Source: a virus
Reading direction: 5' to 3' (one strand)
DNA: 64,000 bases
IMG/VR virus record: IMGVR_UViG_3300017917_002838
Coordinates: 1 to 64,000 of that record
Below are positions 1 to 64,000 of this stretch, piece after piece. How positions within the stretch are numbered: the first letter of the stretch is position 1; each line of letters begins with the position of its first letter. The notes beneath the pieces are model-generated. The model had not been told where the DNA came from and did not search any database. It saw nothing but the letters and a program-made list of their open reading frames with translations. The position numbers were made by a program, and so were the translations under genes.

Positions 1-277
1 AAGCAGTACCGTTATCTATATAAAGTACTTTTGCTTGTGTGTCTACATAAAGCAGTCCTTCTTTTGAAGATGCTGGCCGACTTGCGGTATTACCAAACTC
101 TACTGAGCTTCCAGCAATCCATTGTGAGCCATCATAAACCTTTAGTACGTTTTCTACAGTATTAAAATAAATCTGTCCTGCCACTGGTGAGGAAGGATCA
201 GATGCGTTGTTATGAATACGAGCATTAAGAAGTTCATTCTTATTTAAGTTAATACTCGTTGCAAATAATCTTGCCAT
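1..277 (-). CDS. Virion fibre-type protein, N-terminal part (runs off the window)
   Basis: The reading frame starts at ATG ([10 protein letters not shown]) behind GGAGATAAT and runs open for 92 codons to the window edge. The residues AGQIYFNT and GLLYVDTQ are the short beta repeats that recur in phage tail-fibre and head-fibre proteins with a 'property of displayed item' layout. It heads a run of structural-type genes that read leftward. The C-terminus, and therefore the exact role (fibre, appendage or decoration), lies outside the window. Confidence 0.6.
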
Positions 278-288
278 TTATTATCTCC

Positions 289-720
289 TTATGACAGGTA
301 CGCTGTCCCTGAAAATGGTTGGGCCATTGTCAATGTTAAACTATTACTATTATTATACGTTATTCCGGTTTCTAATTCGTCTCCAGAACTGGCTTTAACA
401 GTCACATTTGGATTAAAACCCAAATCGTGATTTATAATTACTGAATATACTCCAGAAACTGGACCAGTGACCTGAGCCAGCTCCCAACTTATAACTGTTG
501 CTATTGGTTTATTTAAAATAAAGCTATCTGCTGTTGCCCAGCTATTGTTTAATGGTTTTGGGCCATAGAACCTTGTTGTATCTGTATCAAAATAGAAGTC
601 TCCTGGTACTCCAACTGTATTTACTGGAGCTCCAGATCCGCTTATAATCGTTCTACCGGGTGCTCCAGCAGACCTAACTACAACCTTCTGATCTATTTCA
701 TTAATGATTACTTGTGCCAT
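289..720 (-). CDS. Probable virion fibre or tail appendage protein
   Basis: 143 residues. The N-terminal half has GAPG and GSGAP turns and a GDFYFDTDTTRFYGP stretch typical of phage fibre proteins; the C-terminal half (ISWELAQ to the end) resembles the short beta domain that ends many phage fibres. It ends 11 bases before the next fibre gene and its start overlaps the stop of the upstream gene by one base, so the three are translated as one operon. No enzymatic motif is visible. Confidence 0.55.
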   Translation of the reverse strand: MAQVIINEIDQKVVVRSAGAPGRTIISGSGAPVNTVGVPGDFYFDTDTTRFYGPKPLNNSWATADSFILNKPIATVISWELAQVTGPVSGVYSVIINHDLGFNPNVTVKASSGDELETGITYNNSNSLTLTMAQPFSGTAYLS

Positions 721-1064
721 TAAATTGTAACCGCCCTATTTAAAATTAAAAACCCTTCAAGAATCCTTGTCTTATTTCCAGTTAAATCTGTTATTACTAA
801 ATCATATGATGATTGTGGATAAAATAATTTATTTGTTCTAACATTTGAAAATGATATGGTCATTTTTCCAGTATTTCCCATAATATTAATTCCGTCATTA
901 TGAGTTAAAGTAAAAGCAAGTTTTTTTCCGCCCTTTTGATCTCTTACTTGTAATTTTGCTGTATATCCTGTTAAATCAATTGGAGTGTCGTCATCGTTCA
1001 AATACTCTACTTCAAATGCGAATGTAGAGTCTTGATCAATTTTAAAATTCTTGGTGGCTGCCAT
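720..1064 (-). CDS. Baseplate/fibre-associated beta-sandwich protein, BppU N-terminal-like
   Basis: 114 residues. The pattern FKIDQDSTFAFEV, then PIDLTGYTAKLQVRD, then YDLVITD, is that of the N-terminal immunoglobulin-like domain common in phage baseplate upper proteins (BppU/DUF2479 type) and in free-standing small tail proteins. It is followed downstream by fibre-type genes, which supports a virion role. Upstream lies a perfect hairpin that isolates this unit from the holin-like gene. Confidence 0.55.
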   Translation of the reverse strand: MAATKNFKIDQDSTFAFEVEYLNDDDTPIDLTGYTAKLQVRDQKGGKKLAFTLTHNDGINIMGNTGKMTISFSNVRTNKLFYPQSSYDLVITDLTGNKTRILEGFLILNRAVTI

Positions 1065-1076
1065 AAAATAAAGTAC

Positions 1077-1102
1077 TCCTATGCTTATTTTAGCATAGGA
1101 GC
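1077..1102. terminator. Bidirectional hairpin between holin-like gene and fibre operon
   Basis: A 10-bp perfect stem (CTCCTATGCT / AGCATAGGAG) with a TATTTT loop sits in the 52-base gap. It has no long U-run, so it may act as a processing or pause site rather than a full intrinsic terminator. Confidence 0.5.
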
Positions 1103-1116
1103 ACTCTTAACGCTGT

Positions 1117-1353
1117 TTAAGCTTTGCGACCAAAAGCTGTATCTTTTGGATTTAATGCTCTCATAATTACTGGCAATGTTGCGGCAATTCCTGCATTGAG
1201 CATTGCCTTCCAGTCCTGATTTCCGGACATATAAACTGCAATAGCTGCTGCTAGAAAAGATCTTCCATAGCTAGCTAGTGCTGCTAGAAGCTGTTCCTTC
1301 ATATCTACTTTTCCATCCTTATTGAGGTCTTTATTCAATATAATCATCTCCAA
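1117..1353 (-). CDS. Holin-like protein with an EF-hand-like N-terminus
   Basis: 78 residues. Residues about 8-20 form DLNKDGKVDMKE, a near-consensus EF-hand calcium loop. They are followed by SYGRSFLAAAIAVYMSG and a second hydrophobic helix ending VIMRALNPKDTAFGRK. That tail, with the two helices joined by a DWKAML segment, is characteristic of the r1t-type holins of actinophages and streptococcal phages. It would oligomerise in the host membrane at lysis. A second protein with the same helix plus EF-hand logic, in reverse order, lies near 40.4 kb. The nearest lysin is more than 6 kb away on the other strand, so this is not a classic lysis cassette. Confidence 0.6.
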   Translation of the reverse strand: MEMIILNKDLNKDGKVDMKEQLLAALASYGRSFLAAAIAVYMSGNQDWKAMLNAGIAATLPVIMRALNPKDTAFGRKA

Positions 1354-1423
1354 CTGAGCCCTATGCTCAGGAATTAGGGAATTACCCCAAATTTATTTTA
1401 TCATTTATTTATAAATATAACAA

Positions 1424-2329
1424 TTAGTTGATTAATAATTGAGAAGAAATCCAATCTTCTAGCCGTATCGTTGGGTTATATCCAAAAATAGATTTGGCCT
1501 TATCTATACTCGCAAGTGTCTCTCTGGCTTCTCCAATTCTAGGAGGAATATTGATAGTATTTTGTGAAATATAGCTTGCTATCTCATTAATAGAATAATT
1601 TTTACCAGTTCCTATATTAAATACTGTTCCCAAAAGATCTTTTTCTAAATCTTTAGTTGCTGCTAAAATATTTGCATTAACAGCATCTATCACATTTGTG
1701 AAATCTCTTTTTTGATTTCCATCACCAACAATTGTAAGTTGTTTTCCTTCTTTAAACTGTTTAATAAACAATCCTACTACTGGAGCATATATTCCCTTTA
1801 AAGGATGTCTATTACCGTATACGTTAAAATATCTTAAACAAACTGTTTCCAATCCATATGTTTTTGAATATGTTTTGCAAAGTTTCTCTCCGGTTGTTTT
1901 TGTAACAGAATAAACATTTAAACAATCATCATTTTGTGTTTCAATGTTCGGAATTGTATTCATTCCATAGGCAGATGAAGTAGATGAATATACAACTCTT
2001 TTAACTCCGGCTTCTTTAGAACACTGTAGAACTGTTCCTGTTCCAACTGCATTTACGCTAATTGTTTCAAGAGGGTTGTCTATGGCTATTTGAATTCTTG
2101 AATGTGCAGCAATATGAAATACATAATCCACCCCATTGTATAAAGGTCTTGTATTTTCATAATCTCTAATATCTAATTTGTAATTATTTGCTTTTTCATT
2201 CCAATAAAATTTTTCATTGGATATGGCAGACTCATTATCTATGCATACAACTTCATGACCTAGCTCTATTAACTTATCAACTAAATTAGAGCCAATAAAT
2301 CCTGCACCACCAGTTACTAATGATTTCAT
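1424..2329 (-). CDS. NAD-dependent sugar epimerase/dehydratase (extended SDR family)
   Basis: 301 residues, slightly shorter than GalE-type enzymes (about 310-340). GGAGFIG at residues 7-13 is the Rossmann dinucleotide motif, STSSAYG supplies the catalytic serine/threonine and YSVTK the catalytic Tyr-Lys pair near residues 140-144. RYFNVYG and the C-terminal NIGTGK stretch are typical of UDP-sugar 4-epimerases of the GalE/Gne/WbpP group. It lies four bases from a UDP-galactopyranose mutase, so a UDP-Gal (or UDP-GalNAc) product feeding the mutase is the natural inference. Substrate cannot be read from sequence alone. Confidence 0.8.
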   Translation of the reverse strand: MKSLVTGGAGFIGSNLVDKLIELGHEVVCIDNESAISNEKFYWNEKANNYKLDIRDYENTRPLYNGVDYVFHIAAHSRIQIAIDNPLETISVNAVGTGTVLQCSKEAGVKRVVYSSTSSAYGMNTIPNIETQNDDCLNVYSVTKTTGEKLCKTYSKTYGLETVCLRYFNVYGNRHPLKGIYAPVVGLFIKQFKEGKQLTIVGDGNQKRDFTNVIDAVNANILAATKDLEKDLLGTVFNIGTGKNYSINEIASYISQNTINIPPRIGEARETLASIDKAKSIFGYNPTIRLEDWISSQLLIN

Positions 2330-2333
2330 AAAA

Positions 2334-3431
2334 CTATTCTACCATTTTAATTGCTTTTTGTGCAGCATTAAGTCCTTGCATAACTGCCTGATCTGTATCA
2401 ATATAAACATAGTTTGCTAGTCTGCCAGCAGTTATTGCATTTGGATATTCTTTAATAAGATCTTGTTTTAATTGATTTGCCATTTTTCTATTAATTCCAT
2501 CTGCATCATCTATTGGATAATGTTTGTCTTTGGCTCCTGGATATTCGTGTGTAACAATTGTTCCAAGAATTTGATCTCTTTGTCCAGACATCCATTTTGT
2601 TTCTGTGCGCCTTGTATATTCTTTATCTAATCCTGGATGATTTATTGTTGCGTGTGGAAGACTTACTCCAAGAACATTAGGAATATACTGATGTTCTACT
2701 CTGACACCACGCCATGGTAGCTGATCCCTTAACATAAAATCATCTAATGCGGCAGTTACAATTACAGCATCATATTTATTCCATTCAACTGTATTAACGT
2801 CATCAGTTTTACCCATCCATATTTCCATTGGATAAGATGTTAACATATTATCAATTATTTTTGTCCAGCCACCTTTTGGCCAAGCTTGCCACTTATCTCT
2901 AAACAATGCAGTGTATCCGTCTGTCCTAAAATCTATTCTTTTAGGGGCAAATGATGCTGATAAATTTTTTGGATCTGTTCCCCACTGTTTTTGTGTATAA
3001 GGTAGTATAAACCATTCATATAATGTTTTGCCCATTATAGAAATTGCATATGTTTCAAAATTGGTGGAATCTGGATTAGCTGGAAGACTTGCCAATTCTT
3101 TTTCAATTATTGTCCATTCTGGTAATTGTTTTAACTCATCTATTTGTGGTGGCCATGACATTATTCCTGGAGGGACTTGAGTTTTTGTATGATGTATATA
3201 TGGAAGCCAGTCTCCAAACTTTTGTACTGTTTCAATTACTTCATCATTATTTGTATGGTTAATATGAATAGCATTTTGTTCATAAAGTATACCAGCAAAC
3301 TCTGCGGTTCTTACATGGCCACCAACATAATTTTTTGACTCATGAACTGTAACGTTCCAGCCATTATCTGCTAATTTCCATGCTGCCGTTGATCCTGTTA
3401 AACCAGAACCTATAATTAATGCTTTTTTCAT
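2334..3431 (-). CDS. glf: UDP-galactopyranose mutase
   Basis: 365 residues, the usual length for bacterial Glf. GSGLTGSTAAWKL near the N-terminus is the FAD-binding motif and GGHVRT matches the second flavin-contact segment. YEWFILPYTQKQWGTDP and the late GRLANYVYIDTDQ segment correspond to conserved active-site and flavin-binding regions of the family. The enzyme isomerises UDP-galactopyranose to UDP-galactofuranose, the donor for galactofuranose-containing cell-wall glycans such as actinobacterial arabinogalactan. Its start overlaps the stop of the upstream glycosyltransferase gene by four bases (ATGA). Together with the epimerase it forms a two-step supply route for UDP-Galf. Confidence 0.9.
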   Translation of the reverse strand: MKKALIIGSGLTGSTAAWKLADNGWNVTVHESKNYVGGHVRTAEFAGILYEQNAIHINHTNNDEVIETVQKFGDWLPYIHHTKTQVPPGIMSWPPQIDELKQLPEWTIIEKELASLPANPDSTNFETYAISIMGKTLYEWFILPYTQKQWGTDPKNLSASFAPKRIDFRTDGYTALFRDKWQAWPKGGWTKIIDNMLTSYPMEIWMGKTDDVNTVEWNKYDAVIVTAALDDFMLRDQLPWRGVRVEHQYIPNVLGVSLPHATINHPGLDKEYTRRTETKWMSGQRDQILGTIVTHEYPGAKDKHYPIDDADGINRKMANQLKQDLIKEYPNAITAGRLANYVYIDTDQAVMQGLNAAQKAIKMVE

Positions 3432-4222
3432 TTAAATGTTTTTATCCTTGACATATCGGATAATTCAAATTTAAACTCAACGATGTCCCAAAGTTTTTCT
3501 TTGTTTTGTTTTATTAAAAAATGTATTTCTGCAAGCTCTTCTTCTGTCAGTTGTTGAAATGGTTTATATCCGCCTAATCCAACCAACTGCTCTCTTCTTG
3601 TTCCTTTATCGGTAAAATGAAAAGGATTATATGAATAATCTATTACTTTATCTAGAGGATTTTGATCAAAATATTTATTTAAATATTTTTCTGTAATAAA
3701 TTTTGGAACATAATTTATTTCTTTATCTTTTTGTATCCATGGCAGAGTGGCCTCACAACATTTAATTACCTCTTCTTTACTTCCACCAAATATGCAAACA
3801 ATTGACCAGAAAGATTCCTCTCTTACTTTAAAGTAAGCTCCAGAATCTTCATTTTCTTCAAACCACTGAGAAATATGTCTAGCAGAAACTAGTTTGCCCT
3901 CTAATGTATCATTATCAAATTTCATATTTATATTGGTATCTGCATCAAACCAATAGAAGTTATCGAACTCTAAATTTTTTAATTCTAAAACTGAATAAAT
4001 TCTTGAAATATCTGCCTCATGCCAATCTTTACTTTCAGTATAATGAAATACTGTTTTATATTTAGACTGATCTAAATACTCTGATGGATCTTTTTCTGAA
4101 TAAAAATGAAATTCAATATCCCAGTCTCCAATATATAGGTGAGTAAATCTATTTATAAATCTAACACCCAATAGAAAGTAAGAGTTTGTAGCAGTTACTG
4201 AAATTATAGTTTTCTTTTTCAT
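3428..4222 (-). CDS. Glycosyltransferase, GT6-like (GT-A fold)
   Basis: 264 residues. YWFDADTNINM carries the DxD-type motif at the end of a central strand. FGGSKEEVIKCCE and the later EKYLNKYFDQNP, VIDYSYN segments follow the order of GT6 enzymes (the ABO/alpha-galactosyltransferase family, which also has bacterial and phage members). It would transfer a single Gal/GalNAc-type sugar to a glycan. Co-translation with glf and the epimerase suggests the three act on one structure. The GT6 assignment is from motif order by eye; another GT-A family is possible. Confidence 0.65.
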   Translation of the reverse strand: MKKKTIISVTATNSYFLLGVRFINRFTHLYIGDWDIEFHFYSEKDPSEYLDQSKYKTVFHYTESKDWHEADISRIYSVLELKNLEFDNFYWFDADTNINMKFDNDTLEGKLVSARHISQWFEENEDSGAYFKVREESFWSIVCIFGGSKEEVIKCCEATLPWIQKDKEINYVPKFITEKYLNKYFDQNPLDKVIDYSYNPFHFTDKGTRREQLVGLGGYKPFQQLTEEELAEIHFLIKQNKEKLWDIVEFKFELSDMSRIKTFK

Positions 4223-4228
4223 TTTATC

Positions 4229-6163
4229 CTATGCTGAGATATCTACTATTTCGCAATTGCCGTCTGATGTGCAAGCGAGTGTTTGTGTTCCAGATGTTCC
4301 GTCTTCTGTTTCGTAGAATGATAAATCTTCCCAACGAATTGAAGAAGGCATTTTTGCAAGAAGTTCTAGATATTCTGTTTCATTTACTTCTTGATATGGA
4401 GCTTGTTTATATGAATGGTCGGAATAAGGAAGAAACGAAATTCCAGAAACCTCATCAAAATACTTGTAGACCCATGCTCCTACTTCCATCCATTCATCTT
4501 CTTTTACAGAAACTGTAATTGATGGTTTGTGTTCACACCATGCTCTTTGATAAACAAGCCAGGTGTTTAGATGATCAATTGCAGTAAGATCATTTCTTAA
4601 TATCGCACCTTCTGGTGCTTTAACTGGAAATGAAAATACATAAGTATCATTTGGTTTCATGAAATCATCTTCACAAGGAATGCCAACTTCTTTTAGGAAT
4701 GTTGATAGTGGATCTTTTTTATCACCACGAACCGTACGAATATAATATTGTGAATGCCATGGATGCATTCCAGAAGATACCCCGACCAATTGGGACACTG
4801 TTCCAGAAGGTTTTACGCAAGTAATTGCTGCAGACTCTGGAATCCCAATTTTCCCGGCCTCTTCTGCGTTTGTTTCTCTTGCGTACTCACGCAAACGAGA
4901 TAAATATTTTTCTAACTCTTTAATGTCTTCTTTTCCAGACATAAACTTATGTCCAAACTGTCCAGTTAAGGAGACTCCAAGCAATCTTTCCTCTTCTGTA
5001 TTATCCTTCCAAATTTTACGAAGGTACTTAAAGTCTGTAAGAGTTGCTTGCCATGTTCCAAGGATGGTTGCCAACCTTACTTTTTCTGCAATTGATTCTT
5101 TAGTATCTTTTTCACGAATAACAACTTCTGAAAGATTGCAGAACTGATTTGGTCTAAGAATAATCTCAGAACAAGGGTTGGTTCCATACCAAATTTCTGG
5201 ATCACGCTTGCCATACTTTGATGCCTGCATTTGTGCAGCTTTTACGTTGTAAATTCCTCTTTCGCCAGATTTTGAATCGTATAGATTTTTCCATTCTGTT
5301 ATAAACTGTTCCATCTCTGGTTTACGAGCATATGCAACAGAATTATTTGAAAGAGCTCTTTGAGAGTTTGCTTCCCACCAATTGCCTGATTTTGCATGTG
5401 CCATTTCAATATCATTAATATTAGATAATGAAATCATTGCAGAACGACGAACTCCACCAACAACTACAATTTCACCAATCTTACACATAATATCGTGACA
5501 CTCAATTGGTTTTAAGTTTCTACCTGCAGCACCCTTAAACTTAGCAATTGTAAAATCAAAAAGATTTACTAAAGGTTGCGGGCCAGACGATCTTCCTCCC
5601 ATAGTTTTAAGACGTGCACCTGCTGGTCGAAGTTTTGAAACATCTATAGATGGAATTTGTCCGGTCCAAAGCAAAGCAAGAAGTTCTCTATAAGCTTTAG
5701 CCCAGCCCTGCTTAGAATCTTCTACAACAATAACTGTATTTGATTTTTCTAAAACTTCTGGAACGGCAGGTAGTTTATTAATGTATTTATATTCAACAGA
5801 AAATCCTACCCCTGTCCCACACATGAGAATGTACATTGTTTCATCAAAAGCACGTGGATGATCAACTGGAATAAAAGAACAATTATAACCTGCAATATTA
5901 TCTCGTTCTAATGCTGCTCCAGAAGTCATAACTGCTCTCATGGAAGGCATAACGTTTCTGTTATAAACAGCGTCTTTAATTTCTGCAAGTGTCTTTGGGT
6001 CTGGTGTATAGTTATGATTCTCAAGTAGATGAGATGTCATAAAATTAAAGTATCTATCTACAGTTTCTCCCCAGTTTTCTCTTCTATTTTCTTCTGGAAT
6101 CCAACGGGCATACCTAGATAGAGCAATAAAATTCTCATAAGCATTCTCAATATACTTCGACAT
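4229..6163 (-). CDS. nrdJ: Adenosylcobalamin-dependent (class II) ribonucleoside-triphosphate reductase
   Basis: 644 residues. NPCSEI holds the expected thiyl-radical cysteine and, exactly 11 residues on, QFC holds one redox cysteine, the spacing of the Lactobacillus leichmannii enzyme. The partner cysteine is in AGYNCSF. The C-terminus ends with a CTSDGNC pair that would shuttle reducing equivalents. KPSGTVSQL and the MPSMRA segment are also class II signatures. It is shorter than the 739-residue L. leichmannii protein. It makes dNTPs for phage replication without a small subunit or oxygen, but needs host B12 coenzyme. The thioredoxin gene near 34.5 kb could supply electrons. RBS AAGAAAGG precedes the ATG. 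Confidence 0.92.
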   Translation of the reverse strand: MSKYIENAYENFIALSRYARWIPEENRRENWGETVDRYFNFMTSHLLENHNYTPDPKTLAEIKDAVYNRNVMPSMRAVMTSGAALERDNIAGYNCSFIPVDHPRAFDETMYILMCGTGVGFSVEYKYINKLPAVPEVLEKSNTVIVVEDSKQGWAKAYRELLALLWTGQIPSIDVSKLRPAGARLKTMGGRSSGPQPLVNLFDFTIAKFKGAAGRNLKPIECHDIMCKIGEIVVVGGVRRSAMISLSNINDIEMAHAKSGNWWEANSQRALSNNSVAYARKPEMEQFITEWKNLYDSKSGERGIYNVKAAQMQASKYGKRDPEIWYGTNPCSEIILRPNQFCNLSEVVIREKDTKESIAEKVRLATILGTWQATLTDFKYLRKIWKDNTEEERLLGVSLTGQFGHKFMSGKEDIKELEKYLSRLREYARETNAEEAGKIGIPESAAITCVKPSGTVSQLVGVSSGMHPWHSQYYIRTVRGDKKDPLSTFLKEVGIPCEDDFMKPNDTYVFSFPVKAPEGAILRNDLTAIDHLNTWLVYQRAWCEHKPSITVSVKEDEWMEVGAWVYKYFDEVSGISFLPYSDHSYKQAPYQEVNETEYLELLAKMPSSIRWEDLSFYETEDGTSGTQTLACTSDGNCEIVDISA

Positions 6164-6224
6164 AATATAAAACCTTTCTTGACCGAGTTTTTGTGTCGGC
6201 CTCCGCTAAAATTGTTGTAATCTT

Positions 6225-6260
6225 AAGTATAGTATTTTTTCTTTTTAAAAATACTATTTT
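6225..6260 (-). terminator. Intrinsic terminator of the downstream side of the glycosyltransferase gene
   Basis: An ATAGTATTTTT / AAAAATACTAT stem directly follows the stop of the minus-strand glycosyltransferase gene and precedes nrdJ. It is AT-rich but nearly perfect, and would separate the two units. Confidence 0.5.
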
Positions 6261-7250
6261 TTAAAATTTTTCTTCAAGATGCTGTAAAGCATTCTTAGTC
6301 AACTGTAACCAGTTATAGTCTTTATGAACCTGTTCTGATTGAGAATAGTAGTAACCAGAATAAGCTTTAAAGTTCATTACTGAATCATACATTACTTCTT
6401 TCAATGCGTCAACATCTGGCTTAAAAACTTTTCCTGGATGTTCAAAAGGCCACGGGGAATCTATCAACCTAGACTTTACACTTAAAGGTCCTATAAAGTC
6501 TTTATAATGTGCCCAAGTTGAAGTAGATATTGTTGGCATTCCAGTTGCTAAAGCTTGTAGGGGTATAAATCCAAATCCTTCACCATAACTTGGATATATT
6601 AAAATATCATGCATATGATATAAAGTTATTAACTCATTTATTGCTAATTCGTCTTTTATAATTGTTATATTGTTATAAAGTTCATTTGGAAGACCTATAA
6701 TACTTCCATGATCATTATATATTCTAGTTGTATTTTCTTTATGACATTTAAGAGTTAAATGAAATTGTTCTTTATGTCCAAATAATTCAGTAAATGCATC
6801 TACTACCATTTGACCAGATTTTCTAGTAGCCGGTTCTCCTACATGTAAAAACTTAATTACTCCATCATTTCTTTGACCTCTTTTAACTGATTTCCATATT
6901 GGTTCTATTCCATGAGGATAAACATGTATTGGTGGCTTTACTTTATTTTCTTTATATACATTAGCAACCCAATCTGATGTTGTCCAAACTTCATCACATA
7001 AATTAAATTTTTCTTTCCAGCCTTTTCTAAGTTCGGTTGATTCCCAAGGAGTATATCCTATTTGATATTGATTACGATGTAATTTATATCCGTCTGGTTG
7101 TGTAAAATTTATTTGAAAATCTGCTTTAGGATCTGCATATCTTACATTATGTCCTAATTCATTTAAAGATTTTACTATATGTTGTCCTGCATATCCATAT
7201 CCAACTGCTGGGTTTAAATTAGCTTTTATAGAGTAGTAAGATATGTACAT
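6261..7250 (-). CDS. Glycosyltransferase, GT-B fold (GT4/GT1 type)
   Basis: 329 residues. The C-terminal half has FLHVGEPATRKSGQ at the start of the nucleotide-sugar domain and YPSYGEGFGFIPLQALATGMP, the E-x7-E signature of GT4/GT1 enzymes. The N-terminal half includes GYGYAGQH, an acceptor-side glycine loop, and PHGIEP between the domains. It would transfer a hexose from a nucleotide-activated donor. RBS AAAGGAC precedes the ATG. It faces away from the lysozyme-like gene across a shared 87-base promoter region. Confidence 0.8.
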   Translation of the reverse strand: MYISYYSIKANLNPAVGYGYAGQHIVKSLNELGHNVRYADPKADFQINFTQPDGYKLHRNQYQIGYTPWESTELRKGWKEKFNLCDEVWTTSDWVANVYKENKVKPPIHVYPHGIEPIWKSVKRGQRNDGVIKFLHVGEPATRKSGQMVVDAFTELFGHKEQFHLTLKCHKENTTRIYNDHGSIIGLPNELYNNITIIKDELAINELITLYHMHDILIYPSYGEGFGFIPLQALATGMPTISTSTWAHYKDFIGPLSVKSRLIDSPWPFEHPGKVFKPDVDALKEVMYDSVMNFKAYSGYYYSQSEQVHKDYNWLQLTKNALQHLEEKF

Positions 7251-7275
7251 TTGTCCTTTTTTCTAGTCAACCGGC

Positions 7276-7305
7276 TTGACAGAATTGTTTAAATTCTGTT
7301 AAGAT
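7276..7305 (+). promoter_or_regulatory. Lysozyme-gene promoter with a palindromic operator in the spacer
   Basis: TTGACA at 7276-7281 is followed by 18 bases and TAAGAT (7300-7305). The spacer contains a perfect inverted repeat, CAGAATT-N5-AATTCTG, at 7280-7298. A dimeric repressor bound there would sit between the -35 and -10 boxes and block polymerase. Confidence 0.7.
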
Positions 7306-7337
7306 TGTATTTACTGTCTCTAAAGGAGGTAATACCA

Positions 7338-7916
7338 ATGGAGAAAAGTTTGAAGCGTTTGTTGTTTGTTATTACACATTCTAGCATAACATTTTCGTTT
7401 TTGCTAGTTTCAGTAATGATAACATCAGCTGGCGCTAAAAGGGCTGAAGCACTTGTTGTTAAGCCTGTAGCAATTCAAACAGTTGCTGCATATAAAGCAG
7501 AAAGAATAAAATTTCTTGAAGGCGCTAAGAATCTAACAGATCTAGAACTTCTTGAAGTTTTGACCCTAGCAGGTTTCGAAGGAAAAAAACTTCGTGTTGC
7601 TTGGGCTGTCGCTAAAGCAGAGTCTAATGGTAGACCAAGAGCCCATAATGGGAACAGAAAGACGGGGGACAACTCGTATGGCATATTTCAAGTAAATATG
7701 CTTGGGAATCTAGGTAAAATAAGAAGAGACAAGTTCGACCTAGCAAAAGATTCCAGCTTGTTTAATCCAATCAAAAATGCTAAAATAGCATATTATATGA
7801 CCGACAAGGGATCAGACTGGTCCGCTTGGTCAGCTTATGGAAATAAGAGATACAAGTATTTCTACAAAAAGTTTCCAAAAGTTTGTTTAAAAGTTAGTGG
7901 AGATTGGACAGTCTAA
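7338..7916 (+). CDS. Membrane-anchored lysozyme-like / SLT-type transglycosylase
   Basis: 192 residues. Start chosen at the ATG 5 bases after AAAGGAGG rather than the upstream in-frame codon. Residues about 8-28 are a hydrophobic signal anchor. The catalytic domain has AWAVAKAESNG, with the glutamate expected of soluble lytic transglycosylase/lysozyme folds, then NSYGIFQVN, the classic second motif. WSAWSAYGN ends the fold. It cleaves peptidoglycan, either for lysis or as a virion-entry enzyme. It is the first gene of a plus-strand unit with its own operator-bearing promoter, and a CHAP endolysin lies elsewhere at 45 kb. Confidence 0.8.
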   Translation: MEKSLKRLLFVITHSSITFSFLLVSVMITSAGAKRAEALVVKPVAIQTVAAYKAERIKFLEGAKNLTDLELLEVLTLAGFEGKKLRVAWAVAKAESNGRPRAHNGNRKTGDNSYGIFQVNMLGNLGKIRRDKFDLAKDSSLFNPIKNAKIAYYMTDKGSDWSAWSAYGNKRYKYFYKKFPKVCLKVSGDWTV

Positions 7917-8134
7917 TTAAAGTTCAAGTTCTAAACGCTTATAAAAAGTTAGCGGAGGAAAATATTGTTCCTCCGCTGCTTTGTCCTTCGGACCAAACTG
8001 ATTTATATCCAAATATAGACGAATCTGACAAGGTGTTTCTTTATTGTTTTTCTTGTACCTATAAAAATTATCTAGGCTTAGAAGCCTATTCTAAAATAGA
8101 AAAAGCTGTTATACAAAATAAAAATATTATATAA
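7904..8134 (+). CDS. Small zinc-ribbon protein
   Basis: 76 residues from a TTG codon overlapping the end of the lysozyme gene, preceded by GTGGAG. A CPS...CFSC arrangement gives three or four potential metal ligands. No further function can be read. The short RBS-to-start spacing makes the exact start uncertain. Confidence 0.45.
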   Translation: MDSLIKVQVLNAYKKLAEENIVPPLLCPSDQTDLYPNIDESDKVFLYCFSCTYKNYLGLEAYSKIEKAVIQNKNII

Positions 8135-8200
8135 TTGGATTGATGGCACTTAAACAATTTGCCTATATATCTAAGGGGCATCCCCTTAAGAAAAGACGAC

Positions 8201-8434
8201 ATGACCGATTCCTCAACAACGCCAAATTCGGACGGGGTTCAAGAAGAAACTCTGGAAAACAACCTACCTCTAGTAACATACATAATGCTGCATAGAATTT
8301 ATGACCTTTTAGTTGTTATCGGAAAAAATTTAGTCAAGGATGACTCTTTAGACCGATTAATCTCTTATCATGAAAATGGATATTTATTGGGTCCGTCCCC
8401 TAGTTATTCTGAGGATCCTGATGCCAAAAAATAA
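8201..8434 (+). CDS. Conserved small actinophage protein, function unknown
   Basis: 77 residues starting MTDSSTTPN. The core LPLVTYIMLHRIYDLLVVIGKNL and the tail GYLLGPSPSY are in the style of a small protein that commonly follows lysin or tail genes in actinophages. It is mostly a single amphipathic helix. An ATG 42 bases upstream is also in frame but lacks a better RBS. Confidence 0.55.
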   Translation: MTDSSTTPNSDGVQEETLENNLPLVTYIMLHRIYDLLVVIGKNLVKDDSLDRLISYHENGYLLGPSPSYSEDPDAKK

Positions 8435-8510
8435 TGGTAAATGCGACCAAGAGGGAACTAGTACTATTGATGATTCAATTGACATGGTTTTAGACTCCGT
8501 TACTTCTTGA
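8421..8510 (+). CDS. Possible 29-residue microprotein
   Basis: ATG preceded by GAGGATCCTG at good spacing and overlapping the previous gene by 14 bases. The product (MPKNNGKCDQEG...) is acidic and has one cysteine. Its stop codon overlaps the -35 box of the next promoter. Coding status rests only on the RBS and operon position. Confidence 0.35.
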   Translation: MPKNNGKCDQEGTSTIDDSIDMVLDSVTS

Positions 8511-8535
8511 CTTCAAAATTTACAATTGCTATAAT
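8507..8535 (+). promoter_or_regulatory. Near-consensus sigma-70 promoter for a short transcript
   Basis: TTGACT, 17 bases, TATAAT. An intrinsic terminator begins only about 45 bases downstream and no start codon with RBS lies between. Confidence 0.8.
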
Positions 8536-8541
8536 AGTTTT

Positions 8542-8612
8542 AATATAAAGTCGAGCTATGCTCCTTTATGTTATCTAAAACCCCAGAGGAATCCGCCTCC
8601 TCTGGGGTTTTC
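8542..8612 (+). ncRNA. Candidate small RNA of about 70 nt
   Basis: The transcript from the promoter above would contain a hairpin at 8545-8569 (ATAAAG / CTTTAT outer stem, GAGC / GCTC inner stem, TAT loop) and end in the CCCCAGAGGA / TCCTCTGGGG terminator with a U-run. There is no plausible ORF. It could be a free small RNA or an attenuated leader for the genes beginning at 8645. Confidence 0.55.
8577..8612 (+). terminator. Intrinsic terminator
   Basis: A 10-bp GC-rich stem flanked by AAAA and TTTT, which is a strong rho-independent terminator on the plus strand. It ends the lysozyme operon as well as the short transcript. Confidence 0.85.
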
Positions 8613-8637
8613 ATATGGATCAATTTTAGAGTATAAT
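8608..8637 (+). promoter_or_regulatory. Promoter giving a predicted leaderless mRNA
   Basis: TTTTCA, 18 bases, TATAAT (8632-8637). The ATG of the next gene is 7 bases after the -10 box, where transcription itself would start, and there is no Shine-Dalgarno sequence. Confidence 0.55.
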
Positions 8638-8644
8638 AATATAT

Positions 8645-8920
8645 ATGATTAGACACCAAATAAAAGCTTTATCTACAACTATTCCTACAGAGTTAACCAT
8701 AGAAGATAATATAAATTCTGTATGTACTTTAGTGGTTCAAAATATAGACTCTACAAATTATATCTATATTGGAAACAGTTCTGTATCTTCTTCTGACTAT
8801 GGTTTTATGATTTATCCAAATCAAGCTTTTACGATTGAATTAAGACCAAATGATAGAATTTATGGTGTTGGTTCTGCAATAATTAATGCAGTTTGCATGT
8901 CTATAGAAAGATCAACATGA
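8645..8920 (+). CDS. Probable virion-associated beta-sandwich protein
   Basis: 91 residues. VVQNIDSTNYIYIGNSSVSSSDYGF, then YPNQAFTIELRPNDRIYGVGSA, is the layout of small phage fibre or decoration domains that pair with a fibre gene. Translation of the following fibre gene is coupled through an ATGA overlap. No RBS precedes the start, consistent with the leaderless promoter. Confidence 0.55.
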   Translation: MIRHQIKALSTTIPTELTIEDNINSVCTLVVQNIDSTNYIYIGNSSVSSSDYGFMIYPNQAFTIELRPNDRIYGVGSAIINAVCMSIERST

Positions 8921-9552
8921 TTCAAAGTACAGTAGGTTTTACAAATCCACAGGTTACTGCGGCACCGCCTGCATACACAAGCACTGTAAAGCATTTAGTT
9001 AAAAGCGATTATAACGGTACAATCAATAAAGGTCAGGCAGTTTATGTAACTGGCTCTACTGGATTATCTGGAACCAACATGCTGGTAAATAGAGCAAGCA
9101 ATACTATAGAAATGACCTCATCTAAAACTATGGGTCTTCTTGAAACCAGTCTAAATAAGAACGGTATAGGTTATGTAATTACAGAAGGATTGCTTGAAGG
9201 ACTAGATACATCTGCAGCGGGTTCAGCAGGAGATCCAGTATGGCTAGGAGTAGACGGAAACCTGATATATGGATTAACAAATAAACCTGTAGCTCCAGCA
9301 CATTTAGTATTTATAGGAATAGTTACACGTAAGCAGCAAAATAACGGTGAAATCTTCGTTAAGGTTCAAAACGGATTTGAAATAGAAGAACTTCACAATG
9401 TTGTATTAACAGGCAAAACTGCTGGAGATACAATTGTATGGAACGGCGGAAACTGGATTAATAGAAATATAAATGGTGCTACTGGATCTTTTACATCTGC
9501 TGATGGCAAAACAGTTACGGTTACAAACGGAATTATAACCAATATTATCTGA
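8917..9552 (+). CDS. Virion fibre / appendage protein
   Basis: 211 residues. VKHLVKSDYNGTINKGQAVYVTGSTGL, VGLLET-type and GDPVWLG stretches are typical of phage capsid- or tail-fibre proteins of the 'head fibre' style, and the C-terminal GKTVTVTNGIITNI is a beta tail. Start chosen at the ATG that overlaps the upstream stop. The stop codon touches the 3' end of a tRNA gene on the other strand. Confidence 0.6.
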   Translation: MIQSTVGFTNPQVTAAPPAYTSTVKHLVKSDYNGTINKGQAVYVTGSTGLSGTNMLVNRASNTIEMTSSKTMGLLETSLNKNGIGYVITEGLLEGLDTSAAGSAGDPVWLGVDGNLIYGLTNKPVAPAHLVFIGIVTRKQQNNGEIFVKVQNGFEIEELHNVVLTGKTAGDTIVWNGGNWINRNINGATGSFTSADGKTVTVTNGIITNII

Positions 9553-9624
9553 GCCCCCCAACAGAATCGAACTGTCAACCTACGCATTACAAGTGCGTTG
9601 CTCTACCTATTGAGCTAAGAGGGC
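9552..9624 (-). tRNA. tRNA-Thr (UGU)
   Basis: Reads as a full cloverleaf on the minus strand: acceptor GCCCTCT / GGGGGGC with G-U pairs, D-arm GCTC, anticodon arm ACGCA-CTTGTAA-TGCGT, TTCGATT T-loop. No encoded CCA. Its ends overlap the stop codons of both convergent flanking genes. Confidence 0.85.
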
Positions 9625-10319
9625 GGGTTTAATTTCCACCATAAAAGTGTAATATTTCTAGAATAATGATCTAGTCCATGCAATGAATTTGGAATAGATG
9701 AATCAAACTGTGTGGTTGGAACAAATAATTGATAAGTATAAGCTTTATCAGTCCAATAAATAAAATCATCAAAAACAGATGGAATATAATATTTTCCATC
9801 AATATAATGTCTGTCTAAAAATTCTTTTGCATATTTTCTTGACATTACATAACATACTACAGACCAATCAAAATGATGTCTTTTTCTTAAATGAAATTCT
9901 GCTGGATAAAATTTTTCATGGCATACATAGAGTTGCATTATGTCAAAATCTTTAGGAAATTCGTTATAAAAATCGTTCCACGTTTTACCATTCCAAAGCG
10001 GAACAGTATCTAGACTAAAATCATCTTCTATAAAAATTCCATATTCTTTATCACTAGTTTCATACCATAGTTTTATAGCATTTATATGAGAAATAGAAGA
10101 TGAGTTGCTTACATTGGGAAATTTTCTTGGAGCTTGTAAATCATTTCCAGGTTTATCTATAAGCATGTCTGAAACATCAATTTGTCTACCATCAACTGCC
10201 GGAACTATAGTAAAATCAACACCGTACTTATTTAACTCATTAGAAATATATTCTCTACGATCAGAATGTCTTTCTAGGTTAATAACGTATACTGGGCCAA
10301 AGCCCTCTAATGGATTCAT
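9615..10319 (-). CDS. Glycosyltransferase family 25-type protein
   Basis: 234 residues. VYVINLERHSDRREY is the hallmark N-terminal GT25 motif and GIFIEDDF is its DxD-like acidic motif. FDWSVVCYVMSRKYAKEF matches the acceptor-side segment. GT25 enzymes transfer galactose or glucose to lipooligosaccharide or proteins. Phage members are thought to act on host or virion glycans. The last codons overlap the tRNA-Thr gene. Confidence 0.8.
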   Translation of the reverse strand: MNPLEGFGPVYVINLERHSDRREYISNELNKYGVDFTIVPAVDGRQIDVSDMLIDKPGNDLQAPRKFPNVSNSSSISHINAIKLWYETSDKEYGIFIEDDFSLDTVPLWNGKTWNDFYNEFPKDFDIMQLYVCHEKFYPAEFHLRKRHHFDWSVVCYVMSRKYAKEFLDRHYIDGKYYIPSVFDDFIYWTDKAYTYQLFVPTTQFDSSIPNSLHGLDHYSRNITLLWWKLNPPS

Positions 10320-10356
10320 AGATTGTTATTGTACTATAAAATGTTAGATTTGAAAA

Positions 10357-11106
10357 TTAAGACCAGTAAGTTACGCTACAATACCCAGAACCACCATTTG
10401 CTCCACCGTTGGAGCCTAAGTTCCAGCCACCACCAGAACCTCCACCACCTGTATTGGCTGTAACGTTTACAAAATTTCCTTGACCTGAACCACTGCTTCC
10501 TGGCATATAAGAACCACCACCGCCGCCACCAAAACCATTTACTCCAACACCAGATATGTTTGCTGCCGTTGAACTGGAGTATGTAATTCCTCCTCCGCCA
10601 CCAGAACTTCCAGTTCCACCAAGAATGCTTAAGGAAACAGAAGTTCCATTAGTTAAAGATATTGCAGATCCACCAGCACCGCCTCCGCCACCAGGTCTTT
10701 CAAAAGAAGTGGAAGCACCTCCTCCACCACCTGAGCCTCCATTACCTCCAGCCTGACTGGTACCGCCTCCAAATCCACCACCTTCTGCTATCAATAATGA
10801 ACCAAAAGAGGAATTGGAACCTTTTGAACCATTTGTATTTGTTCCGCCGCCAGAACCTCCTCCACCAATAGTTACAGTATAAGAAGCACCAGGGGTAACA
10901 GGTAGTGTTCTTTGTAAAACTGCACCTCCTCCTCCACCACCACCACTAAAATTTGTTTGCGCTCCACCACCGCCGCCACCTCCGGCTACAAGAAACACAT
11001 CGACAGTGGTGCAGTTAGATGGAACAGTAAATGTTCCGGTAGATGTAAACTCAGATACTTTCTGACTTAACCCACTAGATGGTAAAGGGAATACATTTAT
11101 CCCCAT
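10357..11106 (-). CDS. Glycine-rich tail adhesin-type protein (copy 1)
   Basis: 249 residues. An N-terminal segment (SEFTSTGTFTVPSN, then VDVFLVAGGGGGGG) leads into about 180 residues dominated by runs of glycine with Ser, Ala and Thr, ending CSVTYWS. The first and last segments are shared with the 274-residue protein at 29-29.9 kb. Long Gly-rich runs of this kind form polyglycine-II sandwiches in T-even distal adhesins such as S16 gp38, which bind the host surface. A receptor-recognition role is inferred. It is translated with an upstream small assembly-type gene through a one-base overlap. Confidence 0.7.
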   Translation of the reverse strand: MGINVFPLPSSGLSQKVSEFTSTGTFTVPSNCTTVDVFLVAGGGGGGGAQTNFSGGGGGGGAVLQRTLPVTPGASYTVTIGGGGSGGGTNTNGSKGSNSSFGSLLIAEGGGFGGGTSQAGGNGGSGGGGGASTSFERPGGGGGAGGSAISLTNGTSVSLSILGGTGSSGGGGGITYSSSTAANISGVGVNGFGGGGGGSYMPGSSGSGQGNFVNVTANTGGGGSGGGWNLGSNGGANGGSGYCSVTYWS

Positions 11107-11270
11107 TATAAGTTCTCCTCAGTAGTAATCATCTTAGAAGATTCCTCAGCATTTCTTAATTGAGCTGCTTCTTGATCTACTAAATATTTTTCGTATTCTT
11201 GATCATTCATTTCACGAGTTATTTCTTGTTGTGTAGCACAATCAAAAATTCCTATTAATGGTCTTGTCAT
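11106..11270 (-). CDS. Small fibre-associated protein
   Basis: 54 residues (MTRPLIGIFDCATQQEITREMNDQEYEKYLVDQ...). PLIGIFD, then EI-REM-D-EY, is the pattern of short acidic proteins encoded next to phage tail-fibre or adhesin genes. They may act as chaperones or as small virion parts. Overlaps the upstream gene by four bases and the downstream gene by one. Confidence 0.6.
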   Translation of the reverse strand: MTRPLIGIFDCATQQEITREMNDQEYEKYLVDQEAAQLRNAEESSKMITTEENL

Positions 11271-11827
11271 TTTGATCCCCAAATAAAAAGTCCTCTACCA
11301 GCCCCACCAGATGGATTTACATTTACTGTTGAACTATCTGCATAAAAATCAATGCTTGTAATTGGTGATGTACTAGCAAAATATCCTTCAACCTCTCCAG
11401 CATAATTACCTTCTGCTCCAGACCAACCTTTGAACAATTTATATTCTGTTGAAGAAGAATAATTTTCTATAGTCAAAATAAAACCATGATTGTAGGAATT
11501 ATAACTAACAGAAAATCTTATATCGTTTCTTGGAGATACTGATGGATCGGAATATAAACCACCAGTATTATTTGTTTGTAAAAACAAATAATTATAAATA
11601 CTTGATGTACTACCATTTAATCTTACTTGCATACCAGTAACTGACGCTGGTTGATAAAATCTTGGACACATAATTTTTAGTGTTTTATATGTTTGTGGAA
11701 TATTGTTAATTGAAAAAGCGGCATTAGCGCTGTTTGTTGTATATGAAGCTAATTGAGTCCAATTTGGCTGAGTAACTAAATCAGATGAAGATAGTCCAGT
11801 TGATGCTCCTAATAATGCTATGCCCAA
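11267..11827 (-). CDS. Tail fibre / receptor-binding-type protein
   Basis: 186 residues. Start chosen at TTG, 8 bases after GGAG, giving MGIALLGAS, which parallels the MGIATFP starts of the glycine-rich paralogues. The body (NWTQLASYTTNSANAAFSINNIPQTYKTLKI...) is a beta-rich domain that recurs in actinophage fibre proteins. It ends FIWGSK. The context of adhesin and small fibre-associated genes supports a tail-tip role. Confidence 0.6.
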   Translation of the reverse strand: MGIALLGASTGLSSSDLVTQPNWTQLASYTTNSANAAFSINNIPQTYKTLKIMCPRFYQPASVTGMQVRLNGSTSSIYNYLFLQTNNTGGLYSDPSVSPRNDIRFSVSYNSYNHGFILTIENYSSSTEYKLFKGWSGAEGNYAGEVEGYFASTSPITSIDFYADSSTVNVNPSGGAGRGLFIWGSK

Positions 11828-11884
11828 TTTACACACTCCAAAATTATTTTATATATAACTATTATATCGTAGGATAATTCAAAG

Positions 11885-11957
11885 CTGGCGATCCAGGGCT
11901 CGAACCTGGGACATCAGAGTTAACAGCTCTGCGCTCTGCCGACTGAGCTAATCGCCA
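11885..11957 (-). tRNA. tRNA-Asn (GUU)
   Basis: Cloverleaf on the minus strand: acceptor TGGCGAT / ATCGCCA perfectly paired, D-arm GCTC, anticodon arm CAGAG-CTGTTAA-CTCTG, T-arm CCAGG-TTCGAGC-CCTGG. No encoded CCA. Confidence 0.93.
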
Positions 11958-11962
11958 ATATA

Positions 11963-12190
11963 TTATTTAGGTGGGTTTTGTAAATTTTCTATAATTTGAT
12001 AAAGTTCCCAAACTGTATCTGATGAATCACAAGTTGCTATTCTTTCTTCTAATAAACTAATGATATATGCACGTTCATTTTTTCTAGCCTTTGTACAGCC
12101 ATTACAGGGACACTTCCAACTTCCCCATGAATGAGCAGCAGCAGACCCAATCTGATCTCTTACAGGCTTATCTACGCCCGATAAATCCAT
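11963..12190 (-). CDS. Hypothetical cysteine-containing protein
   Basis: 75 residues. WKCPCNGCTKARKNERAYI suggests a small metal site beside a helix. The rest is helical and acidic. It lies between tRNA-Asn and two microprotein genes. Family not recognised. Confidence 0.5.
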   Translation of the reverse strand: MDLSGVDKPVRDQIGSAAAHSWGSWKCPCNGCTKARKNERAYIISLLEERIATCDSSDTVWELYQIIENLQNPPK

Positions 12191-12228
12191 TGCTATCCAA
12201 TCTACTAAAAGTGCGCCGGAAGAAAGAA

Positions 12229-12345
12229 CTACCCCAACATGCTAAGTATAGATAAAATACTAAAAGTTGTAAAGAAACCAATTGCCATAGTTGCTAAAGA
12301 TACGCCCATAGCAATTACCATAATCCAGAAAATCTTATCTAACAT
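12229..12345 (-). CDS. Small membrane protein
   Basis: 38 residues, almost entirely one transmembrane helix (KIFWIMVIAMGVSLATMAIG). No Shine-Dalgarno precedes the ATG, but TATAAT lies 9 bases upstream. It may be a leaderless product or a small membrane-acting peptide. Coding status is moderate. Confidence 0.45.
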   Translation of the reverse strand: MLDKIFWIMVIAMGVSLATMAIGFFTTFSILSILSMLG

Positions 12346-12362
12346 AATATTATAATTATACC

Positions 12363-12479
12363 CTATTTGTGGCATGAACACTCGCATGCCCTTGGATTCT
12401 TATTCCAATCAATATATGAGACCCTACATTGATCATGTAAGCCATCCATACACCACCCAAATAATATTCTTCTATCCAC
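12363..12479 (-). CDS. Small zinc-binding protein, GTG start, leaderless
   Basis: 38 residues (CMDGLHDQCRVSYIDW, then RACECSCHK). Six cysteine/histidine ligands in a C-x7-C ... C-x-C-x-C pattern resemble a small zinc-binding protein common in actinophages. The GTG start lies exactly 6 bases after a -10 box. Confidence 0.55.
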   Translation of the reverse strand: MDRRILFGWCMDGLHDQCRVSYIDWNKNPRACECSCHK

Positions 12480-12485
12480 CGATGT

Positions 12486-12514
12486 ATATTACAATAAAAT
12501 AAAAAAATGGTCAA
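12486..12514 (-). promoter_or_regulatory. Canonical promoter, leaderless output
   Basis: On the minus strand TTGACC, 17 bases, TAATAT, then 6 bases and the GTG start codon. No RBS is present between them. Confidence 0.75.
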
Positions 12515-12562
12515 CTACTTTTTATTGAATTGAAAAAGTGCGCCGACGACAGAAGAACCCAT

Positions 12563-12592
12563 TTGACATCTTAAATTTTATAATGTTATACT
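12563..12592 (+). promoter_or_regulatory. Plus-strand promoter in a non-coding gap
   Basis: TTGACA, 18 bases, TATACT. It points into 120 bases with no ORF and then toward the 3' end of the SGNH hydrolase gene on the opposite strand. The gap also holds GGGGGGTAGGGGGG (12678-12691) inside an AGATTTTTA / TAAAAATCT stem (12664-12706), which could be a structured or antisense RNA. Confidence 0.55.
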
Positions 12593-12724
12593 AATCTCGG
12601 TTTGTGGGGGCTTACACTGTTAACTCAAATGTACCAGATGTAACCTTCTCTATCTTTCCAAGAAGATTTTTAAACTTGGGGGGTAGGGGGGCTTTCCTAA
12701 AAATCTAAATCCCCAGATGGTAAA

Positions 12725-13291
12725 TTAAAACATATTATCTATATGATCTAATATTCTAACCATATATTCTTTTTTAAGATGTAAAGTATCTATAGTATCT
12801 TCTGGATCAAGATGATCATTTGGAAGTATATGTTTATAAGATATTACTTTAGCCCCAAATAGTCTAAGATATTGTGAAAATAAAGAAGCCATAGCTATTC
12901 TATCTTCAAGGGAACCTACTGTTGGAAATTTACACTCTATTACTTGAGGTATGGGTTCAAGAAAATATACAGTTTTCCCGCCAAAAAATTTTTCACAATG
13001 CTTTATAAGTTTCATAGCTACAAAATCAGGATTTCCCTTATCATATAAATGATTTCTAATATCATTATCACCTAACCAGATAATAACAACATCATATTCT
13101 TCAGGTATCTGAAATTCACTATAATTGGTATCCCACGCCATTTTTGCATGTTTCCAAACAAGATAAAATTCATTCTTTCTGACAAAGTGTGCAGAATCTA
13201 AATTTTTTGTTCCATACTCAATATCTGACTTTGGATCATCTGGATTTAAAAATCCTTGGGTATGTGAATCTCCAACTATTAATATCTTCAT
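12725..13291 (-). CDS. SGNH/GDSL-type hydrolase
   Basis: 188 residues. ILIVGDSHTQG carries the nucleophilic serine in block I, WLGDNDIRNH the block III asparagine, and DTLHLKKEY near the C-terminus the aspartate-x-x-histidine-type catalytic pair. Such enzymes are esterases or lipases. In phages they often remove acetyl groups from surface polysaccharides, either on the virion or in the modified host. No signal peptide. It follows the SpeD-like gene by nine bases and is probably in one operon with it. Confidence 0.75.
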   Translation of the reverse strand: MKILIVGDSHTQGFLNPDDPKSDIEYGTKNLDSAHFVRKNEFYLVWKHAKMAWDTNYSEFQIPEEYDVVIIWLGDNDIRNHLYDKGNPDFVAMKLIKHCEKFFGGKTVYFLEPIPQVIECKFPTVGSLEDRIAMASLFSQYLRLFGAKVISYKHILPNDHLDPEDTIDTLHLKKEYMVRILDHIDNMF

Positions 13292-13300
13292 AACCTAATT

Positions 13301-13690
13301 TTAAAAGCTTCTGTCTTCTATTACAAATCCATTTTCTCGATCAAATAATACCCATTCAATATCTACGATATCAAAGGTAGATCTAAGTGATTCCATTACC
13401 TTATTTAGGTCTAAATATCCACAAGTATATAGATCAAATTGAAGCAAAGCAGGTTCTGGCTCATCCCAGATATGAAAAGCTATATGGCTTGTTTCGATCA
13501 TCACTATTGCTGTTAACCCGCGATTTCCTGGAACTTCTACATATGATGCAAATGGTCCTTGTATAATCTTCATATTAATCTGGTCGACTAGATTTTTTAA
13601 GAATTCTATTCCACCTTCTTGTGTAGCAAGTGGATTATTTACTTTGGCATTTACCAATAAATGCTTATGATATATTGTAGCTGTTGTCAT
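13301..13690 (-). CDS. SpeD-like pyruvoyl-dependent decarboxylase (AdoMet decarboxylase family)
   Basis: 129 residues, the length of a prokaryotic class 1 SpeD. The segment around residues 64-77 (IETSHIAFHIWDE) aligns with the ESH self-cleavage site: Ser68 would become the pyruvoyl group, His73 matches the processing histidine, and Cys90 in YTCG the catalytic cysteine. The residue before the cleavage serine is Thr rather than Glu. Canonical enzymes make decarboxylated S-adenosylmethionine for spermidine synthesis. Several phage and bacterial SpeD homologues are reported to decarboxylate arginine or ornithine instead, so substrate is open. RBS-like GGGCGGG precedes the ATG. Confidence 0.75.
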   Translation of the reverse strand: MTTATIYHKHLLVNAKVNNPLATQEGGIEFLKNLVDQINMKIIQGPFASYVEVPGNRGLTAIVMIETSHIAFHIWDEPEPALLQFDLYTCGYLDLNKVMESLRSTFDIVDIEWVLFDRENGFVIEDRSF

Positions 13691-13734
13691 ATCCCGCCCT
13701 TTCTTGACGTGAAAAATAATTATAGCATTATAGA

Positions 13735-13750
13735 TGTTTCATGTGAAACA
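13735..13750. other. parS: parS-like centromere site
   Basis: TGTTTCATGTGAAACA matches the bacterial parS consensus TGTTNCACGTGAAACA at every position but one (CATGTG for CACGTG), and the symmetry extends to GA...TC outside it. It lies in the divergent gap between the SpeD-like gene and the early region, about 1.4 kb from the DnaA-box cluster. No parA or parB gene is in the window, so host ParB would have to read it. Confidence 0.6.
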
Positions 13751-13876
13751 TCGATCTATATTCTAGTCGACTATAATATTCATTTTTAGAAAATGTTAAT
13801 ATATTTTTTATTTGTATGATACCATCCCTGTAAAGCGTGTCCGAATTGGGTAGTGCGCCCATATTGCCCTTTTATT

Positions 13877-13963
13877 TTGTGAGCCATATCACAAAAAAAG
13901 ATTTCAATTTATACCATATGCCCGAATTTCAGACTTGCGCTTGTCGGGGGTCTATGGTTCACT
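13877..13963 (+). promoter_or_regulatory. Early promoter region 1 with a perfect CRP-type site
   Basis: TGTGA-GCCATA-TCACA at 13878-13893, with outer T/A symmetry, is a perfect CRP/GlxR half-site pair. TGTCGG follows at 13942. The -10 16 bases downstream (TTCACT) is poor, so the exact start is uncertain. It precedes the first operon of small early genes. Confidence 0.5.
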
Positions 13964-14005
13964 TAATACATGAACAAGGGACAAGGACTAGAGAAAGGAA
14001 AGAAT

Positions 14006-14134
14006 ATGAAAATCGAAATCCTAAAACCTAAATGCCAAACCTGCGGGTATATCCCAATGGAATCTTGGGATAGAATCTGCCCAAGAGATAAATCGGTAAT
14101 GCGTACCGAATTAGTAGAATTGGAGATGAACTAA
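14006..14134 (+). CDS. Zinc-ribbon microprotein
   Basis: 42 residues. KCQTCGY and a later RICPRD give a C-x2-C ... C layout. Strong RBS AAAGGAAAG. First gene of an early operon of overlapping microgenes (TAATG overlap with the next). Confidence 0.6.
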   Translation: MKIEILKPKCQTCGYIPMESWDRICPRDKSVMRTELVELEMN

Positions 14135-14256
14135 TGAACACAATTCAATGGATAGGCGCATATTGTGAGGAAGGTTGCCCTGATGAGGCTACCGCTTGCC
14201 TTCTATGCGTAGAAGGTAACGACATCAACGGATACTACGATGAGGAGATGAACTAA
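14134..14256 (+). CDS. Cysteine-rich acidic microprotein
   Basis: 40 residues (WIGAYCEEGCPDEATACLLCVEG). Four cysteines in two C-x3/C-x2 pairs suggest a metal site. Overlaps its neighbours at both ends by one base, so translation is coupled. Confidence 0.55.
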   Translation: MNTIQWIGAYCEEGCPDEATACLLCVEGNDINGYYDEEMN

Positions 14257-14369
14257 TGAGCAATATCAAGCGCTACTTAGAAGAAATAGAAGGCGAATCT
14301 TTTAATGAGGCTATGGAGGCCTTGTTAGCCTTCTATCGTCAAGAGCAACTAGAGAAAGAGGGAAAATAA
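14256..14369 (+). CDS. Small helical protein, unknown
   Basis: 37 residues, one amphipathic helix (RYLEEIEGESFNEAMEALLAFYRQEQLEKEG). Coupled to its neighbours. No family recognised. Confidence 0.5.
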   Translation: MSNIKRYLEEIEGESFNEAMEALLAFYRQEQLEKEGK

Positions 14370-14582
14370 ATGAGCGCAACAATTCTTAGTAAATCTAATT
14401 TACTACTAGGCAAGACCTACGAATCAAAGAGAGGGTCAGGTGTTATCGCGGAGGTAACGAATAGCAGACACTATTCACCGCAAGGAACCTCTTATGTAGT
14501 AAGAGTAGAGCAACAAGACGGCGGGGTATTCTTTGCGACAGTAGTAATAGCCGACAATGACGAACTATGGGAGGAGATGTAA
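14370..14582 (+). CDS. Small beta-barrel-like early protein (paralogue of the product at 15.5 kb)
   Basis: 70 residues. ATILSKSNLLLGKTYESKRGSGVI, then SYVVRVE and FFATVVI, match position by position the 69-residue protein 1 kb downstream (LTFSHKGLLVGKFYQGSRGSGII, YKVRVR, FWATVAV). The pattern suggests an SH3-like small barrel. Function unknown. Confidence 0.6.
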   Translation: MSATILSKSNLLLGKTYESKRGSGVIAEVTNSRHYSPQGTSYVVRVEQQDGGVFFATVVIADNDELWEEM

Positions 14583-14584
14583 AT

Positions 14585-14770
14585 ATGTATTCTTTCGATA
14601 ACAATTCACTACTAGATAAGTACGCAACAATTCAGGAGGACGTGTTCGATATGTATAACTATGTAGAAGATGTAGAAGATGAAGAATCAGCGTTAGATTT
14701 TTTCAATGATTCAGACATTGAGGAAGAACAGTTAGACTGGGATGATGTAACTGATTCGATGTTCTTCTAA
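14585..14770 (+). CDS. Highly acidic small protein
   Basis: 61 residues with about one third Asp/Glu (VEDVEDEESALDFFNDSDIEEEQ). Start chosen at the ATG behind GGAGGAGATG, the internal RBS at the end of the previous gene. Acidic early phage proteins of this kind often mimic DNA to block host DNA-binding proteins. That is only a possibility here. Confidence 0.55.
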   Translation: MYSFDNNSLLDKYATIQEDVFDMYNYVEDVEDEESALDFFNDSDIEEEQLDWDDVTDSMFF

Positions 14771-14811
14771 TAACTAAATAAATAACTAACTACTAACGAA
14801 AGGTAATAACA

Positions 14812-14982
14812 ATGAACAATGGATTCTTAGATATAACGCTAGATAACTGGGGAGTATCTTTCTCTACCGCCCCGTACTACTTTTCCGTATCGTGGGGAGG
14901 CGTAGCGCTTGCCGTAGCCGTAGCCGTAGGCTGGAGGGTGTATCGCCACTTTAGACCCACTAAGCCCTTCTCTTTACTCTAA
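14812..14982 (+). CDS. Small single-pass membrane protein
   Basis: 56 residues. A helix rich in Ala/Val (GGVALAVAVAVGWRVYRHF) follows a polar N-terminus and ends in a basic stop-transfer region. RBS CGAAAGG. Last gene of the first early operon. Confidence 0.55.
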   Translation: MNNGFLDITLDNWGVSFSTAPYYFSVSWGGVALAVAVAVGWRVYRHFRPTKPFSLL

Positions 14983-14998
14983 GAGATAACCCATAACC

Positions 14999-15018
14999 TG
15001 CCACCCGAAAGGGTGGCA
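14999..15018 (+). terminator. GC-rich hairpin ending the first early operon
   Basis: TGCCACCC-GAAA-GGGTGGCA, a perfect 8-bp stem with a GNRA loop. There is no U-run, so termination may need a factor. Confidence 0.55.
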
Positions 15019-15040
15019 AGGCTAAGGGCTAAGGGCTGGG

Positions 15041-15062
15041 GGGCTCGGTGGATCGCTTACGG
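15041..15062 (+). repeat. GGGC-N12-TTACGG element at the left edge of the putative origin
   Basis: A copy of the recurring element not tied to a promoter. It lies in G/C-rich non-coding DNA about 110 bases left of the first DnaA box. Confidence 0.65.
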
Positions 15063-15099
15063 GAAATGGTACGATACTCACGGGCAGCTAGCGCCCCCC

Positions 15100-15400
15100 T
15101 GTAGGTGCGGACTAAATTATTGATTTATGAAGAAGTAAATAAGATCCCTGGCCCGCAGAATAGGGGGCGTTTTCCACAGGCTTACGCACAGGTGTGGATA
15201 ACCCTCGAGAAATCTGTGGATAAGCTACGGCGTGTCGCCCACACCGCAAATGTCCGATTTCTCCCAATCCTGCTTACGGGAGTGTCGTAGATCCACTTTG
15301 AAATAGGTGTAAATTTACAGGTTTTTTATTGGGTTTTTTAACACTTAAATTATTGCTATTTTTTACCTATCAAAAAAGCCCAATATTTTCGTGTAACGCA
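15100..15400. other. ori: Putative replication origin (DnaA-box cluster plus AT-rich tract)
   Basis: Within 54 bases lie two perfect DnaA boxes on the minus strand (TTATCCACA, at 15193-15201 and 15215-15223) and two near matches on the plus strand (TTTTCCACA at 15170-15178, TTACGCACA at 15182-15190). About 80 bases on, 15296-15390 is strongly AT-rich and suits an unwinding element. The 552-base gap between coding genes has no credible ORF. The arrangement is that of a bacterial or plasmid DnaA-dependent origin. Confidence 0.7.
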
Positions 15401-15419
15401 TTCGGGCGTGTCGAAGGCA

Positions 15420-15504
15420 TGTGAGGCGTATCACAAATTATTTTTCAAGATGCCCGAATTATACGCATTTCTAATTTGATTTTGTCGGTGCGTTCGTGTA
15501 TCTT
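15420..15504 (+). promoter_or_regulatory. Early promoter module 2
   Basis: A perfect TGTGA-GGCGTA-TCACA palindrome at 15420-15435, then TGTCGG at 15483 and TATCTT at 15499 (16 bases start to start). Drives the 69-residue barrel-like gene. A related block, GTAACG-N4-CGGGCGTGTCG, precedes it and recurs at 16.68 kb. Confidence 0.65.
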
Positions 15505-15534
15505 TGGTATTAGTCAATTAGAAAGAAGGTTCAA

Positions 15535-15744
15535 ATGTCCGCTCTCACATTTTCTCACAAAGGTTTGCTCGTTGGCAAATTCTACCAAGGTTCTCGCGGG
15601 TCTGGAATTATCCAGGAAGCCCAAGATTCAGAGGCTTGGTATGGCAGAGGAATTTCTGCCTATAAAGTTCGCGTTCGTCCTGATTACAAGGGTGATGGAA
15701 TTTATCTCGAAGATTTCTGGGCAACAGTTGCCGTAGAATGTTAG
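15535..15744 (+). CDS. Small barrel-like early protein (paralogue of the product at 14.4 kb)
   Basis: 69 residues. Shares the K-x-LL-GK-Y-RGSG-I framework and the VRV and FWATV strands with its paralogue, with a four-residue insertion before the VRV strand. RBS AGAAGG. It has its own promoter module, so the two copies can be expressed separately. Confidence 0.65.
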   Translation: MSALTFSHKGLLVGKFYQGSRGSGIIQEAQDSEAWYGRGISAYKVRVRPDYKGDGIYLEDFWATVAVEC

Positions 15745-15820
15745 GGGATAACTAACCGAAACGGGGGCAGTTTCGAGAGTGTTCTCGCCCAACGTCGTAA
15801 GTAATAACTCTCACCATTTT

Positions 15821-15842
15821 TGTCAGCGCCAGATGATACAAT
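15821..15842 (+). promoter_or_regulatory. Early promoter module 3
   Basis: TGTCAG at 15821 and TACAAT at 15837, with a 10-base spacer. No GGGC-N12-TTACGR copy and no CRP-type site are visible upstream. Confidence 0.65.
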
Positions 15843-15866
15843 TCAGAAATAAACGAAAGGGAAAAA

Positions 15867-16046
15867 ATGAGCCAGATGAAATTATCGTTAGAAAATTTTG
15901 ACGAAATGCTAAACGAAGTTTATGGAGAAATAAATGTTGCGGGCAGTATTTTCACCGCTTCAGATATTCTTAAAAATTGCGATTCTATTGCTTATAGTGT
16001 TTATGCCGCAGATTATTTAAGTTTTGATGAAGAAGAAGGGGAATAA
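15867..16046 (+). CDS. Small acidic protein, unknown
   Basis: 59 residues (LENFDEMLNEVYGEINVAG...). RBS GAAAGGGAAAAA, the form used by nearly all genes behind the early modules. Two-helix character with an acidic tail. First gene of a six-gene microprotein operon. Confidence 0.55.
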   Translation: MSQMKLSLENFDEMLNEVYGEINVAGSIFTASDILKNCDSIAYSVYAADYLSFDEEEGE

Positions 16047-16047
16047 A

Positions 16048-16188
16048 ATGAAAAAATATAAAGTAACCTATGAAACTTTTGTAGAGGCTGAAGATAATCT
16101 TCGTGCCATGTTCAAGGCTAATCATAAATTAGACCCGCTTGGAGATGTTCAGTTTCAGTTTGATGTTGTAGATGTTGAAGAGGTATAA
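16048..16188 (+). CDS. Small beta-alpha-beta protein, unknown
   Basis: 46 residues (KKYKVTYETFVEAEDNLRAMFKANHK ... FQFDVVDVEE). The alternation of a strand, a helix starting EAED and a final strand is common in short phage proteins. A similar product is encoded at 40.1 kb (KTYKIKVDAEVMIQAFSAEDAMDYL). Confidence 0.55.
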   Translation: MKKYKVTYETFVEAEDNLRAMFKANHKLDPLGDVQFQFDVVDVEEV

Positions 16189-16189
16189 A

Positions 16190-16327
16190 ATGGCAGAGAT
16201 GGAATTTTTTCGTATGGATAGCGAGGGAGCGGGCTGGCTACCGCTCTCTCAAATGAGTAAAGATGAATTTGATGAATTAGAAAAATCAGTTGCGTTTGAG
16301 TTAGAATTTTCCAAATACTTTAGATAA
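16190..16327 (+). CDS. Small protein, unknown
   Basis: 45 residues (MEFFRMDSEGAGWLPLSQMSKDEFDELEKS). One aromatic-rich loop and one acidic helix. Two bases from its upstream neighbour. Confidence 0.5.
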   Translation: MAEMEFFRMDSEGAGWLPLSQMSKDEFDELEKSVAFELEFSKYFR

Positions 16328-16340
16328 GGGAGAAATAAAA

Positions 16341-16454
16341 ATGGGTAATTTATTAGATGTTATCGGTATCGAATGTATTACATGCGGAACTGCCGGATTT
16401 GTTTTCTATGGTGATGAAGGTATAACAGTTATGCCTTGCGAGTGTGAGGAATAA
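16341..16454 (+). CDS. Zinc-binding microprotein
   Basis: 37 residues. IECITCGTAGFVFYGDEGI and MPCECEE supply C-x2-C and C-x-C pairs, a single-ribbon layout. RBS AAGGGAGAA. Confidence 0.6.
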   Translation: MGNLLDVIGIECITCGTAGFVFYGDEGITVMPCECEE

Positions 16455-16457
16455 AAA

Positions 16458-16559
16458 ATGTACACGTTTATAGTTGTATCACTTTCAGTTATTGCTACTC
16501 TAATTGGAGTAGCATTAGCAATTGTATTTTTTGATTTGGAAGAAAATGAAAATTCATAA
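16458..16559 (+). CDS. Small single-pass membrane protein
   Basis: 33 residues. A hydrophobic helix from residue 3 to about 25 (FIVVSLSVIATLIGVALAIV), then an acidic end. Overlaps the following gene by 14 bases. Confidence 0.5.
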   Translation: MYTFIVVSLSVIATLIGVALAIVFFDLEENENS

Positions 16560-16671
16560 AAGCATAGTTACAAAGGTTCAAGAGTTGCGTAGAAGTAATG
16601 CAGCTACACCGATCCCGTCTAAAAAAATTTATTCACGAAAGAAAAAACATAGGTTAAAAAAAGAGGAATAA
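16546..16671 (+). CDS. Small basic protein
   Basis: 41 residues, pI very high (KKIYSRKKKHRLKKEE near the C-terminus). Could bind nucleic acid. It is out of frame with, and overlaps, the preceding membrane-protein gene. Confidence 0.45.
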   Translation: MKIHKSIVTKVQELRRSNAATPIPSKKIYSRKKKHRLKKEE

Positions 16672-16708
16672 ATTCGTGTAACGTAGTCGGGCGTGTCGCG
16701 GCCCCCGC

Positions 16709-16788
16709 GGGCTTAAAGACTTTGTTACGGAGATCACATTAATTTCACGGGTCTAGGAGTTGCCAATGTCAGTGGCCTGTGTTATCGT
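16709..16788 (+). promoter_or_regulatory. Early promoter module 4
   Basis: GGGC-N12-TTACGG (16709-16730), CRP-type TGTTA-N6-TCACA (16723-16738, overlapping the TTACG part), TGTCAG at 16767, TATCGT at 16783. Confidence 0.65.
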
Positions 16789-16816
16789 TCTCTTACCTGC
16801 TACGAAAGGACTCCAA

Positions 16817-16957
16817 ATGGACGATTTATCTGCTGACCTCTATGGCGACTGGTTCGAGGCTGAGGAATACTCAACCGACGAAGAATATGAGGAGTGGGTC
16901 GATACCGACCTATTCTATGACAATGAACCACCGGCTGATGATATGTGGGGCTTTTAG
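16817..16957 (+). CDS. Acidic early microprotein (copy 1)
   Basis: 46 residues, one third acidic (LYGDWFEAEEYSTDEEYEEW). Start at the ATG after GAAAGGA. Similar in size and composition to the gene in the next module. A DNA-mimic role is a guess. Confidence 0.5.
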   Translation: MDDLSADLYGDWFEAEEYSTDEEYEEWVDTDLFYDNEPPADDMWGF

Positions 16958-16975
16958 CCCCACTAGGGCCCCGGC

Positions 16976-17050
16976 GGGCCCCAGTGTGTTGTTACGACAC
17001 GAAAATATTTTAGCCATAAACTTGCGAATGTCGGTTGTTTCTGCTATGGT
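16976..17050 (+). promoter_or_regulatory. Early promoter module 5
   Basis: GGGC-N12-TTACGA (16976-16997), CTTGCGAATGTCGG ending in TGTCGG at 17029, and TATGGT at 17045. The CTTGCGAATGTC string also occurs in module 10. Confidence 0.6.
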
Positions 17051-17078
17051 TCTACCACCAACTACGAAAGGGCCAAAA

Positions 17079-17222
17079 ATGGAAATTTACAACGGCGGCG
17101 AACTCATCGATTTCTCCAACGAGGAGTATTTTGAGGGCATCATCTTTGCTGATGAATGCGATGCGGAGGAGGCTTATTTTGAGTCTCTATGGCTCGAGGA
17201 CCAAGAACAGGAGTGGATATAA
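17079..17222 (+). CDS. Acidic early microprotein (copy 2)
   Basis: 47 residues, strongly acidic (EEYFEGIIFADECDAEEAYFESLWLEDQEQ). RBS GAAAGGG. A single-gene unit between two modules. Confidence 0.5.
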   Translation: MEIYNGGELIDFSNEEYFEGIIFADECDAEEAYFESLWLEDQEQEWI

Positions 17223-17241
17223 GCCCCTCTGGGGCCCCCGT

Positions 17242-17321
17242 GGGCTTTTTAATCTTGTTACGGGCATGTGATAATTATCACCGATCTGCAGCTATATTTT
17301 GTCGGTGGCCTCATGTATAAT
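17242..17321 (+). promoter_or_regulatory. Early promoter module 6
   Basis: GCCCCCGTGGGC hairpin with a following T-run, the GGGC-N12-TTACGG element (17242-17263), CRP-type TGTGA-TAATTA-TCACC (17267-17282), TGTCGG at 17300 and a perfect TATAAT at 17316. This is the clearest complete module. Confidence 0.75.
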
Positions 17322-17343
17322 CTAGACTAAGAAAAGGGGAACC

Positions 17344-18060
17344 ATGAAACTAAAACGCTCTAACGATAGGAAGGTAACCAATGCCGTCTCCAAGAATGGA
17401 AAAACACCCGCTATTGCTAATACTTTTGGGCTACCTGCTGGGAAGGATTTCTCATGTCCTGGCGCTACTAGCATCTGCGAAAGTGTCTGCTATGCAGGAA
17501 AACTCGAAAAACTCTACAAGGGAGTAAAAGCCGTACTACTGCATAACTGGGAATTGTTACGCAATGCAGATATGGATACCATGCTACTTTTGATTGATGA
17601 GATGATTGTTGACTTTATTGCAGATTGTGAAAAGAAAAATGCGCCTAAACTCTTCCGTATACACTGGGACGGTGATTTCTTTAATGAAACATATACACAC
17701 GCATGGAGACTAGTAATCATGAACCATCCAGACGTAAAATTCTGGGTCTATACTCGCGTAAAATCTTCTGCCGAGATTCTTCAAGGCTTAGAGAATTTAT
17801 CAGTTTACTATTCTACCGATTCTGAGAATAAAGAAACCGCTCAAGAATTATCTGGTAAAGGCGTAAAACTTGCATACCTTGCAACTACTTTTGCAATGGC
17901 TAAAGAAGATATGCTAAATCTAATTGGAAAATCAGGCGTTAAGTGTCCTGAGAATAATAAAAAGATACCGCTTATTTCTGTAAATGGTTCTGCATGCGTT
18001 ACATGTGGGCAATGCGTATATGAAAGAAACGATATTCTTTTCTCCGCTACTAAAAAATAA
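17344..18060 (+). CDS. gp88-family protein (mycobacteriophage L5 gp88-like)
   Basis: 238 residues. FSCPGATSICESVCYAG near the N-terminus, FRIHWDGDFFN in the middle and ACVTCGQCVY at the end are the family signatures, and the eight or so conserved cysteines suggest metal or iron-sulfur binding. The family is widespread in actinophages and its function is not established. The gene has its own promoter module. Confidence 0.75.
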   Translation: MKLKRSNDRKVTNAVSKNGKTPAIANTFGLPAGKDFSCPGATSICESVCYAGKLEKLYKGVKAVLLHNWELLRNADMDTMLLLIDEMIVDFIADCEKKNAPKLFRIHWDGDFFNETYTHAWRLVIMNHPDVKFWVYTRVKSSAEILQGLENLSVYYSTDSENKETAQELSGKGVKLAYLATTFAMAKEDMLNLIGKSGVKCPENNKKIPLISVNGSACVTCGQCVYERNDILFSATKK

Positions 18061-18132
18061 AATAACAAAAACAGTTTTCAATTTCAGTTTTTGATCTTGA
18101 AAATATTTTCAATTTGAAAATTGGGCCCCCAT

Positions 18133-18220
18133 GGGCATTTTGTACCTTTTAAGGCGTGAGATTTATCACACCCGGAAACTGCATCTTGGATTATGCCATG
18201 TCAGTATTAGATGATATAAT
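18133..18220 (+). promoter_or_regulatory. Early promoter module 7
   Basis: GGGC-N12-TTAAGG (one mismatch to TTACGR, 18133-18154), CRP-type CGTGA-GATTTA-TCACA (18155-18170), TGTCAG at 18199, perfect TATAAT at 18215. Confidence 0.7.
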
Positions 18221-18249
18221 TTTCGCACAAACAACAAGAAGGGGAAACA

Positions 18250-18543
18250 ATGAAACAACCAACACTACAAGAACTACTAGACGCATGCTCCGATTCTATC
18301 GTTGCTGATGAAATTACAAACGAGGCAAAGACTCTAATCGCAACTCTTCAAGGTTCAGATAATCGTAATCAAATTATCTCAGAATTATTCGAGTATTCTT
18401 CTAGCCTTGCTTCTATGGTACTTACAAATGTACTTCATGTGTTATACACGCACGAACAAGTACAAGAACTAATCAAAGCGCAAGAACAGGCTATGGCCGA
18501 TGAACTAACAAATGAAATATCACAATTCTTAGGGGGTAAATAA
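18250..18543 (+). CDS. Helical early protein, unknown
   Basis: 97 residues, almost all helix (LQELLDACSDSIVADEITNEAKTLIATLQGS). RBS AAGGGGAAAC. One base upstream of the next gene, so the two are probably translated together. Confidence 0.55.
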   Translation: MKQPTLQELLDACSDSIVADEITNEAKTLIATLQGSDNRNQIISELFEYSSSLASMVLTNVLHVLYTHEQVQELIKAQEQAMADELTNEISQFLGGK

Positions 18544-18544
18544 T

Positions 18545-18859
18545 ATGGGAAGAAATTTTGCAGAGGCATTATCAAACGTTGAAGGATTAGATATTGAGGA
18601 TGCAATTGCTATGCATCTTCAGTCTAATCACTATCCACCAATTCCAGTTGAAATGGTGACACCATGCATCCAGGCTATTGCTTGCTATAACAATGAATTT
18701 GATATGGATTTGCCTATTGCTCTACCCGAAATTGACGGATTCCAGGTAACTTACAAAGGCAGAACAACTGCACCTGCATGGTCAATTATTGAACAGCATC
18801 ATCTGCATCCATGGCTATATGATTACTATAATGATTATCCAGAAGAGGATGAGGACTAA
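18545..18859 (+). CDS. Conserved early protein, unknown
   Basis: 104 residues. HHLHPWLYDYYNDYPEEDED closes the protein with aromatic and acidic residues, and GFQVTYKGRTTAPAW suggests a small beta element. Follows its neighbour by one base. Not recognised. Confidence 0.55.
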   Translation: MGRNFAEALSNVEGLDIEDAIAMHLQSNHYPPIPVEMVTPCIQAIACYNNEFDMDLPIALPEIDGFQVTYKGRTTAPAWSIIEQHHLHPWLYDYYNDYPEEDED

Positions 18860-18984
18860 TGGCAATTTGCGTATCATGTGACGAACAAGGCACTCACGAA
18901 ATTATTGCCAATTCTTTTTATCTTTCAGGAACTTGGTATTGTTGTGCGTGTCTTGGACAATGTAATTGTGAGGATGAAAGCTGA
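18859..18984 (+). CDS. Zinc-ribbon microprotein
   Basis: 41 residues. CVSCDEQGTHE, then WYCCACLGQCNCED, gives several C-x2-C pairs, a compact treble-clef or ribbon. TAATG overlap upstream and ATGA-type overlap downstream. Confidence 0.6.
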   Translation: MAICVSCDEQGTHEIIANSFYLSGTWYCCACLGQCNCEDES

Positions 18985-19079
18985 TGAAATGTTGGAGTTG
19001 TGATCAAATAATTGATCAAGAAATGGAGGGCTATCACCTGGTTGATGGCTCTCCAACTTGTTGTGAGTGTGAGGACTAA
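18984..19079 (+). CDS. Zinc-ribbon microprotein
   Basis: 31 residues (KCWSCDQII, then TCCECED). Two C-x2-C pairs around one hairpin. It ends the operon one base before the next GGGC element. Confidence 0.55.
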   Translation: MKCWSCDQIIDQEMEGYHLVDGSPTCCECED

Positions 19080-19088
19080 GGCCCCCGT

Positions 19089-19146
19089 GGGCCTAAAAGA
19101 TCTCTTACGACACGATTTGATTAATGTCGGTGCCTTGGTATATAAT
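19089..19146 (+). promoter_or_regulatory. Early promoter module 8
   Basis: GCCCCCGTGGGC hairpin, GGGC-N12-TTACGA (19089-19110), TGTCGG at 19125, perfect TATAAT at 19141. There is no full CRP-type palindrome and the TTACGA-to-TGTCGG distance is the shortest of the set (20 bases). Confidence 0.7.
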
Positions 19147-19173
19147 TCTACTAACTTAAAAGAAAGGGAAAAA

Positions 19174-19425
19174 ATGCTAGATACAACTAACTGGGCAAGA
19201 TACGAGTTTACTATTGGAGGTCTTACTTTTGTTTCGCTTGTAAATCAAGCAGGTACAATTTATCCAAAAGTTTCTATGCTTCCAAGACCAGTTCTTGATG
19301 ACATTAATCGACAAGCAATTCTAAGTTTAGTTGGTAATGTTGAATTTATGACTAGAACAGAAATCCAAGAAAAACTTGCTGAGGCAAACGAGTTCGCAAG
19401 CCAAGCGTTGCTTGAACTGGTCTAA
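19174..19425 (+). CDS. Early protein, unknown
   Basis: 83 residues. Start at the ATG behind GAAAGGGAAAAA. N-terminal strands (YEFTIGGLTFVSLVNQ) and a C-terminal helix (TEIQEKLAEANEFASQALLEL). Followed by a perfect hairpin. Confidence 0.55.
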   Translation: MLDTTNWARYEFTIGGLTFVSLVNQAGTIYPKVSMLPRPVLDDINRQAILSLVGNVEFMTRTEIQEKLAEANEFASQALLELV

Positions 19426-19434
19426 TTAATAATA

Positions 19435-19462
19435 GATAGCGGGTACTTCCCCACCCGCTATC
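19435..19462 (+). terminator. Hairpin after the 83-residue gene
   Basis: GATAGCGGGT / ACCCGCTATC, a 10-bp perfect stem with a CTTCCCC-type loop, directly abutting the next GCCCCCGTGGGC element. Confidence 0.6.
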
Positions 19463-19470
19463 GCCCCCGT

Positions 19471-19551
19471 GGGCCCAACAACACGCTTACGATCATGTGA
19501 AATTTATCACAGCTTTTGAGCTTGATCTATGTCGGTGGCCTATGCTAGAAT
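19471..19551 (+). promoter_or_regulatory. Early promoter module 9
   Basis: GGGC-N12-TTACGA (19471-19492), a perfect CRP-type TGTGA-AATTTA-TCACA (19496-19511), TGTCGG at 19530, TAGAAT at 19546. Confidence 0.75.
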
Positions 19552-19580
19552 ATGCTCACAACAAAATAAGGAGGCTAAAA

Positions 19581-19769
19581 ATGGATACACTATCCGTAAA
19601 GACACGACTATATCAGATAGGTGATTTATTTACCACTCTAAAGTCTGGTACTACTGGTGTAATCAAGGAAATCCATAGAACGGGGTCTGGCTCGGCTCGC
19701 GTATTGCTAGATGTTGGCGGTAAAGACCGCTGGACTAGCGTATCGGCTGAAGATTTAGACCTTCGCTAG
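19581..19769 (+). CDS. Small beta-rich early protein
   Basis: 62 residues (IGDLFTTLKSGTTGVIKEIHRTGSGSARVLLDVGGKDRW). The pattern is of an SH3-like or KOW-like small barrel. Start at the ATG behind AAGGAGG. Confidence 0.55.
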   Translation: MDTLSVKTRLYQIGDLFTTLKSGTTGVIKEIHRTGSGSARVLLDVGGKDRWTSVSAEDLDLR

Positions 19770-19774
19770 TCAAT

Positions 19775-19802
19775 TTGACGACACCTGAGTAAGTGTGATA
19801 AA
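19775..19802 (+). promoter_or_regulatory. Sigma-70-type promoter with a duplicated 32-base element
   Basis: TTGACG, 16 bases, GATAAA, without the TGTCRG element. The string ACACCTGAGTAAGTGT...AAACTGCTCACCAA from 19781 recurs almost unchanged from 21762, just upstream of tRNA-Asp. Confidence 0.5.
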
Positions 19803-19842
19803 CTGCTCACCAACAAAAACAACAACTATCGAAAGGGAAAAA

Positions 19843-20265
19843 ATGAGTAGAGGCAAAGCGATAAATGTTAAAATCGCTACAAGCAAAGTAATCAAGGCGC
19901 TAGAAACTAAACTAGCGCAAATCAAGAAAACCTATGCTGAGCAAGATGCTCTAGAGGCTAAATACCAAAAGTCTTTAGAAAAGTGGAACAAAGAATTGTT
20001 AGAGTTCGCACTTGCTAATATCAAGAAGGCTAAGAATCTTCGTGTGAATATGCGTAGTTGGGATAAATCGTTAAATGTTGATTTTGATATTCCAACACTT
20101 GATGGAGAGTATCCAAAACAACCACAGCGAGAGTTCGAGCAACTACACACTCACTCATATAACGAGATGGTAGAAGAAATTGAGAACGCAATTCGTATTC
20201 TCAAAATGACCGACGAGGAAGTTGTAAGCACAAGCACATACAACGCAATCGCTCGTTATCTCTAA
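19843..20265 (+). CDS. Early coiled-coil protein, unknown
   Basis: 140 residues. A long basic helix (KVIKALETKLAQIKKTYAEQDALEAKYQKSLEKW shape) is followed by a beta segment (NVDFDIPTLDGEY) and a C-terminal helix. Start at the ATG behind GAAAGGGAAAAA. Not recognised. Confidence 0.6.
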   Translation: MSRGKAINVKIATSKVIKALETKLAQIKKTYAEQDALEAKYQKSLEKWNKELLEFALANIKKAKNLRVNMRSWDKSLNVDFDIPTLDGEYPKQPQREFEQLHTHSYNEMVEEIENAIRILKMTDEEVVSTSTYNAIARYL

Positions 20266-20393
20266 GTTTCCTATACGCCCCTTTCTGGGGCACACGGGAA
20301 TGAACCTTCCTGAGCAAGAAGCAAAAAGGCTCCCTCACCTAGGCACGTGAAGGCTAAACTGCCTACCATATCCCTACTAGAGAAAGTCAATTA

Positions 20394-20609
20394 ATGACAC
20401 GATTTAAAGTTGAAATCTGGGACGAGATCCCGCAAAATGATATCACCGTTTGGTTAGAAGAGGGCACTGATGCTCGTGGACTGTCTGAAATAGTCTGGTC
20501 CAATTTGAATAAGTTCCAAGGCAATGTAACTGGAGTACTAGTTGACACACTGCATAATAAAAGAAAGTTTGCATGCTACTATCCCATGGAGATTGTCTCA
20601 TCCAGGTAA
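20394..20609 (+). CDS. Small early protein, unknown
   Basis: 71 residues with a beta-alpha-beta outline (RFKVEIWDEIPQNDITVWLEEG ... VLVDTLHNKRKFACYYP). RBS GAGAAAG. Followed by a GCAGCTCCG / CGGAGCTGC hairpin. Confidence 0.55.
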   Translation: MTRFKVEIWDEIPQNDITVWLEEGTDARGLSEIVWSNLNKFQGNVTGVLVDTLHNKRKFACYYPMEIVSSR

Positions 20610-20611
20610 GA

Positions 20612-20641
20612 ATGCAGCTCCGTACCCCTTTCGGAGCTGCG
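20612..20641 (+). terminator. Terminator-type hairpin
   Basis: GCAGCTCCG / CGGAGCTGC perfect 9-bp stem, TACCCCTTT loop, no U-run. It abuts the next GCCCCCTAGGGC element. Confidence 0.6.
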
Positions 20642-20648
20642 CCCCCTA

Positions 20649-20720
20649 GGGCGATATGTCCGTTTTACGATAGCTAAAAAGATCACCAGGCTTGCGAATG
20701 TCAGTCTTATCTGGTATTAT
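20649..20720 (+). promoter_or_regulatory. Early promoter module 10
   Basis: GGGC-N12-TTACGA (20649-20670), a weak CRP half-site (GATCACC), TGTCAG at 20699, TATTAT at 20715. Confidence 0.65.
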
Positions 20721-20746
20721 TCTCGAATCAACTAAGAAAGGAAAAA

Positions 20747-21754
20747 ATGGCTCACAATCTCGAAACCGAAAATGGCGAAGTTGCTTTTGCTTTGCGGGGC
20801 GCTCCTGCTTGGCACAATCTTGCTAATCGTATTTTCTCAAAAGATGAGGAAGTATCAACTCAACTAATGCTAACAGAGGCTAAACTTTCTAATTGGAATG
20901 TTCGCCTCTCTCCAGTAACCGACCACATTCCTGCTGAATGGAATGATGTATCAGGTTCGCAATATGTTATTCGTACTAATCCATTTAATCAAGGAACTGA
21001 TGTTTTATCTGTTGTCGGTTCTCGATATCAAGTAATTCAGAATGAGGAATTATTTTCATTCGCTGATAATATCCTAGACGGTGATTCTCGTTGTGCTTGG
21101 GAATCTGCTGGCTCCTTAAAGTCAGGCAAGGTTGTATTCGGTTCTCTTACTGTTCCTCGTGAAATGGTATTAGACCCACAAGGCGCTAATGATAAGACTC
21201 AGTTATATCTTATCGTTTGGACATCTCATGACGGTTCTGTTGCTGTTCAAGCAGCGATTACACCAGTTCGTGTAGTTTGCCAAAACACCCTTAATCTTGC
21301 TATGAAGTCTGCTAAGCAGTCATTCAAGATTCGTCACACTCAATCTGCTGATGGAAAGATTCAAGTAGCACGAGAAACTCTTGGATTAACATTTCAATAC
21401 TTTGATGAATTTGAGAAAGAGGCTCAATCTCTATTTTCTCAAAGCATTACTGATGTAGAGTTCTCAAAACTTATTCAGACTATTTATCCAAAGCCTGATA
21501 AAGATACAAAGAATGCTATCACCCGCTGGGAAAATAAGGTTGTTATGCTTGATGACCTTTATCACAATTCCCCGACTAATGCTAATATCAAGGGAACAAA
21601 GTGGGGTGCGTTCAATGCGTTAACCGAGCGTTTGGATTATTACCGAAATGGTAAAGGTTCTAATTCAGATTCTCGTTATGCTTCCGCTTCAGGTTTCGAC
21701 CCTGTTATTACCGCTGAAAAGAATAAGATTCTTCAGGCTGTAAAAGCGTTCTAA
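20747..21754 (+). CDS. DUF932 phage/plasmid-like protein (TIGR03299 type)
   Basis: 335 residues, the usual length. GAPAWHNLANRIF near the N-terminus, SVVGSRYQVIQNEELFSFAD in the middle and RVVCQNTLNLAM are family signatures. DUF932 proteins are common on plasmids and phages and sit near early or replication genes; the biochemical role is unknown. RBS AGAAAGGAAAAA. Confidence 0.8.
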   Translation: MAHNLETENGEVAFALRGAPAWHNLANRIFSKDEEVSTQLMLTEAKLSNWNVRLSPVTDHIPAEWNDVSGSQYVIRTNPFNQGTDVLSVVGSRYQVIQNEELFSFADNILDGDSRCAWESAGSLKSGKVVFGSLTVPREMVLDPQGANDKTQLYLIVWTSHDGSVAVQAAITPVRVVCQNTLNLAMKSAKQSFKIRHTQSADGKIQVARETLGLTFQYFDEFEKEAQSLFSQSITDVEFSKLIQTIYPKPDKDTKNAITRWENKVVMLDDLYHNSPTNANIKGTKWGAFNALTERLDYYRNGKGSNSDSRYASASGFDPVITAEKNKILQAVKAF

Positions 21755-21793
21755 TCGCAACACCTGAGCAAGTGTCTAAACTGCTCACCAATT

Positions 21794-21867
21794 GGTTCGT
21801 TAGCTTAGTTGGATAAAGCGCTACCCTGTCACGGTAGAGATCACGGGTTCAAGTCCCGTACGAATCG
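21794..21867 (+). tRNA. tRNA-Asp (GUC)
   Basis: Cloverleaf: acceptor GGTTCGT / ACGAATC with one G-U pair, D-arm GCTT / AAGC, anticodon arm CTACC-CTGTCAC-GGTAG, T-arm ACGGG-TTCAAGT-CCCGT. No encoded CCA. The only tRNA on the plus strand, lying between two early modules. Confidence 0.93.
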
Positions 21868-21874
21868 CCCCCTA

Positions 21875-21951
21875 GGGCCACAAAAATGTGTTACGAATCA
21901 CAAAATATTCCCCCCAAAAAGTAGACAAGTGTCAGTCCGGTAGTGTACAAT
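21875..21951 (+). promoter_or_regulatory. Early promoter module 11
   Basis: GCCCCCTAGGGC at the 3' edge of the tRNA, GGGC-N12-TTACGA (21875-21896), CRP-type TGTGT-TACGAA-TCACA (21887-21902), TGTCAG at 21930, TACAAT at 21946. Confidence 0.7.
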
Positions 21952-21978
21952 TCTCCGCATACCAACGAAAGGAAAGAA

Positions 21979-22443
21979 ATGGAACAAACAACAAACAAGT
22001 TTGATAATGTTCAACCTTGGGAAGCAAAAGAGTTTCTTCAGCAACTAGATGAGAAACTAACTATCAAAGACGAAATTATCGTTGATTTAGATAAGCGTGT
22101 TTGGGAATTGAAAGAATCATTAGCAAAGGCTCAGGAAGATACTTCCAAGATTTTCAATAAATTTACTACATTGAAAGAATCTATCTTCTCTCTACTCGAT
22201 AATAATCGTGAGGGAGATGAAATTGAAATTACATTAGACGAGGCTAATGACTTTTTATATGCTAATGGTATTCAAACTATCAAGACTACCTACTCAGTTC
22301 ATTTTACAATTACTGGCGTTCTTGAAATCGAAGCAAGTAATGAAGATGAGGCCGAGCGTGAAGCCAGCGATGTTGATGTATCACATCATATGGGCGAAAT
22401 CACAGAGTTTGACGTTACCATAGATAGCGTGGAACAAGAGTAA
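21979..22443 (+). CDS. Early protein with N-terminal coiled coil
   Basis: 154 residues. Residues about 12-60 form a coiled coil (LDEKLTIKDEIIVDLDKRVWELKESLAKAQ), and the C-terminal part (TYSVHFTITGVLEIEASNEDEAEREAS) is a beta-alpha-beta domain similar in outline to the 46-residue early protein at 16 kb. Start at the ATG behind GAAAGGAAAGAA. Unknown function. Confidence 0.6.
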   Translation: MEQTTNKFDNVQPWEAKEFLQQLDEKLTIKDEIIVDLDKRVWELKESLAKAQEDTSKIFNKFTTLKESIFSLLDNNREGDEIEITLDEANDFLYANGIQTIKTTYSVHFTITGVLEIEASNEDEAEREASDVDVSHHMGEITEFDVTIDSVEQE

Positions 22444-22706
22444 TGCTATATCAACTACAGGCACCTAACAAGTCCGCTTTCAATTTATCTGTGTTCGAGG
22501 CGGACTTGGCTGGACTAGACCCAGAATATGATACAAAAAACCTAACAATGGAAATTGGAACAGGTAAAGTAGAGAAGGTAAGAAACCTTATCATTAAATA
22601 CAAACTAATGGTATTATTTGAGAAGGAGTACGGATATAGTAATGAAGCATATATCCGAGCAGGCAAAGAAGGAAGAATCCTGAAAGGTGGAGTAAATCTA
22701 CAATGA
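22443..22706 (+). CDS. Early protein, unknown
   Basis: 87 residues (AFNLSVFEADLAGLDPEYDTKNLTMEIG...). Mixed alpha/beta, no motif recognised. TAATG overlap upstream and 4-base overlap downstream. Confidence 0.55.
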   Translation: MLYQLQAPNKSAFNLSVFEADLAGLDPEYDTKNLTMEIGTGKVEKVRNLIIKYKLMVLFEKEYGYSNEAYIRAGKEGRILKGGVNLQ

Positions 22707-22852
22707 ACTATAAAGAAGGTTATATAGATGGATATAGGCAAGCACGGGAAGATATTGCCGAATCCTTAAGAAAACTTGTAGATGACCTAGATGAGCATTA
22801 TTCTGAACTAGTAGATGACCTAGCAGATAAATTGGAGGCTGGCAGTATATGA
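22703..22852 (+). CDS. Small helical protein, unknown
   Basis: 49 residues (YKEGYIDGYRQAREDIAESLRKLVDDLDEHYSELVDDLADKLEAG). The YxxGYxDGYxxAREDI start is typical of short phage proteins with a helical hairpin. Overlaps both neighbours by four bases. Confidence 0.55.
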   Translation: MNYKEGYIDGYRQAREDIAESLRKLVDDLDEHYSELVDDLADKLEAGSI

Positions 22853-23034
22853 GCGAATGGATCGGTTGCGATAAATGTAGTGTTGCTGTTGCTCTTTATC
22901 AAGTTAAAGGAATCGAGGGTGAGTTATTTTTCTGCCACCACCACTTCCAGGAGAACGAAGAAAAATTAAGAACCTGGGCATTTGAAGTAATAGACCTAAA
23001 GGCTGAGGTTTTAGAAGAAGAACCTGTTGTTTGA
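22849..23034 (+). CDS. DUF7455-like zinc protein
   Basis: 61 residues. IGCDKCSVAVALYQV, then ELFFCHHHFQENEEKL, is the CDRC...LxFCGHH pattern of a small family frequent in actinobacteria and their phages. One zinc ion would be held by the C-x2-C and C-H-H groups. Confidence 0.65.
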   Translation: MSEWIGCDKCSVAVALYQVKGIEGELFFCHHHFQENEEKLRTWAFEVIDLKAEVLEEEPVV

Positions 23035-23059
23035 CAATAAAATACTGGTCAACTATAAT
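23031..23059 (+). promoter_or_regulatory. Perfect consensus promoter for a small RNA
   Basis: TTGACA, 17 bases, TATAAT, with no mismatches. The TTGACA overlaps the stop codon of the preceding gene. It differs from the TGTCRG early class. Confidence 0.9.
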
Positions 23060-23065
23060 AAAAGA

Positions 23066-23173
23066 ACCAACCGTTAGGTGGAGCTATCAGCTTAATGCGA
23101 GCTAGTTCTTAAATATAGCATTCCCAGTATGCAGCCTAACAGTTACAGGCCCTCTTGATCAGAGGGCCTTTTT
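23066..23173 (+). ncRNA. Candidate small RNA of about 108 nt
   Basis: Starts 7 bases after a perfect -10 box and ends in an intrinsic terminator. A GTTAGG / CCTAAC stem (23073-23078 with 23135-23140) closes a multibranch region that holds AGCT repeats and alternative GCTA / TAGC and GCAT / ATGC stems. There is no start codon with RBS. The separate consensus promoter and terminator make an independent RNA gene likely; its family is not recognised. Confidence 0.7.
23147..23173 (+). terminator. Intrinsic terminator of the small RNA
   Basis: AGGCCCTCT / AGAGGGCCT, perfect 9-bp stem with TGATC loop and a five-T run. Confidence 0.9.
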
Positions 23174-23184
23174 AATGCCCACTC

Positions 23185-23294
23185 GGGCGAATAAATCTTC
23201 TTACGGCCCCCTTGGGCGATATTTCCGATTTATGACAATGTGTTTTAGATCACAGGATTTTGTGTAGACAAATGTCAGTGGTGCGTTATATAAT
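23185..23294 (+). promoter_or_regulatory. Early promoter module 12, with the GGGC element in tandem
   Basis: Two copies in tandem: GGGC-N12-TTACGG (23185-23206) and GGGC-N12-TTATGA (23214-23235). Then CRP-type TGTGT-TTTAGA-TCACA (23239-23254), TGTCAG at 23273, perfect TATAAT at 23289. Confidence 0.75.
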
Positions 23295-23300
23295 TAGGGC

Positions 23301-23465
23301 ATGAACAAATTACCGACAAATTGGCGGAGAATGTCGGAAGCCGACAAAGATGCTTTTATATTGTCATATCATACTGGTAAAATGTTTTGTAATTGCACAA
23401 ACTGTATAAACGAAAGGGAAAATAATGCCAAATTGGGTATTCAATACCTTGACAATTCAAGGTAA
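23301..23465 (+). CDS. Possible leaderless 54-residue protein
   Basis: ATG lies 6 bases after the TATAAT of module 12, with no RBS. The product has a C-N-C-T-N-C cluster (KMFCNCTNCINERE), a plausible metal site. Its last 41 bases overlap the next gene in another frame. If real, it is made from a leaderless mRNA and its stop lies inside the Api92-like gene. Confidence 0.45.
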   Translation: MNKLPTNWRRMSEADKDAFILSYHTGKMFCNCTNCINERENNAKLGIQYLDNSR

Positions 23466-24156
23466 TAAATCAGAAGTAGATTATATCAAAGATAAACTAA
23501 ATGAACCATTTACTCGTCAATACGATAATTGGAATATGGAAACACAAAAAATGGAAATTCAAGAAACTACCTATAGCAATCCTGTATTTTCATTTTGGAA
23601 TATCGTTCGTCCTACCGACCTCGAATCATATGTAAAACAACCTGAACATTCCACGGGTCAAACAATATCTGAAATCTTTTCAGGTAATGATTGGTATTCT
23701 TGGAATGTAAGAAATTGGGGAACCAAATGGGATGTTGCTGTTAGTGATAATAATAAATATACTGATACGGTATTAGTTGAGCATAAGTCAGAAGGTGAAG
23801 ACCAATGGCTTGTATATAAATTTGATACTGCTTGGTCCCCTCCTGTTTCTGCATTAGAAAGTTTATCTGAATTAGTTCCTAATTGTGTAGTAACTTTAGA
23901 TTGGCAGGAAGAGCAGGGATTTGGTGGACAAATAGAATTTATCCGAGGAGATGTAACTGCTGAATCTGATTATGAATCTAGATGTTATGACTGTGATGCA
24001 ATTGACACAATGGAGTATTGTGAAAATGACTGTGGTCAAATCTGTTCTAAATGTAATAATCTTGGCGAAGCCGACCTAGATTGTGTTGCAGAATGTCAGG
24101 ACCATAAGATATACTTGGAGACCAATGTACCCGATTATAGAAAGGCGGACCTATGA
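23425..24156 (+). CDS. Api92/YubB-like protein with a C-terminal zinc extension
   Basis: 243 residues. MPNWVFNTLTIQG at the start, WGTKWDV in the middle and FDTAWSPPVSALESLSE are typical of the Api92/DUF1281 ferredoxin-like fold found on plasmids and phages. After residue 195 an added cysteine-rich segment (CYDCDA, YCENDCGQICSKC) looks like a zinc-binding domain. The function is unknown. RBS GAAAGGGAAAAT. Confidence 0.7.
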   Translation: MPNWVFNTLTIQGNKSEVDYIKDKLNEPFTRQYDNWNMETQKMEIQETTYSNPVFSFWNIVRPTDLESYVKQPEHSTGQTISEIFSGNDWYSWNVRNWGTKWDVAVSDNNKYTDTVLVEHKSEGEDQWLVYKFDTAWSPPVSALESLSELVPNCVVTLDWQEEQGFGGQIEFIRGDVTAESDYESRCYDCDAIDTMEYCENDCGQICSKCNNLGEADLDCVAECQDHKIYLETNVPDYRKADL

Positions 24157-24383
24157 GTTTCTTGGATGAAGAAAACCAGCAAGTTGTAGATTTAATTATT
24201 CAAGAAGTTGCTGAGGCATTATTTGAAGAATGGAATAATGCCAATTTAGATGAAGGCGATCTTTATGCAGATTATCAAATTCTAAATCATGCTGGAAGCA
24301 ATTACTTATATGGCAGATTCAATCAATACTACGATTTGAAACCAGGCGATGAATATTATATTGAATGGGACGAGGAGGCATAA
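24153..24383 (+). CDS. Acidic early protein, unknown
   Basis: 76 residues, acidic helix (VVDLIIQEVAEALFEEWNNANLDEGD) then an aromatic-rich end. Four-base overlap with the Api92-like gene and TAATG overlap with the next. Confidence 0.55.
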   Translation: MSFLDEENQQVVDLIIQEVAEALFEEWNNANLDEGDLYADYQILNHAGSNYLYGRFNQYYDLKPGDEYYIEWDEEA

Positions 24384-24538
24384 TGCTAGGATATACTGAA
24401 AAAGATCTAAACGATATGATTAATGGTGTCCTGGTCTCTTTGGACGCGACAAATCCGGAAGAGACTGATATAATTAGGCAACTAAATATGGCAAACGATT
24501 TCTTACAAGGCCTTTGGGCGGAAGGATATTTTGACTAA
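24383..24538 (+). CDS. Small helical protein, unknown
   Basis: 51 residues (LGYTEKDLNDMINGVLVSLDATNPEETDII...). Two helices. Overlaps both neighbours by one base. Confidence 0.5.
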   Translation: MLGYTEKDLNDMINGVLVSLDATNPEETDIIRQLNMANDFLQGLWAEGYFD

Positions 24539-24882
24539 TGGGAATGTATGACCAATCATGGTGTGTCTCGTGTGGAGCAGGAATGCTCTATACAGAGGAT
24601 GAAAATGTTACATGCTACAGATGTGACCAGGAAGAATATAACAAGCTCGAAACACGAGTATCTAGGTTTATGGAATATATTAAACTATATGTTATTAGTC
24701 TAGAGCAAGACGCAGATAGATTAGAAGAATTAAAACAAAACTTTCAAGGCGACTATGATTCAGAAGAATATGAGAATATAGTTCTTGATGACTACTATAA
24801 TACTGGAGAGCTTATTGCTTCCCGCCATTTATTGTCAGTAGCACAAAATATGATTGGTCAAAAGGAAAGGGAGGAAGTATGA
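24538..24882 (+). CDS. Zinc-ribbon plus coiled-coil protein
   Basis: 114 residues. SWCVSCGAGM and VTCYRCDQEEY form a four-cysteine ribbon at residues about 8-30, and the rest is a long helix (YVISLEQDADRLEELKQNF). Unknown partner. Confidence 0.6.
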   Translation: MGMYDQSWCVSCGAGMLYTEDENVTCYRCDQEEYNKLETRVSRFMEYIKLYVISLEQDADRLEELKQNFQGDYDSEEYENIVLDDYYNTGELIASRHLLSVAQNMIGQKEREEV

Positions 24883-25133
24883 GAGAGCTGAATATAAGTC
24901 CACGTCTACAAAAACTTATAGATAATGGAATCGATTCATTGGATATTATGCACGGTGAGCTTAAGAATCTAATGGTTGAAGCCGAGAAAGAATTAGAGGC
25001 AGCTATAGAGGAAGAAGAGCGTACCGAGGAGGCAATGGATTCCATGGAGCGCAAATATTGGGAGGGCCAGTTAGACGCTCTATCAATTGTTTATTCATTA
25101 ACATACAAACTATCATTTGCAAGAAAGGATTAA
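24879..25133 (+). CDS. Coiled-coil early protein
   Basis: 84 residues, acidic coiled coil from about residue 25 (MHGELKNLMVEAEKELEAAIEEEERTEEAMDSMER). Overlaps its upstream neighbour by four bases. Not recognised. Confidence 0.55.
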   Translation: MRELNISPRLQKLIDNGIDSLDIMHGELKNLMVEAEKELEAAIEEEERTEEAMDSMERKYWEGQLDALSIVYSLTYKLSFARKD

Positions 25134-25134
25134 T

Positions 25135-25293
25135 ATGTACTTAACAAATGAATTCGTTCAACGTGAACTTGCCAGGGCACAACAGCTGCTTTGGGGAAGA
25201 TCTGAGACAGAGAATATCGAAGCTCATAATATCGTAGCTGCATTGCTTGTTGATCTAGAACGGGCGGGCAATAGGGCTTACGGGCTAAATTGA
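25135..25293 (+). CDS. Small helical protein; 3' end carries a regulatory element
   Basis: 52 residues (FVQRELARAQQLLWGRSETENIEAHNIVAALLVDLER). The last codons contain the GGGC half of the next element, so the regulatory repeat is embedded in coding sequence here. Confidence 0.5.
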   Translation: MYLTNEFVQRELARAQQLLWGRSETENIEAHNIVAALLVDLERAGNRAYGLN

Positions 25294-25337
25294 TGACTTA
25301 CGGTATATTGACAAAATTCACGGGCACGTTATATAAT
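25282..25337 (+). promoter_or_regulatory. Early promoter module 13, sigma-70 type
   Basis: GGGC-N12-TTACGG (25282-25303) followed by TTGACA (25308), 18 bases and TATAAT (25332). The TGTCRG box is replaced by a canonical -35. It is the only module where the GGGC element is next to a full sigma-70 promoter. Confidence 0.7.
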
Positions 25338-25361
25338 TAACCACCAATAGAAAGGAAAAAA

Positions 25362-25721
25362 ATGGGAGATAGAATAGTTTACTCGATTAAGCAAGATAGC
25401 AATTTGTCTATAAATCTATACAGTCATTGGGGAGGTTATGGACGATTTGAACTTCTTGCTAAGGCTTTAAACAAAGCTAGGCCTAGATGGGATGACACAT
25501 CCTATGCCACCCGCATTATTGTTTCGCAGCTTATAGGAGACGGATGGGATGACGAGACTGGTTTTGGTTTATGGGCCAGCAATGAACATGGTGCATATGG
25601 AGGAGACCATCCAGACATTATTATTAATCTAATTAATAAAACTGTAGAGGATGAAACTGGTGTACATGATTTTGATAAGTTTATCGATTATCATCTATCG
25701 AAGGTAGCTGCTAATGGCTAA
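25362..25721 (+). CDS. Early protein, unknown
   Basis: 119 residues. SINLYSHWGGYGRFELLAKAL and TRIIVSQLIGDGWDDETGFGLWA are short conserved-looking blocks seen in phage proteins that act near DUF4241-type genes. RBS GAAAGGAAAAAA. Overlaps the next gene by 8 bases. Confidence 0.55.
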   Translation: MGDRIVYSIKQDSNLSINLYSHWGGYGRFELLAKALNKARPRWDDTSYATRIIVSQLIGDGWDDETGFGLWASNEHGAYGGDHPDIIINLINKTVEDETGVHDFDKFIDYHLSKVAANG

Positions 25722-26046
25722 AAAGAAATTAGATCTATCTGATATTGAACATATTGGAAGTTTTATGGTTGACAGCGGTCAAGCTATTATAGGTGACCCG
25801 TGCTATTTAGATGAATGGAATCCTAACACAAATGATGACTTCGAACCCGAAATATATGCAGGCGAATACGGTTACCTAGGAGCATGTCAAGCAACCCTCT
25901 CAGAAGCTGGAGGAGGCACCATAGGAATGAGCTCTGCAGTTGCAGTGTCAACTGGATGGGGCGACGGTGTCTATCCTGTCTACGTAAGGCGTGGAGAAGA
26001 TGATCGTATTATGCAAGTTATTATAGACTTCGAAGGGGTAATCTAA
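25714..26046 (+). CDS. DUF4241-like protein
   Basis: 110 residues. SFMVDSGQAIIGDPCYLDEW and VAVSTGWGDGVYPVYV match the DUF4241 core. The family occurs in many bacteria and phages with no assigned activity. Translationally coupled to the preceding gene. Confidence 0.65.
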   Translation: MAKKKLDLSDIEHIGSFMVDSGQAIIGDPCYLDEWNPNTNDDFEPEIYAGEYGYLGACQATLSEAGGGTIGMSSAVAVSTGWGDGVYPVYVRRGEDDRIMQVIIDFEGVI

Positions 26047-26054
26047 GATTCGTA

Positions 26055-26133
26055 GGGCGGAAAAAATGTCTTACGATCATAACTAAATAATGGCGGGACT
26101 CATATTTACAATACCTGTACAATATGATAAAAT
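26055..26133 (+). promoter_or_regulatory. Early promoter module 14
   Basis: GGGC-N12-TTACGA (26055-26076), then TTTACA (26105), 17 bases and TAAAAT (26128). No TGTCRG box. Confidence 0.6.
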
Positions 26134-26159
26134 TACAGTGTCTATGAAAGGACATAAAA

Positions 26160-26306
26160 ATGACAACAAAGCGAGACTATCTAAAGTCTAAGGGCATCAC
26201 AGTTGGAGCCCGTGGCCGTTTCTCAGGAGCTGCAAAGCAAGCTCTTCAGGAGGCCGCAAAGCAAGGCATTCAGTTCTCTGACGAGAAGTCTTCTGCAAAG
26301 AAGTAA
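26160..26306 (+). CDS. Lsr2 DNA-binding-domain-like microprotein
   Basis: 48 residues (RDYLKSKGITVGARGRFSGAAKQALQEAAKQG). The W/Y-x2-x-G-x-V-x-x-RGR-x order, with an RGR core flanked by two helices, matches the C-terminal DNA-binding domain of actinobacterial Lsr2, which inserts RGR into the minor groove of AT-rich DNA. The N-terminal oligomerisation domain is absent, so it could cap or displace host Lsr2. RBS GAAAGGAC. Confidence 0.6.
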   Translation: MTTKRDYLKSKGITVGARGRFSGAAKQALQEAAKQGIQFSDEKSSAKK

Positions 26307-26309
26307 TAA

Positions 26310-26495
26310 ATGCCAGCAATGAAATCCAGGAGGGGTCCTCGTCCAAAGGACCTGGACCTCTCGTGGTCAATTGGATCCAAAGCTATTAATCGGCGGAAGC
26401 TCGAGAAGCAGCGTGAAATAGATCTATATAATAGTTTGTGTGGACCGGTTACGGTCTCATATATTGAACCCAAATTGACAAACCCGAACAGATAG
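26310..26495 (+). CDS. Small basic protein, unknown
   Basis: 61 residues (KSRRGPRPKDLDLSW, then NRRKLEKQREIDLYNSL). Basic N-terminus with a short helix. Three bases after the Lsr2-like gene, without a clear RBS, so coupled translation is likely. Confidence 0.5.
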   Translation: MPAMKSRRGPRPKDLDLSWSIGSKAINRRKLEKQREIDLYNSLCGPVTVSYIEPKLTNPNR

Positions 26496-26509
26496 GATAG
26501 GATATCACA

Positions 26510-26773
26510 ATGGCTAAGTCTAAAGATGAAAAGTTGGCGGAACAGTTTATCGAAGCCTTATCCAACCACTATTTTGATACACCAGGATTTGCCAATAAAC
26601 TAGTTACATTTGCTCCACATTATACAATAGATAAACTAGTCCAAGTTATAGAACATATTATTCTATTTGGATATCATAGGCAAAAACAGGATTGGGAGAA
26701 TAATTCAGTAACATCTCCAGGCCTAATCACCCTAAGAGATTGGAAGATTCTCCTAGATGAAAGGAATATATAG
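26510..26773 (+). CDS. Early protein, unknown
   Basis: 87 residues, mostly helical (EKLAEQFIEALSNHYFDTPGFANKLV). Last gene of the plus-strand early region. RBS GGATAGGAT. Confidence 0.6.
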   Translation: MAKSKDEKLAEQFIEALSNHYFDTPGFANKLVTFAPHYTIDKLVQVIEHIILFGYHRQKQDWENNSVTSPGLITLRDWKILLDERNI

Positions 26774-26834
26774 AACCCCTACTTCTATGTGTTCCTAATT
26801 AGGATGTGTTAATTCCCTTTCTTCATCCTAATTA

Positions 26835-26868
26835 ATATCCCCCCAAACGTCCTTCGGGGGGATATTTT
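26835..26868 (+). terminator. Terminator of the early region
   Basis: ATATCCCCCC / GGGGGGATAT with a TTTTTA tail, the strongest intrinsic terminator on this strand. An AATTAGGATG...CATCCTAATT inverted repeat precedes it. Confidence 0.85.
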
Positions 26869-26918
26869 TATGCCCAAAAATAATTGATCTGATCTACATC
26901 AAATAGCTACGGGCCTAT

Positions 26919-26940
26919 GGGCCCAAATTCGCTTTTACGA
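26919..26940 (+). repeat. GGGC-N12-TTACGA element in non-coding DNA
   Basis: An exact copy beyond the early terminator. A weak TGTCGA...TAAAAT promoter follows at 26977-26997. Confidence 0.6.
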
Positions 26941-27009
26941 TCAATATAGATAAATCACTGGAAATATATAGCAATATGTCGACAAATCTATTAAAATATA
27001 TATAGAATA

Positions 27010-27193
27010 TCTCAGAATGTGAGACAAATAGATTAAAATGATCTCAAAATATGAGATTATCTACCAGAATTGTGGGCGAATTGTCCGTTTTACGGGCATA
27101 TTTCCACAAACACTGGCACATATAGAAGGTATATATATGGACAAAATATCACATATTGGACTAAAAATAAGATTATGATCTCATTATATGAGA
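27010..27193. promoter_or_regulatory. Three TCTCA-N5-TGAGA palindromes
   Basis: Identical arms at 27010-27024, 27042-27056 and 27179-27193 with different five-base centres. The first two are 32 bases apart, about three helical turns. Together with GACAAAT-N2-ATTAAAAT repeats at about 26981 and 27023 they look like a regulated promoter region. The 553-base gap from 26774 to 27326 has no credible coding gene. Confidence 0.6.
27074..27095 (+). repeat. GGGC-N12-TTACGG element in non-coding DNA
   Basis: The rightmost copy, between the second and third TCTCA palindromes. Confidence 0.6.
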
Positions 27194-27326
27194 CGCTTTA
27201 TTACCTATATATAAATTTATCGACAATACATAGTATTAGCAAGATAATCCATAGTATGAAATCCTTATGAGTATTCTCTAGAATGGTCTTTAAAATTGAT
27301 ATAAGGCCATTAGAGAGGACGGGGGA

Positions 27327-27524
27327 TTAGGAGTTATCTGCTATCCCTTGATCAATATAGAGCTCTCCATTTGGTCCTATAGAATATTGCAAAGCCATAG
27401 ATTGACCACATTTGAGACAATATGGCTCAAAGTCTAGATCTTTACTAATCTCTATATGCATTTGGGCATTACAGGGACATATATAGTTATATGTCTTATA
27501 TCCATCAAATATGTATAATGTCAT
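27327..27524 (-). CDS. Zinc-ribbon protein
   Basis: 65 residues. YNYICPCNAQ and PYCLKCGQSM give a C-x-C ... C-x2-C ribbon. Start chosen at MTLYIFDG, which limits overlap with the upstream gene to 20 bases; an ATG 48 bases earlier is the alternative. Last gene of a minus-strand small-gene operon. Confidence 0.55.
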   Translation of the reverse strand: MTLYIFDGYKTYNYICPCNAQMHIEISKDLDFEPYCLKCGQSMALQYSIGPNGELYIDQGIADNS

Positions 27525-27708
27525 TATTGATAAAGTGTAGGGTAGAGGTCTTTCTCGGATAACCCCCGCCATTTATTTTAGTTGTATAATCAATTGTGGC
27601 TACGAGATTATCGGCTATATCGTTAAAATAATATCGATTATCGATAAGTCTCCAACTACGCCAGCCGTCTGGTTCTTCCCAGAAATAATTCATTTTACTG
27701 GTTTTCAT
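27505..27708 (-). CDS. Small beta-rich protein, unknown
   Basis: 67 residues (YFWEEPDGWRSWRLIDNRYYFNDI...). Start at the ATG behind GGAGGAGATGG. Antiparallel strand pattern, no family recognised. Confidence 0.5.
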   Translation of the reverse strand: MKTSKMNYFWEEPDGWRSWRLIDNRYYFNDIADNLVATIDYTTKINGGGYPRKTSTLHFINNDIIHI

Positions 27709-27829
27709 CCATCTCCTCCAATTGTTTAGCAAATTCCTTAGTTTCTAGACATTGGCGACAAAGCCATTCTAAATTGCCGATCTCGGCATAGGCGAATAGT
27801 CCTGTTCGCAAACAATATTTACAGCGCAT
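27695..27829 (-). CDS. Zinc-ribbon microprotein
   Basis: 44 residues. RCKYCLRTGLFAYAEIGNLEWLCRQCLETKEF is a full C-x2-C ... C-x2-C treble-clef-style ribbon. Overlaps both neighbours. Confidence 0.6.
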   Translation of the reverse strand: MRCKYCLRTGLFAYAEIGNLEWLCRQCLETKEFAKQLEEMDENQ

Positions 27830-28118
27830 TTTCTTCTCTCTCGTCGCCGCACTTTTCGCCAGCTAATATATAGTCAGTATTATCCATATAAGGGGGATAT
27901 AAAGCATTAGCTATTTGAGTATATAGTTCAGGTTGAGATACCTCTATACTGTCTATAATAGCCATAGCAGCCTCCATACGGTCAATATAGATGCCTTCTC
28001 TTTCATCTGATGCAAAGTATAGCTCTCTATAGGTTTCCCGCTCTTTTTTAACCCTATGTAATTGATCTAATAAATCAATTATTATTTCTTTATATTTATT
28101 TTTAGATGATCCAATCAT
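27819..28118 (-). CDS. Helical protein, unknown
   Basis: 99 residues. A basic coiled coil (IIIDLLDQLHRVKKERETYRELYFAS) then an acidic C-terminus. Four-base ATGA overlap with the upstream gene. Confidence 0.55.
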   Translation of the reverse strand: MIGSSKNKYKEIIIDLLDQLHRVKKERETYRELYFASDEREGIYIDRMEAAMAIIDSIEVSQPELYTQIANALYPPYMDNTDYILAGEKCGDEREENAL

Positions 28119-28264
28119 GCTTCCGCCTTTTCTATTTTGTATCCACTCTGGTCTAGGATATGAATAATATACTGTGCCATCCTTCTAGGTTCGTCTGGTA
28201 GGCCATATTGGTATTGTTTATATAGGCCTTCCTGAAGTATATAAAATGGCGTATCTTTATTCAT
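28115..28264 (-). CDS. Small protein, unknown
   Basis: 49 residues (TPFYILQEGLYKQYQYGLPDEPRRMAQYI). Coupled on both sides by overlaps (ATGA and TAATG). Confidence 0.5.
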   Translation of the reverse strand: MNKDTPFYILQEGLYKQYQYGLPDEPRRMAQYIIHILDQSGYKIEKAEA

Positions 28265-28407
28265 TACTTATCCTCTTTATCTTTTCTATAAGACTTTCTT
28301 TTCGGTGCTTGCTTACCTACATTAATATAGGTTTCTCGTCTAATTCCGTGCTTATTATAATCAACTCGTACTTCCGGCTTAGCTGTTTTGGGCTTTTCTT
28401 CTTCCAT
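28264..28407 (-). CDS. Small basic protein, unknown
   Basis: 47 residues, basic (RRETYINVGKQAPKRKSYRKDKEDK). RBS GAGGTGATTTGTT. May bind nucleic acid. Confidence 0.5.
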   Translation of the reverse strand: MEEEKPKTAKPEVRVDYNKHGIRRETYINVGKQAPKRKSYRKDKEDK

Positions 28408-28413
28408 AACAAA

Positions 28414-28590
28414 TCACCTCAACTCTTTTTCAATGGCCTGAATTGTTGGGCAAGGATAGTTAGTCATTTCGCAAGCCATACACATTCCATAGTCGTCTGA
28501 GTGCAATTCTGCTACCGCACGAAGAGCTTTAGTTGGAGCAATAAACTCGACTGGATGACCTATTCTTTTTAGCAATTCATCGTGTGTCAT
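28414..28590 (-). CDS. Small protein with a possible metal site
   Basis: 58 residues. THDELLKRIGHPVEF is a helical start common in actinophage small proteins, then CMACEMTNYPCPT supplies three cysteines. An ATG 12 bases upstream is also possible. Confidence 0.55.
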   Translation of the reverse strand: MTHDELLKRIGHPVEFIAPTKALRAVAELHSDDYGMCMACEMTNYPCPTIQAIEKELR

Positions 28591-28735
28591 TTGACATCTC
28601 ATTCATATCGTCTATCCAACTATTTATTGTTACAGAGTTTCCAGCCATAATCAATAGCTCCCAAACTCTATGGCATTTTTCACACATACAATTTGGGTCA
28701 TAGGCATTTCCCCATCTAGATTCGTCGTGTATCAT
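28577..28735 (-). CDS. Zinc-binding microprotein
   Basis: 52 residues. NCMCEKCHRVWELL gives C-x-C-x2-C-H, and the rest is helical and acidic. Overlaps the next gene. Confidence 0.55.
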   Translation of the reverse strand: MIHDESRWGNAYDPNCMCEKCHRVWELLIMAGNSVTINSWIDDMNEMSNDTR

Positions 28736-28737
28736 TA

Positions 28738-28929
28738 TTATTCCTGGTCAAGCATACTTTTCATATTCCACCAGTTTGCCGGGTGGTCTATATCCACATC
28801 CCCGTGTTCATGTGAATTATCCATAATATCTTCAATATCTTGTTCTATCTTATTTAATTTATTAAGTAATAATAATGTATAAATAAAATTAATAGCTACT
28901 GCCATTACGATCAATACGTTAAATATCAT
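28738..28929 (-). CDS. Small membrane protein
   Basis: 63 residues. An N-terminal helix (IFNVLIVMAVAINFIYTLLLL), then an acidic cytoplasmic or periplasmic region. Start at the ATG behind AAAGGA. First gene of the minus-strand small-gene operon. Confidence 0.6.
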   Translation of the reverse strand: MIFNVLIVMAVAINFIYTLLLLNKLNKIEQDIEDIMDNSHEHGDVDIDHPANWWNMKSMLDQE

Positions 28930-28949
28930 TGGTTCCTTTCGCAACCTAT

Positions 28950-28978
28950 ATTATCCTATATATGTAGGGGTTTGTCAA
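28950..28978 (-). promoter_or_regulatory. Promoter of the minus-strand small-gene operon
   Basis: TTGACA, 17 bases, GATAAT, ending 20 bases before the ATG of the membrane-protein gene. Unlike the leaderless promoters it leaves room for the AAAGGA RBS. Confidence 0.8.
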
Positions 28979-28982
28979 TGAC

Positions 28983-29013
28983 AAAAGGCTATGCTGATAC
29001 ACATAGCCTTTTA
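28983..29013. terminator. Bidirectional terminator
   Basis: AAAAGGCTATG / CATAGCCTTTT with flanking A and T runs, isolating the adhesin genes from the operon above. Confidence 0.8.
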
Positions 29014-29027
29014 GATCTAATTAAATA

Positions 29028-29852
29028 TTATGACCAATAAACTACACGACAAAAACCAGAACCTCCTGAGCCTCCAGCAAAACCTGTTCCTGTGTAATTT
29101 GCACCGGCTCCACCACCACCAGATCCAGTATTTGATGTGGCTGATCCACCGGCAGTACCGACACTAGCAGTTCCGCTTCCAGAAACTCCGCCTACGGTAT
29201 TATTGTGAACAGTTATTGCACCGGCACCACCAGCGCCATAATTAAATATTCCAGGTCCTGGAGCGGAATAATTTGTGGAGTAACTTGAAAAACCACCACT
29301 ACCACCTTGAGAACCGGAGCCACCTGGCATAGCAGTAGTAACTGCTGTAAGATTATTTATTGCTGCCCCACCAGCTCCACCCCCACTACCAGCAGAAACG
29401 TTACCACTACTATTAGAGGCTCCACCGCCACCGCCACAACCACCATCTAATCCAGCAATAACGCCACCATTTTGTGGTCCCCTTGCGCCAGCACCACCTC
29501 CAGTTGCTGTCAATAACGCACCAAAAGTAGAGTTACTTCCGTTAGTTCCATTAGAGCCAGCAGTAGTAGCAGTGCCTCCTGCTCCACCGCCACCAATAGT
29601 TACAGTATAAGAAGAGCCAGAGGTTACTGTGATTGTTCTTAATAGAACACCACCACCGCCTCCACCTCCGCCTGCTAAAGCATAACCACCATTACCACTG
29701 GTTCCAACACCACCTCCGCCACCGCCACCTGCAACCAATAATACTTCAACGGTAGTCACATTGGACGGTACAGTAAAAGTACCAGTAGAAGTAAACTCAG
29801 ATACTTTCTGTGTTACTCCACTAGATGGAGCGGGAAATGTTGCTATACCCAA
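29028..29852 (-). CDS. Glycine-rich tail adhesin-type protein (copy 2)
   Basis: 274 residues, TTG start (MGIATFPAPSSG) behind GAGGA. Its N-terminal segment (SEFTSTGTFTVPSN ... LVAGGGGGGG) and its FCRVVYWS end match the protein at 10.4-11.1 kb, and between them lie long glycine runs. A polyglycine-II receptor-binding lattice is inferred. The first and last segments are presumably the parts that attach it and close the fold. Confidence 0.7.
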   Translation of the reverse strand: MGIATFPAPSSGVTQKVSEFTSTGTFTVPSNVTTVEVLLVAGGGGGGGVGTSGNGGYALAGGGGGGGGVLLRTITVTSGSSYTVTIGGGGAGGTATTAGSNGTNGSNSTFGALLTATGGGAGARGPQNGGVIAGLDGGCGGGGGASNSSGNVSAGSGGGAGGAAINNLTAVTTAMPGGSGSQGGSGGFSSYSTNYSAPGPGIFNYGAGGAGAITVHNNTVGGVSGSGTASVGTAGGSATSNTGSGGGGAGANYTGTGFAGGSGGSGFCRVVYWS

Positions 29853-30032
29853 TTAATTTTCCTCATTCTGAATTGACGGAAAAAATTCTCCACCATCAAT
29901 TCCGTTATTATAATCCCAACCATTTGTATATTCAATATACTTTTCTGGATTTGAAGCAACTACTTCATCTTCAACTCCAACTATAATATTTATAACTTTA
30001 TTGTTTTCTACTACAGCAAATAATCTTTCCAT
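29853..30032 (-). CDS. Small protein between adhesin genes
   Basis: 59 residues. ERLFAVVENNKVINIIVGVEDEV resembles the small protein at 30.7 kb in its start (FAKIENNIVTQVIVV). Start at the ATG behind GGAGATATT. Possibly a small virion or assembly partner of the adhesins. Confidence 0.6.
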   Translation of the reverse strand: MERLFAVVENNKVINIIVGVEDEVVASNPEKYIEYTNGWDYNNGIDGGEFFPSIQNEEN

Positions 30033-30040
30033 AATATCTC

Positions 30041-30607
30041 CTATACCCAATACTCAATGTCAATTTTTCCAGAACCGCCAGCAGTTCCAGATTTATTATA
30101 ACCAGTTCCGCCAGATCCACCAGCGCCAATACTGTATGATATAGAATTTCCTGGTGTAGTAACAACAGTTGATGTTATTACTTGACCTGACTGACCAACT
30201 GCTCCTGGAACTAAATGATATTGTGTAGTAGTATTTCCAAACTGACCAAATGCTCCGCCTCCGCCTCCTCCGGCTTGACCAGTATTTGCCGTTCCTGCTG
30301 GCAAAGCATTGAAAGTTATATTTGCATCATTTGTACCAGAAGTTCCTGCAGTAATTCCTGGTCCACCATTTCCGCCTAAAGCTGAAGTTGCTCCGGTAAA
30401 AGTAGTAGTTCCACCAGTACCACCATCAGTTGTAGCTAATGCACCTCCAGTATTTGTTTTAAGTCCACCGCCACCACCGCCACCACCGTATAAAGTAACA
30501 TTAACATAAGTTACTCCAGCTGGAACAGTCCATGATGTACCGCTTGTTAAAGTTACCCTATAACTAGTTTTTCCACTAGATGGTACGGGAAATGTTGCTA
30601 TACCCAA
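30041..30607 (-). CDS. Glycine-rich tail adhesin-type protein (copy 3)
   Basis: 188 residues, TTG start (MGIATFPVPSSG). TSWTVPAGVTYVNVTLYGGGGGGG opens the repeat region. This is the shortest copy and ends IDIEYWV. Confidence 0.65.
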   Translation of the reverse strand: MGIATFPVPSSGKTSYRVTLTSGTSWTVPAGVTYVNVTLYGGGGGGGGLKTNTGGALATTDGGTGGTTTFTGATSALGGNGGPGITAGTSGTNDANITFNALPAGTANTGQAGGGGGGAFGQFGNTTTQYHLVPGAVGQSGQVITSTVVTTPGNSISYSIGAGGSGGTGYNKSGTAGGSGKIDIEYWV

Positions 30608-30625
30608 TTAACTTAAACCTCCAAA

Positions 30626-30886
30626 TTATTCAGCTGGTACTTCAACTACTGGAGAAACAAATTCATCCTTAGCAGGATCATAAGTCATTCCAATTCCAGC
30701 ATAAGTTCCTCTGAAATTACCATTGTATGATGTTTGTACCCATTGGGTATCTTCACCAAAAAGGGACTTGCAGAAAGCGGTTCCAAGAGCTTCCTGCTCT
30801 TGTCCGTTCTCATCTAAAAGAACCTCGTTTGCTACAACAATAACCTGAGTTACTATATTGTTTTCGATCTTTGCAAAATGTGCCAT
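30626..30886 (-). CDS. Conserved phage small virion-type protein
   Basis: 86 residues. HFAKIENNIVTQVIVVANEVLLDENGQEQEA, LFGEDTQWVQTSYNGNFRG and YAGIGMTYD are a pattern recalled from a conserved small protein of T4-like and other aquatic phages. Position beside the adhesins suggests a virion or assembly role. Confidence 0.7.
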   Translation of the reverse strand: MAHFAKIENNIVTQVIVVANEVLLDENGQEQEALGTAFCKSLFGEDTQWVQTSYNGNFRGTYAGIGMTYDPAKDEFVSPVVEVPAE

Positions 30887-30928
30887 GTTATTACCTTCCT
30901 TTTATTATATATTTATTATACTATATGT

Positions 30929-30997
30929 TTAACCTATTACAATTACTCTACCACTACCACCAAAACCACCTGATGCACTACTTCCACCATTTTTATA
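30929..30997 (-). pseudogene. Orphan glycine-rich C-terminal fragment
   Basis: Translates to YKNGGSSASGGFGGSGRVIVIG and a stop, closely resembling the ends of the adjacent proteins (GGSGVIIIAV), but in a +1 frame relative to the 905-base gene just upstream. There is no start codon. It is a leftover from an unequal exchange or an alternative tail. Confidence 0.5.
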
Positions 30998-31898
30998 CCG
31001 CAATTATAATCACTCCTGAACCGCCAGAACCGGGAGATGCTGTCGCATAAGAACCGCCTCCTCCACCACCCCTATTTGCTTGTCCAGAAACGGCAGCGCT
31101 TGGGCTTGATGTTCCGCCATTTCCACCACCTTCATAAGCATAACCAATACCAGAATATGCAGTTCCGCCTCCGCCACCACCGCAATATCCAATTGATGAA
31201 CCAGTCATTGAATTATAAACTCCGGCTCCGCCTGCACCACCACTACCATTTTGACCAGTACCGCCTGTGCCACTTGGTCCACCACCACCGCCACCAGAAA
31301 AAGTTGAATATGCTGTTCCTCCGCCATATGTTCCTATTGTGCTTTTGCCTGCAAATGTGGAACCACTAACTGCACCAGCTCCACCACCTTGTGCCCCGTC
31401 TCCGCCTCTTGATGCTAGATCACTATCGCTTGAACTATTCATTTTTTTACCACCACCGCCTCCACCACTTGATGAAATATTTCCACCATTTAAAAATGTT
31501 ATTGAAGAAACAGATCCACAAGAAGCTGGTGTTGCAGCTGGACTATTAGATGCGCCAGCACCACCTGCTCCAACAGTTATAGTGTGAGCTCCAACTCCAG
31601 TAGAAGGGATATATAATTGAGAAAAATATATATATTCTCCACCGCCACCGCCTCCACCATTATAACCGCCACCGCCTCCACCACCGCCAACTACTAATAC
31701 TTCTGCAAATCCTCCTTGACCAACAATAATATTACCACTTCCAGTAAAAGTATATATAGTTTTACCATTATAACTAGATACAGATGGAGATCCAATTGTG
31801 CTAGTTATTGTTGCATTACCAACACCAGCAACAGTTGCAGGAACAGTGGAAGGATTTTTATCCGAACGACTTGAATAAGGTATTGAATAACTAGGCAT
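30993..31898 (-). CDS. Glycine-rich tail adhesin-type protein (copy 4)
   Basis: 301 residues starting MPSYSIPYSSRSDKNPSTVP. Its first 20 residues are nearly the same as those of copy 5, an attachment segment distinct from copies 1-3. Extensive Gly runs with Ser/Ala, ending GSGVIIIAV. TAATG overlap with copy 5 couples their translation, and AGGTGG precedes the start. Confidence 0.7.
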   Translation of the reverse strand: MPSYSIPYSSRSDKNPSTVPATVAGVGNATITSTIGSPSVSSYNGKTIYTFTGSGNIIVGQGGFAEVLVVGGGGGGGGYNGGGGGGGEYIYFSQLYIPSTGVGAHTITVGAGGAGASNSPAATPASCGSVSSITFLNGGNISSSGGGGGGKKMNSSSDSDLASRGGDGAQGGGAGAVSGSTFAGKSTIGTYGGGTAYSTFSGGGGGGPSGTGGTGQNGSGGAGGAGVYNSMTGSSIGYCGGGGGGTAYSGIGYAYEGGGNGGTSSPSAAVSGQANRGGGGGGSYATASPGSGGSGVIIIAV

Positions 31899-32848
31899 TA
31901 TGTATACCACCTAAAAACTACTACTCCGGAACCACCGGCACCAGCTGGCATTGCACCAACAGTACCTGTCTGCACATCGGTGTATCTTCCACCGCCACCG
32001 CCACCTCCGGTGTTTGCAGTTCCAGAACCTGCAGCATTTGTATTATATGGAGACGTAGTAACTGTTTCCCAATTTGCTCCATTTCCTCCTCCGCCAATTC
32101 CACCGTAAGAAACTGGCCCATTTCCATTTGTACATCCGCCACCGCCTCCACCACGAACTACATAAGTTCCAGAAATATCAGAACCTTTACCCGGACCTCC
32201 TTGAGAAACTAATACTGATGTTGAAGCAGAAGTTCTGCGCCCAGATCCATCAACTCCTGAACCACCAGCGCCACCTCCACCGCCGCAATTGGTGTCTCCT
32301 CCATAACCCCACGAACTTTGATTAAAAGAATATCCACCCCTGTTACCTTCGCCAGATGTTCCATTTGCGGGAGTAGTACCGCTTGCGCCATTGCCCATTC
32401 CACCACCCGAGCCACCTACCTGAGCATTTTTACCTGTACTATAACCAGAACCACCACCAGAACAAGATATTGTTGTAAAACCAGTTCCAATTACTGAAGA
32501 ATCAGAACCATTTGTTGGTTGACGATTTGTACCAGCCCCTAAATATTGTCTTCCTTCTAAACCACCACCACCAACTGTTACTGTTAGCGTAGAACCTGGA
32601 ATACAAGTTTGATTTTTAAGCTCTCTATATCCACCAGCTCCTCCGCCTCCGCCTTCAGCAATACCTCCACCTCCACCGCCAGCAACAACTAAAACATCAA
32701 TTAAATTTACTCCAGATGGTACGGTAAAAGTTCCACTTGAATTAAATGTTTGATAATTTGCTGTTGTTGGTATGTTTACAGAAGTTGCTGGTACCGTAGA
32801 CGGCATCCTGTCTGAACGACTTGAATTTGGTATTGAATAACTAGGCAT
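31898..32848 (-). CDS. Glycine-rich tail adhesin-type protein (copy 5)
   Basis: 316 residues starting MPSYSIPNSSRSDRMPSTVP. Carries both the MPSYSIP leader and the SSGTFTVPSGVNLIDVLVVAGGGGGG segment seen in copies 1-2, then about 230 residues of Gly-rich repeat ending GVVVFRWYT. It thus links the two sub-groups. Confidence 0.7.
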   Translation of the reverse strand: MPSYSIPNSSRSDRMPSTVPATSVNIPTTANYQTFNSSGTFTVPSGVNLIDVLVVAGGGGGGIAEGGGGGAGGYRELKNQTCIPGSTLTVTVGGGGLEGRQYLGAGTNRQPTNGSDSSVIGTGFTTISCSGGGSGYSTGKNAQVGGSGGGMGNGASGTTPANGTSGEGNRGGYSFNQSSWGYGGDTNCGGGGGAGGSGVDGSGRRTSASTSVLVSQGGPGKGSDISGTYVVRGGGGGGCTNGNGPVSYGGIGGGGNGANWETVTTSPYNTNAAGSGTANTGGGGGGGRYTDVQTGTVGAMPAGAGGSGVVVFRWYT

Positions 32849-32872
32849 CTATTAATTAATCTCCAGTTAAAT

Positions 32873-33031
32873 TTATTTTTTGTTTAAAAGATCTGAAACT
32901 GTACCAGAAGTTGGAACCTTCTTGGGCTTACCACCTTGATAGGCTGATGGTTTAATTACTTCGTTTGAAGTAACTGCACCAGACGGAGTGTTTACCGGTG
33001 GTGTTCCCATTCCAGTTCCATTTTCTGACAT
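32873..33031 (-). CDS. Small proline/glycine-rich protein
   Basis: 52 residues (NGTGMGTPPVNTPSGAVTSNEVI, PKKVPTSGTVSDLLNKK). Low-complexity linker character. One base from the next gene. Role unknown; may be a virion linker. Confidence 0.5.
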   Translation of the reverse strand: MSENGTGMGTPPVNTPSGAVTSNEVIKPSAYQGGKPKKVPTSGTVSDLLNKK

Positions 33032-33190
33032 TTACTTCTTATCTCCAACTGCACCAAGAACGTTAATTGAATCTGTACCAGTCATATTAAATGTTGATGG
33101 TTGTCCTTGATTATTTACATCAGAAACTTTTGGATTTGGTACATTTACTCCCATAAAAGCTTCGCTATTGCATCCACACATTGCACACAT
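33032..33190 (-). CDS. Small protein with N-terminal CxxCxC
   Basis: 52 residues. CAMCGCNSEAFMGVNVP opens it; the rest is polar linker (PSTFNMTGTDSINVLG). Start chosen at the ATG behind AGGTAAATAAT. Confidence 0.5.
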   Translation of the reverse strand: MCAMCGCNSEAFMGVNVPNPKVSDVNNQGQPSTFNMTGTDSINVLGAVGDKK

Positions 33191-33191
33191 A

Positions 33192-33344
33192 TTATTTACC
33201 TGCCCCGAAATTTCTTGTTTCTTCAATTGTATGAACCATTTTATCTGTAACCCCAGCTTGTCCTTGAGATGAAACATCTTTAGATGGAAAAGCTGTTGAA
33301 GGTGCTTCCGTATAGTTTACAGCTGGAACATTATTTGTTGTCAT
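33192..33344 (-). CDS. Small virion-type protein (paralogue A)
   Basis: 50 residues. STAFPSKDVSSQGQAGV matches SAFPAKDMSTQGNAG in the neighbouring gene, so the two arose by duplication. Function unknown. Confidence 0.55.
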   Translation of the reverse strand: MTTNNVPAVNYTEAPSTAFPSKDVSSQGQAGVTDKMVHTIEETRNFGAGK

Positions 33345-33556
33345 TACATATTTTCTGATTCTGGGTACATATTAGTTTCTCTGCGATTGCCCATATCATA
33401 TGAACCTTCTGCATTAAATCCTGCATTACCTTGTGTTGACATATCTTTTGCTGGAAATGCCGATGCTGGATTTGCAGCATATTGTACGCCATTCCATACA
33501 GGTGTTGGGTTAATTTTTGGACCTGAGAATCCGTCCATGTTAATTCCGTCTGCCAT
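33344..33556 (-). CDS. Small virion-type protein (paralogue B)
   Basis: 70 residues with the shared AFPAKDMSTQGNAG block, flanked by Asn/Gly-rich sequence. RBS TAGGAGATAAA. First gene of the small-protein and adhesin operon. Confidence 0.55.
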   Translation of the reverse strand: MADGINMDGFSGPKINPTPVWNGVQYAANPASAFPAKDMSTQGNAGFNAEGSYDMGNRRETNMYPESENM

Positions 33557-33607
33557 TTTATCTCCTAAATATATAGTATCGGCATATAGCCTATACCAAT
33601 TATAGCA

Positions 33608-33727
33608 CTATTCTTGGTCTAGATCGAAATGATCTTCTGGGCCAGCCATTTCTATATCAAATAAATCATCAGGCATTACCTGATTCATTTTGGCTACCAT
33701 AGATATTATTTTTTCAAATACTGTCAT
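33608..33727 (-). CDS. Small acidic protein
   Basis: 39 residues (VFEKIISMVAKMNQVMPDDLFDIEMAGPEDHF). One hydrophobic helix and an acidic end. Overlaps the upstream gene by 14 bases. Confidence 0.5.
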   Translation of the reverse strand: MTVFEKIISMVAKMNQVMPDDLFDIEMAGPEDHFDLDQE

Positions 33728-33896
33728 TTTCAATTAACCTATATTCCCGAGAAAGACAAATATAGTTATTTTTAATTTCATCAGATATTTCTCTAGAAAG
33801 ACCAGAAAAGTTAATTTCAACTCCATTCGGAGTTGTTTTGTACAGTCTTCCAGTCTGAATCAGATTCTTTAGTTTTGCCTCTATCAATTCTTCCAT
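33714..33896 (-). CDS. Small protein, unknown, overlapping the cupin gene
   Basis: 60 residues (EELIEAKLKNLIQTGRLYKTTPNGVEINFSGLSREIS). Start uncertain: the chosen ATG overlaps the cupin gene by 80 bases in another frame, and a longer form would overlap by 116. Its strand content after residue 20 looks real. Confidence 0.45.
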   Translation of the reverse strand: MEELIEAKLKNLIQTGRLYKTTPNGVEINFSGLSREISDEIKNNYICLSREYRLIENDSI

Positions 33897-34215
33897 AATC
33901 ATCCAAATATCTAGTAATGTCGGATTCGTCATAGTCCCCGACTTGTACTTCTATGATTTTGATAGGCCTATCTTTTGAGCTTAATCTGTGGATCTGATTT
34001 TTTTTAATCTTAACCACGTCCCCGACTGACAGGTTTCTATTCTCAACACCTATTATACAGCTTCCCTCTCCAAACACAACAGACCATATTTCTTCTCTAT
34101 TTTTATGTGACTGTAGACTTAGTTGATGATAAGGTTTTATATAAAGTTCTTTTACCTGATATCCATCTCCAGATTGAAGTATTTTAAAATACCCCCAAGG
34201 TCTTTCCTCTATCAA
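33817..34215 (-). CDS. Cupin, mannose-6-phosphate isomerase type II-like
   Basis: 132 residues. ERPWGYFKILQ at the start, HQLSLQSHKNREEIWSVVFGEG (metal-binding cupin motif 1 with HxH-like and Glu) and GDVVKIKKNQIHRL (motif 2 His) match the C-terminal isomerase domain of ManC-type proteins. Stand-alone cupins of this form convert fructose-6-phosphate and mannose-6-phosphate. It would add another sugar-nucleotide input to the phage glycan genes. Confidence 0.75.
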   Translation of the reverse strand: MIEERPWGYFKILQSGDGYQVKELYIKPYHQLSLQSHKNREEIWSVVFGEGSCIIGVENRNLSVGDVVKIKKNQIHRLSSKDRPIKIIEVQVGDYDESDITRYLDDYGRIDRGKTKESDSDWKTVQNNSEWS

Positions 34216-34403
34216 TCTTCCTCCTCAAATAATAGATCATCTGGAGTTGGTATTGTAAGAAGAGTACCGCAATGCAAGCAAGATCCATCTAAAAGGTATG
34301 TATCCAGTTCATATGTCTCTGGATCAAATGTAGCAACTATTACAAATAGGTTTGATCCACATGTTGGACATGCTGCACTGGGTATCCCCCTAGAATCTAC
34401 CAC
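34212..34403 (-). CDS. Zinc-ribbon protein
   Basis: 63 residues. AACPTCGSNLFVI and SCLHCGTLLTI give two C-x2-C knuckles, with an acidic end. Four-base overlap with the cupin gene. Confidence 0.65.
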   Translation of the reverse strand: MVDSRGIPSAACPTCGSNLFVIVATFDPETYELDTYLLDGSCLHCGTLLTIPTPDDLLFEEED

Positions 34404-34404
34404 A

Positions 34405-34710
34405 CTACATCCAGCTTTCTAGTTGTTTGACCAGCATGTGCTTAGGAACAGCGCCAGTAATCCTATTTGTTTCAACTCCATTTTTAATTATAATTGTAGT
34501 TGGTATTGTACTAACATTATATTTTTGCGATTGCAATGGATTTTTGTCTACATCAATTTTTGCAATTTTCCAAAAATATTGCTTGTCTACTTCTTCTACT
34601 ATTGGTGAATATCTATGACATGGTACACACCATTCTGCAGAAAAATATAAAACAATTTCTTTATTATCTTCAATATAAATATCTAAATTTTCATCAGTTC
34701 CAATAATCAT
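34405..34710 (-). CDS. Thioredoxin
   Basis: 101 residues. FSAEWCVPCHRYSPIV contains the active-site WCxPC, KIDVDKNP follows, and STIPTTIII has the cis-proline. Start at the ATG that overlaps the upstream stop (ATGA). It can reduce the class II ribonucleotide reductase or other phage enzymes. Confidence 0.9.
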   Translation of the reverse strand: MIIGTDENLDIYIEDNKEIVLYFSAEWCVPCHRYSPIVEEVDKQYFWKIAKIDVDKNPLQSQKYNVSTIPTTIIIKNGVETNRITGAVPKHMLVKQLESWM

Positions 34711-35177
34711 TTTGACTCCACATGTGTAGGCCAAAAATAGTTACAGGTTGAACAACAGGTATATCCTATATCTCGATAATCTGAAAACTGTTCAAAGAAT
34801 CGATACTCGTCTGGATCTTTTTCATATAACCTGCCACGATGACTATAGTGTACGGCTTCATTACCTAGCCACCAAGGAGTGTTTGATTCTACGCCCCAAA
34901 AATTGTCTAAATAGACAGATTCAAATGTCTTCTGCGTATTGTCTTTATATCCTCTAGCAATTACTTCTTTAATAATTTCTTCATTATAAGCAAGTAGCCA
35001 GTCTTCGTGGCCTTCCCACATTTTAACTGCGGGATGATTAGACCAGGCACCGCTCTCATATAATCCAGCTAAAGACTTTAGTATTTGTAGATTTTCTACA
35101 CGCTGTTTCATAAGTCTTTTACGGTCTAGATTTTGGGCACACTCTGTAAAATTTGCTGATGGTAAAAATGTTTGCAT
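34707..35177 (-). CDS. Pyrimidine-dimer DNA glycosylase/endonuclease V-like protein
   Basis: 156 residues. MQTFLPSANFTECAQNLDRKRLMKQRVE at the start and NHPAVKMWEGHEDWLLAYNEEI match the Pyr_excise family, relatives of T4 endonuclease V that repair UV damage; HYSHRGRLYEKDPDEY is the family's C-terminal block. The tail adds CCSTCNYFW, a possible zinc site. Start at the ATG rather than an upstream TTG, matching the MQTF start common in the family. Confidence 0.8.
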   Translation of the reverse strand: MQTFLPSANFTECAQNLDRKRLMKQRVENLQILKSLAGLYESGAWSNHPAVKMWEGHEDWLLAYNEEIIKEVIARGYKDNTQKTFESVYLDNFWGVESNTPWWLGNEAVHYSHRGRLYEKDPDEYRFFEQFSDYRDIGYTCCSTCNYFWPTHVESK

Positions 35178-35217
35178 GTGCAATATCCTATCAAATTATG
35201 TCTGTTTGGTCAACAGA

Positions 35218-35403
35218 TTATTCTGTTTCCCACTCTCGGTAATACATTTCTAATTGATTTTGTATGTGATAAAACTTTTTTCTATTTTCCTCATATGCAG
35301 TCAGAATAGCTTGAGGAATATCTATCATTAGATCTTCAGACATAGATGAGTCTGGCTCCCAAACATCATATATGTCAACCTTTGATAAACCAACTTTAGG
35401 CAT
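35218..35403 (-). CDS. Small protein, unknown
   Basis: 61 residues (SKVDIYDVWEPDSSMSEDLMIDIPQAILTAYEENRKKFYHIQNQLEMYY). Mostly helical. Overlaps the upstream gene by 8 bases. Confidence 0.55.
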   Translation of the reverse strand: MPKVGLSKVDIYDVWEPDSSMSEDLMIDIPQAILTAYEENRKKFYHIQNQLEMYYREWETE

Positions 35404-35608
35404 TCTTTAGTTCCTCTGCTGCTGCATTAAACTTATTCATAAAGTTTTGAACAACAAATAGGGTTATATCAGAAGCATCCTGAGCTAATTGTTTTAGATC
35501 TTCTGGTTTCTGCATATCTTCTGGCATATCTTTTTTTAGATAATAAAAGAGATCATTAGTTACTTCGCCAACAATCTCCTCTAGAACTGTTACTTGTTTT
35601 TCTGACAT
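35396..35608 (-). CDS. Small helical protein, unknown
   Basis: 70 residues (LEEIVGEVTNDLFYYLKKDMPEDMQKPEDLKQLAQDA). One-base overlap with the stop of the subtilase gene, so made from the same transcript. Confidence 0.55.
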   Translation of the reverse strand: MSEKQVTVLEEIVGEVTNDLFYYLKKDMPEDMQKPEDLKQLAQDASDITLFVVQNFMNKFNAAAEELKNA

Positions 35609-36540
35609 TATACTAATCCAATCAAGTTAATTTTAATTCCGGTAAAACCTTTAGAACTTTTAACAACAGTTGCATTTGTTTTAATTAAATCAAATATCTG
35701 TTGATAAGTTAATTCTGGTTTGGCTGACTTAATCTTGAGCCATTGACCAGCAGCATATTGTGCAGCAGCAGAAGTTCCGGCAACATTGCTAAAAACTCCA
35801 TTTGGACCAAATACTCTCATATCGCCTAACTCAAATAGATCTGTCTTTGCAGAATCATTATTGCTATATAGATTAATGGAGTCTTGTCTATTTACTGCTC
35901 CAACAGCAATAGCCTCATCAATACATGAAGGCCAATCAATTCTTTTATAGTCATACCCATTTCCCGCTGCCATAAATGTTGGCACACCCAAACTAATTAA
36001 TGATGTTAGTCTTTGCTTTGTGTTGGGCGTGTTAGGGCAATAATTAGGAATATTTGGTAAATTATGATGACCCTGACTCATTGTAACTGCAGCAATATTA
36101 TACTTTTCTTTATTTGCGATAACCCAATCCAGTGCTTGTGTTACAGTTTGTTCATTTGAGACTTGTCTAAATCCAGTAGAAGTATTACCAATAATTCTTA
36201 CAAAAACAATGTTTGCATCTGGATTAGCATTTAGTAATGCTGAAACCATTTTTGTTCCATGATCAAACCCATTTGCAGTTATTAGGTTTGCTGGCATGTT
36301 TGCAGAGCCAACTCCTTCTTGGAAATTCTTTCCATTTGGACAAGAATTCCATTCTAAAATACACACCTCGTAAACAACTTTTCCAGACAATAATGGAAGA
36401 CTAGAATTAATAGCTGTATCCAAAACTGCAATCGTATATCCTGCATTTAAATTATTTAGTTTATTATTAACCTTTGCATGTGCAATATTAGGCACAATAA
36501 GTAGCAGTGCTGTAATTACTGATAGTATTTTTTTATTCAT
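35608..36540 (-). CDS. Secreted subtilisin-like serine protease
   Basis: 310 residues. A clear signal peptide (KKILSVITALLLIVPNIAHA, cleavage after AHA) precedes the catalytic domain. AVLDTAIN supplies Asp, GFDHGTKM His and VAGTSAAAQ Ser, in subtilase order; MAAGNG holds the oxyanion asparagine. Two cysteine pairs (CILEWNSC and the later YCPN/PSC) may form disulfides. It lacks a long pro-domain. It would act outside the host membrane, on envelope proteins, host surface proteins or the phage adhesins. Leaderless promoter, described separately. Confidence 0.88.
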   Translation of the reverse strand: MNKKILSVITALLLIVPNIAHAKVNNKLNNLNAGYTIAVLDTAINSSLPLLSGKVVYEVCILEWNSCPNGKNFQEGVGSANMPANLITANGFDHGTKMVSALLNANPDANIVFVRIIGNTSTGFRQVSNEQTVTQALDWVIANKEKYNIAAVTMSQGHHNLPNIPNYCPNTPNTKQRLTSLISLGVPTFMAAGNGYDYKRIDWPSCIDEAIAVGAVNRQDSINLYSNNDSAKTDLFELGDMRVFGPNGVFSNVAGTSAAAQYAAGQWLKIKSAKPELTYQQIFDLIKTNATVVKSSKGFTGIKINLIGLV

Positions 36541-36546
36541 GGGTAC

Positions 36547-36575
36547 ATCTTACTAAAAAGATGCTAGCCTGTCAA
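36547..36575 (-). promoter_or_regulatory. Canonical promoter, leaderless subtilase mRNA
   Basis: TTGACA, 17 bases, TAAGAT, six bases, ATG. There is no Shine-Dalgarno between the -10 box and the start. Confidence 0.8.
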
Positions 36576-36579
36576 TAGG

Positions 36580-37128
36580 CTACAGATCAATAATTGTAAA
36601 GGGTTTACAGACTGCCGTCGAGTATGTTGCAGCAGCTTCTAAGGCCAGCTGAACACGTTTTTTGGGTGCTACAGAGGAACTTGTATAAAGAGACCCCATA
36701 GCAAAATCCATGCCAGCGCCTTCAGCTAAATAAGGCAATTGGTGTTCTCCAACATGGTAATCTTCATCGACATAAAACAACCTGCCAGTACCCTTTACGG
36801 CTACTAAAAATACTCCGCCAGTTTCTTCTGTTCCTGGAGTTGATTCTCCATAGCCATGAAACTTAAATGTATCTTTTACGGAATCAACAAACTTAGTTCT
36901 CATAAATTTGTCAAGATCATTGCTTGGTGTCCATTTTGGTGGAATCCAGTTATATTGTAAAATTTGCCCCATTCTAAAACTATCAACAAAAGCTATGCCA
37001 TATTGACCATTAATAAAAACTTTAGGATCTTTTCTGGCAATAATATATCCACTTTTGTCGTCAACTGCAGAACCATCTGCACCGAGATAAACTTTGTTGT
37101 TATGAACTAATCCAACAACACAAGTCAT
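36580..37128 (-). CDS. Ntn-hydrolase, proteasome/HslV-like protein
   Basis: 182 residues. MTCVVGLVHNNKVYLGADGSAV resembles the N-terminus of proteasome beta and HslV subunits, where residue 2 (Thr here) becomes the nucleophile after Met removal, and GADG is the conserved loop. GGVFLVAVKG and GSGMDFAMGSLY-type segments follow. It could be a self-compartmentalising peptidase or another Ntn hydrolase; no regulatory ATPase is nearby. It lies just downstream of the gene for a membrane protein. Confidence 0.75.
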   Translation of the reverse strand: MTCVVGLVHNNKVYLGADGSAVDDKSGYIIARKDPKVFINGQYGIAFVDSFRMGQILQYNWIPPKWTPSNDLDKFMRTKFVDSVKDTFKFHGYGESTPGTEETGGVFLVAVKGTGRLFYVDEDYHVGEHQLPYLAEGAGMDFAMGSLYTSSSVAPKKRVQLALEAAATYSTAVCKPFTIIDL

Positions 37129-37358
37129 GCTTTTTGCTTTCTCTTGTATGCTCCTATAAGTTGAGGTTGTCTTAGAATAAGTTCATTTAATTTTCCATCA
37201 ATGTCAAATGATCTCATCCAATTTCTTAGACATAAGTATAGAATAATTGGAACCAAGACATCTTGCCCGTTTTTCCATCTATACCATGTAAGCCAGATGG
37301 TAAAGCCATAAAGAGCAAGGCTTATAAATATCGAAATTAAGCCGAATAATTTATTCAA
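37125..37358 (-). CDS. Small membrane protein, two helices
   Basis: 77 residues. LFGLISIFISLALYGFTIWLTWYRW is one helix, DVLVPIILYLCLRNW a second. Four-base overlap with the Ntn-hydrolase gene. Function unknown. Confidence 0.6.
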   Translation of the reverse strand: MNKLFGLISIFISLALYGFTIWLTWYRWKNGQDVLVPIILYLCLRNWMRSFDIDGKLNELILRQPQLIGAYKRKQKA

Positions 37359-37371
37359 TTGAACCCCTATA

Positions 37372-37704
37372 CTATTCTACTATATCTTCTACAGCTTCGT
37401 GCTGTTCCTGCCATAATTGTTCTTCTAACCTTTTAATTACATATAAAGCCTGATCTAATTCATTCTTAATTAGTAAAAACTTTTCTCTGGTTTCATAATA
37501 TTTGTCCTTCCAGATATCTAATTCGTTTTCTACCCTAATTAAATCATCTCTTAATTCTTGCAAATCTGTTCTTAGTACCGAATTGCTTTCTAGTTTTTCT
37601 AATCTTTTTTCTTTCTTTTTTTGTATTCTTAGATCAACCAGCCTAGCGCCAGTTCCACTAAGAACTGCGCCTATAATTCCGGCTAAAATAACAGATATAT
37701 CCAT
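37372..37704 (-). CDS. Membrane-anchored coiled-coil protein
   Basis: 110 residues. One N-terminal transmembrane helix (ISVILAGIIGAVLSGTGARL), then a long charged coiled coil. The shape is that of i-spanin or holin-associated proteins, but the host has no classical outer membrane, so a lysis role is uncertain. Confidence 0.6.
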   Translation of the reverse strand: MDISVILAGIIGAVLSGTGARLVDLRIQKKKEKRLEKLESNSVLRTDLQELRDDLIRVENELDIWKDKYYETREKFLLIKNELDQALYVIKRLEEQLWQEQHEAVEDIVE

Positions 37705-37730
37705 ATTAATCTAATTAAATTATATCATCT

Positions 37731-37967
37731 TTAGACTAATAATTCGTCTGCTAAAATCGCCTCGCCAACATATCTTTTCTTAATAATGTATTCTTTTACA
37801 TGATCTGGGCCATTTTGTCTTCCAGCTAAAATTACAATCCAGCGTGGTTCATATTTAGCTTCAATGCATGTCTCACACATTAAAAGGTTTATTGGCAATA
37901 AACTAGACTTTCTTGGGTTTAGTTTATTTTTTGTTTTATTGCAACTATAGCAAAGTATTTTTTCCAT
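37731..37967 (-). CDS. Zinc-binding protein
   Basis: 78 residues. CYSCNKTK and LMCETCIEAKYEPRWIVILAGR form two C-x2-C knuckles followed by a conserved RW segment common in small actinophage proteins. Confidence 0.6.
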   Translation of the reverse strand: MEKILCYSCNKTKNKLNPRKSSLLPINLLMCETCIEAKYEPRWIVILAGRQNGPDHVKEYIIKKRYVGEAILADELLV

Positions 37968-38161
37968 TATTCTTCCTCAATATGATGTATAACAAAACTA
38001 TCTACAATTGTAAAATCACTATTCTCTACCATTACTTCGTACTCGATCCCGTCTTTTTCGTAATGAACCATAGATGCAAACGCTCCCAGGCTTTGTATTT
38101 CTCCATAGATTCTTTCATCATGCAAGAAAACTATAATAAATTCGTCATAGTACTCTTCCAC
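37967..38161 (-). CDS. Small acidic protein, unknown
   Basis: 64 residues (EEYYDEFIIVFLHDERIYGEIQSLGAFASMVHYEKDGIEYEVMVEN). Beta-rich. One-base overlap with the zinc protein gene. Confidence 0.55.
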   Translation of the reverse strand: MEEYYDEFIIVFLHDERIYGEIQSLGAFASMVHYEKDGIEYEVMVENSDFTIVDSFVIHHIEEE

Positions 38162-38450
38162 CAGGTCTGCCCTCCAATTCGCATCTTACACCATAAGATT
38201 CAATTATTTTTTTAACCATTTCAATGTAATCAATTATCTTCATTCTTTGAGAATCATTATACTGTTTAAAATTATCTTCATATAGTCTAATAGCGAGAAA
38301 TTCAGGAAACTTTACTATGTTCATTTCTAAGCCCCTTACGGGTTGCTTTATTTCTCTAATCTTTAATGCCATTTCTTTATTATAAAAAACTGGTTTATAT
38401 GGCTCTCCAGTCCAAGGATTTATATTATCTGCCGGATCTAATCTATCCAT
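38145..38450 (-). CDS. Small protein, unknown
   Basis: 101 residues (PADNINPWTGEPYKPVFYNKEMALKIREIKQPVRG...). Overlaps both neighbours. Function not recognised. Confidence 0.55.
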   Translation of the reverse strand: MDRLDPADNINPWTGEPYKPVFYNKEMALKIREIKQPVRGLEMNIVKFPEFLAIRLYEDNFKQYNDSQRMKIIDYIEMVKKIIESYGVRCELEGRPGGRVL

Positions 38451-38751
38451 GCTTTTTCCTTAACTGTTTCCATACTACTTCTGTTTTGTGGGTATTTCTA
38501 GCATTGTCTACTGATCCAGAGTTTAAATATACTCCGCCCCAAACTCCGTACTCGTCATTTTCTACTCCAGAGCTATAGCAATTTTTAATTACTGGACAAG
38601 ATAGGCAGCATTGATCTATATTTTTTGCAATATTTATATCAGCTTCATATTTGTCATAAAAAAGATTTGTTTCCATGCCATTACAAATAGCAAGATTCCA
38701 CCAATTAAAATCTTCTGGGTCAAGGCCTAGTTCTTGTAATATAGTCGACAT
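38443..38751 (-). CDS. whiB: WhiB-type transcription regulator
   Basis: 102 residues. WWNLAIC, FYDKYEADINIAK and QCCLSCPVIKNCY supply the four cysteines in C-x(about 20)-C-x2-C-x5-C order that bind a [4Fe-4S] cluster, and YGVWGGVYL is the G-V/I-W-G-G turn. WhiB proteins occur only in Actinobacteria and their phages and act with the principal sigma factor. A phage WhiB can redirect host RNA polymerase. Start taken at the internal ATG; an earlier ATG adds 11 residues. Confidence 0.9.
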   Translation of the reverse strand: MSTILQELGLDPEDFNWWNLAICNGMETNLFYDKYEADINIAKNIDQCCLSCPVIKNCYSSGVENDEYGVWGGVYLNSGSVDNARNTHKTEVVWKQLRKKHG

Positions 38752-38968
38752 ATTTTTGCGGTATCTCCCACAATCCTTGATCATTTACAGGAATGCTTTT
38801 TGCAATCCCCCAGTGATTATTTCTAAACATTCCATGAATATCAAAAAAGCCTAGAGGAGTTTTTCTCCATATTATTAGAGAATACCCGTCCCAAAATGCC
38901 TCTTGTTGATAAGTTTTAAAATTTTTTATAAACTTATCAACTTCATGTTCAGTTATATTTATAGACAT
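38720..38968 (-). CDS. Small protein, unknown
   Basis: 82 residues (YQQEAFWDGYSLIIWRKTPLGFFDIHGMFRNNHW). Beta-rich with several aromatic residues; lies upstream of and overlaps whiB, so they form one transcript. Confidence 0.55.
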   Translation of the reverse strand: MSINITEHEVDKFIKNFKTYQQEAFWDGYSLIIWRKTPLGFFDIHGMFRNNHWGIAKSIPVNDQGLWEIPQKYVDYITRTRP

Positions 38969-38978
38969 TTGCTTATAA

Positions 38979-39022
38979 CAAAAGCCTAGATAAGTATTAT
39001 ACTACTTTAACCTAGGCTTTGT
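38979..39022. terminator. Bidirectional terminator
   Basis: CAAAAGCCTAG / CTAGGCTTTG stem with a long AT-rich loop between the 347-residue gene and the whiB transcript. Confidence 0.6.
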
Positions 39023-39027
39023 CAACA

Positions 39028-40071
39028 CTATTTCCAGTTATCTGGAATCATGTCAGATGCGCCAAGAGCCTTTGCTCTGCGCTTAATATGCTCTTTAACC
39101 TTTGGATCTGCTCCGCCTCTACCCCAAGACCTAATTGCATTCATTAAATCTGTGCGATTAGCTATTGGATATGACCCATCTGGCATTGCTTTTCCTTCTT
39201 CTGCCAATTTCTTTCTTTGAGCAGTAGAATAATTTCTTTTTACTAAATCATATGGATCAAATTTTTCAGCAAATAACGACTTGTCTACCTTCTCTACTGG
39301 TACACAATTTGGAACCATTCGTCCACCCTTTTCTTTCATACCTCTTTGTGTATATCCAGTCCAGCATTTTTGTAAAGTATTATCCCATTTATCTTCTTCT
39401 TCATTTTCTGAATCATATCTTTCAGAATTATCAGATTTAGCAACTGGCCAATTTATGTCATTTTTTTCTGGATCTCCAATTGGAGCTGGATTTTCAGACT
39501 CAGTTTCTGTTTCCATTTCTGTTTCAGAATTATCAGACTCTTCTTCTGGCTCTTCAATTAAAGCTTCAATTGCTTCCATCAAATGCTCTACAACCATTCC
39601 TAGTTGTTCTTTTGTAACTTCAGCACGTAATGCTTTTGATATTTCTTCATCATCTTCAATTTCAACAACTGTATCAAATTGTCCAAATTCTTCTGCAATA
39701 GCGTCCTTTAATTCTTCTAATAAATCTTGAGTAGATAAGTCTTTTTTCATATTTTTTTCTCTATTTACTATTTTTCTACTCCAAGAAAATCCTGCATCTC
39801 CGCCCCATGCATCCCACATAATTCTACCATTTGAAGGATTTGACGTATTATAAAAATCTTTTCCTTTTTTATCTACTTCATGTCTTGAAAAAAAAGAATA
39901 CATTCTTTTAACTGTAGAAAGACTTAGTGTTTCTCCTCTAGCTAACTGACCTGCTCTAGTCCAACCAACTTGTGTTCCAGCTCCAGTTGCCTTTCCTTCT
40001 TCTTTCCATCTAAGAGCACGTTTAGCAGCTGCCTTCATGCCAGATGTTGGTTTGTATCCTTCTTTTGCCAT
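39028..40071 (-). CDS. Phage protein with DUF6582-like C-terminus
   Basis: 347 residues in three parts. The N-terminus (SGMKAAAKRALRWKEEGKATGAGTQVGWTRAGQLARGE to about residue 95) is a helical domain. The middle (about 110-210) is a very acidic coiled region. The C-terminus (YSTAQRKKLAEEGKAMPDGSYPIANRTDLMNAI ... AKALGASDMIPDNW) is the DUF6582-type helical domain found in phage structural polyproteins. It is likely a structural or head-associated protein. The WDAWGGDAGF segment is also common in phages. Confidence 0.65.
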   Translation of the reverse strand: MAKEGYKPTSGMKAAAKRALRWKEEGKATGAGTQVGWTRAGQLARGETLSLSTVKRMYSFFSRHEVDKKGKDFYNTSNPSNGRIMWDAWGGDAGFSWSRKIVNREKNMKKDLSTQDLLEELKDAIAEEFGQFDTVVEIEDDEEISKALRAEVTKEQLGMVVEHLMEAIEALIEEPEEESDNSETEMETETESENPAPIGDPEKNDINWPVAKSDNSERYDSENEEEDKWDNTLQKCWTGYTQRGMKEKGGRMVPNCVPVEKVDKSLFAEKFDPYDLVKRNYSTAQRKKLAEEGKAMPDGSYPIANRTDLMNAIRSWGRGGADPKVKEHIKRRAKALGASDMIPDNWK

Positions 40072-40078
40072 TTTGCTC

Positions 40079-40225
40079 CTATTTTATTTCTTTTATCTCT
40101 TGGACGAAAACTGAAATAACTTCATCGTCAATAAATATTATATCATTTAAATAATCCATGGCATCCTCTGCCGAGAATGCCTGGATCATAACTTCTGCAT
40201 CAACCTTTATTTTATAGGTTTTCAT
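40079..40225 (-). CDS. Small beta-alpha-beta protein
   Basis: 48 residues (KTYKIKVDAEVMIQAFSAEDAMDYLNDIIFIDDEV). Same outline as the early protein at 16.05 kb. Confidence 0.55.
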   Translation of the reverse strand: MKTYKIKVDAEVMIQAFSAEDAMDYLNDIIFIDDEVISVFVQEIKEIK

Positions 40226-40246
40226 ATAGCTATTATACTATTTTAA

Positions 40247-40501
40247 CTATTTCTTTGCGGATATGCCCTTTTTATCAACAGCATTAAATGCTTCATTAAT
40301 TTCTTCAACCGAGAGCTTGCCGTCGTCAAGAAAGGATCGGGCTAATTTTTCTACAACTGTAGCCACACCTAGCCCACCGGCTAGCATTACTGCCTTCATA
40401 GTATCAATTCCAACTACGGCTCCGGCTCCAATTACTGAAAGACCAGATGCCGCAAAAACTGCTACTATACGAGCAACTATATTTCCTAGACCACTCAACA
40501 T
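40247..40501 (-). CDS. Holin-like membrane protein with EF-hand-like end
   Basis: 84 residues, start at the ATG behind GGAGGAATA; an upstream extension has no RBS. Two hydrophobic helices (NIVARIVAVFAASGLSVIGAGAVVG and AVMLAGGLGVATVVEKLAR) are followed by LDDGKLSVEEINEAF, an EF-hand-like helix-loop. The same elements in reverse order are seen in the 78-residue holin-like protein at 1.1 kb. Gene order (membrane protein, holin-like) suggests a holin/antiholin pair. Confidence 0.6.
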   Translation of the reverse strand: MLSGLGNIVARIVAVFAASGLSVIGAGAVVGIDTMKAVMLAGGLGVATVVEKLARSFLDDGKLSVEEINEAFNAVDKKGISAKK

Positions 40502-40713
40502 TATTCCTCCTTTTTGTTTCTTATTCTTAAAGTAACTATCCAAACAATTGTTGACCAAACTATTGCCCAACCAACTATTGTTCTGGCCATGCCAGTCAAA
40601 GTTAACCATGCTATAAAGAATCCAAGCAAAGTAAATGTTTGATTCATTATTTCAATGGTAGAATCCTTGACCCATGAAAGAAAACCTTTTATCATTTTCA
40701 TTACTAGTTTCAT
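40501..40713 (-). CDS. Small membrane protein, holin partner candidate
   Basis: 70 residues, two transmembrane helices (IMNQTFTLLGFFIAWLTL, TIVGWAIVWSTIVWIVTL), basic end. One-base overlaps with both neighbours. Confidence 0.55.
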   Translation of the reverse strand: MKLVMKMIKGFLSWVKDSTIEIMNQTFTLLGFFIAWLTLTGMARTIVGWAIVWSTIVWIVTLRIRNKKEE

Positions 40714-43172
40714 TAGATCCTCCTTGCTGACAATATGTTTGCTACTGCATTCATTACCTGAGATACAATAATCACAGGAATAATTACTTCTTGTGCTTTT
40801 TCTCTTTGATCGTCTGTCATGTCTGAACCGAGACTTGCCAATGCCTCTCCTGGATTAGACAATAGATCTCCTGCAAAATTTGCTAATTCTGTAAAACTTT
40901 CTGCTGCTCCAGCAAAAGCTGCTCCGGGATCAGTAAATACTTCTGCAATTGCTGTTGCTACTTGCTCCGCTTGTATTTCAGTCGCAACATCAGCAAGTGT
41001 ATATGGCATAGGGGCATTTTGATTTGCCTCCGCTCTCTGGCTAAATTGTTCTACAGCTTGCGCTATAACTTCATCTGTTTTAATTAATTCAGCCAATTGT
41101 TTTATTTCTGATTCAGATAAATTTGTTGATTTTATTACATCCATTAAATTTTCAGTTTCTTTTTCAGAAAGACCACTATCTTCTAATATATTTGCTATAA
41201 TTAATTCATCTTTAGAAAGGTTGTCATTTGGAAGAGTTTTTTCCTCGTCATCAATTATGGTCTCTTCAGGACTTGGAGAGTCTATATTTTCTTCAACGGG
41301 ATCTTCTTGCACAGGAGTCTGGTCTTCAATCGAATCTTCTTCTGCTGGAACAGGTTCTGGATTTGATTCATTATCGTCTACGGGATTCTGTTCATCAACT
41401 GGAGTTTGATCAATTGGTTCAGTTGGTTCAACAGGAACTTCTGAATCCGGATTTGGATTTGGATCTGGTTCCGGCTCTTCAGTGGGCTCGACAACAGGAT
41501 CGGGATTTGGAATTACTGGTGGAGGACTTGGTATCACAACAGGAGGTTCTGGTGCGGGAGGAGGAGCAGGTGGAACATATGGTTCCGGTGCAGGAGTTGG
41601 GGTCGGAGTTGGCTCGACAGGTGCGGGAGAAGTTGGAGTGGGCGAAGGCTCCGTGGGAGTTGGAGATGGACTCTGGGTGGGTTCTGGACTCTGGGTGGGC
41701 TCAGGACTTGGGGAAGGTGGAGGAGTAGGAGCATCTTTATAGGTAACAGAAACTATAAGAACTTTTACAACTCCTGGTACTGGATCTCCAAAAATAGTAT
41801 TCGTGGCTGATAGGTTTGCGCTAGACATATTTGTAAATTGTTGAGTTAATTGCGATGAAACATTTGATCCAAAATTTCCATCATTTGGATCTCCATACCA
41901 AGCATTTATTGAATTTATTACTTTGTTTTCTGGAGCAGTAATTGTTAGCGTATCATTTTCATTAATTGTATATTGTGGAGTAAAGGGAAGTGGTGCTGGA
42001 ACATATACTGGTGTAACATTTATAGAAGCATATAGATTAACTTCTCCGCTCCAGTTAGCAACCTTTATTTCATATTGACATCCATTTTGCAGATTATTTA
42101 TTACAAATGACGTTGGGTGCCCATCCGTATTTAAAGTTTGTCCCGCATAAGAATTTGAACATCCTTGAGGAGCATTTACCTGATAAAACCAAGTATTTGC
42201 ATTTGGGTGAGACGCAGATATTGTTGCTGACTCGTTTCCTGCTAAAGCAGATATTGTAGGCGCAATATCTGGTATATATGTAGAAACTATATTTGAGTCC
42301 GGAGAATAAACACTAAGACTATCGTTATCAGCTCTTATCTTAAACTGATATTGTTTTCCTCTACCATCTTGTGCAATTGTTGTGTATGGAATTGATATTG
42401 ATGTATTTAATGCAGTTGGACTTCCAACATTACCAGTTGCTATACCCCAACCATTTGTTGTAAAGTTTGATGTAGACCAACTTATAGCATATCTTTCTAC
42501 TGCAGTATTAGCTTCAGTTGGAGATGGAGCAGTCCATGATAATGTTACATTAGTTCCATCATGTGTTGCAGTTAATACACTTGGTGCATTTAATGATGGG
42601 GTTGGTGGAGGTGGAGCTACCTCTGTTGAAAAAGCAGAATTTGGAACTATTACAATTGAAGAATTTGGAAGTTGCCAAAATAATCTTGCTGTTGCACCTC
42701 CGCCAGTTTCATGATGAAGAATTTCTATTGTATATGATTGTCCTGCAACCATGTTAATCGATCCGGCTGAATTATAAAATCTTGGACCTTGTTCTACCCA
42801 GTTATATATAACATTAGTATTATTTATTCTTAATATAAAACCATCATCGCTGGAGTTTCTAAATATAATATTACCAGTAACTGGTGAAACTATTGTGCCA
42901 ATCCAAAGATTTGTAAAAAAATCTGGTTGACTGGGCAAGCATTGTGTTGCTCCGCCACCCCAATTATAATCTAAGTTTGAAGAAATACCACAATTTGTTG
43001 TAAAATTTGAAGGATCGAATGTTATTTGGGTATTTGGGGTGCTTGTTTGTTCTGCTTTTGAATACCAGCTAAGACCGGATGTAGGAATTCCGCTGGCAGA
43101 TTCGGCAAAGCCGAAGAAGGATGACCCTATAATCATCCCTAATGCGCCTAAAATTCTTAACCATTTGCCCAA
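40713..43172 (-). CDS. Large secreted PA14/fibronectin-type surface protein
   Basis: 819 residues, TTG start nine bases after GGAG. Residues 1-28 form a signal peptide. About 30-185 is a PA14-like domain (FRNSSDDGFILRINNTNVIYNW, then GQSYTIEILHHE). About 205-290 is a fibronectin type III domain (LTWTAPSP-like and YQFKIRADNDSL). Then come further beta domains, a 120-residue Pro/Thr/Ser/Glu-rich stalk (PTPTPEPSPT repeats), acidic linkers, a helical part and a C-terminal hydrophobic helix. PA14 domains bind carbohydrate. The layout is of a surface adhesin of the host; a phage could use it to alter the cell surface or as a virion fibre. Confidence 0.7.
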   Translation of the reverse strand: MGKWLRILGALGMIIGSSFFGFAESASGIPTSGLSWYSKAEQTSTPNTQITFDPSNFTTNCGISSNLDYNWGGGATQCLPSQPDFFTNLWIGTIVSPVTGNIIFRNSSDDGFILRINNTNVIYNWVEQGPRFYNSAGSINMVAGQSYTIEILHHETGGGATARLFWQLPNSSIVIVPNSAFSTEVAPPPPTPSLNAPSVLTATHDGTNVTLSWTAPSPTEANTAVERYAISWSTSNFTTNGWGIATGNVGSPTALNTSISIPYTTIAQDGRGKQYQFKIRADNDSLSVYSPDSNIVSTYIPDIAPTISALAGNESATISASHPNANTWFYQVNAPQGCSNSYAGQTLNTDGHPTSFVINNLQNGCQYEIKVANWSGEVNLYASINVTPVYVPAPLPFTPQYTINENDTLTITAPENKVINSINAWYGDPNDGNFGSNVSSQLTQQFTNMSSANLSATNTIFGDPVPGVVKVLIVSVTYKDAPTPPPSPSPEPTQSPEPTQSPSPTPTEPSPTPTSPAPVEPTPTPTPAPEPYVPPAPPPAPEPPVVIPSPPPVIPNPDPVVEPTEEPEPDPNPNPDSEVPVEPTEPIDQTPVDEQNPVDDNESNPEPVPAEEDSIEDQTPVQEDPVEENIDSPSPEETIIDDEEKTLPNDNLSKDELIIANILEDSGLSEKETENLMDVIKSTNLSESEIKQLAELIKTDEVIAQAVEQFSQRAEANQNAPMPYTLADVATEIQAEQVATAIAEVFTDPGAAFAGAAESFTELANFAGDLLSNPGEALASLGSDMTDDQREKAQEVIIPVIIVSQVMNAVANILSARRI

Positions 43173-43253
43173 TTAAGACTACTCCAAGTATGAGTTTTGT
43201 ACCCATACACTAAAGATTATACCATCTTAACTAGTTTAAACTATTTTAGTTAA

Positions 43254-43436
43254 CTACTTTTTATTATCTGTTTTATAAAATCCTGGACCTTTAAACTGGA
43301 CGCCAATAGATTTATATGATCTAATCATTTTATATCCGCATTTTTCACATAAAGGAAAAACTTCTTCATCAGATATTTTTCTTTCAATTTCTTTATATTC
43401 ATCACAATTCATGCAAGTATATTCATATCTTGGCAT
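43254..43436 (-). CDS. FmdB-family zinc-ribbon protein
   Basis: 60 residues. PRYEYTCMNCDEYKEIERKI and FPLCEKCGYKMIRSY form the C-x2-C ... C-x2-C ribbon, and GPGFYKTD is the family's C-terminal motif. FmdB-type regulators are small DNA- or protein-binding ribbons found widely in bacteria. Confidence 0.8.
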   Translation of the reverse strand: MPRYEYTCMNCDEYKEIERKISDEEVFPLCEKCGYKMIRSYKSIGVQFKGPGFYKTDNKK

Positions 43437-43452
43437 ACTTTATCCTATAAAT

Positions 43453-43480
43453 AAAAATGGGGGCAGTTTACCTGCCCCCA
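43453..43480 (-). terminator. Intrinsic terminator
   Basis: TGGGGGCAG / CTGCCCCCA stem with an ATTTTT tail on the minus strand, directly after the secreted coiled-coil surface protein gene. Confidence 0.85.
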
Positions 43481-43492
43481 TAGTTTATCGCT

Positions 43493-44506
43493 TTACTTTT
43501 TGATTTTCTTTAGGAGAGCTGCATACTTCTTTTGCAAAGCTGTTAAATCAGCCTTGGCTTTTGCTAACTCTGCTTCTAGTGTTGCTTTTGTATTTGCAGC
43601 GGTCTTTTGTACAAGATCTACTGTTCCTAGAGCTTGTGCTAAATCTGCTTTTGTTTTAGCATGTGCAACTTTTTCAGCAGCAAGTTCTTCGGCAGCCTTA
43701 GCAGCCACCGCTTTAAGATTTGTTACTTCAGAAGCTAAATCTGATACAGTAACAAACTTTACTGTTGATTTCTTTGCTGCATCTAGTCCATCTACATCAG
43801 TAACTGCTCCTGGAAGAGCAATGCTTACAGCAGCCTGTCCAGCAGTTGCAGCATACTTTGTGCTGAATTTTGAAAGACCAGTTGTTGCATCTGATGCTGT
43901 GGCAGCAACTTCAATTGTTGCTCCAATAACAGTAACAGCTGGTGTTACTCCACCAACTACGTTACCAAAAATATCAGTTACCTTTACTGTATTTTCTACA
44001 ATACTTGCAGTGCTTACATCAGACTTAACTGTAGCATCAATATTATATGCTCCACCTGCTGTACCTTTCACATAATATGTAAGTGTATTTGAACCATTAA
44101 CAATTGTTACAGTTCCAACTTCAGTTGTTGTTGTATAAACAAAAAACTCTGCCGTATTTCCTGTACCAACATTAATTGTTAGGCTGGCAGCACCAGACTT
44201 TGAGGTTACTGGTGTTGTTGAAGTATGAAGAGCAGAAACTACAAAAGCTTTTGCTGTAGTAACAGCAACGCTGGTTCCTGGAACAATGTTTGATAGAGCA
44301 AACCTTACTGCATCTGTTGCTTCTACCTTATTGTCTGCAGGAACTGCTGCAATTGCAGCTCCAGCAATTGTATTTGCATCTGTGTCAGCAACTGAATTTA
44401 CAGTAACCACAACAGTTGGAAGATTTGCATGTGCCGGAGCAACTGCAATTAAAGAGCCTAAAATTGCCAAAGGCAATGCTAGAGCAATGTTCTTAACTTT
44501 TTTCAT
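43493..44506 (-). CDS. Secreted surface protein with Ig-like domains and coiled-coil end
   Basis: 337 residues. Signal peptide KKVKNIALALPLAILGSLIAVAPAHA, then Thr/Ala/Val-rich beta domains to about residue 250, then a long coiled coil (VTNLKAVAAKAAEELAAEKVAHAKTKADLAQ...). The overall form, especially the final KKYAALLKKIKK, is that of abundant cell-surface proteins of small freshwater Actinobacteria. Base and codon use (Ala, Val, Thr rich) differs from neighbouring phage genes, suggesting host origin. RBS AGGAGATAA. Confidence 0.75.
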   Translation of the reverse strand: MKKVKNIALALPLAILGSLIAVAPAHANLPTVVVTVNSVADTDANTIAGAAIAAVPADNKVEATDAVRFALSNIVPGTSVAVTTAKAFVVSALHTSTTPVTSKSGAASLTINVGTGNTAEFFVYTTTTEVGTVTIVNGSNTLTYYVKGTAGGAYNIDATVKSDVSTASIVENTVKVTDIFGNVVGGVTPAVTVIGATIEVAATASDATTGLSKFSTKYAATAGQAAVSIALPGAVTDVDGLDAAKKSTVKFVTVSDLASEVTNLKAVAAKAAEELAAEKVAHAKTKADLAQALGTVDLVQKTAANTKATLEAELAKAKADLTALQKKYAALLKKIKK

Positions 44507-44513
44507 TTATCTC

Positions 44514-44963
44514 CTAATTAATTTCTTTCAATGAATTGATTGTAATTACCCTTGGCTTTTTATCTTCTGGGATTTCTTTTACAATCTTAATAGAAAGTAT
44601 ACCATTCTCCATGTCTGCAGATACTACCTTGCAATGTTCTGCTAGAGCAAAGACTCTTGTAAACTTTCGTTTTGCAATACCGTGATGAACATAAGTTTCT
44701 TCTGTACTTTCTTGTCCACCCTCGATCTTGAGATTTCCATTCTCTTCTACCACTACGATGTCATCCTTAGAAAATCCTGCGAGAGCCATGTCAATAACAT
44801 GTGTATCGTCAGAAATTTTTCTGATGTTATATGGTGGGAAGGTCCCAGAATTAATATGTTTTACGTTTTCTAGTCTTGGCCATAGGTCATTGAATCCAAT
44901 AAAAAATGGATCAGACCAAAAATTAGATGGCAATAGGGAATTGAATTTATCGTATGTAATCAT
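44514..44963 (-). CDS. Hsp20-type small heat-shock protein
   Basis: 149 residues. PPYNIRKISDDTHVIDMALAGFSKDDIVV, GNLKIEG and RKFTRVFALAEHCKVVSADMENGILSIKIVKEIPE form an alpha-crystallin domain with the usual A-x-x-x-n-G-v/i-L motif. Such genes are frequent in aquatic phages, where they may help fold virion proteins. RBS AAAGGAG. Confidence 0.88.
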   Translation of the reverse strand: MITYDKFNSLLPSNFWSDPFFIGFNDLWPRLENVKHINSGTFPPYNIRKISDDTHVIDMALAGFSKDDIVVVEENGNLKIEGGQESTEETYVHHGIAKRKFTRVFALAEHCKVVSADMENGILSIKIVKEIPEDKKPRVITINSLKEIN

Positions 44964-44985
44964 TTATTTCTCCTTTTAAGCGAGT

Positions 44986-45020
44986 ATAGTTGATACCCCC
45001 ATTAGGCGGGTACCAACTAT
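44986..45020. terminator. Hairpin between CHAP lysin and Hsp20
   Basis: ATAGTTG-TACCC / GGGTA-CAACTAT with one mismatch. It can terminate the transcript of the lysin on the minus strand. Confidence 0.5.
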
Positions 45021-45033
45021 ATTATATCAAATG

Positions 45034-45642
45034 TTACTTCTTTTTAGTAGCTGGCTTTTTAGCTGCTGGCTTTGCTGCTGGCTTTGCAGCAGCTTTTGTA
45101 GTAACTTCTTTCTTCTTTACTGGTGTACCAAATGCTGGTCTTCCAAATCCTACAATTGCTACTGGCTTGCTAGGCATAACCTTAGAGCCGTTCTTTTTCT
45201 TGTAGGCACGACGTTGAAGGCAAACTTCTCCGCCGTTTCTTTGATCTCCAGCCTTAGCTTTTGTTGTATTTCCTTCAATTACCATAACGGTTCCGTCCCC
45301 GTTATCCTTTACAACAATTCCAACGTGAGAAATTCTATCTACGCCGTCTGCTGGAAAGTCAAAGTAGGCAATATCTCCTGGCTGTGGACTCGCTTCTTCC
45401 GCCTTTTGCCAGGTTCCGGCTTTCATAAATGCTTGTGCTCCAGCTGGGGTATACACCGTATTTGGCATCTTTACCTGAGCCTCATTAGCACACCACATAA
45501 CAAAACTTCCACACCATGGTTGGAAATTTGAACCGGTAAATGCACCATATTTTGTTTCGTTATCTTTAGGACCTTCAATAGTTCCTTCTTCTGCAAGCGC
45601 AACTTCTACTAGTCGTGCTGCCGAACCTTGTACTGCTGCCAT
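45034..45642 (-). CDS. CHAP-domain endolysin with Lys/Ala-rich tail
   Basis: 202 residues. WCGSFVMWC supplies the catalytic cysteine, and SHVGIVVKDNGDGTVMVIEGNT supplies the histidine and downstream Glu/Asn, in CHAP order; PQPGDIAYFDFP is also typical. The C-terminal 35 residues (TTKAAAKPAAKPAAKKPATKKK) resemble a histone-H1-like tail and may bind acidic cell-wall polymers. It cuts peptidoglycan cross-bridges or stem peptides. RBS AAGGAGAATA. Confidence 0.85.
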   Translation of the reverse strand: MAAVQGSAARLVEVALAEEGTIEGPKDNETKYGAFTGSNFQPWCGSFVMWCANEAQVKMPNTVYTPAGAQAFMKAGTWQKAEEASPQPGDIAYFDFPADGVDRISHVGIVVKDNGDGTVMVIEGNTTKAKAGDQRNGGEVCLQRRAYKKKNGSKVMPSKPVAIVGFGRPAFGTPVKKKEVTTKAAAKPAAKPAAKKPATKKK

Positions 45643-45650
45643 TATTCTCC

Positions 45651-46109
45651 TTAGTTACCGTTGATCATAGTCGTTAGAGATGAAGTCATTTTCCATCTCC
45701 ACTTTTCGTGAGCAGTTATTCTATCTGCAAAAAAATTTGCAACGCCTTGCTCTTGAGCATCATTTGCAAGAATAAATGCTTGCTTTAGGTCGTTAATAAT
45801 AATGTCGTTAGAAACAACCAAAGATCTTAACATTTCGATTGGATTATTATCATTCATCGAAAGATCGTATTTTATAGTTGCTGTTCCGGAAATTTTATTG
45901 ACATCAAACTCTGCAAATTGTCTGAATATTCTAATCCATTCAGCGTATTGATCTATAGAATCCCACGCATCATTATAAATATCCGAGAACATTTCATGGA
46001 ATTGATCAAATAAAATTCCTTCTACATTCCAATGATATCCGTGAGCTTTTGTATAATAGACAAATACATTTGCTTGTAAAAGTCTTAATTGTTGCAATAA
46101 AGCTTCCAT
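45651..46109 (-). CDS. dps: Dps-type ferritin-like protein
   Basis: 152 residues. YYTKAHGYHWNVEGILFDQFHEMFSDIYNDAWDSID contains the two His and the D-x3-E ferroxidase ligands in Dps order, and a helical bundle continues to the end. Dps dodecamers oxidise iron with peroxide and bind DNA. In a phage this may protect the genome or the host during late infection. Confidence 0.85.
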   Translation of the reverse strand: MEALLQQLRLLQANVFVYYTKAHGYHWNVEGILFDQFHEMFSDIYNDAWDSIDQYAEWIRIFRQFAEFDVNKISGTATIKYDLSMNDNNPIEMLRSLVVSNDIIINDLKQAFILANDAQEQGVANFFADRITAHEKWRWKMTSSLTTMINGN

Positions 46110-46152
46110 TATTAACTCCTAATTAATTTATTATCAAGTATACCATTTGCTT

Positions 46153-46227
46153 GCGCCCTAGGCAAGATTCGAACTTGCGACCAACGGATTAGAAGTCCGC
46201 TACTCTATCCACTGAGCTACTAAGGCG
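46153..46227 (-). tRNA. tRNA-Arg (UCU)
   Basis: Acceptor CGCCTTA / TAGGGCG, D-arm GCTC, anticodon arm GCGGA-CTTCTAA-TCCGT with one G-U, T-arm GCAAG-TTCGAAT-CTTGC. Abuts tRNA-Glu with no gap. Confidence 0.92.
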
Positions 46228-46300
46228 TACTTCCAACGGGGTTCGAACCCGCGTTACCGCCGTGAAAGGGCGGCGTCCTAGGCCACTAGACGATGGAAGC
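46228..46300 (-). tRNA. tRNA-Glu (UUC)
   Basis: Acceptor GCTTCCA / TGGAAGT, GTCTAGTGGCC D-region, anticodon arm CCGCC-CTTTCAC-GGCGG, T-arm GCGGG-TTCGAAC-CCCGT. Confidence 0.93.
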
Positions 46301-46301
46301 G

Positions 46302-46375
46302 TGGGGCGTGTAGGGCTCGAACCTACGACTACCGGATTATGAGTCCGGGGCTCTAACCAACTGAGCTAACGCCCC
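46302..46375 (-). tRNA. tRNA-Met or tRNA-Ile2 (CAU)
   Basis: Acceptor GGGGCGT / ACGCCCC perfect, D-arm GCTC, anticodon arm CCGGA-CTCATAA-TCCGG, T-arm GTAGG-TTCGAGC-CCTAC. It lacks an unpaired first base, so it is not the initiator; elongator Met versus lysidine-modified Ile cannot be decided here. Confidence 0.9.
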
Positions 46376-46380
46376 CAACA

Positions 46381-46410
46381 ACAAAGGCTATCATTTCTGA
46401 TAGCCTTTGT
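46381..46410. terminator. Bidirectional hairpin upstream of the tRNA cluster
   Basis: ACAAAGGCTATCA / TGATAGCCTTTGT, a perfect 13-bp stem with a four-base loop. Confidence 0.8.
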
Positions 46411-46502
46411 CTATAACTATAACATCCCAAGGTAGCGAGCCCGAATGTAGTAGGTGTTTTGGGGACCCTACTACTTAAAGTATATTACATAAATATTCTA
46501 AA
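46411..46502 (-). other. Non-coding leader with a structured element
   Basis: Between the tRNA cluster and the next gene. GTAGTAGG / CCTACTAC at about 46448-46473 encloses GTCCCCAAAACA. TATACT and TAATAT -10-like boxes sit at 46479-46487 but no matching -35 box is visible. It is probably a structured leader or small RNA ending at the hairpin above. Confidence 0.4.
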
Positions 46503-46664
46503 TTATTTAGTTTTATTGTTTTTTTCTTCTGAAGCATATAAAGCTTTTAAATGCGCTATAGCTGCACTTCTAGTTGGGTGACATCCGACAAGCTTGCCGT
46601 CTCCCTCTTTAACTACAGCATATCCGCTGCATCCTGCAGCATTTTGTTTGATTTGCCAAGGCAT
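46503..46664 (-). CDS. Small conserved phage protein
   Basis: 53 residues. CSGYAVVKEGDGKLVGCHPTRSAAIAHLKALYASE follows the 'C-x-x-x-A-V-V-K ... G-C-H ... A-x-x-x-L-x-A-L-Y' pattern that also occurs as the tail domain of phage head-maturation proteins. RBS AAGGAGAAAAA. Confidence 0.65.
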   Translation of the reverse strand: MPWQIKQNAAGCSGYAVVKEGDGKLVGCHPTRSAAIAHLKALYASEEKNNKTK

Positions 46665-46673
46665 TTTTTCTCC

Positions 46674-47003
46674 TTAATTATTTGGTAATTCTTTAGAGTC
46701 CATAGGAATTATTCCATACTCTCTAGCAACATTTAGACCTTCCTGTGTCATTCTAAAAGATGCCTCTAGATTTTCATCATATTCTATTTCTACATAACCT
46801 TCTTCATACAAGTTTTGTAGAACATTGTCTATGTGATCCATATGTGCACTCCACAATTCTGGGGCCACATCCTTTGCTTTATTTGTTATTCCATAAATAA
46901 ATTGACCATCATCATCAATTCCACTAAGCTCTATGGCACCTATTTCAATATAGTGATTTAATCTTTCATATTCATATTCATCGCCAAGATCTTCATCAAA
47001 CAT
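46674..47003 (-). CDS. Hypothetical protein, winged-helix-like
   Basis: 109 residues. The second half (VLQNLYEEGYVEIEYDENLEASFRMTQEGLNVAREY) has the helix-wing layout of small transcription regulators. Acidic. Overlaps the upstream gene by 8 bases. Assignment tentative. Confidence 0.5.
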   Translation of the reverse strand: MFDEDLGDEYEYERLNHYIEIGAIELSGIDDDGQFIYGITNKAKDVAPELWSAHMDHIDNVLQNLYEEGYVEIEYDENLEASFRMTQEGLNVAREYGIIPMDSKELPNN

Positions 47004-47232
47004 TTTCTCTCATCGCTTCCTCTACTATTTGTTGAACAAACTCAGAAAAGTGTTTTCTGATGCTTCCGGCTGGTCTGCCATTTAACTCTTTCCATAATCT
47101 AGTATACTCTATTACGTTTGCATATGTAGTTGGGCATAGCATAATTTCATTATATTGTCTTAAAACGGTAGGAAGCGGGACGTGTTTACCACAACATTTA
47201 CATTCTTTTGCAAGTATTTGATATTTATTCAT
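46996..47232 (-). CDS. Small zinc-binding protein next to terminase
   Basis: 78 residues. CKCCGKHVPLP and MLCPTTYANVIEY supply three to four cysteines, then a helical end. It is translationally coupled to terL by a four-base overlap. Confidence 0.6.
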   Translation of the reverse strand: MNKYQILAKECKCCGKHVPLPTVLRQYNEIMLCPTTYANVIEYTRLWKELNGRPAGSIRKHFSEFVQQIVEEAMRENV

Positions 47233-49019
47233 AGCATCTTCATTCTATCCAATGCTGTTGCTAAATCGCTAGGCATTGACTTTGGTGGTCTAATTAAATT
47301 TATAGAGTCTTTCTTTCCTTCAAAATATTCATCCATAGTCATGGATTCATAAGTATGTACTCTAATTTCTTTTTCTACTCCAGCATTAGATTTTGAAATA
47401 GCATTATAAATTGATCCACAAACTGCGTCCGCCAAATCTTTTGAACCTTTTCTAGGGTGATCAACTCGATCTCTCATAATTCTAAGCTGTAATAATTCAT
47501 CAATTAATAATGGTATATATGGTCCATGAAGTCTTTCTTCTAAAACAACCATAGCGAAATCGTCATAATGTTTTTTTGCAACCGACAAAAGTTCCGTATA
47601 TATGCTATATTGATTTAACTGTTGCATCATATCGTGAGAGTTCCATCTGTCAAAGGAACATGATCTTATCTTAAATCCCCGAGATTTTAAAGAAATTATA
47701 TAATCTTTTACTTCTGTAAAATCTACAGACTTATCTGCTGTTGGAGTCCAATATCTAATAGCATCTACGTGAACTATTGGTGCTGGTTGGGAATATTCAT
47801 TTGTTATTTTTACATTTACCCACTCTGACACATGAGACATTGCAACAGCGCAATGGTCGTGTTTTTGAGCTAAGTCTACGTGTATAAAATAGTCGACATC
47901 TTCTTTTGGCTTAAACCACTCTTCAAATCTTCCAAACTGATCTACAGCTATATTTGTATTACTGAAAGCTTTTTCTATTTTTTCTCTAGACTTAAAGAAA
48001 GCGTCTACAGCATCAGATGGCATGCATGCAAATCTTGCTAAGGCATCCGGCATATTTTTATAAAATTCAATTTTAAAATTTTCTATTTTTTTGGTTGGAT
48101 TTATATCCCATGTAGGTCTTTTAATTGCATATACTTTTGGTATTGTATATGAAATAATATGATCTTCTTCCCACTCAACAGTTATTTCATTTCCGTCAAT
48201 TCCGTCTGGAAGGTCTTCGTCCATCTTAAGTGTCTTACTTTGAATAATTGTTTCTTTTTCTGCTATTACTGAATTATAAAATTTTTGTATTGGATCATTT
48301 TTAAAACGAGGAAATGAAAGAAGTATAATCTTACCGAAATCTGGAAAACGAGAAACTACAGAACCTCTATACATATCATAAATAGCATCAGCGGTTTTAG
48401 CCTGATCGTGTCCTGTAGTATTTTCTGTAGCAAAACCAGAAATTTCATCAAGGATTACTGCTATTACGTTATAACCTTCCCAAGCTTCTCTTTCTGAGTG
48501 ACCTGAATGAACTGTAATATTTTTATCAAATTTTATCTCAGAAGCTTTTGGATCATATTTTCCAACAAACCAAGGAGATCTTTCTATTCTGGTCTTAAAT
48601 CCTTTAAAGAAAACATTGTTTGCTTGTTGTGCGTTAATAGCAATATTAAGAATATCTATAGAGTCTCCAGGTGGCTTACCATAGTATGTTGCAGGATCTT
48701 TAAGACACAACAATAGATACACCATGTATGAAACAGCTATAGTAGAACAATAGTCTTTGCCAGAACCTTTTCCGAGCTGTGCAATAATTTCGGTACAAGT
48801 TTGTTTGTATCTTATAGAACCTTCTTCTTTTCCAAATAACTTAATTAAAGTTGACTCTTTATATATCTGAGAAGACTTTTCAATAAGTGTATATTGATAT
48901 TCTGATAATGGTGGTAGACCTAAATAATCTGGGCTAGTTACAAAAGTTTTTAAATCTACTGGCTTTTCGTCAAACTCTTCGCCATCTAAAATATCTATAA
49001 TATCTGTAAAATCAAACAC
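47229..49019 (-). CDS. terL: Terminase large subunit
   Basis: 596 residues. IAQLGKGSGKDYCS near residue 83 is the Walker A box, VIAVILDEISGF near 185 the Walker B box with catalytic Glu, and LLSFPRF lies just after as a possible coupling segment. The nuclease domain shows HVDLAQKHDHCAVAM, SFDRWNS and a late SKDLADAVCGSIYNAI with the third acidic residue. It packages DNA into the head. terS lies two bases upstream. Confidence 0.9.
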   Translation of the reverse strand: MFDFTDIIDILDGEEFDEKPVDLKTFVTSPDYLGLPPLSEYQYTLIEKSSQIYKESTLIKLFGKEEGSIRYKQTCTEIIAQLGKGSGKDYCSTIAVSYMVYLLLCLKDPATYYGKPPGDSIDILNIAINAQQANNVFFKGFKTRIERSPWFVGKYDPKASEIKFDKNITVHSGHSEREAWEGYNVIAVILDEISGFATENTTGHDQAKTADAIYDMYRGSVVSRFPDFGKIILLSFPRFKNDPIQKFYNSVIAEKETIIQSKTLKMDEDLPDGIDGNEITVEWEEDHIISYTIPKVYAIKRPTWDINPTKKIENFKIEFYKNMPDALARFACMPSDAVDAFFKSREKIEKAFSNTNIAVDQFGRFEEWFKPKEDVDYFIHVDLAQKHDHCAVAMSHVSEWVNVKITNEYSQPAPIVHVDAIRYWTPTADKSVDFTEVKDYIISLKSRGFKIRSCSFDRWNSHDMMQQLNQYSIYTELLSVAKKHYDDFAMVVLEERLHGPYIPLLIDELLQLRIMRDRVDHPRKGSKDLADAVCGSIYNAISKSNAGVEKEIRVHTYESMTMDEYFEGKKDSINLIRPPKSMPSDLATALDRMKML

Positions 49020-49021
49020 GG

Positions 49022-49549
49022 CTATTCTGCCTCAATAACTATTGGCTCCGGCTTGCCTACAACTTGTGCAAGCTTCTTCATAATGTCTTCTCTAATTTCT
49101 GGATATTTTGAAGAAACATCTTTTAATATACCAACTAATATTTCTTGCTTTCTTTCTGTTTCAGCTATTTGAGCAGCAAGGTCTTGGTTATCCAATAAAC
49201 CTACAGATTGAAGCATGTTAATTCTTTTTTGCTCTATGTCTGATATAAGTTTTAAAGCATTTGCCTTAACGTTTAGCTGTCCTGCCTGATCTGCATCGTC
49301 TACGGTCTTCCAGGCCTCTTTAATGAGCATTGCGTAGTGCTTGTCTGCTCCAGAAATAGCCTCTTTTGCCCTGTCCTTAGAAGACCTATCATTACTAATT
49401 ATGTCTTTCCAGCTATCAATTAGCTCCAAGACTTCTTTTCTTTGAAATCCAGTAATTGTGGCAATTTGAGTCGGGTTATTGCCTTTGAGCAATTCCTCGA
49501 CAACTTTATTCATGCGGTCAAAATGTTCCGCTAACTCTATTTCTGCCAT
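49022..49549 (-). CDS. terS: Terminase small subunit candidate
   Basis: 175 residues. Residues 15-45 (VVEELLKGNNPTQIATITGFQRKEVLELIDSW) form a helix-turn-helix, followed by long helices (NALKLISDIEQKRINMLQSVGLLDN) as in small terminase subunits that ring the DNA. Position directly before terL supports the call. The gene starts six bases after a perfect -10 box. Confidence 0.75.
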   Translation of the reverse strand: MAEIELAEHFDRMNKVVEELLKGNNPTQIATITGFQRKEVLELIDSWKDIISNDRSSKDRAKEAISGADKHYAMLIKEAWKTVDDADQAGQLNVKANALKLISDIEQKRINMLQSVGLLDNQDLAAQIAETERKQEILVGILKDVSSKYPEIREDIMKKLAQVVGKPEPIVIEAE

Positions 49550-49555
49550 TTATAT

Positions 49556-49584
49556 ATTATACTTTTAGTCAACTAAAATGTCAA
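49556..49584 (-). promoter_or_regulatory. Perfect promoter with palindromic operator, leaderless terS mRNA
   Basis: TTGACA, 17 bases, TATAAT, then six bases to the ATG. The spacer is a perfect TTTTAGT-CA-ACTAAAA palindrome, so a repressor site fills the whole -35/-10 interval. Confidence 0.85.
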
Positions 49585-49904
49585 TTTTGACTGGCTATTT
49601 TCAACAATATTAAATAACCAATTAGATCATCAATATCGTTATCTCCAGGAAAACCTTGAGCATTTTTTATCCTATTTAACTTATCATCAATACGAACTTT
49701 TAATTGTTCGGTAGCATCTGATTGTGCAAATAGTCTCATTGGGCTTAGTGCTGAGTCTCCATAAGAAATATTCTTTTTAACAAGATTGTGTGCTATTTCA
49801 TGGCACATATTAACTATCTTTAATCCGGACGGTGCCGTACATGCTTTTGTGACTAAATCATCACATCTAAAATATTCTCTATCTGGATATACTGGATCCA
49901 ACAT
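49581..49904 (-). CDS. DUF1599/Nmad1-like protein
   Basis: 107 residues. ACHEIAHNLVKKNISYGDSALSPMRLF-like segment and RIDDKLNRIKNAQGFPGDNDIDDLIGYLILL match a family of all-helical phage proteins linked with nucleotide modification or hydrolysis of nucleotides. The E-x2-H...D-x2-D pattern resembles NTP-pyrophosphohydrolase folds. Start at the ATG nine codons after an earlier one; the shorter form is more typical. Confidence 0.6.
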   Translation of the reverse strand: MLDPVYPDREYFRCDDLVTKACTAPSGLKIVNMCHEIAHNLVKKNISYGDSALSPMRLFAQSDATEQLKVRIDDKLNRIKNAQGFPGDNDIDDLIGYLILLKIASQN

Positions 49905-49911
49905 TTTCCAC

Positions 49912-50637
49912 CTATTCTTTAGTATTTTCAATTTTTTTATGAACCTCAGCTATCCACTGCACATAACCGTCCGTCCAATTTTGACTGCCATAAATATTTC
50001 TTGCAGCTATGTGATGGAATAGTCTCCAGTTTTCTCCACCATAGCAAAAGAATTTCAAGTCTTTAGATTTTTCTAAATTATTGTATTCTTCATAGTCCTT
50101 AATTAAATCATATTTTTTAGAAAACGTCAAGGACTTAGTTATTCCTGCTGTCCAAATTGTTGGTCCAGTCATGGCATGCACAAAATGTGGATTAGAATAG
50201 TCTGGATCTTTAAATGCTTCTTTAATTAAATCTAAAACATTTTTAATTATTTGATTTCCTGGTGTTGCAGCAAATAACCATTGACAAAAATCTATTTCAT
50301 GTTCTGGGCAAACAATTAGGGAATACTCGTCATTTATCCATGTATCTATTGGTTTTAAACATATGCAATCTAGATCTGCATATATTCCACCATATTTATA
50401 AATAACCATGTATCTCCATATATCACCTCTCATTACGCCAATAGGTGCAGTTATAAATATATTATGCCATTCTTCACCAAATTCTTTTAAAACAAACTCG
50501 GCGGCCTGAGTATCGTCCATATATACGTATTTATATTCAGGATTTAAACTCTTCCATGTTTCTGTTGTTTCTTTAATATAGTCTGGTAGAACATCATAAG
50601 GGTCTTTGTATGTTTGCCAAATTATTCTAGGAATCAA
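49912..50637 (-). CDS. Glycosyltransferase, GT32-type (DXD)
   Basis: 241 residues. IPRIIWQTYKDPYDVLPDYI at the start and YKYGGIYADLDCICLKPID, with the DxD in ADLDC, are hallmarks of the GT32/Gly_transf_sug family. Located in a surface-modification block with two methyltransferases. Confidence 0.8.
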   Translation of the reverse strand: MIPRIIWQTYKDPYDVLPDYIKETTETWKSLNPEYKYVYMDDTQAAEFVLKEFGEEWHNIFITAPIGVMRGDIWRYMVIYKYGGIYADLDCICLKPIDTWINDEYSLIVCPEHEIDFCQWLFAATPGNQIIKNVLDLIKEAFKDPDYSNPHFVHAMTGPTIWTAGITKSLTFSKKYDLIKDYEEYNNLEKSKDLKFFCYGGENWRLFHHIAARNIYGSQNWTDGYVQWIAEVHKKIENTKE

Positions 50638-51196
50638 TTTTAAAATCCTTTACTACTCTTGGGTCTATCCACCAATCTTCAAACATCCTATTTGGATCTC
50701 CATCATTAATATTTTCAGCAATCAATTCATATCCAAGCAATTTAAATATACCATGAGATTCAGCCTTGATTAAAGAGTTATCTGGGCTTGCATATAAATC
50801 ATGTTCATATGTTATAGTTGAAAATCTATACTCGAGTAAAGGTAGCTTATATAAAGCTTTAAGAGTTTGTTCGGCAGGCTCTATATCTAATTGCAGATAA
50901 TCAATTTGTTTTGGAAAATTATTATCTTTAAAATATTTTAAATAATTAAAATCTGTTGCGTCTGTAGCAATACATTTATTTTTTCTAGAATTATTATATA
51001 TCTCAACCAATTCTGAATTTATCTCAAAACCTACTCCAGACCAACCATATTCTTCTTCTAACAATAAAGTATTATTCCATGCGACTGGATCGTTAGATCC
51101 TATTTCTACATAGAATCCATTTCTTTTTTCTTTTAAAGCATTTAATACAAAAGATTCCTGGTGTGCTTGGCTTTGGCTCTTTTCAAATATCCTCAT
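50627..51196 (-). CDS. FkbM-like methyltransferase
   Basis: 189 residues. GFYVEIGSNDPVAWNNTLLLEEEYGWSGVGFE is the FkbM-type SAM-binding start, and LQLDIEPAEQTL is the conserved acidic motif of the fold. Such enzymes O-methylate sugars, matching the GT32 next to it. Overlaps that gene by 11 bases. Confidence 0.75.
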   Translation of the reverse strand: MRIFEKSQSQAHQESFVLNALKEKRNGFYVEIGSNDPVAWNNTLLLEEEYGWSGVGFEINSELVEIYNNSRKNKCIATDATDFNYLKYFKDNNFPKQIDYLQLDIEPAEQTLKALYKLPLLEYRFSTITYEHDLYASPDNSLIKAESHGIFKLLGYELIAENINDGDPNRMFEDWWIDPRVVKDFKIDS

Positions 51197-51339
51197 CTTT
51201 TTTTAATCAATCCAAACTTTTCTAAATATCTCTGTATGGTCATTGCAGAGACTCCACACTCATCAGCTATTTCTATAACTGTTTTCTTTTGAACAACGTA
51301 CCTTCTGTATAACCAAACCTCGCTTTGATATAGTTTCAT
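51193..51339 (-). CDS. Helix-turn-helix microprotein
   Basis: 48 residues. YRRYVVQKKTVIEIADECGVSAMTIQRYLEKFGLI is a helix-turn-helix of the resolvase or homeodomain-like type (A-x3-G-V-S-x2-T-I). Overlaps both methyltransferase genes. Could be a small regulator, or a remnant of a homing-endonuclease DNA-binding domain. Confidence 0.65.
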   Translation of the reverse strand: MKLYQSEVWLYRRYVVQKKTVIEIADECGVSAMTIQRYLEKFGLIKKR

Positions 51340-52082
51340 GATTTTCTCTTTAAAATTATATTAAAAACTTTTCTTGGAATATTGTTAATATCAAATCTAT
51401 CTCCATTTAAATAAAAAATATCATAATCAATATATATTTTTTGTAAAAATTTATTATCATTATGTCCAACTTCCATCATAATTAGTTTACATTTTTTTGT
51501 ATTATTATGCATTCCATCAAATACTTTTTCCTCATGTCCTTCTACATCAATTTTAATAAAATCTGGAGTTTCATCATAAATGCTATCCAATCTTATTGCT
51601 TTTACCTTTTCTACTGTATATTTATCATTGGGCTCATTATTATAAAAATCTAATTTTATGATTGTTGATGCTCCTATATTTTCAAAAGGGATAAGCATTG
51701 TGGCTTCGTAATTTTTATTAGAAAGAGCATATTGATACATTGTTATTTTGCCTGCATGATCATAATTGTTTAATTTTGTAGAAATTTGATAATTATCATT
51801 TAAATGTTTTAATGGTTCAAATGCTATTACTTCTCCGGTTTTTCCAACAATTCGTGCCATAACTTCTGTAAAGTATCCATTATTAGCTCCAATATCTAGA
51901 CATTTCCAACCAGGTTGTATATTTTTTATCATCCATTCAGTTTCTTCTTGCTCCCATATTCCTAATTTTTTGCAACATGCTTGTACTGCATTATCACTTT
52001 CATCTCCCGTATAAACAAAAAATGAGTTTAAAACTTTTGAAAATCCTCCAAGATTTACAATTTCTCTATTTTGTGTATTCAT
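51336..52082 (-). CDS. FkbM-family methyltransferase
   Basis: 248 residues. KCLDIGANNGYFTEVMARIVGKTGEVIAFEPL is a classic SAM-binding motif I to II, and PDFIKIDVEGHEEKVFDGM is the diagnostic FkbM motif. It probably O-methylates a surface sugar. One-base overlap with the RuvC-like gene. Confidence 0.85.
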   Translation of the reverse strand: MNTQNREIVNLGGFSKVLNSFFVYTGDESDNAVQACCKKLGIWEQEETEWMIKNIQPGWKCLDIGANNGYFTEVMARIVGKTGEVIAFEPLKHLNDNYQISTKLNNYDHAGKITMYQYALSNKNYEATMLIPFENIGASTIIKLDFYNNEPNDKYTVEKVKAIRLDSIYDETPDFIKIDVEGHEEKVFDGMHNNTKKCKLIMMEVGHNDNKFLQKIYIDYDIFYLNGDRFDINNIPRKVFNIILKRKS

Positions 52083-52648
52083 TATCTTTCCGTAAGTTGT
52101 TTATATCCATAAAATGCTATGCCAACCGAATCAGCAACATCAAAATCATCCAAGTTAATATTAAAGTTTGTATTTGCCCAGTTTACAGTTCTTTGCTTTC
52201 TTATCTCTCTCATTTTTGCTTTATACCAAGATTCAGTTTTACCTGGATTTTCAAACTTTAATTTGTCTTTTTCCATCTTTGTTGGATTTTTATTTCCAAT
52301 GTGTGATTGCCAAGCTGTTGGAGATATTGTAATTACTTTAGCCCCGCTAGACATTAGCTCGGCAATAACAACTCCATATACATAAGATAATTTAATAACA
52401 GCATCTGGAGACTTTACAAAAACAGCTCCTTCTACAACAATATAATCTGATTCCAATTGCGGAAGCATTGCCTTCATTTTTATTTTTGCGTCATATATTT
52501 TTTCATATATGTCTGCACCTACAAATTCTATTTTACCCCAACGAACCGGTTTATTGTTTTCTATCAGACAAAAAGCAACTGAATTTGTAGAAGCATCTAT
52601 GCCCAATACACGTTGCGCTTTTACTTTATGTAAACTAGCTAATGTCAT
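52082..52648 (-). CDS. RuvC-like Holliday-junction resolvase
   Basis: 188 residues. RVLGIDASTNSVAF carries the first catalytic Asp, DYIVVEGAVF the second acidic residue, and DDFDVADSVGIAFYG the last D-x2-D. Spacing and order match RuvC/RNase H-like phage resolvases. It resolves branched DNA before packaging. Confidence 0.8.
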   Translation of the reverse strand: MTLASLHKVKAQRVLGIDASTNSVAFCLIENNKPVRWGKIEFVGADIYEKIYDAKIKMKAMLPQLESDYIVVEGAVFVKSPDAVIKLSYVYGVVIAELMSSGAKVITISPTAWQSHIGNKNPTKMEKDKLKFENPGKTESWYKAKMREIRKQRTVNWANTNFNINLDDFDVADSVGIAFYGYKQLTER

Positions 52649-52910
52649 TTAGCAACCTCTTTATGTGCTCTCTGTCTTTAGTTTTATTTTTTTGTTGACA
52701 CTTAGTACATTTGTTGCCCTCGTTATATCTGCTTAACTTAGCACCACACTTACATTTTCTAACGGCACCATTTCTAATTGCTTTTTTTTCATAATACTTT
52801 TCCATAATTCTGCGATTAGTGGCAACACGGCAACACTCATCACAGCAATATTTTTGATTATGTGTTTTAGGATTAAAATCTTTTTTGCAATCTGAGTTAG
52901 CGCATATCAT
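52635..52910 (-). CDS. Two-ribbon zinc protein
   Basis: 91 residues. CANSDCKKDFNPKTHNQKYCCDECCRVATNRRIMEKYYEKK is a phage zinc ribbon often seen near nuclease genes, and KCKCGAKLSRYNEGNKCTKCQ is a second ribbon. DNA binding is likely. Confidence 0.65.
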   Translation of the reverse strand: MICANSDCKKDFNPKTHNQKYCCDECCRVATNRRIMEKYYEKKAIRNGAVRKCKCGAKLSRYNEGNKCTKCQQKNKTKDREHIKRLLNDIS

Positions 52911-53683
52911 AATTTTGGAGCTTCAAATTTATCTATCTCAATAATGCCATTTTCTTTAGAATAGCATTCACTTCTGACAGGACACCCCTTGCAAACAGTA
53001 GAAGATTTTGTGAACGATCTAGTAGGCAAGGTATCCTCTTTATATGCCGACCATACAGTAGACATCCACTCAAAAGCTTCGTCAACAATTTGTTTATTTG
53101 CTTTATTCATCTCAATCGGTATTACTACAACTTCTTGCGTATTTTTATTCTCATATATAAAGAATCCCTCATCGGAATTGTTAATCTTCATATATATAAG
53201 TAGTTGTATTAAATGGTTTCCTGAAGGCTTAAGACTTGATTGCTTATGCAAAAATACTTCTTCTTTGGCCGTCTTTATTTCACCAATAATTTCTTTATTG
53301 TCAATTTCAAATATTAAATCGGCAAACCCTCTGATTGGTGGGTCCTGATTTAACATCTCCCGCTCTTCTTCTTTAAACCAGTCCATGTCTTTTATAAGGT
53401 CTTGAAGTCTTTCATGTGCTTGAGTACCATTCATCATGTTTGCAATTGCTACAGAGTCTTGTTGTTCCTCAAAAATTGCGCCGTTAAAAGCAATATACCA
53501 ATATCTAGCACAATTACCATGACCGTAACCTATTGTGCTTGGAGAAAAGGACTCTTTTTTAGTAAATTTATTTTCTCTTTTTTTAGAAAGGTATGCCTTG
53601 TTTAGCTTTTCGGAAAACTCCTCTAAGTTAAAAGACCCTTTGGACTTTTTGAACTTTAACTGGGATACTATTTCCCTTGACAA
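52907..53683 (-). CDS. Cas4/RecB-like PD-(D/E)XK exonuclease
   Basis: 258 residues. GTQAHERLQ (His), GFADLIF (Asp) and IIGEIKTAKEE (E-x-K) are the catalytic motifs. CARYWYI near the front and CKGCPVRSECYS near the end supply the four cysteines of the iron-sulfur cluster of Cas4-type exonucleases. There is no CRISPR array in the window, so a recombination role is likely. Four-base overlap with the two-ribbon protein gene. Confidence 0.82.
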   Translation of the reverse strand: MSREIVSQLKFKKSKGSFNLEEFSEKLNKAYLSKKRENKFTKKESFSPSTIGYGHGNCARYWYIAFNGAIFEEQQDSVAIANMMNGTQAHERLQDLIKDMDWFKEEEREMLNQDPPIRGFADLIFEIDNKEIIGEIKTAKEEVFLHKQSSLKPSGNHLIQLLIYMKINNSDEGFFIYENKNTQEVVVIPIEMNKANKQIVDEAFEWMSTVWSAYKEDTLPTRSFTKSSTVCKGCPVRSECYSKENGIIEIDKFEAPKL

Positions 53684-53691
53684 TTTTCCTC

Positions 53692-54030
53692 TTAACTATA
53701 TCGTGCAGAATACTTTAGTGCATCTACAAGCCGATCTATGGCTTCTTTAGCTGAGTAATAAATATTTTTTTTATAATTATTTATTGTTCCAGCTTTATCT
53801 TTACCAATTGTAGCATAATACGAAGCAAGTATGGCCAGTTTTGCAGATATTGCTTGTAATTCTACAATTAAAACTGGAGCTTTTGCAGATGGAACATCAG
53901 GGTTCATTACTAATTTAATTATTACTGACAAAGCCCTGTCCAGTTGTTCATCTTGCATATGCTCATGAAGATCATTAAATTCTGTAACTTCACTAATAAG
54001 TTCTAGTATGCTTTTAGCCTCTGTTGCCAT
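53692..54030 (-). CDS. Helical protein of the recombination block, unknown
   Basis: 112 residues, all helix (LDRALSVIIKLVMNPDVPSAKAPVLIVELQAISAKLAILASYYATIG). The position among recA, Cas4-like and resolvase genes suggests a recombination-mediator role, but no motif shows it. Confidence 0.55.
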   Translation of the reverse strand: MATEAKSILELISEVTEFNDLHEHMQDEQLDRALSVIIKLVMNPDVPSAKAPVLIVELQAISAKLAILASYYATIGKDKAGTINNYKKNIYYSAKEAIDRLVDALKYSARYS

Positions 54031-54172
54031 TATTTCTTACTTTCCAATGATTAACAATATAAGGTCCTAAATCGGACTTTATTCTGCCACTCTTTTCTAC
54101 CCTAACAATTCTACCATTTTGAATAATAGTTTTATTGTGTGGATGTTTTTTAATTCTTTGACCGTTAGACAT
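54014..54172 (-). CDS. Small basic protein
   Basis: 52 residues (NGQRIKKHPHNKTIIQNGRIVRVEKSGRIKSDLGPY). Overlaps the upstream gene by 8 and the downstream gene by 17 bases. Basic beta-rich; may bind DNA. Confidence 0.5.
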   Translation of the reverse strand: MSNGQRIKKHPHNKTIIQNGRIVRVEKSGRIKSDLGPYIVNHWKVRNNGNRG

Positions 54173-54473
54173 CTTTTTTCTCCCACTCTTCTATAAGCTG
54201 CTCCAGTAATGACCATTCAATTACTGCGAGTCTTGTTTTGCTGTTATCTTTTCCAAGAATAAGTTTAAGTACAGGGTACTTGTCACGGCTAACTTTAAAT
54301 GTATCTGTACAAACTTTTGCCCAAATTTTTTGGGAAATAGAAATACTTGACTCATACTCTTTATAATCAACTACGAAATCCTTCCACTGAGCATCTCCTT
54401 TTTGATAGTTACCACGTCCACTATTTTTTTGCTGTTTTGCTCCATCACGTTTAGCTTCAGATCTTTCAGACAT
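54165..54473 (-). CDS. Probable PD-(D/E)XK nuclease, Holliday-junction-resolvase-like
   Basis: 102 residues. SGRGNYQKGDAQWKDFVVDYKEYESSISISQKIWAKV contains G-D-A ... V-D-Y-K, the D-x-K form of the PD-(D/E)XK core, then KYPVLKLILG and LAVIEWSLLEQLIEE strands, as in short phage Hjc-like nucleases. A second resolvase (RuvC type) lies 2 kb away. Confidence 0.6.
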   Translation of the reverse strand: MSERSEAKRDGAKQQKNSGRGNYQKGDAQWKDFVVDYKEYESSISISQKIWAKVCTDTFKVSRDKYPVLKLILGKDNSKTRLAVIEWSLLEQLIEEWEKKDV

Positions 54474-54667
54474 TACAGTTTAAATCCAGTAGAGGATATA
54501 TGTCCATTTGGACATTTCCAAAATATAATCTGTTTTTCTCTAACATATTCTGCTTCGTCTGCAACTTCCTGGCATTCCTGACAAGAAAATGATCCTTCAA
54601 CAATTGTCTTTGGCTTTTCTACATTTTCATATTCTGGTTCAGAAAAAATGTCATTAAAGTTTGGCAT
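54473..54667 (-). CDS. Small zinc-binding protein
   Basis: 64 residues. SFSCQECQEVADEAEYV and IFWKCPNGHISS provide C-x2-C and C-x3-H ligands. One-base overlap downstream; overlaps the end of recA by 14 bases. Confidence 0.6.
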   Translation of the reverse strand: MPNFNDIFSEPEYENVEKPKTIVEGSFSCQECQEVADEAEYVREKQIIFWKCPNGHISSTGFKL

Positions 54668-55652
54668 CTATTTGTTTCCTTAGTTCGGTAACAACTTTAG
54701 GGTTTTCTTTAAGATATTGAACTGCTTTCTGCCTACCTTGTAGTCTTTCTCCCAATACCGTATACCAAGCTCCGCCCTTTTCAATAATTCCACACATCTC
54801 AGCAACATCTAGAGTTTCACCTATACTGTCCACTCCAAGCGACTCGCCCTGATAGTAGAAATCATATTGTCCAGACAAATTAGGTGGTCCAAGTTTGTTA
54901 TAGTCTATAATCCAGTTTACTGGTCTTCCAACCTTCTGTTCTATAATCTTGTCTCCAACCTGAACTCCAGCTTTAATAGCATTTGCTTCAGCCTCCGAAG
55001 ACCATAATTTAATAACAGTAGATGAGAAAAATTTTACTGCCATTCCACCCGTAGGGATATGGCTAGCATGCATAGAGCCAAATTGATTTCTTTGCTGTGA
55101 TATAAGAACCAGTAAAGTATTTTTGTTTGCATAATTTAACATTTTTACAGCATGAGTCATGTCTTTAGCCTCAGCACCAATTTGTTTTGTATCCTGCAAA
55201 TCCTTTAGTTCATTTCCATCTTTTTCAAAGTAGATTGCTGGTAGTAAAGCAGATATAGAATCTACAACTATTAAATCTACTCCTGCTTCCATAAGCCCAG
55301 TTGCAACATCAACCATATCGTTTACAGTTTTTGCTGGAGAATAAATTAATTTTTCCGAATCAACACCCAAACTTTCTGCCCACTTAGGATCATATGAAGA
55401 TTCAGAGTCTATCCAAGCACAAGTTTTTCCTTCTTGTTGAGCCAAACCAATCATTTGCAGGCAAAAAGATGACTTGCCAGCTGATTTGTTTCCCCATACC
55501 AAAACCTGTCTTCCATATCCTAATCCACCCTTAAGGGCAAGATTGAGACCAATGCTTGGCGTAGGCTGTTTTTCAATAGTAACGTCTATTGCAGATTGAA
55601 CTCGTTGTCTTGTTTTTGCATCTAATTGTGATAATACTTCTGTTATATCCAT
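54654..55652 (-). CDS. recA: RecA-type recombinase
   Basis: 332 residues, close to bacterial RecA. GNKSAGKSSFCL is Walker A, VDLIVVDSISALLP Walker B, and VLISQQRNQFGSMHASHIPTGGMAVKF has the ATP-sensing Gln segment and loop L2 region. The C-terminal acidic tail of host RecA is missing. It drives phage recombination and may replicate via joint molecules with the neighbouring resolvases and exonuclease. Confidence 0.93.
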   Translation of the reverse strand: MDITEVLSQLDAKTRQRVQSAIDVTIEKQPTPSIGLNLALKGGLGYGRQVLVWGNKSAGKSSFCLQMIGLAQQEGKTCAWIDSESSYDPKWAESLGVDSEKLIYSPAKTVNDMVDVATGLMEAGVDLIVVDSISALLPAIYFEKDGNELKDLQDTKQIGAEAKDMTHAVKMLNYANKNTLLVLISQQRNQFGSMHASHIPTGGMAVKFFSSTVIKLWSSEAEANAIKAGVQVGDKIIEQKVGRPVNWIIDYNKLGPPNLSGQYDFYYQGESLGVDSIGETLDVAEMCGIIEKGGAWYTVLGERLQGRQKAVQYLKENPKVVTELRKQIDAKL

Positions 55653-55682
55653 AAACTTCTTTCTGTTTGATTTATTATAGCA

Positions 55683-56096
55683 TTAAAATAAATTGCCGTG
55701 AAGTCTTGGACGAGCTCTATTTTTATCCATCTTAGAGTCTAAAACTTCATCTAGTGATTCCGAAACAATCTGTGCATTTTTAAGGGCAGCATAAAGATCT
55801 AATATCCTAATTAATACGTCTGCCATCTCTTCAACTATTTGGTAGCCACCCTTTTCTTTTCTTATTGCTTCTAAAACTTCAGTTACCTCAGAGTGTACTA
55901 ATGCTAGCTTATTTCCAATCTTGTCATAGCTTGTTTCGCCTTCCCAAAAACCTTTTTCAATAGCCGACTCATGTAGCACTGCTGCAAGGGCATCTAGACC
56001 GAACTCCGTTACAATTGAATGTGCTGTAGTTGTAACAGTAGGCTTATCTGGATTATTTGGATTTACTCTAAAATCTCCTATTTTAATTGTTCCCAT
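55683..56096 (-). CDS. MazG-type nucleotide pyrophosphohydrolase
   Basis: 137 residues. KLALVHSEVTEVLEAIRKEKGG and IVEEMADVLIRILDLYA form the E-x2-E...E-x2-D metal site of MazG proteins. DKNRARPRLHGNLF at the end is a common phage MazG tail. It would hydrolyse NTPs or alarmones to feed or protect phage metabolism. Confidence 0.85.
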   Translation of the reverse strand: MGTIKIGDFRVNPNNPDKPTVTTTAHSIVTEFGLDALAAVLHESAIEKGFWEGETSYDKIGNKLALVHSEVTEVLEAIRKEKGGYQIVEEMADVLIRILDLYAALKNAQIVSESLDEVLDSKMDKNRARPRLHGNLF

Positions 56097-56283
56097 TTTT
56101 ATCTCCTAGTTTAATAATAAAAGATGAATTATCTTCACTATAATCTAAAACTAATTGTTTTTCTTCTGTATTTCCTTTTAATACTGAATCAATTGTAACC
56201 TCAACAGATCCAATTTTTTCTAGTATTGCATATAATACATTTCCTATTTTTATTTGCGAGCTGATATCATTAATTTCGGACAT
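56083..56283 (-). CDS. Small protein, unknown
   Basis: 66 residues (SSQIKIGNVLYAILEKIGSVEVTIDSVLKGN). Beta-rich. Overlaps both neighbours by 14 bases. Confidence 0.5.
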   Translation of the reverse strand: MSEINDISSQIKIGNVLYAILEKIGSVEVTIDSVLKGNTEEKQLVLDYSEDNSSFIIKLGDKNGNN

Positions 56284-56500
56284 AAACGTCTACCCCTTTA
56301 AATTTTTTTAACCAGTCGAAGGTTGACATAAGATTTTCTCTAGTAACACAGGTATCGCAACCACAAAATAATTCGTATGGCTCCCAACCTTCAGGAACGC
56401 CTTCATCTTCATAAATACTGTTTAGGCAAGTATTGATATGATCTGTTACAAAATTTTGTAAAGACTCCGCTTCTTCTGTAGTTAACTCAACTGAGGTCAT
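56270..56500 (-). CDS. Small protein with a possible metal site
   Basis: 76 residues. ELFCGCDTCVTRENLMSTFDWLKK supplies three cysteines. Start at the ATG behind AAAGGAAATAAA within the last codons of dnaE (ATGA overlap). Confidence 0.6.
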   Translation of the reverse strand: MTSVELTTEEAESLQNFVTDHINTCLNSIYEDEGVPEGWEPYELFCGCDTCVTRENLMSTFDWLKKFKGVDVYVRN

Positions 56501-59500
56501 TTTATTTCCTTTACCATCAGTGTCCCATCTTCCAATTTTGAAAGGACTACATTGCATATCATTCCTTCTCTCATTTTTGCTAAAGCTAATTTATACATAC
56601 TAGTAAATACGATACATCTTGTCAACTCTTTATTATTATTTACAAGCACTATATGTGCCATTGTTTTACCAGCTTTAGTCTTATATGGAATAAAAGTTAA
56701 TACTCTATATTTATCTTCTGGAATATCTTTATACTCAGATCTATATAAATAGTCTACAAATATGTCATCTGTGTCTTCTTTAATCTCGTTTATATTTACA
56801 TATCTTGCAATTCGATTATCTCCAACTAATATAAAGTACATCTGTCCAGATTCTATTTGAGTATTTTCATTATGGAAAAGTCCTATAGATCCAGTCTCAT
56901 CAACTAATTCTATTCGAGCCCAGCCAGTACCTCTTTTAATTCCTTTAACCATTCCAAACATAACAAAACATCCAAGCTCATCAAAGTCTTCAATTGGTCT
57001 TGCTTGTGCTTTAATTTTTGGAGGAATAGTATTTAAATTAAACTGAGGTATTCCTAAGTATTCGTAGAAGTTTTCTTGTTCTTTTCCGCTTCTTGGATTG
57101 TCCTTAAAAGCAGCCCCGCCAATGGTATTAAGAGCGCTAACAGCCCTAGAGTTAATACCACTCCCTTTTGCTGACGCTTTTCCAGAAAAGTCTTTATAGT
57201 CTTCATATGGCCTCTTTTCAATTATTTTATTTGCTATGCTATCTGAAATATATTTAATATTTGCTAATCCAAATCTTATTGAATTATCTTGTAAAGAAAA
57301 ATCTATTTGTGATTCGTTTACATGTGGAAGTAATATCTTCAACCCAAGTCTTTTAGCCTCAATTAAATATTCAGTTCTTGCATCCTTGTCGCCTTCATTT
57401 TTAAGTATGGCGAACATAAACTCTAATGGATAATAATGCTTTAGCCACGCAGTCCAATAAGAAAGCATACTGTAAGCAACAGCGTGAGACCTATTGAAAG
57501 AGTAGCCAGCATGAGCTTCAAAATCATGCCATAGCGCTTCTGCCGTTTCTTTTGTAATGTGCTTTGAAGCTCCAGAAACAAATTTTTCTTTGAATTGATC
57601 AAACTCTCTTGCATCCTTTTTCTTACCAATAATCTTTCTTACTTTATCTGCTTCAGACCAGGACATGCCACCCAAATAAACGCAAGCTTGCATAACCTGT
57701 TCTTGATAAATAATAACACCATAAGTATTTTTTGTAAAAGGCTGCATAATTTGATGAACATATTCTACGGCTTCTCTACCATTTTTTCTGGCAATATATG
57801 AGGCACCGACAGTATTCATTGCTCCCGGGCGAACCAAAGCGTTTGATGCAGCTAAATCTTCAAAAGAGCTGACTCCCATTTTTATTAGAAGATTTGTATA
57901 TGGAGTTGCCTCAGCTTGAAAAACTCCTTTAGTATATCCAGAACTTAGATCAAAATATACTTTTGAATCATCTAAAGGAATTTGTGATGTAATTATATCT
58001 TTATTATATCTTTGTTTGATTGATTGAATTGTGTCTGAAATAACTGATAATGTTTTTAATCCTAAAGCATCTAGCTTGATTAGCCCAATGTCTGCTACTG
58101 TATCCATGTCATAGGCTACAACAGGAACCCGTCCAGATACCTTGTCTTGTGGATCTTCTCTAGTTTCAATTGGAGCATAGTTTCTAACATCATCTTTAGC
58201 AACAACTACACCGGCTGCATGTACTCCAACATTTCTAATTCTTCCACGTAATTTTTCTGCTAAGTTTGTAACTTCTGGATATTTATTTCTAAAATCTAAT
58301 GTGTTTGGCGAATCCATATAATCTTCAAATGTGTCTACAGATTTTAGTGCCTTGTTTACTTCACCAAGTGGCACCATGAATACTCGGGCAGCATCACGTA
58401 CTACACCCTTGTCTTTAAAATATGTAAATGTAGAAATAGATGCAACGTGCTTAAACTTTTTCTTTAGATAATCTTTAACTTCTTTACGACGGCGGTCTTC
58501 AAAATCTGTGTCAATATCCGGAAAGTCGTTACGCTCTGGATTAATGAATCGAAAAAATAGAAGATCATATTCTACTGGATCAACATCTGTAATTCCAAGG
58601 GTATAGCAAACCAAAGATCCGGCTGCAGAACCACGTCCTGGTCCAACCATAATGTTCTGAGACTTTGCCCAGTTAATCATATCTGCTACAACCAAGAAAT
58701 AAGAAGCAAATTTTTTATCCTTAATAATATTTAATTCTTCTGTTAATCTCTGTTCGTATACATCATTACCCAGTAAGGATGGTGTCAGGCCTAGCCTTTC
58801 TAGGCCCTGGAAGGCCATCTCAGCCAGTTTCTCGTCGGCATTGGTCTTGGGTACTGGAAGTAGGTCTAATCCCTGCTTAAAGTCGTACTCCTCGACCTTA
58901 TTTGCTATTTCAACTGTATTATCTAAAATGTCTGCCCTATTTATACCATTTAGTTTAAATGCTTCTTCTATTTCTTTTCTGGTCATTAAATATAAATCTA
59001 AATGTTCAAAGGATATCCTGCGCTCTGGCCATAGGTAATTATATCTTTCAAACATATTGTTTATTTTTCTAGACTTTTCAAAATCTAATTCTTTATTAGC
59101 TTTTGGAGAAGTAGAAAGGATTAGCATGGCCTCCTCTAATTCTCTTTCTGATTCTTTAGAGAAATGTGCATCACCAGTTGCAACTGGTTTAATTCCTAGT
59201 TCGTCTGCTAAATTTAATAAGGCTGTATTTATTTCTATTGGATTATGTGGCTGAACCTCAACATAAAAATCATCGCCAAATGTTTTTTTAAAATCTTTTA
59301 ATAATAATTTTGCGGTAGAAAAATCTTGCTTTTCAATTGCCTTGCTAATTAAACCGTTAAGACATCCGCTTAAAACAATAATGCCATCTGAGTATTCGTT
59401 TAAAACTTCTCTGTCAATTCTAGGCTTGTGATAAAAACCTTCTGTCCAGGCAATTTCTTGAAGTCTATTTATATTAGTAAGACCCTTTTGATTTTTTGCT

Positions 59501-59784
59501 AATAAAATTACGTGATTATAAGATTGAATAGATTTATCGGTAGCTGAAGATTTATCAAACCTATCTGTTGGAGATATGTACGCTTCTACTCCAAGGATGG
59601 GTTTAACTCCATGATCTTTTGCTGCAGCTTGAATTTCTCTGTGAGACGAAAGAGTTCCATGATCTGTTATTGCCATAGCTGGCTGACCAATTTCTTTTAC
59701 AGTTTTTATAAGCTCTTCTGGAGAATTTAATCCGTCCATGAGGCTATAATAACTATGAACATGTAAATGAACAAAACTATCCAT
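56497..59784 (-). CDS. dnaE: DNA polymerase III alpha subunit
   Basis: 1095 residues. FVHLHVHSYYSLMDG opens the N-terminal PHP domain, with PAMAITDHGTL. The palm has PGRGSAAGSLVCYTLGITDVDP and the catalytic aspartates in PDIDTDFED. HAAGVVVAKDD and the YQEQVMQ segments mark the fingers, and an OB-fold region closes the chain. It copies phage DNA; no beta clamp or epsilon subunit gene is in the window, so host factors are probably used. Confidence 0.93.
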   Translation of the reverse strand: MDSFVHLHVHSYYSLMDGLNSPEELIKTVKEIGQPAMAITDHGTLSSHREIQAAAKDHGVKPILGVEAYISPTDRFDKSSATDKSIQSYNHVILLAKNQKGLTNINRLQEIAWTEGFYHKPRIDREVLNEYSDGIIVLSGCLNGLISKAIEKQDFSTAKLLLKDFKKTFGDDFYVEVQPHNPIEINTALLNLADELGIKPVATGDAHFSKESERELEEAMLILSTSPKANKELDFEKSRKINNMFERYNYLWPERRISFEHLDLYLMTRKEIEEAFKLNGINRADILDNTVEIANKVEEYDFKQGLDLLPVPKTNADEKLAEMAFQGLERLGLTPSLLGNDVYEQRLTEELNIIKDKKFASYFLVVADMINWAKSQNIMVGPGRGSAAGSLVCYTLGITDVDPVEYDLLFFRFINPERNDFPDIDTDFEDRRRKEVKDYLKKKFKHVASISTFTYFKDKGVVRDAARVFMVPLGEVNKALKSVDTFEDYMDSPNTLDFRNKYPEVTNLAEKLRGRIRNVGVHAAGVVVAKDDVRNYAPIETREDPQDKVSGRVPVVAYDMDTVADIGLIKLDALGLKTLSVISDTIQSIKQRYNKDIITSQIPLDDSKVYFDLSSGYTKGVFQAEATPYTNLLIKMGVSSFEDLAASNALVRPGAMNTVGASYIARKNGREAVEYVHQIMQPFTKNTYGVIIYQEQVMQACVYLGGMSWSEADKVRKIIGKKKDAREFDQFKEKFVSGASKHITKETAEALWHDFEAHAGYSFNRSHAVAYSMLSYWTAWLKHYYPLEFMFAILKNEGDKDARTEYLIEAKRLGLKILLPHVNESQIDFSLQDNSIRFGLANIKYISDSIANKIIEKRPYEDYKDFSGKASAKGSGINSRAVSALNTIGGAAFKDNPRSGKEQENFYEYLGIPQFNLNTIPPKIKAQARPIEDFDELGCFVMFGMVKGIKRGTGWARIELVDETGSIGLFHNENTQIESGQMYFILVGDNRIARYVNINEIKEDTDDIFVDYLYRSEYKDIPEDKYRVLTFIPYKTKAGKTMAHIVLVNNNKELTRCIVFTSMYKLALAKMREGMICNVVLSKLEDGTLMVKEIK

Positions 59785-59986
59785 CCCGCCTCCAATGTAT
59801 AAACGATTTAATATAAACTATCATATATGCGATAGCTGCAACTATAAAACCATATTGTTTTGTAACGATAGCATATGCTATCCATAAGCATTCATTGACA
59901 ACAAGTATGAGCCAACCCCAGATTGTTTTTTTACCAACAAAAAATATTCCGGTTACTCCAACCGCTGCTAATATCCATGACCACAT
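59777..59986 (-). CDS. Small membrane protein, three helices
   Basis: 69 residues. WSWILAAVGVTGIFFVGKK, WGWLILVVNECLWIAYAIV and FIVAAIAYMIVYIKSFIHW are three hydrophobic segments; the W-x2-N-x3-W pattern is like half of a PnuC vitamin transporter. Overlaps dnaE by 8 bases. Confidence 0.6.
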   Translation of the reverse strand: MWSWILAAVGVTGIFFVGKKTIWGWLILVVNECLWIAYAIVTKQYGFIVAAIAYMIVYIKSFIHWRRDG

Positions 59987-60017
59987 TTTAATAATAGGGG
60001 GCTTTCGCCCCCTACCT

Positions 60018-60689
60018 TTACCAGTCTAAACTGCTGCTTGTTGAGGAATCTTCTGATTTTTCTGACTCATTGTTGAGATAGAATGATTCCTGCTCTGCAT
60101 ATGGAAGATCTCTAACGGCAACCGTTTCTAGATCGAATAATTCAAGTGCTGACTTATCAAAAGCACCCTCATCTTTTGCTAATGGAATTGCTGTGTAACT
60201 GGTATCTGTCTTAGAGCCAGTTCTCTTTACACGCCACATTAAATTAGAAATGCTACCCATTTCATTTGCATACTCAATGAGTGTTGGTGTAATTGTTTTT
60301 CCGCTATGACCTTGAGACAAGATTGCTACGTATGGATCTTCCTTGCCATCATCAACTAGAACGTTGATATAAAGTCTTTGTCGGCCTTTCCATCCAGCCT
60401 TATAGTCTTTCTTATGCTGTTCGCATCCCCAACACTTGCCTTGATCGTCAATTGTGCATAGGGCTTTTCGTCTGTAATCTTTAGGATTTGTATGTTCTAC
60501 TGCAATAAATCCAAGACCGTATTTAACATCGTAATGCGGTGAATCTGGGTCTAGCTCTTGTAAAAATCTAATCTTTAAGCTTTCGCCGTCTTCAATCTTT
60601 AGCCAACGGCCTTTTGGTCCGCCTTCTCCACTTGATTGTGGTTTGTCTAGTGCTTTGTTTAGGTCTTTTAGACCTTTTACTATTCCCAT
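60018..60689 (-). CDS. ssb: Single-stranded DNA-binding protein, gp32-like
   Basis: 223 residues. A core OB-fold (GRWLKIEDGESLKIRFLQEL, YDVKYGLGFIAVEH), a zinc site in CTIDDQGKCWGCEQHK, and an acidic, Ser-rich C-terminal tail ending SSSLDW are the three parts of T4 gp32-type SSBs. It protects replication intermediates and would bind the polymerase and recombinase through its tail. Confidence 0.8.
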   Translation of the reverse strand: MGIVKGLKDLNKALDKPQSSGEGGPKGRWLKIEDGESLKIRFLQELDPDSPHYDVKYGLGFIAVEHTNPKDYRRKALCTIDDQGKCWGCEQHKKDYKAGWKGRQRLYINVLVDDGKEDPYVAILSQGHSGKTITPTLIEYANEMGSISNLMWRVKRTGSKTDTSYTAIPLAKDEGAFDKSALELFDLETVAVRDLPYAEQESFYLNNESEKSEDSSTSSSLDW

Positions 60690-60745
60690 ATATATTCCTT
60701 ATCTGTATAGTTGGCAGTATAGATCTGCCTGTATATTCTATTATA

Positions 60746-61738
60746 TCATTGCCATAAAACATATTCAATATGAGAAACTGCATTTCTGATACAATCTTTT
60801 ATCTCAGAATCTGTCATGTCTCCCGCATCTTTTGCATCATGTGGGTATATCTTACCATAAGAATGCGAAGCCCACAAGATGTCTTTATTCTTTAATCTAC
60901 TTACAATTGAATTACCAAGTTCTCTACCTGCTAAATCTGCATCTGTCATAATTATTATTTTGTTAAAATATCTATTTAATAAATTAATATTTGTAGAAGA
61001 TAGATGTCCTCCCAGTGTTGCTACTACGTTTGGAAATCCAGCCTGATGAACCCTCATTGCATCAAAGGATGATTCTGTAATAATACAAATACCGCCAACA
61101 AGTTTAGCCCTGTGAATATTAAAAAGGGTACTACTGCGAGGTAGTCCCGTAGAGTTTTTGAACGTTTTACTATCAATCCCACGCCCAACAATCCCAACGC
61201 AAGTCCCGTCAGGGCTATGTACAGGAACAGTAACCATCCTGCGATTATAAGAATATCCAACATTAAAGTACTCCAATGTTTCATCTGTAAATCCACGACC
61301 ATGCATGTATGCACGTCCGTCATCATATTTTTTCATCTCTTCTGAAAGTTTTAATAATGTTTCTGAATCAAACTCTATAAACTCTGGTTTATCTTCTAGC
61401 GTTTCTGCTAACATTTCATCAAAGTTTGATAAAGATTCTGTTTCTTTACTAGAAATAAATCTTATTGCTTCAAAGTAATTCTTGCCACCTACTCTTTTTA
61501 TTAGATCAATAAGTGTTCCAGTTTCTCCGCAAGCTGGGTTGAAACACAACCATGCTCCAGAACTTTTGCTAACAGAAAAACTTGTTGTATGCCTATTACT
61601 ATGAAATGGACAATATAATAAAAAGTCGTTACCGGTTTCTCCAGCTACATCTAAACCTAAAGACTTTAGAACTGATTTAATGTGCGAGGAGGAATACGTC
61701 TGATCAGTTTGCTTTGCGAAATTCCCTCTAATTGCCAT
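60746..61738 (-). CDS. DnaG-type primase with CHC2 zinc finger and Toprim domain
   Basis: 330 residues. YCPFHSNRHTTSFSV and WLCFNPACGETGT form the CHC2 zinc-binding domain, ITESSFDAMRVHQAGF and MTDADLAGRELGNSIV the Toprim motifs. Start chosen at the ATG behind GGAAAGAG; a longer frame would overlap the upstream gene further. It makes primers for the phage polymerase. Confidence 0.88.
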   Translation of the reverse strand: MAIRGNFAKQTDQTYSSSHIKSVLKSLGLDVAGETGNDFLLYCPFHSNRHTTSFSVSKSSGAWLCFNPACGETGTLIDLIKRVGGKNYFEAIRFISSKETESLSNFDEMLAETLEDKPEFIEFDSETLLKLSEEMKKYDDGRAYMHGRGFTDETLEYFNVGYSYNRRMVTVPVHSPDGTCVGIVGRGIDSKTFKNSTGLPRSSTLFNIHRAKLVGGICIITESSFDAMRVHQAGFPNVVATLGGHLSSTNINLLNRYFNKIIIMTDADLAGRELGNSIVSRLKNKDILWASHSYGKIYPHDAKDAGDMTDSEIKDCIRNAVSHIEYVLWQ

Positions 61739-61965
61739 GCCTGACTCTTTCCTACATGCACTCCGTGGATAGTTATTAGGAACTTCCACTTTTCACCATC
61801 ATATTCTACAGAAAAGGCGGGGTCTATGTCAAGTGTTCTTACATAGCCCATGTCTCTCATATTATGTATCAGTAAAGATTCGTACTGGGCTCTGATTCTA
61901 ACCATGTCAGAATCATCTAGGAACTCGCCCTTAATTTGAAATCTTCTTAATTGTTGATGAGTCAT
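61666..61965 (-). CDS. Small protein of the replication block, unknown
   Basis: 99 residues (MTHQQLRRFQIKGEFLDDSDMVRIRAQYESLLI...). Four-base overlap with the helicase gene; overlaps the primase start by 73 bases. Beta-rich in its second half. Function unknown. Confidence 0.55.
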   Translation of the reverse strand: MTHQQLRRFQIKGEFLDDSDMVRIRAQYESLLIHNMRDMGYVRTLDIDPAFSVEYDGEKWKFLITIHGVHVGKSQAWQLEGISQSKLIRRIPPRTLNQF

Positions 61966-63188
61966 TGCACCGGATTTTCATACACTTCCTTAATTATACC
62001 TCTATTGATATCCCAGTCCAGATAGAATGAAAATTCTTTTCCATGTCTATTTTTTCTAGAAACAATCTCAATAAGATTTGAATCGGAAATTCTATGAATG
62101 GCTAGTGCCATATCTGCATCATATTCAATTGCTTTTGACCAGGCTACCTGAGAAAGCATTGGTGGATTATCTTGGTCTGAGATATCATCCATTGTTGCAG
62201 CAGTAATATCAATAATTGGAATATTATTTGTCATTGCAAGCATTTTAAATTCACGAGAAATATTCATATTACGCTCTGTAGCACCAGAACTTTTTCTAGT
62301 ATCTACGAACAACTGGTGATAATCTAAAATAACTAGATCTGGCTTATGCTGGTCAATCTTTGCCTGAATAGTATTAGCGTTGACTTCTCCAACACCCTCA
62401 TTAGACACCAAAATAAATCCACGCTTATCTGCAAACTTCTTTTTACTCCAAGACTTGAAGTCGTCCATGTTTATATCACCACGAGAAATGTCGCTATTTT
62501 TAAATATACCGGAACCCATAATTGTATATATACGATCACGCATGTTTTCTGGAGACATTTCAAGGGATACAATCATTGGTTTAAAACCTTGCTCCCAAGC
62601 TTTGCATGCTAGATAAGAAGTAAACCAGGTCTTACCTTTACCCGGCCATCCTATAGCAACTATAAGATGTCCTGGAGCCATTCCTGTGGCATAAGCAGCA
62701 TCAATTGCTTCAAACCCCGTTGGTATTCCTGGACTTCCACCCATCATGGCAGACCTTAGTTTAACATTCTCAAAATGTTTTTCTGCTAATTCGATGTCTG
62801 TAACATCTACGTCTCGAATATTATTTGTAAACTTATTTAAAACAGAAAGCTCTTTTTGCATTTGATCTAGCACTCTTGCTGGAGTATCTTCTTTTAAACT
62901 ACTTCCGCTTTTCAAAATAATATTCTTGATTTTATTAGAAAGATATTCATTCTTTAATTCGTCTAGATAATATCCAGTTTCTGCTGTTACCTTTACTGGT
63001 TCAAAATCTTTAAACCGATCCTGAAGAATTCCAACTTCTGGTACCGACTTAAATTTTTGATAATAAGATTTTAAACTTTCCCAAATGTCTTTATGCGAAA
63101 CAAATAGGTCATCTACATTTTGTGCCAGCAGTACGCTTATGTCTTTATTCTGACATACTGCCGAGATTAGAGTTGCCTCCGTGTTCAA
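61962..63188 (-). CDS. dnaB: DnaB-type replicative helicase
   Basis: 408 residues, RecA-type helicase core. VAIGWPGKGKTWFTSYLACKAWEQGFKPMIVSLEMS is the Walker A region, PDLVILDYHQLF Walker B, and the later DIAALSQ-like DITAATMDDISDQDNPPM and LIEIVSRKNRHG carry motifs 3-4. The N-terminal domain is short compared with host DnaB, like T4 gp41-type enzymes. It unwinds the fork and binds the primase encoded just downstream. Confidence 0.88.
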   Translation of the reverse strand: MNTEATLISAVCQNKDISVLLAQNVDDLFVSHKDIWESLKSYYQKFKSVPEVGILQDRFKDFEPVKVTAETGYYLDELKNEYLSNKIKNIILKSGSSLKEDTPARVLDQMQKELSVLNKFTNNIRDVDVTDIELAEKHFENVKLRSAMMGGSPGIPTGFEAIDAAYATGMAPGHLIVAIGWPGKGKTWFTSYLACKAWEQGFKPMIVSLEMSPENMRDRIYTIMGSGIFKNSDISRGDINMDDFKSWSKKKFADKRGFILVSNEGVGEVNANTIQAKIDQHKPDLVILDYHQLFVDTRKSSGATERNMNISREFKMLAMTNNIPIIDITAATMDDISDQDNPPMLSQVAWSKAIEYDADMALAIHRISDSNLIEIVSRKNRHGKEFSFYLDWDINRGIIKEVYENPVQ

Positions 63189-63513
63189 TGTTCCGCCTCT
63201 CTTCTACCATGCTCTTAGTCTCATATCTTAACATATCTCTATGATGTTTGTCACTTTCTATATCTCTTTTTAACTTATCTATTTTATCAAAGTTGTATAG
63301 GAACCAGGATATAGGATGTCCAGACTTATCTAAAGTAAAATAATAAGAAATTAATTCTTTAGCTTTTTCATAGCCAACAGAATCTATTACGTCCTGCATA
63401 CCCCACTTTTCACGATACCTATTAATTGAAGGATTTTTTCCGCCATACTTTTCTTTGTATAAATTTGTATAAAGTGTTAAAAGGGCATGTGGTAAATTAT
63501 TTTTATTTTCCAT
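63145..63513 (-). CDS. Probable helicase-loader or replication-initiation accessory protein
   Basis: 122 residues, all helical. YREKWGMQDVIDSVGYEKAKELISYYFTLDKSGHPISWFLYNFDKID is a pattern seen in phage proteins encoded beside replicative helicases. Function inferred only from position and helical content. Overlaps dnaB by 44 bases. Confidence 0.55.
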   Translation of the reverse strand: MENKNNLPHALLTLYTNLYKEKYGGKNPSINRYREKWGMQDVIDSVGYEKAKELISYYFTLDKSGHPISWFLYNFDKIDKLKRDIESDKHHRDMLRYETKSMVEERRNIEHGGNSNLGSMSE

Positions 63514-63709
63514 TCTTTAGCTCTTCTTCAACCTCTTCTGTTTTTTGAACAAGTTTCTTTTCTACAAATGCGTAAACTCTATCTGTGGCCGAGTCGACAG
63601 TCTCCCCGTCTCTAACCCAATCCTCTACGCCAATGCCAATTTTAATGCTCTCATAATTACCTAAATTTCTGGTAAATGAAAGATCAACCTTAACTTTTGT
63701 TTCGGACAT
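63503..63709 (-). CDS. Small protein of the replication block, unknown
   Basis: 68 residues (KVKVDLSFTRNLGNYESIKIGIGVEDWV, then RVYAFVEKKLVQK). The same VDLSFTRNLGNYESxK-type start recurs in actinophage proteins next to helicase genes. Start at the second ATG, after a four-residue trim. Confidence 0.6.
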   Translation of the reverse strand: MSETKVKVDLSFTRNLGNYESIKIGIGVEDWVRDGETVDSATDRVYAFVEKKLVQKTEEVEEELKNGK

Positions 63710-63711
63710 AA

Positions 63712-63867
63712 TCACCACCAATATATCACAAAGTAGAAAAATAATAGATCTACTGATAAGCTTCTTTTATTTATTTGTATGCCAACTGCCAAAGTCTTAA
63801 ATGAATAAGACCATTCTAAAGAAAGTCTAAATTTTTTACGTCCGGAAGAATATACTCTATTCCTCAT
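63712..63867 (-). CDS. Small protein, unknown
   Basis: 51 residues (RVYSSGRKKFRLSLEWSYSFKTLAVGIQINKRSLSVDLLFFYFVIYW). Amphipathic strands with a hydrophobic end, a type common beside phage replication genes. TAATG overlap with the partial gene upstream. Confidence 0.55.
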   Translation of the reverse strand: MRNRVYSSGRKKFRLSLEWSYSFKTLAVGIQINKRSLSVDLLFFYFVIYWW

Positions 63868-64000
63868 TAGTCCGCCTTCCAAACTGGTATAAATTTTCCG
63901 TCTTCTGTTTTCGTATACAGAATGATATTATTTTTTAAAAGAGCTGTCAACTCCCTTTTATTAGGAAGATCTTCTATATTTCTTCCTGAAGATAAAATAA
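63867..64000 (-). CDS. Partial protein at the window edge
   Basis: Only the last 44 residues are visible (GRNIEDLPNKRELTALL, then KNNIILYTKTEDGKFIPVWKAD). The end looks like a DNA-binding or nuclease accessory domain but cannot be assigned. Confidence 0.45.
   Translation of the reverse strand, partial: ILSSGRNIEDLPNKRELTALLKNNIILYTKTEDGKFIPVWKAD

Follow-up and report, generated by a model that had tools for sequence, protein, structure and literature searches.

The stoperators of phage L5 and other Cluster A phages are many short asymmetric sites, with a 13-bp asymmetric consensus in L5 (GGTGGMTGTCAAG), and the Streptomyces phage phiC31 carries many dispersed, operator-like conserved inverted repeats near its early promoters. 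Early-gene timing in large actinophages with long terminal repeats is poorly known. For TipsytheTRex, 26 operator/stoperator sites have been reported (PMC9283540). Cluster K phages carry a start-associated sequence (SAS), GGGATAGGAGCCC, at the start codon, in 11-19 copies per genome that are nearly all in one orientation, and about half of these have an extra inverted-repeat part, forming the extended SAS (ESAS) (PMC3203893). Here we describe a repeated element in a 64-kb window, comprising positions 1 to 64,000 of the 104,555-bp IMG/VR virus record IMGVR_UViG_3300017917_002838, and compare it with these systems.

A fixed-spacing element in the early block

The initial annotation of this DNA had described a two-part element, GGGC and TTACGR separated by exactly 12 bases. 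This observation is confirmed: exact GGGC-N12-TTACGR occurs 14 times in the window, against 0.04 copies expected, always within a single 12-kb early block and, as claimed, only on the plus strand, with no copy on the minus strand of the window or in the remaining 40 kb of the record. All 13 copies originally listed are present at their coordinates, although a 14th at 25262, overlapping the one at 25282, had been missed, and two near copies with the same spacing (TTAAGG at 18133 and TTATGA at 23214) are also real, for a total of 16. The N12 peak stands when other spacings are counted: plus-strand spacings of 4-21 other than N12 gave no pair except at N8 (n=1) and N20 (n=3), which are tandem GGGCs adjoining true copies. 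The GCCC-N4-GGGC hairpin, noted earlier in many copies, accompanies 10 of the 16 and is absent from the rest of the window. The two parts are real, but they are the central portion of an element with four boxes. In the window copies a third box, C(A/C)CnG, is already visible 16 bases 3' of TTACG (TTACGR-N15-CMCNG, 6 matches vs 0.07 expected, every one at an element copy). The copies are as follows.

15041..15083, plus strand: element copy, GGGC-N12-TTACGG, whose CACGGG box is off register by one base; not followed directly by a promoter
15151..15210, plus strand: relative-type element (CCC..GGG - DnaA-like box - TTACG - inverted DnaA box - CCT), the top match in the window to the weight matrix of relatives
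16701..16751, plus strand: element copy with GCCC-N4-GGGC, TTACGG and CACGGG
16968..17018, plus strand: element copy with GCCC-N4-GGGC and TTACGA
17234..17284, plus strand: element copy with GCCC-N4-GGGC, TTACGG and CACCGA; CRP-like palindrome (17268-17281) overlapping its second linker
18125..18175, plus strand: near copy, TTAAGG; CRP-like palindrome at 18156-18169
19081..19131, plus strand: element copy with GCCC-N4-GGGC and TTACGA, at the shortest distance to its promoter (20)
19463..19513, plus strand: element copy with GCCC-N4-GGGC, TTACGA and CACAGC; CRP-like palindrome at 19497-19510
20641..20691, plus strand: element copy upstream of a DUF932 gene (20747-21754)
21867..21917, plus strand: element copy immediately 3' of tRNA-Asp
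23177..23227, plus strand: element copy 3' of a T-tailed terminator hairpin
23206..23256, plus strand: near copy, TTATGA and CACAGG, in tandem with copy 23177..23227
25262..25283, plus strand: 14th exact copy, in tandem with 25282
25282..25324, plus strand: element copy straddling the -35 of a TTGACA-N18-TATAAT promoter (TTGACA 25308-25313, TATAAT 25332-25337)
26055..26097, plus strand: element copy upstream of the promoter of a mini-Lsr2-like gene (TTTACA 26105-26110, N17, TAAAAT 26128-26133)
26919..26961, plus strand: element copy in non-coding DNA at the block end
27074..27116, plus strand: element copy in non-coding DNA at the block end

Conservation in related phages

Across 161 related IMG/VR loci, the N12 peak recurs with 249 plus-strand vs 3 minus-strand matches. 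In an alignment anchored on TTACG, the boxes CCC, TGnGGG and CCCnGAAA are conserved, and the skeleton of ~160 related IMG/VR loci reads CCC(nCA)..TGnGGG - N13 - TTACG - N16 - CCCnGAAA, with outer boxes that went unseen when the two parts were taken as the whole element. The pattern GGG-N13-TTACG-N16-CC has 68 matches, spread over 15 of the 17 large relatives (104-120 kb); in each genome they occupy a single block on a single strand. A reversed-pattern control gave 0. The suggested search of related phages recovered the element in most well-sampled relatives examined; the two other large relatives (G012 and G013) have no match to the strict pattern, though they do carry TGTCRGT promoters. A weight matrix trained on promoter-proximal copies gave 625 plus-strand vs 35 minus-strand matches, 559 of these 660 lying within ~200 bp of a TGTCRG promoter.

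As first described, the linkers are fixed in length and free in sequence, both in the window and in relatives. The emphasis on N12 spacing was likewise sound for the relatives, but it overlooked a variable hairpin loop: box spacing is conserved there and loop length is not, and GCCC in the window lies six bases nearer GGGC than in relatives. The exact window form, GCCCCCNNGGGC-N12-TTACGR, has 3 matches among all viral contigs; these lie outside any element context, have no early promoter close by and look like chance. Neither the full skeleton nor relatives of the DUF932 gene were found in 84,980 bacterial and archaeal genomes, a megablast of the early block against known phages gave no match, and the collections searched contain no isolate of a freshwater phage of this kind close to the window.

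Placement relative to early promoters

An early promoter pattern, TGTCRGT-N9-TANNNT, has 11 matches in the window, all on the plus strand, against 0.25 expected.

16767..16788, plus strand: early promoter TGTCRGT-N9-TANNNT
15483, 17029, 17300, 18199, 19125, 19530, 20699, 21930 and 23273, plus strand: starts of further TGTCRGT-N9-TANNNT promoters
24833, plus strand: start of a sequence that also matches this pattern

Such a promoter lies downstream of 10 of the 16 element copies, and the pair 25262/25282 and copy 26055 are upstream of other -35/-10 pairs. The earlier placement of copies immediately 5' of an early promoter is right for about 13 of the 16; at 15041, 26919 and 27074, nothing that is clearly a promoter or gene follows directly. 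Promoter distances fall ~11 bp, or one helical turn, apart (p = 5e-5 to 0.006, with one distance value per non-orthologous gene group). This phasing weakens beyond ~60 bp and, since the steps by which promoter distance changes inside ortholog groups show no periodicity, it rests on the comparison of non-orthologous junctions. Offsets from TTACG to the -35 cluster at 11-12, 31-34 and 43-46, and there is a straddling class of nearly fixed offset, in which TTACG lies 5-7 bases 5' of TT[GT]ACA and the third box falls inside the promoter spacer. Both the -10 and the -35 are better in element promoters than in others (p about 3e-9 and 4e-9); an activator rescuing weak promoters was considered and lost weight because element promoters are the stronger ones.

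DnaA boxes or a CRP-like palindrome occur within some linkers. The palindrome, GTGA-N6-TCAC, is found 5 times vs 0.61 expected, always within the early block; DnaA boxes sit in some linkers of relatives and are not enriched in the window itself. Neither box is present in 122 of 186 non-redundant copies, and the conserved skeleton boxes match neither DnaA nor CRP sites.

Early block and candidate proteins

The early block matches the ~11-kb terminal repeat of Streptomyces phage Evy and, by analogy with Stanwilliamsviridae, would itself be an early-gene terminal repeat. It encodes a small Lsr2-like protein.

26160..26306, plus strand: 48-aa protein similar to the DNA-binding domain of Lsr2 and lacking the N-terminal one

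A search of the record for sigma factor, HTH_3, Lsr2 N-terminal, ParB and integrase families found none, and HTH_17 gave only a below-cut-off match (64011-64172). A WhiB-like protein at 38530-38703 of the record cannot be linked to the element. The families searched yielded no candidate regulator having a clear DNA-binding domain with specificity for the element.

Discussion

With ~16 rigidly spaced copies, mostly just 5' of early start sites and present in most of the well-sampled relatives examined, the element is probably a protein landing site, and on balance we favour a putative DNA operator of early promoters that is made of several boxes, or a regulatory site upstream of them. A putative protein, acting singly or as a small oligomer arrayed on the DNA, would recognise CCC..GGG - N13 - TTACG - N16 - C(C/A)CnGRA, whose three modules are spaced about two helical turns apart, and its target would be host-type RNA polymerase at the block's strong promoters. 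The initial suggestion of a protein touching the boxes on one DNA face is supported by the ~11-bp phasing and the -35-straddling class, a promoter geometry of the kind that an operator should prefer, and further by the lack of hairpin covariation and the host protein boxes in some linkers. Because the linkers are fixed in length and free in sequence, such boxes, of DnaA or CRP type, could be accommodated inside them. Box sequences, spacings, strand, conservation, placement at promoters and the lack of RNA covariation are read directly from the sequences; protein binding, the identity of any such protein and the sign of regulation are inferred from them, with repression or timing of strong early promoters slightly favoured over activation. 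Against an operator stand the three window copies with no promoter directly downstream, the two large relatives in which TGTCRGT promoters occur and the strict pattern does not, and the six-base GCCC shift in the window, which is hard to reconcile with a rigid dimer. The failure to find a candidate regulator in the families searched, the fading of the phasing with distance and its absence within ortholog groups also count against it. A more elaborate version, in which a widespread, previously undescribed four-box platform of freshwater actinophages, with rigid linkers, is read by a phage or host protein on the polymerase face, DnaA and CRP sites are interchangeable, and terminal-repeat genes answer host replication and nutrient state, is tentative and rather doubtful.

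The element could instead serve the terminal-repeat block as DNA, in transfer, site-specific nicking, replication or packaging, with promoter proximity being secondary. Its confinement to the block that matches the Evy repeat, the promoterless copies in the non-coding block end, the DnaA boxes in some linkers, and the block end of Evy and Jay2Jay, where TTTACGA occurs six times on a single strand, in several cases followed ~16 bases later by a C-rich box, all point this way. Yet most copies adjoin promoters at phased distances, the overlap with the -35 region has a near-constant geometry in one class, and the terminal repeat of the window phage is itself presumed, so that we regard this role as unlikely. 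The initial annotation had offered an RNA with a fixed single-stranded link as an option. We consider it quite unlikely that the element, as a hairpin plus such a link, ends the upstream transcript as an RNA signal for termination, antitermination or mRNA processing. GCCC and GGGC can pair, a complementarity kept in the window with a different loop length, and elements are intergenic, after stop codons, hairpins or a tRNA gene. However, the arms do not covary (complementarity of the variable pair -26/-17 is 0.19 vs 0.23 expected, and pair -30/-13 is mostly G-G), the linkers likewise lack the covariation-supported base pairs of a structured RNA, and Rfam has no match to the element. Most copies also lack a T-run after the arms, in agreement with the early judgement that this is not a classic terminator; true T-tailed hairpins instead stand upstream of some elements (31 of 201 elements, vs 2% in shuffles). 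This arrangement speaks against an RNA role, from which helical phasing to the promoter would not be expected either, and the elements begin anywhere from 0 to 240 nt after the upstream stop codon.

A counter-silencing platform, on which host DnaA, CRP-type and a further protein would stop a putative Lsr2-type silencer of the host from occupying early promoters that are strong and AT-rich, fits the enriched CRP-like palindromes, the DnaA boxes in relatives' linkers and the block-encoded protein resembling the Lsr2 DNA-binding half alone, and BE phages have Lsr2 genes within their terminal repeats (PMC8612146). It is nonetheless very unlikely, given the majority of copies with neither host box and conserved boxes that match neither protein. 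Finally, early genes of such phages are small cassettes, many with their own promoter, and the copies might be functionless leftovers of cassette duplication; this is already disfavoured and highly improbable, as boxes and spacings are constant while linkers and loops vary among copies, and the element is kept across divergent phages and non-orthologous junctions.

The element is of practical use. A fixed-geometry signal conserved over ~100 related sequences marks the early block in metagenomic contigs and can serve as bait for a protein that reads it; should host DnaA and CRP-type proteins bind the linkers, the start of infection would be tied to host physiology.

Among known systems, the element resembles L5 and Cluster A stoperators in having numerous copies scattered near early promoters and oriented one way with respect to transcription, and differs in being ~60 bp long, with four boxes and in a single block. 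As the initial annotation judged, by sequence it is neither an L5 stoperator nor a Cluster K start-associated sequence: GGTGGMTGTCAAG is not enriched in the window (5 two-mismatch matches vs 1.79 expected, none at elements), and GGGATAGGAGCCC has 0 matches there within two mismatches. Stoperators are bound by the immunity repressor of a temperate phage; HTH_3 and tyrosine integrase families have no match in the record. The SAS and ESAS of Cluster K share the multiple copies in one orientation, but SAS lie at start codons and the element upstream of the promoter. The inverted repeats of phiC31 are alike in description, as dispersed actinophage early-promoter sites, while the families searched here yielded no repressor. 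Evy and Jay2Jay (Stanwilliamsviridae) have related early genes and a promoter at most junctions, as in the window phage; many Evy junctions show a terminator hairpin, then a GC-rich palindrome (TGTCSGGSCCGGACA), then the promoter, and the GGG-N13-TTACG skeleton is absent from the Evy early region. Taken together, the element looks like a previously undescribed form among dispersed phage operators.

An oriented, rigidly spaced element in the early block

The early block of the window (13.8-27.3 kb) contains small plus-strand genes. GGGC-N12-TTACGR occurs in the window in 14 exact copies, which lie from 15041 to 27095 and are each on the plus strand; shuffled sequences give 0.04. The 13 exact copies of the initial annotation are all present, the count being short by one (25262, overlapping 25282), and both near copies (TTAAGG at 18133, TTATGA at 23214) are real. 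When spacings of 4-21 bases were checked on both strands, the plus strand yielded, apart from N12, one N8 and three N20 matches, which arise from tandem GGGCs adjoining true copies, and the minus strand a single match unrelated to the element. The other 40 kb of the 104,555-base virus record held no further copy. A third box, TTACGR-N15-CMCNG, has six matches (0.07 expected), every one at an element copy.

The placement first proposed, just upstream of an early promoter, holds for 13 of 16 copies but not for 15041, 26919 and 27074, which have no promoter directly downstream. Ten copies lie 20-72 bases upstream of a TGTCRGT-N9-TANNNT promoter (23185 and 23214 have one in common), and three precede -35/-10 pairs of another type. 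The window holds 11 TGTCRGT-N9-TANNNT promoters (0.25 expected), on the plus strand only; in relatives, TGTCRGT falls within the spacer between a TTGACA-like -35 and a TATAAT -10. Five GTGA-N6-TCAC palindromes (0.61 expected) are confined to the block, three of them within or adjoining elements.

15483-23294, plus strand: early promoters TGTCRGT-N9-TATAAT, 11 copies, rigid spacing
13879-13892, 15421-15434, 17268-17281, 18156-18169 and 19497-19510, early block: CRP/GlxR-like palindromes GTGA-N6-TCAC

Across 18 large records, TGTCRGT-N9-TATAAT promoters lie nearly all on one strand, and promoters lacking an upstream element rely on an extended -10 (TGn).

Conservation among relatives

The element was also sought in related phages, namely ~160 IMG/VR loci retrieved with two protein queries, where the spacing again peaks at 12 (249 plus versus 3 minus). 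Secondary peaks occur at 6, 9, 10 and 20; in copies inspected singly, the N6 and N10 forms reflect a neighbouring GGGC, GGG-N13-TTACG being constant. Anchored on TTACG, the non-redundant set conserves CCC at -29, TG at -19, GGG at -16, CCC at +21 and GAAA at +25; the GCCC-GGGC distance is 6 bases shorter in the window. A weight matrix trained on relatives gave 625 plus and 35 minus matches, part of the latter possibly from pattern-fetched loci not turned by gene. GGG-N13-TTACG-N16-CC has 68 matches in 15 of 17 large records (104-120 kb), in each on a single strand and in a single block, and the reversed pattern none; this strict pattern was not found in the other two, despite their TGTCRGT promoters. 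None of 84,980 bacterial and archaeal genomes contained the full skeleton.

A probable protein-binding site rather than an RNA signal

The initial annotation took the fixed-length, free-sequence linker to imply either a protein on DNA or an RNA. Among relatives, hairpin covariation was not seen (-26/-17 pairing 0.19 versus 0.23 expected; -30/-13 largely G-G), no base pairing was found in the linkers, and an Rfam search gave no match. Because the upstream stop codon is found anywhere from 0 to 240 bases away and a T-tailed hairpin precedes 31 of 201 elements (2% in shuffles), some elements are probably outside the upstream transcript. Instead, the element would be read by a protein on DNA, a reading to which the fixed linkers of free sequence, the phasing and the overlap with the -35 all point. 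With one dominant distance taken per non-orthologous gene group, element-promoter distances are phased, repeating every 10-11.5 bp; by jitter, p is 5e-5 for distances of at most 60 bp, 0.0009 for those of at most 100 bp and 0.006 for the full set. TTACG to -35 offsets cluster at 11-12, 31-34 and 43-46. The phasing is good yet not conclusive, since a step-size test within ortholog groups showed no periodicity. One class of elements has TTACG 5-7 bases upstream of TT[GT]ACA and therefore straddles the -35; many members continue with TATAAT and a small Lsr2-like gene. Window copy 25282 is built in this way, and in the window orthologue, 26055, the -35 lies ~22 bp (two turns) further downstream.

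Of 186 non-redundant copies, 35 contain DnaA-like boxes and 58 have a CRP-like palindrome within or after them. Since the -10 and -35 hexamers are better at promoters that carry the element than at the others, an activator rescuing weak promoters is disfavoured, and repression or timing mildly favoured. The block also encodes a conserved protein resembling the Lsr2 DNA-binding domain:

26160-26306, plus strand: Lsr2-DNA-binding-half-like early protein (MTTKREYLKxxGITVGxRGRFSxAA...), 48-50 aa, strongly conserved
15539-15682 of related locus L012, and ~45 other loci: the same protein in relatives

PF23359 is matched by 10 of 11 family members with E values of 1 or less, the lowest being 0.00087; the window member scores under the curated cut-off, and no Lsr2 N-terminal domain was found in the virus record. 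In relatives, it is the promoter of this gene that the element straddles. The protein could possibly control its own promoter, and might compete with host Lsr2.

Phage identity and a putative terminal repeat

The DnaE-type polymerase shares 59% identity with that of Streptomyces phage BillNye, and the product of the DUF932 gene shares 51% with that of Evy; both phages belong to the Stanwilliamsviridae. An actinobacterial host agrees with a WhiB-like gene:

38530-38703, minus strand: WhiB-like gene

Evy has the DUF932 gene and neighbouring genes at both genome ends, which places them in the terminal repeat; BE cluster phages are reported to have 10-12 kb repeats that include lsr2 (PMC8612146). 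As the window record carries a single copy of the block, we only infer that it is a terminal repeat. In G015, the large record of related locus L138, identical promoters at 501-2446 and 109243-111188 indicate overlapping ends; records of this kind are probably circular assemblies in which the terminal repeats have collapsed.

Comparison with known phage operators

A literature search of open papers found no published description of the element. As initially annotated, its sequence is unlike the L5 stoperator and the Cluster K start-associated sequence (SAS), whose location is nonetheless similar. Within the block's final 900 bases, Evy and Jay2Jay carry six TTTACGA copies on a single strand. 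Several are followed 15-16 bases later by a C-rich box but, unlike the element, they lack a GGG box. At many early junctions of Evy (e.g. 4978-5100), a terminator hairpin, a GC-rich palindrome similar to TGTCCGGCCCGGACA and a TAGACT-type promoter come in succession. Here another box, the palindrome, occupies the position equivalent to that of the element. We file the element among dispersed phage operators, as a new candidate form with an unusual anatomy that is open to experimental test.
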